28,421 nt of DNA. Origin: a virus. The stretch spans positions 1 to 28,421 of IMG/VR virus record IMGVR_UViG_3300047121_000173. The stretch is one strand, 5' to 3'. Position 1 is the stretch's first letter, and each line of letters begins with the position of its first letter. Below the pieces are notes generated by a model. It made no database searches and was not told where the DNA came from. It saw nothing but the letters and a program-made list of their open reading frames with translations. Below, one piece after another: positions 1 through 28,421 of the stretch. Made by a program: the position numbers and the translations under genes.

Positions 1-2
1 TA

Positions 3-557
3 CAGATCCTTGATGAAGGCCGCGTCACAGGTAGTAATGGCAAGGAAGTGAGTTGTAAGAACACTATCATTATCATGACCAGTAACTTAGGTAGCGCAGA
101 TGGTGAGCGTCTTGCTATAGGTTTCGGCGACATGGCTAAGACAGGTGAAGATGACAAGGCATTCAAGGACTTCTTCAAGCCTGAATTTAGAAATCGTCTT
201 GACAAGTTGTGTAAATTCAAGAAGTTGGATTTGCTTAGTATCAAGAAGATCGTCATCAAGTTCACTGACGACCTCAAAAAGAACTTGCTTGACAAGCATA
301 ACATCACACTGAATCTCAGCGAACCTGCTGTAGAATATCTTGCTGAACAAGGTTATGATAGTAAGATGGGCGCACGTCCTCTTGCACGTAAGATTGATGA
401 ATTATTGCGCGTACCATTATCAAAGAAAATTCTCTTTCAAAAGATCAATAATGCTAATATCATAGCAAATGTGGTTAATGATACTATTGAATTCGCTATC
501 ATGAATAAAATGGTAGCAAAGGTAGGAGAAGATGGAATCATCACAGTTGAAAATTGA
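3..557 (+). CDS. ClpA-type AAA+ unfoldase, C-terminal part (5' end outside window)
   Basis: The reading frame is open from the left edge, so this is the last 184 residues of a longer protein. Visible are the beta strand leading to sensor 1 (IIIMTSNLG), an arginine-finger region (FFKPEFRNRLDKL) and the C-terminal small domain with sensor 2 (GARPLARKIDELL). This order is the second AAA+ module (D2) of ClpA/ClpC-type Hsp100 proteins, which unfold substrates and pass them to ClpP or act alone. The segment IGFGDM...DDKAFKDFFKPEFRNRLD resembles ClpA more than ClpB. No ClpP is in the window, so whether it partners with host ClpP is unknown. The tail ends KVGEDGIITVEN, unlike usual ClpA tails. The following gene starts inside this one. 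Confidence 0.88.
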   Translation, partial: QILDEGRVTGSNGKEVSCKNTIIIMTSNLGSADGERLAIGFGDMAKTGEDDKAFKDFFKPEFRNRLDKLCKFKKLDLLSIKKIVIKFTDDLKKNLLDKHNITLNLSEPAVEYLAEQGYDSKMGARPLARKIDELLRVPLSKKILFQKINNANIIANVVNDTIEFAIMNKMVAKVGEDGIITVEN

Positions 558-1218
558 TAATCGAACCAGTCTATATTTTTCGAAATATAGATATCGCGCA
601 CAATGTCATGTGATGGGAGCCTGCTACACCTATTATACTAGAAATATTGACGAGTTCAAGAAAAAACTAGAAAACACTAAGGCAAGCAGAAATCATTATA
701 GAATACAAGTGATGAATAGTAAGTTTGAAGAAACCTATGATTATATCGACTTTGAACAAATACATAAGTTATTCACATGGAGAGACGAAAAGGATCCTGA
801 CAAATACATGCATAGGATTCAGGGCAACCACATTAGTTTCTTTAGCAATGATTTAGAATTACTTAAAACGCTGACTGATATTGATCCTGAACCTATATAC
901 TCTGAAGCCATAGTAGAAAAGACAGACGTATTGTATTTTAAGAAAGAGCCTAAATACAAGTATAGGACGTTCTTTAAGGGTAGGAAAGTTCCTGTAAATT
1001 TCAATGATAATGTAAATAGCCTGATAGAAATGTACGGGGATAAACTAAATTTCAGCCCGGGCATGGTTCGATTCATGAATAAATATTCACGCAGTCCTTA
1101 TAGATACATGCATACATCGTATTATATAGACTATAATGATCCTAGCATGTTGACCATATTAGGCATTTGGTTTAATGATCTATTAGCCAAGACATATTCC
1201 TTGAAGAAAGAAGAGTGA
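532..1218 (+). CDS. Unknown phage protein, 228 aa
   Basis: I do not recognise this protein. It is rich in Tyr, Lys, Asp and Asn, with no signal peptide, no membrane segment and no nucleotide-binding motif. The ATG at 532 overlaps the end of the Clp gene by 26 bases and follows an AGGAG-like sequence at 524-528, which gives tight spacing. Overlap with the unfoldase gene suggests co-expression. The gene ends just before the late-promoter-like site at 1223. Real coding is supported by the long open frame continuing the gene-dense layout; the opposite-strand frame inside it is a shadow. Confidence 0.7.
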   Translation: MESSQLKIDNRTSLYFSKYRYRAQCHVMGACYTYYTRNIDEFKKKLENTKASRNHYRIQVMNSKFEETYDYIDFEQIHKLFTWRDEKDPDKYMHRIQGNHISFFSNDLELLKTLTDIDPEPIYSEAIVEKTDVLYFKKEPKYKYRTFFKGRKVPVNFNDNVNSLIEMYGDKLNFSPGMVRFMNKYSRSPYRYMHTSYYIDYNDPSMLTILGIWFNDLLAKTYSLKKEE

Positions 1219-1222
1219 CATA

Positions 1223-1230
1223 GATAAATA
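1223..1230 (+). promoter_or_regulatory. T4-type late promoter, GATAAATA
   Basis: The octamer matches the T4-like late consensus (TATAAATA; NATAAATA in cyanophages) at 7 of 8 positions. Transcription would start about 6 bases downstream, near 1236, 16 bases before the ATG at 1252. The octamer is also the 5' arm of a hairpin, annotated separately. Confidence 0.7.
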
Positions 1231-1253
1231 CTCTAATAGAATGGAGTATTTAT
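1224..1253 (+). promoter_or_regulatory. Perfect 10-bp inverted repeat over late promoter, RBS and start codon
   Basis: ATAAATACTC (1224-1233) and GAGTATTTAT (1244-1253) are exact reverse complements separated by 10 bases. The 5' arm is the late promoter itself. The 3' arm covers the GAG of the ribosome binding site and the first two bases of the ATG at 1252. RNA arriving from upstream would hide the start; RNA begun at about 1236 would lack the 5' arm. Confidence 0.7.
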
Positions 1254-1419
1254 GGCTAAAATCGTAGAAGATGTTGTTGTAATCAAGTTCAGCAAAATCG
1301 TCAAGGATAATGACAAAGACGGCGCTGATATCGCCGGAGCGGAAGTATTAGCCGCACTAGAGCAAGTAGCACAAGAACTTGCCGGTGAAGGTATTGTCGT
1401 TGAGGCGGTGAAAGCGTGA
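1252..1419 (+). CDS. Small acidic protein, 55 aa, unknown
   Basis: The frame runs ATG to TGA: MAKIVEDVVVIKFSKIVKDN..., ending VVEAVKA. It has a GGAG ribosome binding site at 1244-1247 and a late promoter just upstream. The next gene starts at GTG 1416 inside its stop (GTGA), which suggests translational coupling. The pattern of beta strand, acidic loop and Ala-rich helix is compact and plausible as a folded small virion protein, but I do not recognise a family. Its place under a late promoter and next to probable virion genes suggests a structural or assembly role. Confidence 0.65.
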   Translation: MAKIVEDVVVIKFSKIVKDNDKDGADIAGAEVLAALEQVAQELAGEGIVVEAVKA

Positions 1420-1802
1420 GCCAGGTAACTATCCTCGAACTATTACCACAGACCACATATGATGGTGGCGGTACAGGTAATGTCTATACAGTGACAGGGA
1501 ACGCACAACCTGCTGCCGCTTATTATCTTGGTAATCAAGACCTACAGACTGTCAACATCAAGTTGGAAAATTGCTCGGGTAATATCATTATAGAAGCGTC
1601 ATTGAATAGCAATGTGTCGAATGCAGAATGGTTCAAAGTCTATGAACTAGTAGCCAATGCTAATGCCGCTAATGGTTCAGAGCCATACGATTCAAGCAAC
1701 GCTAGCATATACACAAACATCGAAGGTAATTTCGTATATATGAGAGCAAAGATTCAAGACTTTGCCGGTGGTGTAGTTAGTTTTGTTAAATTGAGTTATT
1801 AA
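1416..1802 (+). CDS. Probable virion structural protein, 128 aa
   Basis: The start is GTG 1416, overlapping the previous stop. The composition (Asn, Ala, Gly, Ser, alternating hydrophobic residues) and the ending FVYMRAKIQDFAGGVVSFVKLSY suggest an all-beta domain like those in phage fibre, decoration or neck proteins. No signal peptide or membrane segment is visible. It is coupled to the late-promoter gene upstream and sits 1 base before the next ATG, so it is probably expressed late. The assignment rests on composition and position; I cannot name a T4 homologue. Confidence 0.55.
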   Translation: MSQVTILELLPQTTYDGGGTGNVYTVTGNAQPAAAYYLGNQDLQTVNIKLENCSGNIIIEASLNSNVSNAEWFKVYELVANANAANGSEPYDSSNASIYTNIEGNFVYMRAKIQDFAGGVVSFVKLSY

Positions 1803-1803
1803 T

Positions 1804-3069
1804 ATGAAACAGATAGTCGTCATGCCAGGTGGTTTTCACCCATTTCACGCAGGACATTATGCGTTATACAAGAGCGCATTAGAAGCCTTTCCCGGTGCTG
1901 ATGTTTATGTGGCAGCGACTAACGATCAAAAAGTCAGACCGTTTCCCTTTGAGATCAAAGAGAAACTAGCCAAACTAGCAGGTGTGCAACCCGGACGTTT
2001 TGTTCAAGTCAAAAGCCCGTTCATGCCCAAAGAGATCACACAGAATTACGATCCAGAAAATGACGTAGTTATTTTTGTGCGTAGCGAGAAAGATCGTAGC
2101 GAACAACCTAAGCCAGGTGGTACCAAGAAAGATGGTAGTCCTGCATATTTTCAACCATATACAGGTAAAAATATGCAACCATTTGGTAAACATGCTTATA
2201 TCGATTATCTACCCACAGTAGAATTTGGTCCTGGTATAAAGAGTGCCACTGAGATACGTAATGCTTGGCCTAAACTTAACGATAAGCAAAAGACTGCAAT
2301 GGTCATGAGCCTATATCCTGCTACACAAAAGAATCAAAAGTTAGCAACAAACGTAGTGAAACTATTAGATGCTGGTATGGGTACTGATATAGATGAAGAT
2401 ATAAGTCGTAGAGGATTCTTGAAGGGGATAGGCGCTGCCGCTATGACGGGCGCCGGCGCAAGGGCATTAGCACAATCAGATGATGAAAAAAAGGCACAGG
2501 AACTTCGTAAGCAAAATTTAGAAAGAATGAGAGGTTTGGCATCCGGTGGCCGCTTAGCGGATCCAGGGCCAGGGGCAAATTATGCTCAAAGGTTGAGAGC
2601 AAGAATACTTCCCAACCTTGTATGGTCTCAGCCTACTTCAGGTAATCCTAATCCACGGGTAGAAGTAAAAATAAAACTAGCACAAGATGGTAGTATAATT
2701 TCTGTTGATGTAATGAAACCTAGTGGTGAAGATACATGGGATGAGGCATTTGTCAAGGCAATTCAAAAAGTAAGTCATTTTCCTAAAGACAGCGAAGGAA
2801 GAGTTCCTCCTGAAATACACATGGTTGGACAACCTAAACCTGCAAATACTAATGAAGATTTAAAATCATTATATACTAGAATCAAACCGTTAATTAACGA
2901 AGCACCCCCTGAACAAAAAGAAAAACTATTCAAGATATTGGAAGCCGCTAAGAAGAACTTTGAAGCAGCCAACCCTGCACAACAAGCGGCGATAGCAATA
3001 AGCATGAAAAAGCAGGGCAAGAAGCCTGCGAATGTTTCCGAAGCAGTCGATTATTTAGAAGAAAAATAA
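1804..3069 (+). CDS. Nucleotidyltransferase-like protein with internal Tat-like signal and TolA/TonB-like C-terminal domain, 421 aa
   Basis: Residues 1 to about 165 form a nucleotidyltransferase-like Rossmann domain: MPGGFHPFHAGH carries the HxGH motif of cytidylyl/adenylyltransferases, and a KSATEIR segment fits the later active-site motif. Residues 201-223 then read like a twin-arginine signal: SRRGFLKG, a hydrophobic Ala/Gly stretch, and ALA before Gln. Residues about 260-340 (YAQRLRARILPNLVW, NPRVEVKIKL, DGSIISVDVMKPSG, WDEAFVKAI) resemble the TolA/TonB C-terminal fold. The last 75 residues are helical and end in DYLEEK. An in-frame ATG at 2377 would put the twin arginines 10 residues in, as in a normal Tat signal, but has no clear ribosome binding site. 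The role is unknown; a virion or envelope-facing function is inferred. Confidence 0.7.
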   Translation: MKQIVVMPGGFHPFHAGHYALYKSALEAFPGADVYVAATNDQKVRPFPFEIKEKLAKLAGVQPGRFVQVKSPFMPKEITQNYDPENDVVIFVRSEKDRSEQPKPGGTKKDGSPAYFQPYTGKNMQPFGKHAYIDYLPTVEFGPGIKSATEIRNAWPKLNDKQKTAMVMSLYPATQKNQKLATNVVKLLDAGMGTDIDEDISRRGFLKGIGAAAMTGAGARALAQSDDEKKAQELRKQNLERMRGLASGGRLADPGPGANYAQRLRARILPNLVWSQPTSGNPNPRVEVKIKLAQDGSIISVDVMKPSGEDTWDEAFVKAIQKVSHFPKDSEGRVPPEIHMVGQPKPANTNEDLKSLYTRIKPLINEAPPEQKEKLFKILEAAKKNFEAANPAQQAAIAISMKKQGKKPANVSEAVDYLEEK

Positions 3070-3076
3070 TTTCATA

Positions 3077-3116
3077 CCCCTCAAAGCAAGTAAATATTCG
3101 TACAAGTTTTGAGAGG
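3077..3116 (+). promoter_or_regulatory. Hairpin holding a late-promoter-like element and hiding the RBS of the next gene
   Basis: Arms 3077-3087 and 3106-3116 pair over 10 of 11 positions, one of them G-U. The loop contains AGTAAATA (3089-3096), a 6-of-8 match to the T4 late octamer, 25 bases before the ATG at 3121. The 3' arm is the strong ribosome binding site GAGAGG (3111-3116). Confidence 0.5.
3089..3096 (+). promoter_or_regulatory. Weak late-promoter-like octamer AGTAAATA
   Basis: This matches TATAAATA at six of eight positions and has the same distance to its gene as the better sites. Transcription would begin near 3102, inside the hairpin loop. Confidence 0.35.
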
Positions 3117-3120
3117 ACAT

Positions 3121-3996
3121 ATGGCAAACAAAAAAACTAAAGATGAAGAGAAGACTGTTCCTGTAGAGCAGGTTCAAGAGATTGCGGCGGAAGCACTACA
3201 GAATCCGCCATCAGAGGGGCAACAACAGCCCGGACAGAATCAAGTACAAGTTAACGTTGATTTCTTACGTACTACTAGAGTACACATTGCTATGCCATGC
3301 TATGGCGGCATGTTAACTGAATCAACATTCATGAGTTTCATCAAGTGGGCTAATACAGCCCGTCAACTCGGTATTGACTGGACATTGGAAACAATGGTCA
3401 ATGAGAGTTTGATTAGCCGCGCACGTAATACACTTACTGCTAAGTTCCTCGATATGCCTGAAGCAACACACTTGTTCTTTGTTGACGCTGACATTGGTTG
3501 GGAACCATGGCACTTGTTGGTACTATTAAACCGTGACGTTGATGTTATCGGTGGATTGTATCCAATGAAGACTATGCCAATCAAGTGGGTAGTTAATGGA
3601 TTCGATGGTGCTGAAGAAGGTCCAGATGGACTACAAGAAGTCAGTAAAGCAGGTACAGGTTTCTTGTTGATGAAGAAGCATGTATTTGAGAAGATGAATG
3701 GTCACCCTGCTGTCAAGCAATACAAGAATGATATCGGATTAGATCCTAAGTACGACAAGCACTTAAAGACTTATTTCGATACAGCAGTTCGCCAAAATCG
3801 TTACTACAGTGAAGACTGGACATTCTGTGAGAACTGGCGTGATCTAGGTGGACGCATCTGGGTAGATAAGCGTGTATTGTTACGTCACTCAGGTAGTTAT
3901 GTGTTCTGTATGGAAAATCAACAGCATTTGTTGAATACTATAGGACCCATGTATCTACAAGAGCAAGAAGCGAAGAAAGCCCAAGAAGGCAAATAA
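3121..3996 (+). CDS. Glycosyltransferase, GT-A type, 291 aa
   Basis: After a charged, Gln-rich linker (residues 1-45), the protein shows the GT-A pattern: VHIAMPCYGGMLTE at the nucleotide-sugar site, NTLTAKFLDM, then FFVDADIGW with the DxD metal/UDP-binding motif (D122, D124), VIGGLYPMK, and AGTGFLLMKKHVF with an acceptor-side segment YSEDWTFCENWRDLGG. It probably transfers a sugar to a phage or host acceptor such as DNA, capsid or cell-surface glycan; the acceptor cannot be read from sequence. The start at 3121 is chosen for the GAGAGG ribosome binding site at 3111-3116; an in-frame TTG at 3109 would lie inside that site. The gene is followed directly by a terminator. Confidence 0.8.
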   Translation: MANKKTKDEEKTVPVEQVQEIAAEALQNPPSEGQQQPGQNQVQVNVDFLRTTRVHIAMPCYGGMLTESTFMSFIKWANTARQLGIDWTLETMVNESLISRARNTLTAKFLDMPEATHLFFVDADIGWEPWHLLVLLNRDVDVIGGLYPMKTMPIKWVVNGFDGAEEGPDGLQEVSKAGTGFLLMKKHVFEKMNGHPAVKQYKNDIGLDPKYDKHLKTYFDTAVRQNRYYSEDWTFCENWRDLGGRIWVDKRVLLRHSGSYVFCMENQQHLLNTIGPMYLQEQEAKKAQEGK

Positions 3997-3997
3997 A

Positions 3998-4026
3998 GAA
4001 AAAGCCCCGAAAGGGGCTTTTTCTTT
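3998..4026 (+). terminator. Rho-independent terminator with GAAA tetraloop
   Basis: An 11-bp perfect stem, GAAAAAGCCCC (3998-4008) with GGGGCTTTTTC (4013-4023), encloses a GAAA loop. It has T-rich sequence on the 3' side and starts 2 bases after the glycosyltransferase stop codon. Confidence 0.93.
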
Positions 4027-4055
4027 TCTAAGGTTTATTGCATCATGTGTTTTTA

Positions 4056-4063
4056 GATAAATA
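4056..4063 (+). promoter_or_regulatory. T4-type late promoter, GATAAATA
   Basis: This is the same octamer as at 1223, 9071 and 15429. It lies after the terminator, so the downstream block needs its own promoter. The predicted start is near 4069, 19 bases before the ATG at 4088. Confidence 0.75.
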
Positions 4064-4087
4064 ATACATAGTTATTGGATATTTATC
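4056..4087 (+). promoter_or_regulatory. Inverted copy of the late octamer directly before the start codon
   Basis: GATAAATA (4056-4063) and TATTTATC (4080-4087) are exact reverse complements with a 16-base spacer, and the second arm abuts the ATG. The downstream arm also reads as a late octamer on the minus strand. Confidence 0.6.
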
Positions 4088-5152
4088 ATGAAAATCAACG
4101 ACATCTTTGAAAGCACAACATCAGGCTCGGTCGCTAGCGTAGCGATGCCCATGGGAGGTACACAAAAACGTCCCGGCTCATTATTCAAGGGCAAAAAGAC
4201 CAACAAGAAATTCTATGAATCTGAGGTCAGCGAAGCCGAAGTAAACGAAGCAGACCTGATATTAGTTCCTGGCCAGGGCAAAAAGTTAAAGCCCGGATTT
4301 ATCCCTAAAGACAAAGATCGCACAGACCATGAAGTAGAGATGGCACGTAGCGATCTATATCAAGCAGCCAAGAATGCGCAAAAAGTATATGCATTAATAC
4401 AACACTTAAGCGAAGAAGAAGGCTTAGAGGGCTGGGTACAAGAAAAGATCATAAAAGCCAACGACTACCTAAACACTATACGTGAATATCTAGAGCATAA
4501 AACACATATGCAAGAAGGTGGTGTATTAGCGGGTGGCATGAGCAATTTTGAAGAAGGTGTTAGAGATTTAGGATATGATGCACAATCTCTTATTATGAAA
4601 CTACGCCGTGATATAGAAGAAAAAAGATTACAACCTACTCCACAAGCAGTATTAGCAGCCGCAAGAGAGTTAGCAGGTGATATGGATTTTGCACCTCAAC
4701 TATTAGTAAAACAAGTATTAGGACAAGGTGTGGCGGAAGGCAATGATGGCAGAGATAAACATTACTACCTACGCAACGACATTTGGAGAGTCATGGACGG
4801 TGACGAACTAGTACACGAATATAAACCAGAACGTTATGAAGTTGTTGGTGCTAAAAAGTTATTGGCCCGTTTCGACGATGAAGGTTATGATGTTACTCAC
4901 GTTATTAGTCCAATGGGGACTGTTACATATCTGTATGGCAAACCCGACATGGACGAAGGCGCGGCGGAAGGCAAATGTGTTGAGTGTGGCGGACCTTCTT
5001 ATAGCGAGGAAAGTATTGCCGAAGCAAAAGATGCTTGCTATAATAAAGTCAAGAGCCGTTATAAAGTATGGCCATCAGCGTATGCATCAGGTGCATTAGT
5101 CAAGTGCCGTAAAGTAGGCGCAAGCAACTGGGGCAACAAGAGCAAAAAATGA
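4088..5152 (+). CDS. Modular virion/internal protein with capsid-targeting-like N-terminus, 354 aa
   Basis: It begins MKINDIFES, like the N-terminal peptides of T4 internal proteins that the prohead protease removes after a (L/I)xE site. Modules follow, separated by Glu-rich junctions (VSEAEVNEADL, GQGVAEG, GAAEGKC, ESIAEAKDA): a helical module (about residues 60-135, EVEMARSDL...GWVQEKIIKANDYLNTIREYLEHK), a second helical module (to about 215), a beta module (YYLRNDIWRV...VTYLYG) and a C-terminal Cys-containing basic module (ACYNKVKSRYKVWPSAYASG...VKCRKVG). I recall these modules, especially the last, from T4-like aquatic phage virion proteins. The layout suggests a precursor cut during head maturation. 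It shares an ATGA overlap with the next gene. Confidence 0.65.
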   Translation: MKINDIFESTTSGSVASVAMPMGGTQKRPGSLFKGKKTNKKFYESEVSEAEVNEADLILVPGQGKKLKPGFIPKDKDRTDHEVEMARSDLYQAAKNAQKVYALIQHLSEEEGLEGWVQEKIIKANDYLNTIREYLEHKTHMQEGGVLAGGMSNFEEGVRDLGYDAQSLIMKLRRDIEEKRLQPTPQAVLAAARELAGDMDFAPQLLVKQVLGQGVAEGNDGRDKHYYLRNDIWRVMDGDELVHEYKPERYEVVGAKKLLARFDDEGYDVTHVISPMGTVTYLYGKPDMDEGAAEGKCVECGGPSYSEESIAEAKDACYNKVKSRYKVWPSAYASGALVKCRKVGASNWGNKSKK

Positions 5153-5577
5153 GACAGTATATCAATCTAATAGAAGCAGTAGAGAAAGGTTGTCCTCGTG
5201 CCACATTCGATATCGACCTTAATCTAAAGAATCGTCAAACTGCTATAGATGAATATATGTATGGGCCTGCTAATCCAGATAAGCCGGGCTCCTATTGGAA
5301 AGATATGAGCAAAGTTTTCAAAGTAGACGAAGCAACAGCCAAGTCTATGATGTGCGGTAATTGTGCGGCATTTGATGTAAGTGACAGTATGCGCAAGTGT
5401 ATATCAGATGGCATCAAGGGTGATGAAAAGAATATAGATAGCAATGCTACTATCAATCTAAGTGATTTGGGTTACTGCAATTTTTTACATTTCAAATGTG
5501 CAGGCAGTCGTAGTTGTAAAGCCTGGGTGACAGGTGGTCCTATCACTGAAAAAGACAAAGGTGGGAAGGCTGACTAA
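5149..5577 (+). CDS. Cysteine-rich protein with capsid-targeting-like N-terminus, 142 aa
   Basis: It starts MRQYINLIEA, which fits a prohead-protease leader cut after LIE. The body has a CGNC pair (MMCGNCAAF), RKC, then GYCNFLHFKC...SCKAWVTGGPI. The clustered cysteines suggest a metal or iron-sulfur site; the CxxC, YC, KC and SC-AW arrangement is vaguely like high-potential iron-sulfur proteins, but I cannot assign the fold. The 4-base overlap with the gene upstream and 1-base gap to the gene downstream place it in the same late operon. A packaged internal protein is the most likely role, by position and leader. Confidence 0.6.
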   Translation: MRQYINLIEAVEKGCPRATFDIDLNLKNRQTAIDEYMYGPANPDKPGSYWKDMSKVFKVDEATAKSMMCGNCAAFDVSDSMRKCISDGIKGDEKNIDSNATINLSDLGYCNFLHFKCAGSRSCKAWVTGGPITEKDKGGKAD

Positions 5578-5578
5578 T

Positions 5579-6139
5579 ATGAGATACCGTCAAATACTAG
5601 AAGCATGTTGGAAAGGTTACAGGCGTGTGCCGGGTACCAAAGCCAACACTCCTGGTAGTTGCAAAAAGGTTAGTGAAGATCAGATAAGTGATGAAAAAGT
5701 ACGCAGAATTCAAAATTTCTTGAACGACAAGTTCGATGCTAACTTAGATGTTGATGGTGTGTTAGGTCCATTGACACTAAAAACTATAGACAAGTTTATG
5801 CCTGACGCTAAAAAGCGTTTAGCACCGGAGCCAGACAAGAATACAAATGTTCAAGGATTAGAGAAAAAACTAACTGAACAAGAATTAGAAGAAGATTTAC
5901 GTAAGTGGTTCAAAGAAAAGTGGGTTCGTTTCGGACCAGATGGAAAGATTCGCGGAGCATGTGCAAGAGGTAGTGGTAGCGAAGGTAAGCCTAAATGTTT
6001 ACCACAGAGCAAAGCACATAGTTTAGGAAAGAAAGGTCGTGCAAGTGCGGCAGCACGTAAGCGCAGAGAAGATCCTAATCCAGAGCGCAGTGGTCCAGCA
6101 AAGAACGTAGCGACTAAAAGCAAAAGAGATAAGAAATGA
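5579..6139 (+). CDS. Virion-associated protein with peptidoglycan-binding-like domain and basic Cys module, 186 aa
   Basis: The ATG at 5579 gives MRYRQILEA, another capsid-targeting-like leader; the longer frame from 5534 would overlap the previous gene and hide it. Next comes CWKGYRRVPGTK...CKKV, a small basic Cys module. About residues 42-73 (VRRIQNFLNDKF...DVDGVLGPLTLKTIDKFM) match the helical peptidoglycan-binding pattern (D-G-x-x-G-P-x-T). The C-terminal third has WFKEKWVRFGPDGKIRG, CLPQSKAHSLGKK and a very basic Arg/Lys tail, a module I associate with T4-like aquatic phage virion proteins. It may bind cell wall on entry or pack with DNA. It overlaps the next gene by 4 bases. Confidence 0.6.
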   Translation: MRYRQILEACWKGYRRVPGTKANTPGSCKKVSEDQISDEKVRRIQNFLNDKFDANLDVDGVLGPLTLKTIDKFMPDAKKRLAPEPDKNTNVQGLEKKLTEQELEEDLRKWFKEKWVRFGPDGKIRGACARGSGSEGKPKCLPQSKAHSLGKKGRASAAARKRREDPNPERSGPAKNVATKSKRDKK

Positions 6140-7077
6140 GTAGCATAATAAAAGGTCTTCAGACCGAAGCAAATAATGATTTTAATGTAGCCGTGCCCGG
6201 ATACGGTACAGTGCCATTGGAAATGTTGAAGCGCCATGTTAAAGAGTTGACTAAAGATTTCAACGAAATGGTACAAAGTGAAGAGTTCATCAAAGCCGCT
6301 TATCGCACAGAGCAATTATATAACGCATTGTTCGCATTGAGCAAAGCGATGAAGGCTAAGTCAATGGAAGAAGGCTATGCAGCCGGTATTACCGGCGGTG
6401 CAGGATTAGGTATTGAAAAAAGCCCAATAGAAAAAGTAATAGAGAAACCATTGGGTGAAACTATTCAATCAAGTCAAGGTGGCATGGGTCAGAGTTATCG
6501 TAAATTCACGCCTAAGTCAGCAGGAACAAGTGAAAGATTAGATGAATTAAGTCCCGAGACTCTTGCGAAATACAAGAAAGCCGCAGGCGCAGATGCAAGC
6601 AAAGCAGATAGTGAAGGCGATTTTGAACGTGGCAATAAAAGATTCAGTGGCATAGTTCGTGCTACTAAAAAAGAATTTGATCAGGATGCTAAGAAAGTAA
6701 AAGAAGAACAAGCACCGATGTTCACACCTGAAGAAAATCTTAGTGAACTAAAACAAGATACTATTGATGATTACATAAGCAGAAAGTCGGCATTGGCAAG
6801 AGGTGGTTTACCTGAACCTAGCAAGAAATTTGGTAATGTCAAAGCTCCGGCTTGGAAAGTGGCTGCCGGTAAGATAGCAAAGCCCGGTAGCGAAATGGAA
6901 AAATATGCAAAAGTAAAAGCGACACTTGAAGATGAAGCAAAAATTGTAAATGCTAATGACCCACGTAGTGATGGATGGCGCGTTTATGATGCTGTTCCAG
7001 CCGGCACTAAAGAAAGTTCTATCATGAAGGGTCTACAAAACGAAGTAAAAGGCAATGGGCCATTTGAAAGAAAGTAA
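6136..7077 (+). CDS. Probable internal virion protein, 313 aa
   Basis: It starts MSSIIKGLQTEA, a variant of the leader peptide with a possible cut after LQTE. An almost identical phrase, SSIMKGLQNEV, recurs near the C-terminus, so a leader-like unit is present at both ends. A helical domain (VPLEMLKRHVKELTKDFNEM...YRTEQLYNALFALSKAMKAK, about residues 27-75) is followed by Gly-rich and Lys/Glu-rich low-complexity stretches with several LxE/EE junctions. No enzyme motif is visible. It lies in the block of leader-bearing proteins and is coupled by ATGA to the gene upstream. The family is unknown to me. Confidence 0.6.
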   Translation: MSSIIKGLQTEANNDFNVAVPGYGTVPLEMLKRHVKELTKDFNEMVQSEEFIKAAYRTEQLYNALFALSKAMKAKSMEEGYAAGITGGAGLGIEKSPIEKVIEKPLGETIQSSQGGMGQSYRKFTPKSAGTSERLDELSPETLAKYKKAAGADASKADSEGDFERGNKRFSGIVRATKKEFDQDAKKVKEEQAPMFTPEENLSELKQDTIDDYISRKSALARGGLPEPSKKFGNVKAPAWKVAAGKIAKPGSEMEKYAKVKATLEDEAKIVNANDPRSDGWRVYDAVPAGTKESSIMKGLQNEVKGNGPFERK

Positions 7078-7195
7078 TATAGGTTATTTTAAACACTTAT
7101 ACAGAGCCTGGCGATGGGCAATCATACTATTGATACATGGAATATTTCCTGAGATATATAAGACTAAAGTAACTGACGAAATTTGTAAAAGGTAA
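7055..7195 (+). CDS. Small DUF6356-like membrane-associated protein, 46 aa
   Basis: This short frame starts inside the end of the previous gene. The ATG at 7055, preceded by AAAGG, gives MGHLKESNIGYFKHLYRAWR, then the hydrophobic stretch WAIILLIHGIFP and a charged tail EIYKTKVTDEICKR. The order HL-E...GYFKHL..AW...LL.HG.FP matches what I recall of the DUF6356 family of small phage and bacterial proteins with one hydrophobic segment. A TTG at 7064 is an alternative start. It ends 5 bases before the Dps-like gene. No function is known to me. Confidence 0.6.
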   Translation: MGHLKESNIGYFKHLYRAWRWAIILLIHGIFPEIYKTKVTDEICKR

Positions 7196-7200
7196 AAAAC

Positions 7201-7641
7201 ATGCTAGCAGACAGTTTAAAAACATTATTAGCGAATAGTTATGCTTTCACTATCAAAGCACAACAGTTCCATTGGAACGTAGAAGGTCCAAACTTCCCTC
7301 AGTACCATGAATTCTTCGGTGATCTATATGGTGAAGTATACGGATCCATAGACAAGACAGCAGAATATATCAGAACATTAGACAGTTATGCACCAGGTAG
7401 CCTAGAGCGATTCGCGGAACTTTCACAGATACAAGGGCAAGTAAAGATTCCACGTGCTGAATTAATGTTCGCAGAACTTGAAAGTGATAACAGAATAATA
7501 CTTGAATGTTTGAATCATTGTATGGGTTTCGCGAAACAAGAAAATGCATTTGGTATTGAGAACTATATCGCTGAACGCATCGATGCACATGCTAAACATG
7601 GTTGGATGCTAAGAGCAACACTCAAAAAAGAGAGAGCGTAA
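7201..7641 (+). CDS. Dps-like ferritin, 146 aa
   Basis: The protein carries the Dps signature FHWNVEGPNF with spacing that matches the E. coli ferroxidase ligands: H24, H36 (+12), D51 (+15) and E55 (+4), corresponding to H51, H63, D78 and E82. The fifth E. coli ligand (D67) is not at the exact position; D41 is one residue away. The C-terminal helix ERIDAHAKHGWMLRATLK is also family-typical. Dps proteins form 12-mers that oxidise iron and shield DNA from peroxide. The N-terminus is short and lacks the Lys-rich DNA-binding tail of E. coli Dps, so DNA binding is uncertain. It sits among virion-type genes, so it may protect phage DNA late in infection or be packaged. Confidence 0.87.
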   Translation: MLADSLKTLLANSYAFTIKAQQFHWNVEGPNFPQYHEFFGDLYGEVYGSIDKTAEYIRTLDSYAPGSLERFAELSQIQGQVKIPRAELMFAELESDNRIILECLNHCMGFAKQENAFGIENYIAERIDAHAKHGWMLRATLKKERA

Positions 7642-7646
7642 AGTGT

Positions 7647-8222
7647 ATGCGTATCGTGGAATTTGTATTAGATGAGACTAGTCCCGATACGTTAGAAGGT
7701 AGTTTCACCGATGACCTCATACAGAGCAAGACATGGCTTTGTAAAAAACTCAAAGAAGGACTCAAAGGTAAATGCGCACGAACTATCTATGTGTTAGGTA
7801 GTTGGTACGGTAACCTTGCTATGCTATTGCAACAAGAAGGCATAGTGTTTGATGAGATTGTGTTAATAGAGAATGATGAAGACAAACTACGAGCCAGCGC
7901 ACAATTATTAAAACCGTTCTTCAAGCCCGGCAAATTAGTATTTCTAAACACTGATGCTAGAGATGTGATCTATGATAAGCCCGGCATCATCATAAACACA
8001 AGCGTGAACGATATGAAACCTAGTTGGTATGACGTTGTACCCGATGGCTATCGTGTGATAATTCAAGGTCGTGATCAGGCTGACGGGGCAGTCACTAAGA
8101 TAGCAGATATGGAACAATTTGATGATATGTTTGCTATGCGCAAAGTAAACTATCTAGGTACTAGAGATTTTACAGATCCAGAGACACGATATAGTAGATA
8201 CATGAAGATAGGTAAAAAATGA
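7647..8222 (+). CDS. Methyltransferase-like Rossmann protein, 191 aa
   Basis: The ATG at 7647 is preferred over an upstream TTG at 7602 that would lie inside the Dps-like gene. The pattern YVLGSWYGNLAMLL, then IVLIENDEDKLRAS about 20 residues later, then FLNTDARDVI, fits motif I, the acidic ribose-binding residue and motif II of class I SAM-dependent methyltransferases. The glycine motif (GSWYGNL) is atypical and I see no catalytic motif such as DPPY, so activity and substrate are open. The C-terminal half (DMFAMRKVNYLGTRDFTDPET) is unfamiliar. It overlaps the next gene by 4 bases (ATGA). Confidence 0.55.
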   Translation: MRIVEFVLDETSPDTLEGSFTDDLIQSKTWLCKKLKEGLKGKCARTIYVLGSWYGNLAMLLQQEGIVFDEIVLIENDEDKLRASAQLLKPFFKPGKLVFLNTDARDVIYDKPGIIINTSVNDMKPSWYDVVPDGYRVIIQGRDQADGAVTKIADMEQFDDMFAMRKVNYLGTRDFTDPETRYSRYMKIGKK

Positions 8223-9043
8223 GAGCAAATGAATTTGTAAAAGAAGGCGTCAACGATCCTGCTATCTTTAAGGTAGTGTTTGTTATCGGTGGTCCTGGTA
8301 GTGGCAAGAGTTATATATCAGACCGCTTAGGACTGAATGCTATGGGTTTTGTCACAATCAACAGTGATGTGGCATTCGAATACATGATGAAGAAACATGA
8401 CATCGATCCCAAGATGCCTCCTGAAGAAAAAGAAAAGCGTGATACAGTAAGAGCGAGAGCCAAACAGGTTACAGGTAAAAAAAGTGATCTTGCTATAGAG
8501 GGTAGACTGGGTATTCATGTAGACGGTACCGGCGATGATTATGATAAGATTGCCAATCTTAAAAGAAATTTTGAATTGCTAGGTTACGACACATATCTTG
8601 TAGTAGTGAACACCAAACTTGAAGTAGCAAAACAACGTAATCAAATGAGAACAAGAACTGTTCCTGATAAAATAGTGACTAACAGTTGGTATGATGTTCA
8701 GGACAATATAGGTCGTTTTGCTAATGTGTTTAAATTTCTAAGCATTATCGACAATAGCGGCGATAAAGAAGCGACTGAAATGCAGATAAACAAAACGCAC
8801 AGCAAACTAAAACAATTTGTCGCAGAACCACCGTCAAGACCTGCCGCAAAAGAATGGATCGCAAGCCAAAAAAACACGAATGAAGCGTCATATGCAGGTA
8901 ATCTAGGGGCTATGGAAATGATTAAATTCAAACAAGTCGCCAGTCCCGAACTATGGGCTTTGATGAAAAAATTGATAGCAGACGGGAAAGAAGAAGAAGC
9001 ATGGTTACTATTGCAGAAGGTTACCAAAACTAAGTTACAGTAA
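8219..9043 (+). CDS. P-loop kinase-like (zeta-toxin-like) protein with capsid-targeting-like N-terminus, 274 aa
   Basis: Residues 18-31 hold a Walker A motif (KVVFVIGGPGSGKS; K30, S31), followed by INSD, a helical insertion, LAIEGRLGIHVDGTGDDY, and a basic LID-like segment RNQMRTRTVPDKIV. This resembles the zeta-toxin/AAA_33 kinase fold, which phosphorylates nucleotides, sugars or RNA ends. The N-terminus MRANEFVKEG resembles the leader peptides of the neighbouring virion proteins. The C-terminal 50 residues (YAGNLGAMEMIKFKQVAS...EEAWLLLQKVTKTKL) form a small helical module I recall from other phage proteins. If the leader is real, this enzyme would be packaged in the capsid. The substrate is unknown. 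Confidence 0.68.
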   Translation: MRANEFVKEGVNDPAIFKVVFVIGGPGSGKSYISDRLGLNAMGFVTINSDVAFEYMMKKHDIDPKMPPEEKEKRDTVRARAKQVTGKKSDLAIEGRLGIHVDGTGDDYDKIANLKRNFELLGYDTYLVVVNTKLEVAKQRNQMRTRTVPDKIVTNSWYDVQDNIGRFANVFKFLSIIDNSGDKEATEMQINKTHSKLKQFVAEPPSRPAAKEWIASQKNTNEASYAGNLGAMEMIKFKQVASPELWALMKKLIADGKEEEAWLLLQKVTKTKLQ

Positions 9044-9070
9044 CGAGATCCATGTTATAGTTAGTGAGTT

Positions 9071-9078
9071 GATAAATA
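9071..9078 (+). promoter_or_regulatory. T4-type late promoter, GATAAATA
   Basis: Exact copy of the octamer at 1223 and 4056. The predicted start is near 9084, giving a 20-base leader with the ribosome binding site GTGAGGA (9091-9097) before ATG 9104. No long inverted repeat surrounds this copy. Confidence 0.72.
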
Positions 9079-9103
9079 CATAATACTATTGTGAGGAATT
9101 GAT

Positions 9104-9487
9104 ATGAAGATTTTTGAAGTTATTGAAGCAAGAAAAGCGCCCAGAGACGATTTTGAGGACGATGATGCTCCAGCACAGGACGCAGACTTAGATAAGATAC
9201 CTCACATATTAATGCAGATGCGCAAGGCCGTTGACACAGACGGAAATTACGAGTTCAAGTTTAAAGATGGTAGCAAGCATATGCTTGATATTCCGGACAT
9301 TGTTACATTCGTTAAAAAGTATATGACCGCTAAACCCCAAGAAAAAGAAATGATGCAAAATCAGGCTATAGAGAGCCTAGAAGGCTTGATGTCAGTCATC
9401 AACGCAGAAGTACCTACTAAACCAGACACGAAGATCAAGGGTGACCGCTATATGTCAGGATTTGCCGGTGATTACGATGATAGGTAA
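9104..9487 (+). CDS. Acidic protein with capsid-targeting-like N-terminus, 127 aa
   Basis: It begins MKIFEVIEA, a good match to the leader cut after VIE, followed by a very acidic stretch (DDFEDDDAPAQDADLD). The rest is a mixed alpha/beta domain (IPHILMQMRKAVDTDGNYEFKFKDGSKHMLDIPDIVTFVKKYM) and a helix, with no enzyme motif. It has a late promoter and a good ribosome binding site, so it is probably a late internal or scaffold-like protein. The next gene starts 11 bases before its stop codon. Confidence 0.62.
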   Translation: MKIFEVIEARKAPRDDFEDDDAPAQDADLDKIPHILMQMRKAVDTDGNYEFKFKDGSKHMLDIPDIVTFVKKYMTAKPQEKEMMQNQAIESLEGLMSVINAEVPTKPDTKIKGDRYMSGFAGDYDDR

Positions 9488-9944
9488 AATAAACTATTGG
9501 GCTAAACATATTTTAGTAGGCTTACTAATAGGTATTCCATTAGCATTTTATAGTCCAAAAATCTTCAGTCAGCAATTATATTCATATAAAGTTGTCAAAG
9601 TAAGTGACGGTGATACTATACAGTTTGAAGCACCATTCATGCAACAACATCTAGGTCTAAAGCCAGTATTATCATTGCGTGTATTGGGCGTTGATACACC
9701 AGAGAAGGGCGGCCGCGCCCAATGTCCTAGCGAAGATGCATTAGGACAAAAGGCTAGCGCATTCACTAAAGATGCTGTAGCAAAAGCAAAAGTCATACAA
9801 TTTGAGATCAAAGACCATGATAAGTTTGGCGGGCGTGTATTGGGCGATGTAATTTTAGACGGTCAGCGTCTATCTGAACTATTGATCAAGAATGGTTATG
9901 CCCGTGCATATTTCGGTGAAAAGAAACAGAGTTGGTGTCAATAA
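9477..9944 (+). CDS. Membrane-anchored staphylococcal-nuclease-like endonuclease, 155 aa
   Basis: The ATG at 9477 starts a short basic stretch and a hydrophobic segment (HILVGLLIGIPLAFY, residues 11-25), a signal anchor or uncleaved signal peptide. The SNase domain follows with KVSDGDTI (D44/D46), LRVLGVDTPE (R68, D73, E76) and GGRVLGDV (R120). These correspond to calcium ligands D21/D40 and catalytic R35, E43 and R87 of staphylococcal nuclease, so the active site looks complete. Export toward the periplasm or membrane suggests DNA degradation at the envelope, for instance against incoming DNA or during lysis. The frame starts inside the previous gene; the longer start at 9441 would remove the N-terminal position of the hydrophobic segment. 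Confidence 0.85.
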   Translation: MIGKINYWAKHILVGLLIGIPLAFYSPKIFSQQLYSYKVVKVSDGDTIQFEAPFMQQHLGLKPVLSLRVLGVDTPEKGGRAQCPSEDALGQKASAFTKDAVAKAKVIQFEIKDHDKFGGRVLGDVILDGQRLSELLIKNGYARAYFGEKKQSWCQ

Positions 9945-9953
9945 AATATTGAC
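9937..9953 (+). repeat. 7-bp inverted repeat overlapping the -35 box
   Basis: GTCAATA (9937-9943) and TATTGAC (9947-9953) are exact reverse complements around AAA. The right arm contains the TTGAC of the promoter's -35 box and the left arm covers the SNase gene's last codons. Possible operator. Confidence 0.45.
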
Positions 9954-9976
9954 TTCTCTGTGATTTGTGATAAAAT
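9949..9976 (+). promoter_or_regulatory. Sigma70-like promoter TTGACT-N16-TAAAAT
   Basis: The -35 is at 9949-9954 and the -10 at 9971-9976, five of six matches in each. Transcription would begin about 9983, at the A of the next start codon. Confidence 0.7.
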
Positions 9977-9982
9977 AATATC

Positions 9983-10201
9983 ATGAATCATAAACCTAAA
10001 CAAATGACACAAAAAGTATATGAAGTCGCCCTTCAAACGGGCGGCTCCTTTTTCCCTGATACTAATTCTGCACTGTTGCAGAAATTCTCGGAAAAGTTAA
10101 TAGAAGAATGCGCTGAAATCGCAGATAGCGGTACTAGTTTTCCGTATATGGGATATGGTGATAAAATTCGCGCACACTTTGGACTAAAGGATTTTGTATG
10201 A
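9983..10201 (+). CDS. Small phage protein, 72 aa, unknown
   Basis: The product is MNHKPKQMTQKVYEVALQTG..., with GGSFFPDTNSALLQKFSEKLIEECAEIADSG and an HFGLKDFV ending. The middle is an amphipathic helix of a type I have seen in small T4-like phage proteins, but I know no function. No ribosome binding site precedes ATG 9983, and the sigma70-like promoter would start transcription at or next to that ATG, so the mRNA may be leaderless. It overlaps the next gene by 4 bases (ATGA). A hairpin followed by a T-run lies inside the coding region at 10025-10054. Confidence 0.62.
   Translation: MNHKPKQMTQKVYEVALQTGGSFFPDTNSALLQKFSEKLIEECAEIADSGTSFPYMGYGDKIRAHFGLKDFV
10025..10054 (+). promoter_or_regulatory. 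Terminator-like hairpin inside coding sequence
   Basis: GTCGCCC (10025-10031) pairs with GGGCGGC (10039-10045), including one G-U pair. A run of five T follows at 10050-10054. It lies about 40 bases after the predicted transcription start and could attenuate transcription, but the gap before the T-run is longer than usual. Confidence 0.3.
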
Positions 10202-10428
10202 CAACTATCGATTTACCTGAATTCAAATTTAATGAAGGCGACTATGTTCGCAAGACCGGCGGCACTTATGAAGCAGATGGAATCATTGTAGGTATCGCTG
10301 TCACAACACGCGGCGATGTAAGATATGTGTTTGAATTCGAACAGTTTCCCGGTATGCTACATATCTTCAATGAAGGTCAACTACAACATAGGCAAGTGCT
10401 TGATGGAACTTTTCCGACTCACGGTTAG
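10198..10428 (+). CDS. Small phage protein, 76 aa, SH3-like beta fold suspected
   Basis: The product MTTIDLPEFKFNEGDYVRKTGG...YEADGIIVGIAVTTRGDVRYVFEFEQFPGMLHIFNEGQLQ has alternating short strands and the phrase F.EGDYVRK.GG, typical of small beta-barrel modules of the SH3/KOW kind. I recall similar small proteins in other phages without a known role. It is coupled to the gene upstream by an ATGA overlap, so it should be expressed from the promoter at 9949. Confidence 0.62.
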   Translation: MTTIDLPEFKFNEGDYVRKTGGTYEADGIIVGIAVTTRGDVRYVFEFEQFPGMLHIFNEGQLQHRQVLDGTFPTHG

Positions 10429-10501
10429 ATTTAGAACATTCGTATATATAATTACATCACTAATAATTTTATTCGGAGTAATAGCATATGTTGTACAGTA
10501 A
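10403..10501 (+). CDS. Possible single-pass membrane microprotein, 32 aa
   Basis: An ATG inside the end of the previous gene opens a frame of 32 codons: MELFRLTVRFRTF followed by VYIITSLIILFGVIAYVV. A basic amphipathic start plus an 18-residue hydrophobic helix is the usual form of small phage membrane proteins. It fills the 59-base gap between two genes and overlaps the next start by 14 bases. No clear ribosome binding site is present, so this is tentative. Confidence 0.35.
   Translation: MELFRLTVRFRTFVYIITSLIILFGVIAYVVQ
10425..10452 (+). promoter_or_regulatory. Possible weak promoter with perfect -10 TATAAT
   Basis: TATAAT occurs at 10447-10452, with a poor -35 (TTAGAT, 10425-10430) 16 bases upstream. 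It lies 36 bases before the ATG at 10488. The -35 does not match the TTGACT of the better promoters. Confidence 0.3.
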
Positions 10502-10676
10502 ACCTGAACATGAGTGGGATGATCTTGACATCTATGACCGCGAAGCAGCCGACATTCGTAGATCATTGCGCAAGATTAATCTACATCAATGGGTACAGGA
10601 TTTATATTCACTAGATCCTGACCTATTTGACAATCTTCAAAAGTTTATGAATCAAACTGGCGGTCATCGCCGTTAA
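10488..10676 (+). CDS. Small phage protein, 62 aa, unknown
   Basis: The product MLYSKPEHEWDDLDIYDREA... is acidic at the front, then helical (ADIRRSLRKINLHQWVQDLYSLDPDLFDNLQKFMNQ) and ends GGHRR. No motif is recognised. A GGAG at 10475-10478 lies before ATG 10488 at acceptable spacing. It is the last gene before the late promoter of the exported-protein operon. Confidence 0.55.
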   Translation: MLYSKPEHEWDDLDIYDREAADIRRSLRKINLHQWVQDLYSLDPDLFDNLQKFMNQTGGHRR

Positions 10677-10704
10677 ATACGCAGTCTTTTCTTTATTGTT
10701 TCAA

Positions 10705-10712
10705 AATAAATA
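10705..10712 (+). promoter_or_regulatory. T4-type late promoter, AATAAATA
   Basis: Seven of eight match to TATAAATA. The predicted start near 10718 gives a leader of about 49 bases containing the hairpin at 10723-10743. Confidence 0.65.
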
Positions 10713-10722
10713 GTTGTATACA

Positions 10723-10743
10723 CTAGAAGACACAATCTTCTAG
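10723..10743 (+). promoter_or_regulatory. 5' leader hairpin
   Basis: CTAGAAGA (10723-10730) and TCTTCTAG (10736-10743) form a perfect 8-bp stem with a 5-base loop, starting about 5 bases after the predicted late transcription start. A 5'-terminal stem-loop of this kind often stabilises mRNA. Confidence 0.65.
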
Positions 10744-10766
10744 GCTTACAACAGGGAACAATAAAA

Positions 10767-11981
10767 ATGATAAGAAAGATCCTTGTGTTGGCCATGATCG
10801 CTGCCAGTATAGGCGGCATGCCAGCATATGCACAAACAACAACAAGCGCGACCGGCGTATCCGGTACTACTACTACAACTTCCGGTACTATTCCTCCTAT
10901 CAACCAAGGCGGATATACTACCACTTCATTAGTAGATACAAATAGTACTAGCAATAGTACCAGTACTGTTACTACCAATAATACTACGACTACAAATAAT
11001 AACAGCACTAGTATTAGTACAGTAAACAGTAACAATACTAATGCATCCACTTCAACGAACGTTAACACGAACAACAATATTAATAGTGGTACTGTGACTA
11101 ATATAAATCAGAATACCAATAGTGGTACGATGACTTATAATAACAATAATGTTCAAAGCGGTACATTGACTAACAACAATAACAATAATAATGTTATGAG
11201 TGGTTCTGTAACAAATAACAACAATAATGTCAATAGCGGCACTATGACATACAACAATAATAACAATACTAATAGTACTAACACAAATAACAATGTTATG
11301 AGTGGTAGTGTAACTTACACTAACAATAATGTTAATAGCGGTACACAAACATTCAATAACAATAATGTAAGTAGTGCTACAAATAATAACACAAACACCA
11401 ATATCAATACTGGTGATATGACTAACCGTAACATCAATACTAGTACTTCAACATCAAATAATGTGAATACTAATAACAATGTTAACACTGGTGACATGAC
11501 TAATCGTAACATTAATACTAGCACTTCAGCATCAACGAACGTCAATACCAATAATAATAACACGATGAGTAATAACACTAATGTTAATATTCAGCAAGGT
11601 GAGATGACTAACCGCAATATCAATGAGACTAGAGTTACTCAAAAGATAGAGCAACCTCCCCCAACTGCTATCGCTCCTGCAATGATGAGCGTGGGTAGTG
11701 ATCTTTGCGTGACTGGTGTAGCGGGTGCGGCACAGACTCAAGTATTAGGTGTAAGTTTCGGCTCAACTATGCGTGATGACAATTGTGAAAGATTGAAACT
11801 AAGCAAGACACTATATGACATGGGTATGAAAGTTGCAGCCGTAGCAACTATGTGTCAAGATCGCAGAGTATTTGATGCTATGATGAGTGCCGGCACACCT
11901 TGCCCATTCGAAGGTAAGATAGGTGAAGAAGCAAAAATGGCATGGGCCGCAAATCCAGATAAGATACCTAAACTGAAATGA
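10767..11981 (+). CDS. Exported Asn/Thr-rich repeat protein with conserved C-terminal domain, 404 aa
   Basis: Residues 1-22 are a Sec signal peptide (MIRKILVLAMIAAS, then PAYA before Gln). Residues about 25-290 are low complexity, Asn, Thr and Ser, with about ten units built on [NV]-x-SG-[TS]-x-T or TGDMTNRNIN separated by Asn runs; the last units are near-identical pairs (NTGDMTNRNINTSTS). The periodic polar pattern suggests a beta-solenoid or amyloid-like fold, loosely like curli repeats. About residues 305-404 are a compact domain with SDLCVTGVAGAAQTQVLGVSFG, three further Cys and CQDRRVFDAMMSAGTPCPF, which I associate with exported proteins of T4-like aquatic phages. Function is unknown; an envelope or extracellular role is inferred. 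Its TGA overlaps the next ATG. Confidence 0.75.
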   Translation: MIRKILVLAMIAASIGGMPAYAQTTTSATGVSGTTTTTSGTIPPINQGGYTTTSLVDTNSTSNSTSTVTTNNTTTTNNNSTSISTVNSNNTNASTSTNVNTNNNINSGTVTNINQNTNSGTMTYNNNNVQSGTLTNNNNNNNVMSGSVTNNNNNVNSGTMTYNNNNNTNSTNTNNNVMSGSVTYTNNNVNSGTQTFNNNNVSSATNNNTNTNINTGDMTNRNINTSTSTSNNVNTNNNVNTGDMTNRNINTSTSASTNVNTNNNNTMSNNTNVNIQQGEMTNRNINETRVTQKIEQPPPTAIAPAMMSVGSDLCVTGVAGAAQTQVLGVSFGSTMRDDNCERLKLSKTLYDMGMKVAAVATMCQDRRVFDAMMSAGTPCPFEGKIGEEAKMAWAANPDKIPKLK

Positions 11982-13831
11982 TAAAGAAATTAGTATTAGC
12001 AATTCTATTAGCATATACTACCGCTGTGTCTGCACAGAATGTAAATCCTACTACGGGTACTGTATCAGTAACACCTAATGTCATTGATCCATCACTTTGG
12101 ACTCCTGTTATTCCTATGAATTCAAGTCAACTAGGTCAAGTTGAAGGAGCAGGAGGCGGTCCTATTCCTGCACTTAACACTGATACAAATACAATACGAT
12201 TTAGTTTTATGCCATATACAGTTAGCCAAGTACGTGCTATTGAACAAGTGCTAAGTGGTAACGGCATTAAAGTTTCAGGATTTAATTATTCATGGCAAAT
12301 TTATAATGATCTAAGCAATGAAAGTGGAACTAGAGGTCCATTAAATGTCACTGGACAATTAGCAGATAAGAATGGTTCAGTACTAGAATCTTATTTTGAA
12401 GATTACAGTAACTTTAATACAGGTGCAAGATTCGTAACATTTTCAGGCACTGAAAATTTTTCAAAGTCATATAATTTAGAAACATTGGGCTATATAGGAT
12501 TAGCATGGACTGGTAGTGATACGAACTCTTGGAGTGGTTATTATGGTCCTAGAGTTCGCAACACCTCACTGACTTTAAACTATAGTGTGGCTCCGACTTC
12601 ACCGTCCACACCCACAACACCTAGTACGACTGCAACAGTTGCCGGAGCTCCTACACCATTAGACATAGCAGATACTTTTAGTAAACCTCCACCAGAATCA
12701 GACACCGCAACTCAGCAAACACGACAAACACAGTCAGGAAGTCAACCTCCTCCGGGTTCAGAACCCGCTCCAGGAAGCCAACCGCCTCCTAACGGCACTC
12801 CTACTAGTACTCCTAGTAGTAATCCACCCCCTAGTAATGAGCAAGTTAGAGTTGCTGATACAGGCTCTCCTAATACAAATAGACCAAGAGAAGAGAGAAG
12901 TCAAATATCTGCGAGTTCAAACACATCTACAAATACTGCTAAAACAGAATCAAATACAACATCAGGACCATCATTGTCATCTGTCATGGCTATGATACAG
13001 TCTAATCAGGCTAGAGAAAATAATATAGCAATGTCTGCGGTCGCACAGGCTAATGAAGTGGCTCAAACAGCAGTAGCGCAAGCAGAAAAAACTGCTATAG
13101 AAACTGCTAGTACTAGTCTTGCACAAAGTTTAGATGTTGCTAAAGATTCTGCTAAGAGTGAAACTAAAGATAACAAGACAAATGTGAATTCAAGTTTATC
13201 ATTATTACCATCTTCATCTGGTCCTTTTGTGGTACAAGGAAGTTCAAATATAGTACAACAAAGTCAATTGTTGTCTAACCAATTGAGTTTACCAGTCAAT
13301 ACATTCAATAATCAACAACAGCAAGCATCATCTGTAACTAATAATAGTTTGACTAGTACATCTGGATTATATAACAGACCAGAAGTAAATATACCCCTGC
13401 CACCTACTATGCAAGAGATGGCGCAACAATCAGAAATAAAACCAGCGTCAGCACCAAGCAATATATCTATTCAGCAAGTAGAACAACCAAACAATAGTAT
13501 GTCATTATTTGCTAGACGAGGTGATCCTCTAACTGATTATATCGAACAGAATAATATATTAGTTGCTATGGCTCAACCTGAAACAAAATCCGCGACAGTA
13601 AAAACAAATGTGCAGGATAATGAACTTGCAGGTATTGTTAGAATAGAAAGAATGGCTGTGACTCCAGTAGGATTTAATGTATATTCATTAGCATTACGCG
13701 ATGTAGCATTCTATCAGCCTAAAGAGATTTATAAGAATGTTGTCATCAAAGACAATGTTAGAACTATGTATTTTATCGAAAAGGGAAATACAGACACATA
13801 TAATAAGATGATAGAGGCGCAATACAAATGA
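11978..13831 (+). CDS. Exported protein with beta domain, Pro/Ser/Thr-rich linker and conserved C-terminus, 617 aa
   Basis: A Sec signal peptide is clear (MIKKLVLAILLAYTTAVSA before Gln). Residues about 40-205 form a beta-rich domain (IRFSFMPYTVSQV, GFNYSWQIYND, GLAWTGSDTNSW, RNTSLTLNYSV). Residues about 208-300 are a Pro/Ser/Thr-rich linker with PPPGSEPAPGSQPPP. A long Ala/Gln/Ser helical region follows (about 325-390), then a Ser/Gln/Asn region, and a folded C-terminal domain of about 100 residues (DPLTDYIEQNNILVAMAQ...MYFIEKGNTDTYNKMIEAQ). It is translationally coupled to the repeat protein upstream and has the same export route, so the two probably act together at the envelope. No enzyme motif is seen. 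Confidence 0.72.
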   Translation: MIKKLVLAILLAYTTAVSAQNVNPTTGTVSVTPNVIDPSLWTPVIPMNSSQLGQVEGAGGGPIPALNTDTNTIRFSFMPYTVSQVRAIEQVLSGNGIKVSGFNYSWQIYNDLSNESGTRGPLNVTGQLADKNGSVLESYFEDYSNFNTGARFVTFSGTENFSKSYNLETLGYIGLAWTGSDTNSWSGYYGPRVRNTSLTLNYSVAPTSPSTPTTPSTTATVAGAPTPLDIADTFSKPPPESDTATQQTRQTQSGSQPPPGSEPAPGSQPPPNGTPTSTPSSNPPPSNEQVRVADTGSPNTNRPREERSQISASSNTSTNTAKTESNTTSGPSLSSVMAMIQSNQARENNIAMSAVAQANEVAQTAVAQAEKTAIETASTSLAQSLDVAKDSAKSETKDNKTNVNSSLSLLPSSSGPFVVQGSSNIVQQSQLLSNQLSLPVNTFNNQQQQASSVTNNSLTSTSGLYNRPEVNIPLPPTMQEMAQQSEIKPASAPSNISIQQVEQPNNSMSLFARRGDPLTDYIEQNNILVAMAQPETKSATVKTNVQDNELAGIVRIERMAVTPVGFNVYSLALRDVAFYQPKEIYKNVVIKDNVRTMYFIEKGNTDTYNKMIEAQYK

Positions 13832-14022
13832 ATGAACTTGACAAAATAAATTATAAGGACTTTGATGAGATGAATGATGAAGAAAAGCAAATCTATCTTA
13901 GAAATAAAAATTATATGGTCACGAACTACTTGGGTGTAGATACACCTTTAAGGAGTATGAAAGCAAGATTACAAGCATACCTAGATGAGACTAGGAAATA
14001 CAGACCCAGTATTTGGGATTAA
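13828..14022 (+). CDS. Small charged protein, 64 aa, unknown
   Basis: The product MNELDKINYKDFDEMNDEEK... is highly charged and mainly helical (YLRNKNYMVTNYLGVDTPLRSMKARLQAYLDETRKY). It overlaps the exported protein gene by 4 bases (ATGA) and is followed by an AAGGAG ribosome binding site for the next gene. No motif is recognised. Confidence 0.55.
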   Translation: MNELDKINYKDFDEMNDEEKQIYLRNKNYMVTNYLGVDTPLRSMKARLQAYLDETRKYRPSIWD

Positions 14023-14036
14023 GGAGAAAAACAAAA

Positions 14037-14627
14037 ATGCCAAGAGAGAAACAAGAAGTAGACATCGATAGCAAAGTTGATGATTTAGAAGCCGCTAAAG
14101 AAAAATATCTTAGCGAAAACACAGTTATTAGTATCGGTGGTTATGCTTTTACTCCGGCTAAGTTAATGATAGCAGCCGGTATATTATCATCAGTACTAGG
14201 TGGTCTTTATGCTTCATTTGAATTCTATAAAGATTATATGAATATGAAGGATGCTATCGCTAATTATGTCAGCCCTGATTTTACTGGGGTAGAAACACGA
14301 TTGACTAAGATAGAAAAAACTCAAGAAAGCATAGTCATATTAGTACAGCAAAATCAGGATATGGTTCGTGCTGTGAGAAGCGATCTTAAAGCAGACATAG
14401 ACCGTGTAGAGGCAGCAGTTGATGCCGCAGAACGCAGAGGTCGTGAATTAGATCGTGATACACGTAGTTTTGTTAATAATAGCGATAAACGTTTAGGTGA
14501 TACTGAGCGTGATCTACAGGGTAGAATCAGAAACATAGAGCGTGAGACTGATGCTAAGTTGAGAGAACTAGAGAAGAAAGTAGACGAGAAGATCAAGAAA
14601 GCATGGGAAAACCCATTAGCAAAGTAA
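14037..14627 (+). CDS. Membrane-anchored coiled-coil protein, 196 aa
   Basis: The ATG at 14037 follows a strong AAGGAG (14021-14026). The protein has a charged N-terminal tail (about 40 residues), one membrane helix (KLMIAAGILSSVLGGLYASFEF, about residues 45-66), and then about 110 residues of heptad-rich coiled coil (RLTKIEKTQESIVIL...RNIERETDAKLRELEKKVDEKIKK). This topology resembles inner-membrane proteins with a long periplasmic or cytoplasmic rod, such as spanin-like or tethering proteins. It is last in the operon with the two exported proteins, so a role at the host envelope or in lysis is a reasonable guess, without a diagnostic motif. Confidence 0.62.
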   Translation: MPREKQEVDIDSKVDDLEAAKEKYLSENTVISIGGYAFTPAKLMIAAGILSSVLGGLYASFEFYKDYMNMKDAIANYVSPDFTGVETRLTKIEKTQESIVILVQQNQDMVRAVRSDLKADIDRVEAAVDAAERRGRELDRDTRSFVNNSDKRLGDTERDLQGRIRNIERETDAKLRELEKKVDEKIKKAWENPLAK

Positions 14628-14634
14628 TCTAACA

Positions 14635-14687
14635 TACACCCATCTGTAAAATAAATATCTTAATGATTTTATATACAAATGGGTGTA
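14635..14687 (+). promoter_or_regulatory. Large stem-loop enclosing late promoter and start codon
   Basis: TACACCCAT (14635-14643) and ATGGGTGTA (14679-14687) are exact complements. TGTA/TACA (14645-14648 with 14674-14677) and AAAT/ATTT (14649-14652 with 14666-14669) extend the stem past one mismatch and a 4-base bulge. The start codon 14663-14665 lies at the edge of the loop; the late octamer spans the 5' inner arm and loop. Confidence 0.6.
14650..14657 (+). promoter_or_regulatory. T4-type late promoter, AATAAATA
   Basis: Seven of eight match to the consensus. The ATG lies after only 5 intervening bases, so the predicted transcript starts on the A of ATG 14663. Confidence 0.65.
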
Positions 14688-15433
14688 GTTTCACTTGGGG
14701 CGGAAGTCTAGATCATATATTTTGTGATGGTAATCTTTGTGAGGTAGATGAAGATAAAAGACTACCTATATTATGGCCCCACCATTTAGGTAAGTTATTG
14801 AACGCTGATTCCGTCGTTAATCTGTCTGATGGTTGCGGTAGCAATCAACGTATAGTAAGAACCACTTATAATTGGTTACGATCAAAGACAGTCGAAGAAT
14901 TAAAAGAAACAACAGCAGTCATACAACTCACCGAATGGTCTAGATTTGAGATGTATGATCCACATGATATCGAAAATGAATGGGCAGAAGATCCAGTAGA
15001 TTGGATAAAATGCAAAGTAGATTTAGTCGCGCATGAATATAATCATTATCCTAAAAGCAACTTCAATAGAGATATACTACTTAAAAAAGCAACACACACA
15101 TTAAAGAACACGCATCCACTAGAGCATTTTTATAGAAACATAGGATATATGTATGCACTACAGGGTATGTTCAATGCATTTGGTGTGAAGGATTTTTATA
15201 TATGGAACCATAGTCATGCATGGCATTTCTGGCCCAAAGAACATAGAGATGCTATATTCAATACTTTCAAGGTACTAGACGAAGTACATGACTGGGAAAA
15301 GTTCCGTTGGTCTGACGACTATTGGGTCTATGATCGTGTAAGCAAAAATGACTGGCACCCCAGTGTTCACGGACATATAGAACTAGCAAACGTCATACAT
15401 GATCGCATGAAGCGTAAAGGCTACAGGGGATAA
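14663..15433 (+). CDS. SGNH/GDSL-like hydrolase family protein, 256 aa
   Basis: The N-terminal phrase NGCSFTWGGS (S9) fits block I of SGNH hydrolases with a serine nucleophile, and KNDWHPSVHGH (D230, H232) fits block V with the Asp-x-His pair. In between, GCGSNQRIVR may supply the block III Asn. SGNH enzymes are esterases or deacetylases, often acting on carbohydrates; in phages they may trim surface glycan or O-acetyl groups. A second, divergent SGNH-like protein is at 24065. I recall the NGCSFTWG family as common in T4-like aquatic phages. No ribosome binding site precedes the ATG, and the promoter geometry suggests a leaderless mRNA. Confidence 0.7.
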   Translation: MILYTNGCSFTWGGSLDHIFCDGNLCEVDEDKRLPILWPHHLGKLLNADSVVNLSDGCGSNQRIVRTTYNWLRSKTVEELKETTAVIQLTEWSRFEMYDPHDIENEWAEDPVDWIKCKVDLVAHEYNHYPKSNFNRDILLKKATHTLKNTHPLEHFYRNIGYMYALQGMFNAFGVKDFYIWNHSHAWHFWPKEHRDAIFNTFKVLDEVHDWEKFRWSDDYWVYDRVSKNDWHPSVHGHIELANVIHDRMKRKGYRG

Positions 15434-15436
15434 ATA
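15429..15436 (+). promoter_or_regulatory. T4-type late promoter, GATAAATA
   Basis: Exact copy of the common octamer, overlapping the stop codon of the SGNH gene. As at 14650, exactly 5 bases separate it from the next ATG (15442), so a leaderless transcript is predicted. Confidence 0.65.
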
Positions 15437-15441
15437 CACTA

Positions 15442-15825
15442 ATGCGTACAGAAGATTTCATGACATCAAGGGTAGACAAAGCGAAAGAAGTTAAAAAATT
15501 CGCTGAGTGGGCCTGCCAAAAACTAAACATCAAAAACCCTCCTAAGATCGAACTAAGCATGGATACTGAGGAAGCACAAAGTAACCATCATACGGGCGGG
15601 CATGTCATCGGTGGAGACAGCATATGGGTATATGCTAGGAACAGAAACCTAGTAGACATATTGCGTACCGTTTTTCATGAATTGGTTCATGTCCGTCAGG
15701 GTGAATTAGACATGGTAGACCAACATGACAGTTATCCAGGTAGCGCGATAGAGAGCATGGCCGACATGCTAGCCGGAAAATATATAAAGATTTACGGTGA
15801 AAAGAATAATCATATCTTCCAATAA
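15442..15825 (+). CDS. HExxH metallopeptidase-like protein, 127 aa
   Basis: The core motif VFHELVHVRQG gives two zinc-binding histidines (H79, H83) and the catalytic Glu (E80). SAIESMAD, 21 residues later, provides a likely third ligand (E104), as in gluzincin or SprT/M48-like small peptidases. The domain is short (127 aa) and has no signal peptide, so it would act in the cytoplasm or the virion. The N-terminus MRTEDFMTSR resembles, weakly, the leader peptides of the 4088-9487 block. An alternative start is ATG 15460. The substrate is unknown; a maturation protease or a peptidase against host proteins are both possible. Confidence 0.7.
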   Translation: MRTEDFMTSRVDKAKEVKKFAEWACQKLNIKNPPKIELSMDTEEAQSNHHTGGHVIGGDSIWVYARNRNLVDILRTVFHELVHVRQGELDMVDQHDSYPGSAIESMADMLAGKYIKIYGEKNNHIFQ

Positions 15826-15828
15826 CTA

Positions 15829-15857
15829 TTGATACTTTCTACCCATTGATATATAAT
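15829..15857 (+). promoter_or_regulatory. Sigma70-like promoter TTGATA-N17-TATAAT
   Basis: The -35 is at 15829-15834 and a perfect -10 at 15852-15857. The predicted start is at about 15864-15865, the first base of the TilS start codon. Confidence 0.78.
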
Positions 15858-15865
15858 AGTGGGTA
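15840..15865 (+). promoter_or_regulatory. Inverted repeat around the -10 box, ending on the start codon
   Basis: TACCCATT (15840-15847) pairs with AGTGGGTA (15858-15865): seven Watson-Crick pairs and one G-U. The loop is the -10 region, and the last paired base is the A of ATG 15865. It could be an operator or an RNA hairpin. Confidence 0.55.
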
Positions 15866-16464
15866 TGATTCAATTATTACATAAATTGCCTCGGACATTG
15901 ACAGTCGCTTTTAGTGGCGGTGTGGACAGTGTCGCTGTGTTAGATTTCCTTAGTAAGAATCATGAGGTAGATGCCGCATTCTTTCATCACGGTACCGATA
16001 ATAGCGACAACGCTTTTGATTTCGTTTGGAATTTTTGCCGTGACCGAGACATCACAATGACAGTAGGATATATCCGTAACGAAAAACCCAAAGAGTTAAG
16101 TTGGGAAGAACATTGGCGTAATGAACGTTATGCGTTTCTAGAAAATTTCGAATATGTGGTCACAGGACATCATCTCAATGACTGCATTGAAACTTATATC
16201 TGGGGCACTATGCACGGTACTCCTAAAGTTATTCCTGACACACGAAAGAATGTACATAGACCTTTCTTATTGAACCCAAAACAAGAATTCATCGACTGGT
16301 GTAATCGCAAAGAGTTGAATTGGTGTCAGGATTATAGCAATGAAAATACAGACTACATGCGCAATTATATCCGTAAATATGTAGTAGAACACGCATATCA
16401 TATCAATCCAGGTATCGAAAAAGTCGTAAAGAAATTGATCTTAAATGCTAGTGAGTCTGAATAA
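15865..16464 (+). CDS. tilS: TilS-like tRNA(Ile)-lysidine synthase, PP-loop domain only, 199 aa
   Basis: The protein has the N-type ATP-pyrophosphatase loop AFSGGVDS (residues 15-22), then GHHLNDCIETYIWG, the TilS counterpart of GHHxDDQAET, and WCQDYSNENTDYMRNYIRK, matching the TilS D-x-S-N-x-n-R-N-x-I-R motif. TilS attaches lysine to C34 of the CAU-anticodon tRNA(Ile), so that it reads AUA rather than AUG. E. coli TilS is about 430 residues with C-terminal tRNA-binding domains; this protein stops at the catalytic domain. No tRNA gene is in the window to show the substrate. GTG at 15859 is an alternative start; ATG 15865 fits the promoter better. Confidence 0.82.
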   Translation: MIQLLHKLPRTLTVAFSGGVDSVAVLDFLSKNHEVDAAFFHHGTDNSDNAFDFVWNFCRDRDITMTVGYIRNEKPKELSWEEHWRNERYAFLENFEYVVTGHHLNDCIETYIWGTMHGTPKVIPDTRKNVHRPFLLNPKQEFIDWCNRKELNWCQDYSNENTDYMRNYIRKYVVEHAYHINPGIEKVVKKLILNASESE

Positions 16465-16705
16465 AAATCCATGGTTACTAGAATGGATGAAAGATAACTG
16501 GAGGGAAGAAGTATTGGTTATATTTCGCAATCCTTTCCTACTTACGCTACCTAACGAAGTTCGCACGCCTAAACAGATGAGAAAGAATTTTGCTGAATTA
16601 TTATCCAAAAACGGATATAAGGCTAAAACGGTAAAAGGCGGAGAAGATGTCATAGTCGCTATTCCAGACGAAGAGTTCATTTTCATAAAGATTAAATATT
16701 TGTAA
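16445..16705 (+). CDS. Small unknown protein, 86 aa
   Basis: It starts at ATG 16445 inside the end of the TilS gene (20-base overlap). The product MLVSLNKNPWLLEWMKDNWREEVLVIFRNPFLLTLPNEV has a Trp/Leu-rich front, then a basic helix (KQMRKNFAELLSKNGYKAKTV) and a final beta pair (EDVIVAIPDEEFIFIKIKYL). No family is recognised. A downstream in-frame ATG at 16484 is another possible start. It probably rides on the TilS transcript. Confidence 0.5.
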   Translation: MLVSLNKNPWLLEWMKDNWREEVLVIFRNPFLLTLPNEVRTPKQMRKNFAELLSKNGYKAKTVKGGEDVIVAIPDEEFIFIKIKYL

Positions 16706-16726
16706 TCATGGCTTATAGTTGATCAC

Positions 16727-16744
16727 CCAAAATATATATTTTGG
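16727..16744 (+). repeat. Perfect 18-bp palindrome upstream of a promoter
   Basis: The sequence CCAAAATATATATTTTGG is its own reverse complement. It lies 11 bases before the -35 box at 16756 and 21 bases after the previous stop codon. It is not followed by a T-run, so an operator or DNA-bending site is more likely than a terminator. Confidence 0.65.
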
Positions 16745-16755
16745 ATGCAAAGTAT

Positions 16756-16784
16756 TTGACTTATTTACAACAATATACTATACT
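16756..16784 (+). promoter_or_regulatory. Sigma70-like promoter TTGACT-N17-TATACT
   Basis: The -35 is at 16756-16761 and the -10 at 16779-16784. The predicted start is near 16791, with a ribosome binding site AGGAG at 16797-16801 before ATG 16808. It would drive the DsbA-like, membrane-protein and polymerase genes. Confidence 0.82.
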
Positions 16785-16807
16785 AACTATCAACATAGGA
16801 GATTCTA

Positions 16808-17068
16808 ATGTCAACACGCACATTTAATAATGAAGCAAAAATCAAACTTACCCAACTGATCAATGAAGGCATGGCTGTCATGCAAGAAGTTGAGACGTTG
16901 AACGAGGGTCTTACTGATACGGTAAAGGCTATCGCAGAAGAACTTGAGATCAAGCCAAGCATTCTCAAGAGGGCAATTCGCACAGCATATAAATCACGAT
17001 TGGGTGAGACTAATAAAGAGAACGAAGAACTCAACACCATCTTGGAGACTGTTGGGAAGACATTGTGA
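16808..17068 (+). CDS. dsbA: DsbA-like dsDNA-binding protein, 86 aa
   Basis: This small, charged helical protein has two parts: INEGMAVMQEVETLNEGLTDTVKAIAEELEI, and KPSILKRAIRTAYKSRLGE with a basic helix, then an acidic tail (NKENEELNTILETV). The order (helix, E-x-L-x-E-x-x-DTVK, then a K-x-x-x-[KR]-x-I-x-x-x-Y helix) resembles the DsbA family of T4-like phages, which bind double-stranded DNA near late promoters. Similarity is moderate and length agrees (T4 DsbA is about 90 aa). It is first in the polymerase operon with its own promoter. The next gene starts at GTG 17065 over its stop codon. Confidence 0.58.
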   Translation: MSTRTFNNEAKIKLTQLINEGMAVMQEVETLNEGLTDTVKAIAEELEIKPSILKRAIRTAYKSRLGETNKENEELNTILETVGKTL

Positions 17069-17355
17069 ACGATATCTTTGAAGGTATATTCGATTGGATC
17101 CGTGAGGATTACAGGTCTAATCGATTTCGTTTTGTCGTGGAAGTATTGGCATGGTTGATCAGTATAGGCTGTGCATTGATCATGGCATTGACAGTACCCA
17201 ATCCACCTTTATTGTTGTTATACATACTGTGGATAGCAGGGTGTGCTATGTATGCATGGGCAGCATTAACCCGAAAAAGTTTCGGCATGCTGGCTAATTA
17301 TGTATTATTGACTATGATCGATAGTGTTGGTCTAGTGAGGTTATTAGCAAATTGA
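17065..17355 (+). CDS. Integral membrane protein, 96 aa
   Basis: A charged N-terminus (NDIFEGIFDWIREDYRSNRFR) precedes about three hydrophobic helices: VEVLAWLISIGCALIMAL, LLLLYILWIAGCAMYAWAAL and YVLLTMIDSVGLVRLL. The start is a GTG overlapping the upstream stop (GTGA), and its own stop overlaps the polymerase's TTG, so translation of the three genes is chained. No family is recognised with certainty; the phrase RKSFGMLANYVLLTMID resembles small conserved phage membrane proteins. A membrane protein between DNA-binding and polymerase genes might attach replication to the membrane, which is speculation. Confidence 0.68.
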   Translation: MNDIFEGIFDWIREDYRSNRFRFVVEVLAWLISIGCALIMALTVPNPPLLLLYILWIAGCAMYAWAALTRKSFGMLANYVLLTMIDSVGLVRLLAN

Positions 17356-20057
17356 GTTACGTTGACGCAATACACGATAGAGATAGTGATAGGATATTCA
17401 TTGTAGAGCGACAGCCTGACGGCAAGCGCACATACAACGAGTTTCCTGCCAACTATACCTTTTATTATACTGATCCCAAAGGCAAGTATCGCAGTTTATA
17501 CGGCGATAGCGTAAGCCGTTTCAGTACACGCAAGCGTAGTGAGTTTGAAAAAGAAAAACGTATACACAGCAATAAGAAACTGTATGAATCGGACATCAAC
17601 GTGGTGTTCCGCTGTCTAAGTGAAAACTACTTAGGTTGTGAGCCTCCAAAACTCCATACATGTTTCTTTGACATTGAGGTAGACTTTGACCCTGAGAAAG
17701 GATTCAGCCCTACCAGTGATCCTTTCAATCCGGTCACGGCTATCTCAATGTACTTGGATTGGCAAGATACACTAGTTACATTGTGTGTCCCGCCCAGACA
17801 CATGAGTACTGAGACTGCTCAGGATATCATCAAGAAGTATGAAAACTGTTTGATTTTTAAATCAGAGAAAGAAATGTTTGATACTTTCTTTATGTTGATT
17901 GAAGACGCAGATGTATTGACTGGCTGGAACTCAGAAGGATACGATATACCCTACATGGTCAATCGTGTGACGAGGGTCATGAGCAAAGACGATACACGCA
18001 AATTCTGTTTGCTTGGTCAGATGCCTAAGCCAAGAACATATGAACGATTCGGTAAAGAAGAAACAACATATGATCTAGTTGGTCGTATTCACATGGACTA
18101 TCTACAGTTGTATAAAAAGTACAATTATGAAAGCCGGCATAGTTATAAACTAGACTCTATCGGTGAGATGGAGGTAGGTGAAAACAAGACGCAGTACGAA
18201 GGTACTCTTGATCAACTATATAACAAAGACTGGGAAAAGTTCTTAGAATACAACAGACAAGATACGATGTTGCTTGTCAAGATTCATAACAAACTTAAGT
18301 TCCTTGACCTTGCTAATGCACTGGCACATGAGAATACTGTATTGTTGCCGACTGTAATGGGTTCCGTGGCTATGATTGAGATGGCTATCATGAACGAAGC
18401 GCATGAGCGCGGACTCATGGTTCCTGATAAGAAAAGAAACAGTAGTGATAGTGAGATGGCGGCCGCTGGTGCATATGTCGCTGTTCCTAAGAAAGGCGTA
18501 CATGAGTACGTGGCTGCTATCGATATCAACAGTCTGTATCCTAGTGCCATTCGTTCATTGAACATGGCCCCAGAAACAATCGTTGCACAAGTTAGACAGA
18601 CATTGACTGAGAAATATCTGACCGACAAAGCAAGAAATCTTGCTAGCGAAAAGCGCAACTATGACAAAGACGATGACCTTGAGATGAGTTCGTTGCTCTG
18701 GGAAGGTTTGTTCGGTACACTAGAGTATGAAGCCATCATGAAGCAAGAGCGTGGCACTATGCTTACTGTTGACTTTGAGAGTGGTGAAAGTGTAGAGATG
18801 AGTGCGGCAGAAGTATGGAAATTGATCTTTGATAGCAACAAGCCATATATTCTTAGTGCTAACGGTACGATCTTTAGATCAGATAGTGAAGGTGTGATTC
18901 CCGGTCTACTCACACGCTGGTACAGTGATCGTAAAGATATGCAAAAGAAACTCAAACAATCTACTACTAAAGAAGATATTGAGTATTGGGATAAGCGTCA
19001 GTTAGTTCGTAAGATTTTGCTTAACAGTGCATATGGTGCATTGTTGAACGAACATTGCCGATTCTACGATAAGCGCATTGGTCAAAGTGTTACATTGAGC
19101 GGGCGACAGATCGTTAAACATATGAGTGCGCATATCAATGAAATCATAGCAGGCACTTATGATCATTACGGTGAAGCGATTGTATATGGTGATACTGACA
19201 GTTGCTATTTTAGTGCATACCCTATTCTGAATTCGCAAATACAGAATGGTGAAGTAGAGTGGAGCAAAGAACTTGCAGTACAACTCTATGATAATGTTTC
19301 GGATCAAGTGAATGACGGCTTCCCTAGTTTCATGGAACGTGCATTTCATGTACCTCGCAAATTGAGCGTGATCAAGGGAGGTCGTGAACTTGTAGGTGAT
19401 CGTAGTCTGTTCATCACAAAGAAGCGTTATGCTATCAATATCTATGACAAAGAAGGCAAACGCCTTGATACTAACGGCAAGCAAGGTAAGATCAAGGCTA
19501 TGGGCCTTGACTTGAAACGAGCAGATACTCCCAAGTATGTGCAAGACTTTTTGTTTGAAGTGCTTGAGATGGTCCTTGCAGGTAAGACAAGAGAGGATGT
19601 CATTGAGCGTATCAAGCAATTCAAGATCGAACTTGGTAAGCAAGATAGTTGGACTAAGGGTTCGCCCAAGAGTGTCAACAACTTGACTACATATGGTGAT
19701 CTTGAAGCAAGTAGTAAGACAGGCAAAGCAAATATGCCCGGACACGTTCGTGCGGCATTGAACTGGAACTATCTACGCCGTGTAAATGGTGACAACTATA
19801 GCATGAAGATGGTCGATGGCATGAAGGTGGTGGTATGTAAACTAAAGCCTAATCCATTGAACTTTACAAGCATAGCATATCCCACTGACGAACTAAGATT
19901 ACCAAACTGGTTCATAGAATTACCATTCGATGATAGTGCTATGGAAAAAACACTAGTCGATAAAAAGATCGATAACCTTCTAGGAGTATTGAATTGGGAA
20001 CTAGAAGAGAACACAGACACCAATTCGACATTTGATGATTTGTTTATTTTTGGTTAA
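17352..20057 (+). CDS. 43: Family B replicative DNA polymerase (T4 gp43-like), 901 aa
   Basis: All motifs are present and in T4-like positions. The 3'-5' exonuclease has FFDIEVD (D107, E109), LTGWNSEGYDIPY and EYNRQDTMLL. The polymerase has motif A DINSLYPS (D391), motif B KILLNSAYG and motif C YGDTDS (D614, D616). Length agrees with T4 gp43 (898 aa). The C-terminus ends TFDDLFIFG, similar to the clamp-binding tail of T4 gp43, and the sliding clamp follows. The start is unusual: TTG 17352 overlaps the stop of the previous gene (TTGA), and the N-terminal sequence from there aligns in type with gp43, so a later start would delete conserved residues. Translation probably depends on coupling. Confidence 0.96.
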   Translation: MSYVDAIHDRDSDRIFIVERQPDGKRTYNEFPANYTFYYTDPKGKYRSLYGDSVSRFSTRKRSEFEKEKRIHSNKKLYESDINVVFRCLSENYLGCEPPKLHTCFFDIEVDFDPEKGFSPTSDPFNPVTAISMYLDWQDTLVTLCVPPRHMSTETAQDIIKKYENCLIFKSEKEMFDTFFMLIEDADVLTGWNSEGYDIPYMVNRVTRVMSKDDTRKFCLLGQMPKPRTYERFGKEETTYDLVGRIHMDYLQLYKKYNYESRHSYKLDSIGEMEVGENKTQYEGTLDQLYNKDWEKFLEYNRQDTMLLVKIHNKLKFLDLANALAHENTVLLPTVMGSVAMIEMAIMNEAHERGLMVPDKKRNSSDSEMAAAGAYVAVPKKGVHEYVAAIDINSLYPSAIRSLNMAPETIVAQVRQTLTEKYLTDKARNLASEKRNYDKDDDLEMSSLLWEGLFGTLEYEAIMKQERGTMLTVDFESGESVEMSAAEVWKLIFDSNKPYILSANGTIFRSDSEGVIPGLLTRWYSDRKDMQKKLKQSTTKEDIEYWDKRQLVRKILLNSAYGALLNEHCRFYDKRIGQSVTLSGRQIVKHMSAHINEIIAGTYDHYGEAIVYGDTDSCYFSAYPILNSQIQNGEVEWSKELAVQLYDNVSDQVNDGFPSFMERAFHVPRKLSVIKGGRELVGDRSLFITKKRYAINIYDKEGKRLDTNGKQGKIKAMGLDLKRADTPKYVQDFLFEVLEMVLAGKTREDVIERIKQFKIELGKQDSWTKGSPKSVNNLTTYGDLEASSKTGKANMPGHVRAALNWNYLRRVNGDNYSMKMVDGMKVVVCKLKPNPLNFTSIAYPTDELRLPNWFIELPFDDSAMEKTLVDKKIDNLLGVLNWELEENTDTNSTFDDLFIFG

Positions 20058-20064
20058 CAACTAT

Positions 20065-20093
20065 TTGACTTTAGTAATAAAATCCATTATTAT
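20065..20093 (+). promoter_or_regulatory. Sigma70-like promoter TTGACT-N17-TATTAT
   Basis: The -35 is at 20065-20070 and the -10 at 20088-20093. It would start transcription near 20100 and give the clamp gene a 37-base leader with the ribosome binding site AGAGGA at 20125-20130. Confidence 0.8.
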
Positions 20094-20136
20094 ACACAAT
20101 GATTCTACCTAAATATCTAACACAAAGAGGAAACAC

Positions 20137-20859
20137 ATGAAAGACAATTTACAAGATTTGATTCAACATACATTTGGCCTGGGAGTCATCGAACTCGTCA
20201 AGGTCGCAGGCACTGACAAGCAGACAGTAATCTCTGCAATCGCAGAAGATAAGAGCGTTATCGTTGAGGGTACTTTTGATACCCCGCAAGCAGAATTCGT
20301 CGGTACGTTCGGTATGCCTAACTTAGGCAAACTCAAGACTATTCTTGGTTTTGATGATTATGATGAACATGCAGTCATCAATGTTGCACGTAACAAAGAC
20401 GATATCCCTACTGCTATTCACTTTGAGACTAAGGCTGGGGATTTCGTCAATGACTATCGATTGATGGGCAAGGCTATCATCGAAGAAAAAGTCAAAGATG
20501 TCAAATTCAAAGGCGCCAAGTGGGACGTTGAATTCGAACCTACTGTTGCAGGTATCATGCGATTGAAGAAGCAGGCTCAAGCAAACAGCGAAGAGATTCA
20601 CTTCACTACTAAGACTGACAAAGGTGATCTTAAGATTTACTTTGGTGACCCGTCAACACACAGCGGTAACTTTGTGTTTCACCCTGATGTAGAAGGTACG
20701 TTGGGTCGTGCGTGGGCATGGCCTGTCAAGGTCTTCATGAGTATCATGGACTTGCCCGGTGACAAGACCGTAAGGATCAGCGATCAAGGCGCTACTGAGA
20801 TCACTGTCAAGGGTCTTTGTGCTACATATCGTTATCTATTACCCGCACAGGCGAAATGA
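20137..20859 (+). CDS. 45: Sliding clamp (T4 gp45-like), 240 aa
   Basis: The protein has the length and two-domain pattern of gp45 (T4: 228 aa). The first half includes GTFGMPNLGKLKTILGFDDYDEHA and IHFETKAGDFVNDYRL. The second half includes FEPTVAGIMRLKKQA, a long acidic beta region and GRAWAWPVKVFMSIMDLPGDKTVRISDQGATEITVKG. The gp45 trimer encircles DNA, holds the polymerase and, in T4, activates late transcription. Its own promoter and strong ribosome binding site fit high expression. In T4 the clamp loader genes 44 and 62 follow 45; here they do not. The stop overlaps the next start (ATGA). Confidence 0.85.
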   Translation: MKDNLQDLIQHTFGLGVIELVKVAGTDKQTVISAIAEDKSVIVEGTFDTPQAEFVGTFGMPNLGKLKTILGFDDYDEHAVINVARNKDDIPTAIHFETKAGDFVNDYRLMGKAIIEEKVKDVKFKGAKWDVEFEPTVAGIMRLKKQAQANSEEIHFTTKTDKGDLKIYFGDPSTHSGNFVFHPDVEGTLGRAWAWPVKVFMSIMDLPGDKTVRISDQGATEITVKGLCATYRYLLPAQAK

Positions 20860-21194
20860 TCAAGATACAGTCATCAAGTTATCCTTTAGTTTGGCAGATT
20901 GATAATAGTTACAGTCTGCCAAGCACTACTGGACAAGTTCGCTGGAACGGTCAAACGAAATGTTTTGAAGTTTGTGATAATAGTTCGTACAATGGCGGAT
21001 GGATGCGTATTGACAATACGGTACAATTAACTTCCGATAGTCAGATTCAATCAGTAATTGAATGGGCTAAAAAGAAAATGATTGAAGATGAGAAGATCGA
21101 AAAACTCGCTAAAGAGTATCCGGCAGTAAAAGACGCTAAAGAAAAATTAGATATTATTATCAAATTAGTACAAGATGAAAATAGTAGCACCTGA
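20856..21194 (+). CDS. Unknown phage protein, 112 aa
   Basis: The ATG at 20856 overlaps the clamp stop; the longer frame from 20817 would lie in the clamp gene. The first half is beta-like (MIKIQSSSYPLVWQIDNSY...GQVRWNGQTKCFEVCDNSSYNGGWMRIDNTVQL). The second half is a charged helix (IEWAKKKMIEDEKIEKLAKEYPAVKDAKEKLDIIIKLV). Small proteins with this beta-then-helix plan follow clamp or virion genes in other phages as I recall, but no function is known to me. It overlaps the next gene by 20 bases. Confidence 0.6.
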   Translation: MIKIQSSSYPLVWQIDNSYSLPSTTGQVRWNGQTKCFEVCDNSSYNGGWMRIDNTVQLTSDSQIQSVIEWAKKKMIEDEKIEKLAKEYPAVKDAKEKLDIIIKLVQDENSST

Positions 21195-21894
21195 AATAAA
21201 AATACAGATTAAAAATCATGATATAGGCCTTTGTATGCCGGACCGGTTTGGCTGGAAACCTAATTATATCTTTATTCCTATTCCTAAAAATGCTTCTACT
21301 TACACAAAAAGGATTTGGGAACTACAGTGCGGCATGACAACGAAAATTCCTGATAATTTTATTACTAATCCAATTCAATTATCTAAAAAGAAAATAGTTG
21401 TATTGCGCGAACCTTATGAAAGATACATATCAGGATTATTAGAATATTTGTATCGATACATGTATCACGCTCAAATAAGTTGTGATCAGGTAGATTTTGA
21501 TGATCTTTTTAAAACTTTTGCATTTGATGAACACACATCATTGCAAGTGCAGTTTTTAGAGGGTATAGATACAGATACTTGTATATTTTTAAAGTTCGGT
21601 AGTAGTTACTCTAACGATTTAATGCATCTAATTCAACATAAATTGCACAGAAATCAAAAATTTCAATTTCCGGGTGAAGAATTTACGGGTCGGAGATATG
21701 ATAAAACTTCAAGCGCATCTGAAAAGGTAGCAATACTAAAAAATGAAACTTCAATCGTACCTTTAAAGGTAGAAATGTTAGATAAACTAACCGAATATCT
21801 TGACAATCATGAAGAAGTGGTGTTATCATTGAAAGAGTATCTTATCCCGGACTATAATCTTTTCAATAATGTTCAGTTCTACAACAACAGGTAA
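21175..21894 (+). CDS. Sulfotransferase-like protein, 239 aa
   Basis: The start of the fold reads YIFIPIPKNASTYTKRIW, matching the 5'-phosphosulfate-binding loop of PAPS-dependent sulfotransferases (PK-x-[GA]-ST; K38, S41, T42). About 35 residues on, IVVLREPYERYISGL matches the 3'-phosphate-binding segment (R78, S86). Such enzymes move sulfate from PAPS to sugars or other small hydroxyl compounds. The rest (LQVQFLEGID..., EKVAILKNETSIVP) is family-like in order but divergent. It is followed closely by the transglycosylase-like gene. The target could be a surface glycan or a small metabolite; sequence does not say. Confidence 0.68.
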   Translation: MKIVAPEIKIQIKNHDIGLCMPDRFGWKPNYIFIPIPKNASTYTKRIWELQCGMTTKIPDNFITNPIQLSKKKIVVLREPYERYISGLLEYLYRYMYHAQISCDQVDFDDLFKTFAFDEHTSLQVQFLEGIDTDTCIFLKFGSSYSNDLMHLIQHKLHRNQKFQFPGEEFTGRRYDKTSSASEKVAILKNETSIVPLKVEMLDKLTEYLDNHEEVVLSLKEYLIPDYNLFNNVQFYNNR

Positions 21895-21899
21895 AATAG

Positions 21900-23438
21900 A
21901 TGGAACAAATAAATTTATCAAACAATCATAAAAATGACTGGGCATTGTTCTTGCCAGCAGTCAGTAGTTTCTTTATCACTGGCTTGGGCAAGCAACGTGA
22001 GGGTGAAAATTATTTTCCTAGTGAGCGTATTCCCGCAGGCTTCAATGGTGATGTTGAGTGCTTGAACTTTTTGAATAGCAAGAAAGGCTTATATACTTAT
22101 AAGTGGGGCCTCTATAGTGCAGGACATGCTAACTTAGATACTAATGTTGATGACCATGCAGAAAGCATCATACGTAAACGCGAAGAAGGTACGTTCATGC
22201 TAGGTGACAGTGGCGGATTCCAGATCATGAAGGGTCAATGGCCTGCTGATTGGAAAGATCCCAACTGCCCTAAGGCTATGAAGCAACGTAAATTAGTATT
22301 GAACTGGATGGATACATACATGGACTATGGTATGTGTCTTGACGTTCCATCACAGACTATTCGTAATCAGCATTTGCTTGATAAGCATGGTATACGCACT
22401 ATCGAAGATGCTGTCAAGGCAACACATATCAATAATGAATACTTCATCAAGAACCGTAATGGTAGTTGTAAGTTCTTAAATGTATTGCAGGGTCTCAATC
22501 ATACACAGAGTGATAACTGGTATGAAGAGATGAAGAAGTATTGCGATCCAAACATCTATCCGGATAATCATTTTAATGGTTGGGCGTTTGGTGGTCAGAA
22601 CAAGATCGATATTCATTTGATGTTACGCCGTCTTGTGATCATGATCCATGATGGATTGCTTGAGCCAGGTAAGCATGACTTGATTCACTGCCTTGGTACT
22701 AGTATCTTAGAGTATGCAGTATTGTTCAGCGATATTCAACGTGCTATCCGCAAGCATCACAATCCAAACTTGCAGATAACTTTTGACTGCGCAAGCCCGT
22801 TCTTTAGCGCGGCTAAAGGATTAGCGTATTTTCAGAATAACATCGAACACGATAGTAAATGGTCATACAGCATGGAAAAAACGGCTGAAAACAAAGATTA
22901 TGCAGTTGATAATCGGAAATTCAGTATTGCTGTATTGCAAGATGGGGTGCATAAAACATTCCAAGACAGTCCTATAACTGACAGAATGTTAGTTCGTGAC
23001 TTATGCTACAGGGGTCATGGCTTTATCGGTGCTCATGGTAAAGAGACTAAGACTAGTTGGGACACATTGAGTTATACATTATTGCAGGCTCATAACGTAT
23101 ATCAGCATATTGTTGCTGTACAGGAAGGTAACAAGTTGTATGATCAAGGTGTGATTCCCAAGATGGTAATGAATGAGATTTTTGAGAAGATCAAATTCGG
23201 AGATATTGTTGAAGCGATTTTTGCATTAAAAGACAAAGAGAAAAGTCTCAATCTTATTGATAAGTATGATAAATTCTGGACACAGATGAAATCTGGAAGC
23301 CAGGGTTTCAGCGGCAAAAAGACAGTCAATGCATTGACTAAGTTTGAAGAATTATTCAGCGTACAAGAGCAGAGTAATAACGTAGAAGAAGAGATAGAAG
23401 ATACCGACGATTTAATATCGCAAAATTTAGAGAACTGA
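21900..23438 (+). CDS. dpdA: TGT-superfamily transglycosylase, candidate phage DpdA (7-deazaguanine DNA insertion), 512 aa
   Basis: The pattern is that of the tRNA-guanine transglycosylase barrel. FMLGDSGGFQIMKG holds the DSGGFQ motif (D103; D102 in Zymomonas TGT). GMCLDVPSQ gives D148 (D156). GWAFGGQ gives the Gly pair at 231-232 (G230 region). HCLGTS follows, and FDCASP gives D296, in the place of nucleophile D280. The C-terminal zinc site of tRNA TGTs (CxCxxC...H) is not visible. TGT relatives in phages (DpdA) exchange guanine in DNA for a 7-deazaguanine such as preQ0. A small gene and a QueD-like gene follow directly, which supports base modification. Whether DNA or tRNA is the target is inference. 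Confidence 0.72.
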   Translation: MEQINLSNNHKNDWALFLPAVSSFFITGLGKQREGENYFPSERIPAGFNGDVECLNFLNSKKGLYTYKWGLYSAGHANLDTNVDDHAESIIRKREEGTFMLGDSGGFQIMKGQWPADWKDPNCPKAMKQRKLVLNWMDTYMDYGMCLDVPSQTIRNQHLLDKHGIRTIEDAVKATHINNEYFIKNRNGSCKFLNVLQGLNHTQSDNWYEEMKKYCDPNIYPDNHFNGWAFGGQNKIDIHLMLRRLVIMIHDGLLEPGKHDLIHCLGTSILEYAVLFSDIQRAIRKHHNPNLQITFDCASPFFSAAKGLAYFQNNIEHDSKWSYSMEKTAENKDYAVDNRKFSIAVLQDGVHKTFQDSPITDRMLVRDLCYRGHGFIGAHGKETKTSWDTLSYTLLQAHNVYQHIVAVQEGNKLYDQGVIPKMVMNEIFEKIKFGDIVEAIFALKDKEKSLNLIDKYDKFWTQMKSGSQGFSGKKTVNALTKFEELFSVQEQSNNVEEEIEDTDDLISQNLEN

Positions 23439-23439
23439 T

Positions 23440-23616
23440 ATGGTGGCATATACGAATCAAATACGCATATTAGAAAATAATCTCAAGCAGTTAGAACAGG
23501 GAACTGATAAAGAAGACCTGAAAAAAATGGCTGAGATTATCAATCAATTGCGTGTATTACGCAGATTAGAATGGGAAGAAAAATATGAAAGAGTTAATAT
23601 GGAGGATGAGAGATGA
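23440..23616 (+). CDS. Small helical protein, 58 aa, unknown
   Basis: The frame starts at ATG 23440, 1 base after the transglycosylase stop, and its TGA overlaps the next ATG (23613). The product MVAYTNQIRILENNLKQLEQ... is a charged helical, probably coiled-coil, protein (LKKMAEIINQLRVLRRLEWEEKYERVNMEDER). It holds the ribosome binding site GGAGG of the next gene near its end. Its tight place between the DpdA-like and QueD-like genes suggests a linked role such as a subunit or adaptor, but no motif supports this. Confidence 0.62.
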   Translation: MVAYTNQIRILENNLKQLEQGTDKEDLKKMAEIINQLRVLRRLEWEEKYERVNMEDER

Positions 23617-24065
23617 GTGAAGATCCGGTAGTTTATCAAACTAATCAGGCACAAACTGATAAAAGAAATAGAATCAAGCAACACGCTAATCGTGTGATAT
23701 GGGTTACCTTTCAGCGCGAGGGTATTCATAAGTATCCGGCAGCAGCCACAGATCCAAATCTAGCCGACGTGTCTTTTTTAGCCAACGAGCATCGTCATAT
23801 ATTTCATTTTAACGTTGCTATCGAAGTCACACATAATGACCGTGACATCGAATTCATACAATTCAAACGCTGGCTTGAAGCATTGTATCAAGGTACTTTA
23901 CAACTAAATTATAAAAGTTGTGAGATGATATGTGATGATCTATATGAAGTAATTGCTACACGTTATCCTGACAGGTTCGTAGAAATCACGGTTAGCGAAG
24001 ATGGTGAGAACGGCGCTACTATCACATACAATACAGTTAAACCTAATTTACAAGTAGTGATCTAA
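23613..24065 (+). CDS. QueD/PTPS-like T-fold protein, 150 aa
   Basis: The order of motifs follows the 6-pyruvoyl-tetrahydropterin synthase / QueD fold. H39 and the H60-x-H62 pair (NEHRHIFHFNV) stand where the three zinc histidines are. IEFIQFKRW matches the hydrophobic-acidic D-F-x-x-L-K strand. SCEMICDDLYEVI matches the P-T-x-E-N helix (E104), and VEITVSEDGENG matches the final strand with the pterin-binding Glu (E129). QueD makes 6-carboxytetrahydropterin, an early step toward preQ0. The catalytic Cys expected between H39 and H60 is absent, so the chemistry may differ or be lost. Its place two genes after the transglycosylase supports a 7-deazaguanine pathway. The stop overlaps the next ATG. 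Confidence 0.58.
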   Translation: MSEDPVVYQTNQAQTDKRNRIKQHANRVIWVTFQREGIHKYPAAATDPNLADVSFLANEHRHIFHFNVAIEVTHNDRDIEFIQFKRWLEALYQGTLQLNYKSCEMICDDLYEVIATRYPDRFVEITVSEDGENGATITYNTVKPNLQVVI

Positions 24066-25096
24066 TGAGTTTTAATACTCTACATCTACATCCTGAACCA
24101 GAATTGAATATGAATCCCACATATCGTGAGATTCCGTTATCAAAAGTTCCAATGGTTTTTGAAAATTCTTTCATGAATAATGTGCAGAAGTTTTTAGTGA
24201 CCGATGACAATATGAAACCAATGCATGTTGAGATATTTGCAGAAAATACAGAGTTTCATGTGATGCGCGGTAGTGATACTTTGCTCATCGTCATAGGTGA
24301 GAGTTGGACTTATGGAGAATCTTTGCACGGTGTAGGTACCGGTGCAGGATACTTTAATTTTCAATCACAACTTGAAGGTTGCATGGGTCCTCGAATGGCA
24401 GAAGTCACGGGTTGGGACTTATATCAGTTCGCTATACCCGGTAATTGCAATCTTTACATGCATATGGAATTAGATCGCATATTGAAACATGTGTCTACTC
24501 TAGGTTACAAGCAGGTAAAGGTCGTATTGCAGATGACTGAAAATTCCAGAGAGATTCCAATACGTTGTAGTAAAAATACATCAACAATATTGAACCATGG
24601 CTCATATCCATTAGAACACTGGTTTGATATAGGAATAAACCAAGAGATTGATTTATTCGAATGGCTGGCTTTATATGATGATTTTTTCTTGAGTCATTAT
24701 CATACCAGCCTAAATAGTTTCAATGCATGTCCTATCGAGGGCATACTTTGGAGAAACTTCACTAAATTAACCACTGATAAGAGAAGTTACAACTTCAAGA
24801 TCATAGAACCTACTATGATCACTTATACTGGGTCATTAGTGAATCATGAGCATATACCTCCGACTTTAATGAACCCAATTCAATTTGATGATTTCTTTAG
24901 AACCATTGGGAAAAAGATCAAAGTGGATATGGACTTCATGGAAGAGCAGGTTAGGTTGATTGAAAAGATGTTTGATTACATCAATGGTAATGTGGATGTC
25001 AAAAATCTTATCTATCATAACAATCACCCGACCAAGATCGGACATCTAGTGTGGGCGCACGAATTGATACGTCAGGCTGGGTGGAAAAGTATTTGA
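24065..25096 (+). CDS. SGNH-like hydrolase family protein, 343 aa
   Basis: LLIVIGESWTYGESL supplies a block-I-like serine (S80), GAGYFNFQSQLEG and AIPGNCNLYMHMEL follow as likely blocks II-III, and NNHPTKIGHLVWA (H321) is block-V-like, with Asn in place of the usual Asp two residues before the His-Pro. The family resembles the gene at 14663 in its phrase G-x-S-x-T-x-G but is otherwise different. SGNH proteins may deacetylate sugars; a swap of the catalytic Asp makes activity uncertain. It starts on the last base of the QueD-like stop (TAATG), so it belongs to the same operon. No signal peptide is seen. Confidence 0.58.
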   Translation: MSFNTLHLHPEPELNMNPTYREIPLSKVPMVFENSFMNNVQKFLVTDDNMKPMHVEIFAENTEFHVMRGSDTLLIVIGESWTYGESLHGVGTGAGYFNFQSQLEGCMGPRMAEVTGWDLYQFAIPGNCNLYMHMELDRILKHVSTLGYKQVKVVLQMTENSREIPIRCSKNTSTILNHGSYPLEHWFDIGINQEIDLFEWLALYDDFFLSHYHTSLNSFNACPIEGILWRNFTKLTTDKRSYNFKIIEPTMITYTGSLVNHEHIPPTLMNPIQFDDFFRTIGKKIKVDMDFMEEQVRLIEKMFDYINGNVDVKNLIYHNNHPTKIGHLVWAHELIRQAGWKSI

Positions 25097-25121
25097 CTTA
25101 TATTTTTAATTATAGTAATAT
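25093..25121 (+). promoter_or_regulatory. Sigma70-like promoter TTGACT-N17-TAATAT
   Basis: The -35 is at 25093-25098, overlapping the upstream stop, and the -10 at 25116-25121 (four of six). The context AAAAGTATTTGACTTAT repeats that at 16752. A ribosome binding site AGGAG lies at 25145-25149 before ATG 25159. Confidence 0.65.
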
Positions 25122-25158
25122 ATCAACTTGTGTTTAACAAATCTAGGAGTTAATAAAC

Positions 25159-25365
25159 ATGGCAAAGAATGAACATCGTTCAAACAATCGTATCAAGCAA
25201 ATCTTTGATGATTTAGAGAAGTATCTTGATTTCTGTAAAAGTTTCGGGTACAAGTTTGACGAGGCAACTCTCTATGACAATAGGAGTTTCGCATTTCGCC
25301 AGTTCAGCAAATACATGGCCGGCAAAGATGCCAAGGATATGTGGGCTGTAGATGGTGGTAGGTAA
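25159..25365 (+). CDS. Small basic protein, 68 aa, unknown
   Basis: The product MAKNEHRSNNRIKQIFDDLEKYLDFCKSFGYKFDEATLYDN...SFAFRQFSKYMAGKDAKDMWAVDGGR is helical and mixed in charge, with no family I recognise. It has its own promoter and a good ribosome binding site. The next gene starts 14 bases before its stop, so the two are translated together; it is the first gene of the sugar-metabolism operon. Confidence 0.6.
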   Translation: MAKNEHRSNNRIKQIFDDLEKYLDFCKSFGYKFDEATLYDNRSFAFRQFSKYMAGKDAKDMWAVDGGR

Positions 25366-26125
25366 TACCAAAATAGTCTTAGTGACAGGGGGTTTCGACC
25401 CCCTTCACTCTGGACATATCGCATATTTCAAAGAAGCGCGTAACCTAGGGGACATGCTCATCGTTGGCATAAACAGCGATGAATGGCTTGCTAGAAAAAA
25501 AGGTAGAGCATTCATGCCCTGGAATGAACGTCTCTGCATAATCAATAACTTGTCAATGGTAGATGAAGTTTATACCTTTGACGATGAAGATGGATCTGCC
25601 AAGCATTTTATTCAGCAGGTTCGTGCGCATTATCCAAATTCAAAACTGATCTTTGCTAACGGCGGAGATAGAACCAAAGACAATATTCCAGAAATGGATA
25701 TCAACGATGATAACGTTGAATTCATGTTTGGTGTAGGTGGAGAAGACAAACGTAACAGTAGCAGTTGGATATTACAAGAATGGAAGAATCCAAAAGTAAT
25801 TAGACCATGGGGATATTACCGTGTGTTAGATGAGAAGCCAGGTTACAAAGTAAAAGAGTTAGTTATCGAACCCGGCAAGAGCCTAAGTATGCAACGTCAC
25901 TTTAATCGTAGTGAACATTGGTATGTGCTTAAGGGCAAATGCGATATTGTAACAGAATTCAGAGGTAGTATAATTAAAGTAATTAAGAATACTAACGAAG
26001 AATATGTTATTGGACAATCTGTATGGCATCAAGGGCAGAATAATTATACTGAACCTTGTCATATACTTGAAGTGCAATATGGTTCAGAATGTGTAGAATC
26101 AGATATTGAGAGGCGTGATGCGTAA
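25352..26125 (+). CDS. Cytidylyltransferase - cupin (mannose-6-P isomerase type II-like) fusion, 257 aa
   Basis: Residues 7-145 form a cytidylyltransferase: VLVTGGFDPLHSGH with the HxGH motif (H19, H22), then GINSDEWLARKKGRAFMPWNER, as in the HldE/GlmU-like nucleotidyl transfer fold that makes NDP-heptose or CDP-polyol. Residues about 150-250 form a cupin: RPWGYYRVLDEKPGYKVKEL, EPGKSLSMQRHFNRSEHWYVLKGK, as in the isomerase half of mannose-1-P guanylyltransferase/PMI enzymes. The fusion suggests synthesis of an activated sugar for the glycosyltransferase gene that follows. ATG 25352 is chosen; GTG codons just after it are alternatives. An UUCG-loop hairpin lies at 25387-25404. Confidence 0.8.
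   Translation: MVVGNTKIVLVTGGFDPLHSGHIAYFKEARNLGDMLIVGINSDEWLARKKGRAFMPWNERLCIINNLSMVDEVYTFDDEDGSAKHFIQQVRAHYPNSKLIFANGGDRTKDNIPEMDINDDNVEFMFGVGGEDKRNSSSWILQEWKNPKVIRPWGYYRVLDEKPGYKVKELVIEPGKSLSMQRHFNRSEHWYVLKGKCDIVTEFRGSIIKVIKNTNEEYVIGQSVWHQGQNNYTEPCHILEVQYGSECVESDIERRDA
25387..25404 (+). promoter_or_regulatory. UUCG-tetraloop hairpin in coding sequence
   Basis: AGGGGGT (25387-25393) and ACCCCCT (25398-25404) pair perfectly around TTCG. It lies 22 bases after the stop of the upstream gene and inside the conserved GGFDPLH segment, so codon choice rather than only protein sequence creates it. Confidence 0.5.
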
Positions 26126-27302
26126 ATTATATTACATGGGTCTAGAACCCTACAAAGCAAGATATACATTACAGTTGCAAGACTGGAATGAAACAGTATT
26201 TAAACAACGTAGCATTGATTATGAATTGGTGCACGGCGACACATTGACTAGTGATCAAAGTATCGTGACAGGTCAAGTGCTAGATGCACATGGTCGTAGT
26301 TACTTTGGTATGAGTCAGTTGATGACTTTAGTTAAATTAATGAAAGAAGGCAAAGTAACAAATGAAGATGTTATCTACTTTGAAGACATGTTTCAGCCGG
26401 GCATTGAGTCGCTTCCCTATATTCTTAATCAAGTTCCTAGCAATCTCCGTCCTCGTATATTTGTCCGTTGTCTTGCTCAGTCAATCGATCCGGATGATTT
26501 CGTACATGTATGGGGGATGAGCAAGTGGATGGGACTGTATGAGAAGATGGTCTGTGAACTAGTACGTGATTCAGGTGGTGCTATCCTCGCAAGTAACGAA
26601 GAGATGGTCATGCATATGAAGATCGCAGGCTGGGAATGTCCTATCTATAATATCAGTGGTCTTGCATTCGGTAAAGAAGAAGTACGTAGTCGTGTGAAGA
26701 ATATCAAGCCTTTCGATATTCGAAAGCGCAGAGTTGTGTTTGCCGCACGTTGGGATCAAGAAAAACAGCCTGATTTCTTCATGGATATTATCGAAGAATA
26801 TACAAGCGTTTACAACGGCGATGTAGAGTTTGCATTATTAAGCGGTGCTAAATTGCGTAGCAACAATAATTCATATATGGATCGAACACTAGACCTTGAG
26901 CGTCAAGGCAAACTAAAAATCTATAGCGACCTCGACAAGAACGAATACTATGAATTATTGAACGACAGCCGTGTATTGTTCAATTGTGCATTACAAGACT
27001 GGGTGAGCAATACAGTCAGCGAAGCAGATGCATTGGGCTGTAATGTGATTTATCCTGCTTATCGCAGTTTCCCAGAGACATTTGCCAATGATCATAGTCG
27101 CATGTATGTGCCTTGGTCTAAGATAGACGCATTGAATAAGATGAATCATGCAATCTATAATCCAAGTCCATATATGGGTAAAATTAGTGACTGGACTGAT
27201 AAAACGATAGATAGAATTTGTGACATCCTTGAAGGCAAGGGTGAGCAATGGTTGCGTATGACTACGGATTATCGTAATCATACGAGAGAAAGCAAATATT
27301 AA
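26118..27302 (+). CDS. Glycosyltransferase, GT-B type, 394 aa
   Basis: ATG 26118 follows GAGAGG (26108-26113) and overlaps the previous gene's end; a TTG at 26106 is the longer option. The C-terminal half has the GT4-like donor-binding pattern: RRVVFAARWDQEKQPDFFMDII, a KLKIYSDLDKNEYYELLNDSRVLFNC segment, and NTVSEADALGCNVIYPAYRSFPE, where the E-x7-E-like stretch lies near the nucleotide-sugar. The N-terminal half (YYMGLEPYKARYTLQLQDW...EDVIYFEDMFQPGIESLPYI) is the acceptor domain. It probably uses the activated sugar made by the preceding fusion enzyme. The acceptor (virion protein, DNA or host surface) is not known. Confidence 0.78.
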   Translation: MRKLYYMGLEPYKARYTLQLQDWNETVFKQRSIDYELVHGDTLTSDQSIVTGQVLDAHGRSYFGMSQLMTLVKLMKEGKVTNEDVIYFEDMFQPGIESLPYILNQVPSNLRPRIFVRCLAQSIDPDDFVHVWGMSKWMGLYEKMVCELVRDSGGAILASNEEMVMHMKIAGWECPIYNISGLAFGKEEVRSRVKNIKPFDIRKRRVVFAARWDQEKQPDFFMDIIEEYTSVYNGDVEFALLSGAKLRSNNNSYMDRTLDLERQGKLKIYSDLDKNEYYELLNDSRVLFNCALQDWVSNTVSEADALGCNVIYPAYRSFPETFANDHSRMYVPWSKIDALNKMNHAIYNPSPYMGKISDWTDKTIDRICDILEGKGEQWLRMTTDYRNHTRESKY

Positions 27303-27316
27303 TAGGAGAAAAAAAT

Positions 27317-27505
27317 ATGAGCGCACATAATGATATTAACACACATCTGGAAGCATACTTAGCAGAGCATGAGAAGTTTGAGAAGGGTAACAATGCTGCC
27401 GGTACTCGCGCACGTAAGGCTCTGGGTGAACTCGCTAAGGCTGTAAAGGCACGCCGTAACGAAATCACTGCCACTAAGAACGCACGTAAGGAAGCAAAGG
27501 CTTAA
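27317..27505 (+). CDS. Histone H1/Hc1-like basic protein, 62 aa
   Basis: After an acidic helix (HNDINTHLEAYLAEHEKFEKG), the protein becomes Ala/Lys/Arg-rich: NNAAGTRARKALGELAKAVKARRNEITATKNARKEAKA. The phrase E-K-G-N-N-A-A-G-x-R-x-R-K-x-L resembles Hc1-type bacterial histone H1-like proteins, which bind and compact DNA. A GGAG ribosome binding site precedes ATG 27317, and the GMP reductase gene follows after 3 bases. A role in binding phage or host DNA is likely but unproven. Confidence 0.62.
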   Translation: MSAHNDINTHLEAYLAEHEKFEKGNNAAGTRARKALGELAKAVKARRNEITATKNARKEAKA

Positions 27506-27508
27506 TAA

Positions 27509-28421
27509 ATGCGTATCGAAGAAGATATCAAGTTAGACTTCAAGGATGTATTGATACGCCCCAAGCGTAGCACATTATCCAGTCGCAAGGAAGTCGATTT
27601 GGTTCGTACTTTTAAGTTCAAGCATTCAGGATGGGAATGGACAGGCGTTCCCATCATGGCTGCTAACATGGATGGTGTAGGCACTATTGATATGGCTAAG
27701 GCATTATATGAACATAAGATGTTTACATGCCTTGTGAAGACATATGACGAGTCTGACCTATTTGACTTAACAGAACATCTAGGAAATTATTTTGCTGTCA
27801 GTACAGGAACAAACGAAAAAGATTTCTTGAGATTAAGTCGAATCATCAATACTTATCCAGAGATTAAGTTTATCTGCATGGATGTGGCTAACGGATACAG
27901 CGATCACTTTGGTGACTATGTTGAAGAAGTGCGTGAAGCATTTCCCGACAAAACTATTATCGCAGGTAACGTTGTTACCGCAGACATGACACAAGAACTT
28001 ATTTTACGAGGAGCAGATATTGTCAAAGTTGGAATCGGGCCAGGATCGGTATGTACAACTAGGATACAGACTGGGGTTGGCTACCCGCAACTTTCTGCGA
28101 TCATTGAGTGTGCTGATGCGGCGCATGGGCTTGGTGGACATATTATTGCTGACGGCGGGTGTACTTGCCCAGGCGATGTGGCTAAAGCATTTGGCGCAGG
28201 CGCAGATTTCGTTATGCTTGGTGGTATGTTAGCCGGACATGATGAAGGCGGTGGCGAGATCATCAGTAAGTTGATTGAGACTGACGAACTTCACGCTAGA
28301 AAAAGAGAACTACCGGACGGTCAGATAGAATGGACATGGACTGGTAACAAGACTGAAGAAAAGAAATATATGCAATTTTATGGCATGAGTAGCGATACTG
28401 CTATGAATAAGCATAATGGTG
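27509..28421 (+). CDS. guaC: GMP reductase, C-terminus beyond window (304 aa seen)
   Basis: The frame is open from ATG 27509 to the right edge. The sequence follows GMP reductase of the IMPDH/GMPR barrel: [51 protein letters not shown], the catalytic loop [12 protein letters not shown] with the active-site Cys, [31 protein letters not shown] and [10 protein letters not shown]. The specific phrases RPKRSTL and HGLGGHI point to GMPR rather than IMPDH, and no CBS insert is present. The enzyme reduces GMP to IMP and ammonia with NADPH, returning guanine nucleotides to the purine pool. E. coli GuaC is 347 aa, so about 40 residues lie outside. Confidence 0.93.

Follow-up and report, generated by a model that had tools for sequence, protein, structure and literature searches.

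Predicted T4-type late promoters in an uncultured giant phage clade: a probably hairpin-locked minority and an apparently leaderless class

Does a phage that transcribes its genes in one direction bury its late promoters in hairpins, so that RNA reading through from upstream is not translated, and is this a genome-wide scheme? The original prediction had named seven late-like octamers, five in hairpins reaching a ribosome site or start codon (1223, 3089, 4056, 10705 and 14650) and two outside such hairpins (9071 and 15429), and had placed all genes on one strand. The window, by which we mean the whole stretch of DNA analysed, is a 28,421-base IMG/VR fragment with nearly all, rather than all, of its genes on the + strand. 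No near DNA match to it was found among deposited phages, and Rfam and tRNA scans of the window gave no matches. In the family B polymerase, the window shares 47% identity with Agrobacterium phage Atu_ph07 and ~43% with Sinorhizobium phage Phosso, Xanthomonas phage XaC1 and the CBB/GAP32 group, all of them giant phages of the T4 superfamily. Via the gene at 21900, 80 related contigs of up to 352 kb were collected, and further ones were obtained via other genes. Most of the large relatives encode a gp55-type late sigma factor (phrog_234 profile matches, E ~1e-20 to 1e-25), as do cultured giant phages; gp55 was not found within the 28-kb fragment itself. In the window phage, too, the octamer would be recognized by gp55. 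We consider it quite likely that the window originates from a giant T4-related phage with gp55-type late promoters in three arrangements, a minority of which is hairpin-locked.

Six of the seven octamers are exact copies of NATAAATA on the + strand (1223, 4056, 9071, 10705, 14650 and 15429). The seventh, at 3089, reads AGTAAATA and is one base off, yet its GTAAATA is invariant in 19 aligned sequences (the window and 18 orthologues). An eighth octamer was located within a gene at 1078. With 9 octamers observed and 11.9 expected, the window is not enriched in the motif; what departs from chance is the placement before starts. For 298 distinct sites in the window and its relatives, octamer-to-start distances, counted from the octamer end, group into three classes: one of 4-6 nt (85 sites), one of 15-29 nt and a long class peaking near 60 nt. 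Distances of 7-14 nt are almost absent. Six control motifs (anagrams of similar composition) gave flat distributions without distance classes, and the short-distance peak is shared by just two single-base variants of ATAAATA, namely CTAAATA and, weakly, ATAAGTA. A TATAAATA-like octamer lies about one turn upstream of the predicted start, and from motif and placement we class the octamers as T4-type late promoters, N(A/C)TAAATA. In T4, the A at -12 contacts gp55 (PMC7892883), so the late octamer spans -13 to -6 and +1 therefore lies six bases after the octamer. All start-site statements made here rest on this T4 spacing rule, and the +1 positions are predicted. The features of the window are compiled in the table.

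Table. Predicted late-promoter octamers, hairpins and associated genes in the window.
Feature	Position	Strand	Remarks
Octamer GATAAATA	1223..1230	+	Doubles as 5' arm (ATAAATACTC) of predicted hairpin
Hairpin ATAAATACTC...GAGTATTTAT	1224..1253	+	Covers SD (GGAG) and ATG 1252 of 55-aa gene (1252-1419)
Hairpin CCTCAAA...TTTTGAGAGG	3079..3116	+	Around AGTAAATA (3089-3096); 3' arm is SD region of gene ending 3996
Octamer GATAAATA and hairpin GATAAATA/TATTTATC	4056..4087	+	Directly before ATG 4088
Octamer GATAAATA	9071..9078	+	25 nt before ATG 9104; ordinary SD leader
Nested hairpins	10690..10765	+	Around octamer AATAAATA (10705-10712); gene 10767-11981
Stem ACACCCAT/ATGGGTGT	14636..14688	+	Encloses predicted leaderless start; 3' arm in first codons
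Octamer AATAAATA	14650..14657	+	ATG 14663 5 nt downstream, predicted leaderless; gene 14663-15433 (DUF6071-like)
Octamer GATAAATA	15429..15436	+	ATG 15442 5 nt downstream, predicted leaderless
Variant octamer (C)CTAAATA	20108..20115	+	21 nt before ATG 20137 (clamp-like gene); variant common to many relatives
Clamp-sized gene	20137-20859	+	Follows polymerase; placed and sized like sliding clamp

We propose that gp55-type late promoters of the form [ACGT][A/C]TAAATA, at -13 to -6, would be used in three arrangements. In the first, the mRNA would have a leader with a Shine-Dalgarno (SD) sequence and the start would lie 13-34 nt downstream; the second would have a long leader, often with a 5'-proximal stem; the third would be apparently leaderless, +1 being the A of the ATG. 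In a minority, about a tenth of the families as judged by long perfect arms, the promoter would be placed in a hairpin, in its loop or its 5' arm, with the ribosome site or the start forming the 3' arm. Readthrough RNA arriving from upstream would carry the 5' arm, so that the ribosome site would be hidden and translation blocked. RNA begun at the internal late promoter would lack the 5' arm and be translated. At such lock-type sites one arm would be absent from T4-type late transcripts because it is located at or upstream of the octamer. The support observed comprises the motif placement, arm pairing beyond chance, compensatory change, the missing SD in the third arrangement and gp55 in the relatives.

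Three sites, 1223, 3089 and 10705, have an arm that coincides with or precedes the octamer and is predicted to pair with the ribosome site, a pairing kept in orthologues. Among 54 distinct orthologue upstreams of the 55-aa gene at 1252, 43 have the octamer; the arm reaches 10 bp in 17 of these 43 and at least 9 bp in 24, and all 11 octamer-less upstreams are without the GGAGTATTT arm. Covariation is not visible at this site (within-family swaps, p=0.37) because the arms are nearly invariant. For the 3089 hairpin, native arms in 22 orthologue upstreams pair at -11.8 kcal/mol compared to -9.7 kcal/mol in within-family swaps (0/5000 permutations), and pairing on the minus strand is as good as on the plus strand. 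Two families in all gave this result of 0/5000 permutations with swapped arms pairing less well. At 10705, the decisive pairing is predicted to be the outer one, between TTTATTGTTTC upstream of the octamer and the ribosome site GGGAACAATAAA, and not the obvious inner stem CTAGAAGA/TCTTCTAG, which lies within the late leader and so is retained in the predicted late RNA. Five orthologues (L437, L438, L440, L445 and L479) keep the outer pairing with different letters; pairs found in orthologues are TTGTTCC/GGAACAA, ATTCCCTA/TAGGGAAT and GATTGCT/AGCAATC.

Of the five hairpins originally proposed, these three show conserved pairing. Support for the predicted hairpin at 14650 is moderate; here the diverged G004 orthologue has a stem of different letters in the corresponding position, ATCCATTAG/CTAATGGAT. 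Support is weak at 4056, where the octamer is kept in 15/16 orthologues and the predicted pairing is not better than in within-family swaps (p=0.25). In addition, a two-way intrinsic terminator at 3995-4026 means that readthrough into 4088 is already limited. Compared to shuffles of the upstream 40 bases, 3089 (z ~ -4), 10705 and 14650 are ~4 s.d. more stable; this test cannot judge 1223 and 4056, because there the octamer itself is the arm. At 9071 no convincing occlusion of the ribosome site was found, in agreement with its assignment as hairpin-free.

The best promoter-in-hairpin case is located outside the window, in a repetitive MAI.GN... gene of relatives that is probably fibre-like. All of its distinct upstreams (37/37) fold around the octamer, and slid structures are far worse than the native one. 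Doubly changed cells numbered 19 versus 5.1 in shuffles, none of which (0/500) reached 19. In the stem, G-U pairs are ~2x as frequent as A-C pairs, and this excess points to + strand RNA. Compensatory change is thus documented in these alignments by statistics for 3089, by inspection for 10705 and by a formal test for the fibre-like gene. The idea of an occluding stem with an internal promoter is upheld at several genes by conservation and compensatory change.

To quantify arms across promoter families, the left arm was defined as 25 nt upstream, the octamer and 4 nt, and the right arm as the stretch from the start site to the start codon. In the swap null, left arms were taken from other gene families, which keeps composition while related sites are not fully independent. 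Perfect arms of at least 9 bp were present at 11 of 99 leadered sites, with 1.3 expected from arm swaps. In a larger set, arms of at least 8 bp occur in 8.8% of 90 leadered families, compared to 2.3% in swaps and 0.9% at 432 promoterless SD starts; promoters and controls are hence not equal in frequency, and the observation stands under the refuting condition originally set for it. In this set, arms of at least 9 bp were found in 5.9% of families (0.5% in swaps and 0.5% at promoterless SD starts). Leaderless sites, with the first codons as right arm, likewise show an excess (12.6% versus 3.1% of families). On these counts, the predicted promoter-in-hairpin arrangement exists and recurs, but in roughly one in ten promoter families, leadered and leaderless alike, and the claim of a genome-wide scheme does not stand. 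Neither does the claim of a new density. With the same script, which recovered several known T4 promoter-in-hairpin sites, arms of at least 8 bp were obtained at 8/26 leadered octamers of T4 (the segB upstream included), where some stem from overlapping divergent promoters and the swap null alone predicts about half, and at 6/32 leadered octamers of the 352-kb relative. By this measure, long-armed promoters are no rarer in T4 than in the relative, and the T4 cases are textbook (PMC3014915, PMC2988022). Taken together, the original observation is partly confirmed and its interpretation partly supported.

Several other origins of the hairpins have to be weighed. In A+T-rich sequence they could be chance products, since ATAAATA is nearly self-complementary to TATTTAT, which is frequent before ATG. 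The site at 4056 is of this kind, mean pairing energies are little different from those of swaps, and swaps account for about half of the T4 8-bp arms. However, arms of at least 9 bp are ~10x as frequent as in the swap null and at the promoterless-start control, arms outside the octamer co-vary, and octamer-less orthologues are without the arm. These findings largely rule out chance at 1223, 3089 and 10705 and for the fibre gene, and as a general explanation we regard it as distinctly unlikely. Even less probable are overlapping divergent late promoters, one per strand, as the source of the palindromes. The 3' arms at 1247-1253 and 4080-4086 indeed read ATAAATA on the - strand, and T4 has such pairs between genes 4/53, inh/segE and 26/51, but there is no convincing - strand gene upstream at 1223 or 4056, and a second octamer is missing from the arms at 3089, at 10705 and in the fibre gene. 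The stems might also act in the late mRNA or in the DNA, as protection of the mRNA 5' end, as a repressor/operator site or as a replication hairpin, and not as readthrough locks. This is unlikely as well. While many long leaders have 5'-proximal stems downstream of the start, the 10705 inner stem persists in late RNA and 3089 pairs equally well on both strands, the lock sites have one arm at or upstream of the octamer and the other on the SD or start, and the G-U pairs of the fibre gene favour + strand RNA. Locking against readthrough is the reading we prefer.

The octamer at 15429 had been set aside as hairpin-free. It has no claimed hairpin, but turned out to belong to an unusual class in which the ATG coincides with the predicted +1: here, and likewise at 14650, exactly 5 nt separate the octamer from the ATG, which puts the ATG at the T4-type +1. 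A scan with the 15442 protein returned many matches without a recognisable upstream start and five informative, distinct orthologue contexts; the 5-nt spacing is conserved in all five, the first base being G, C or T. In two large relatives, 28/78 and 24/76 start-linked octamers (52/154) have a spacing of 4-6 nt, as do 10/28 in the window and a 100-kb relative. The corresponding number for T4, KVP40, S-PM2, Phosso, Atu_ph07, Vibrio phage 2.275.O and CBB is 0/288 (52/154 versus 0/288, Fisher p=2e-27), Phosso and Atu_ph07 being represented by 400 kb each and KVP40 by 200 kb. For whole-genome counts, gene starts were taken from a simple ORF caller; families were defined by BLAST clustering. An SD of at least 4 nt was present at 2.8% of the leaderless-class sites (versus 62-66%), and the start codons at offset 5 were ATG (91), GTG (3) and TTG (8). 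Judging by spacing, roughly one late promoter in three in this clade appears to place the first base of the mRNA at the start codon itself, and these mRNAs would be translated from the 5' AUG.

The mRNAs of this class would not be leaderless if the true start codon was located further downstream or transcription started further upstream, and the 5' ends are indeed predicted from sequence here. We nevertheless judge this improbable. An alternative in-frame start with an SD within 57 nt is available in only 1% of the leaderless-class families. N-termini align with those of leadered orthologues: 22 families comprise leaderless as well as leadered members, and in 18 of them the start codons are no more than 3 residues apart in the alignment. 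The 4-6 nt peak is sharp and almost exclusively ATG. On balance, we favour the view that a giant T4-like clade has built its late programme on leaderless mRNAs, with +1 at the A of the ATG for about 1/3 of the late promoters, and that part of the leaderless and leadered promoters is hairpin-locked against readthrough, translation needing a fresh 5' AUG or a late start.

The hairpin lock itself is already known from T4, and what is found here is neither a general scheme nor a new density. In T4 e, soc, 49 and I-TevI, a late promoter lies inside a hairpin sequestering the RBS, and further cases are I-TevII, I-TevIII and segB as well as Aeh1 mobE (PMC3014915, PMC2988022). Like T4 e, soc, 49 and I-TevI, the present sites have the octamer in the loop or 5' arm and the 3' arm on the SD or AUG, so that readthrough RNA would be occluded and late RNA free. 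An RBS or AUG within a helix whose 5' arm is at or upstream of the late start was found at 1223, 3089, 10705 and in the fibre gene of the relatives. Unlike in T4, the predicted locks belong to genes, fibre-like and others, of giant phages from an uncultured clade known here from sequence, compensatory change extends across dozens of orthologues, and one gene uses a conserved GTAAATA variant. These sites indicate that selection maintains the T4 lysozyme-type lock in uncultured giant phages as well, and that it is more than a T4 curiosity.

The more unusual part is the third of late promoters predicted to be leaderless. The lambda cI mRNA is leaderless, and the present class resembles it and the leaderless mRNAs of mycobacteria in its predicted 5'-terminal AUG without SD. 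Mycobacterial leaderless transcripts are known (PMC4633059). Unlike known leaderless mRNAs, the class described here stands at a constant 5-nt distance from a T4-type late promoter and would comprise ~1/3 of the late promoters. For the giant phages CBB and GAP32, ATAAATA late promoters were predicted upstream of structural genes together with a gp55-like sigma factor, and they share both motif and sigma factor with the present clade; in the part of that paper considered here, neither hairpins nor a leaderless class are reported (PMC5259590). In our counts CBB has 0/47 leaderless sites, unlike the present clade. No report of leaderless T4-type late mRNAs was found in the open-licence papers searched. 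The data point to leaderless late mRNAs at large scale in a T4-type phage, which bears on ribosome use late in infection. Since starts 5 nt past a late octamer and without SD are easily missed, this class also bears on gene calling in such genomes.

Some further features were noted. Upstream of the 3089 gene family, GTAAATA is kept in 22 orthologues, though the A at that octamer position contacts gp55 in T4. A CTAAATA late-type promoter precedes the clamp-sized gene after the polymerase in many relatives (20108-20136 in the window); the window gene matched no Pfam family. As this gene carries CTAAATA, a replication gene may also be expressed late. In the relatives G009 and G034, octamers 4-6 nt before an ATG without SD occur throughout. 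Late leaders of 50-70 nt in relatives have a stem-loop at the predicted 5' end and leave the SD free, for example at G005 57981 (-), G025 70341 (+), G016 61958 (-) and L037 14595. In leaders of the MSYNKTKTDPELG family, the stem letters vary and the loop CACAA(C/A)GG is nearly constant, which suggests a conserved RNA element or a protein binding site. A zinc-ribbon, HNH-like gene family of relatives (L050 13238, L071 12704) that probably encodes a homing endonuclease carries a hairpin with a promoter inside (CCGATGAT/ATCATCGG in L071), in parallel to I-TevI and mobE.

We considered whether the leaderless class consists mainly of genes with capsid-targeting-like N-termini and rejected this, as the classes do not differ. 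Such N-termini (MKINDIFES, MRQYINLIEA, MRYRQILEA and MKIFEVIEA) are found among the consecutive genes 4088, 5149, 5581, 6136, 8219 and 9104 and resemble the T4 capsid-targeting sequences, which are cleaved after xxE. By this resemblance, the six genes possibly encode a battery of packaged and injected proteins. Relatives of the 4088 protein also contain repeated VAEG. Cargo genes in the window comprise a ferritin/Dps-like protein, a Zeta-toxin-like kinase and a PP-loop ATPase (TilS-like), at 7201-7641, 8219-9043 and 15859-16464.
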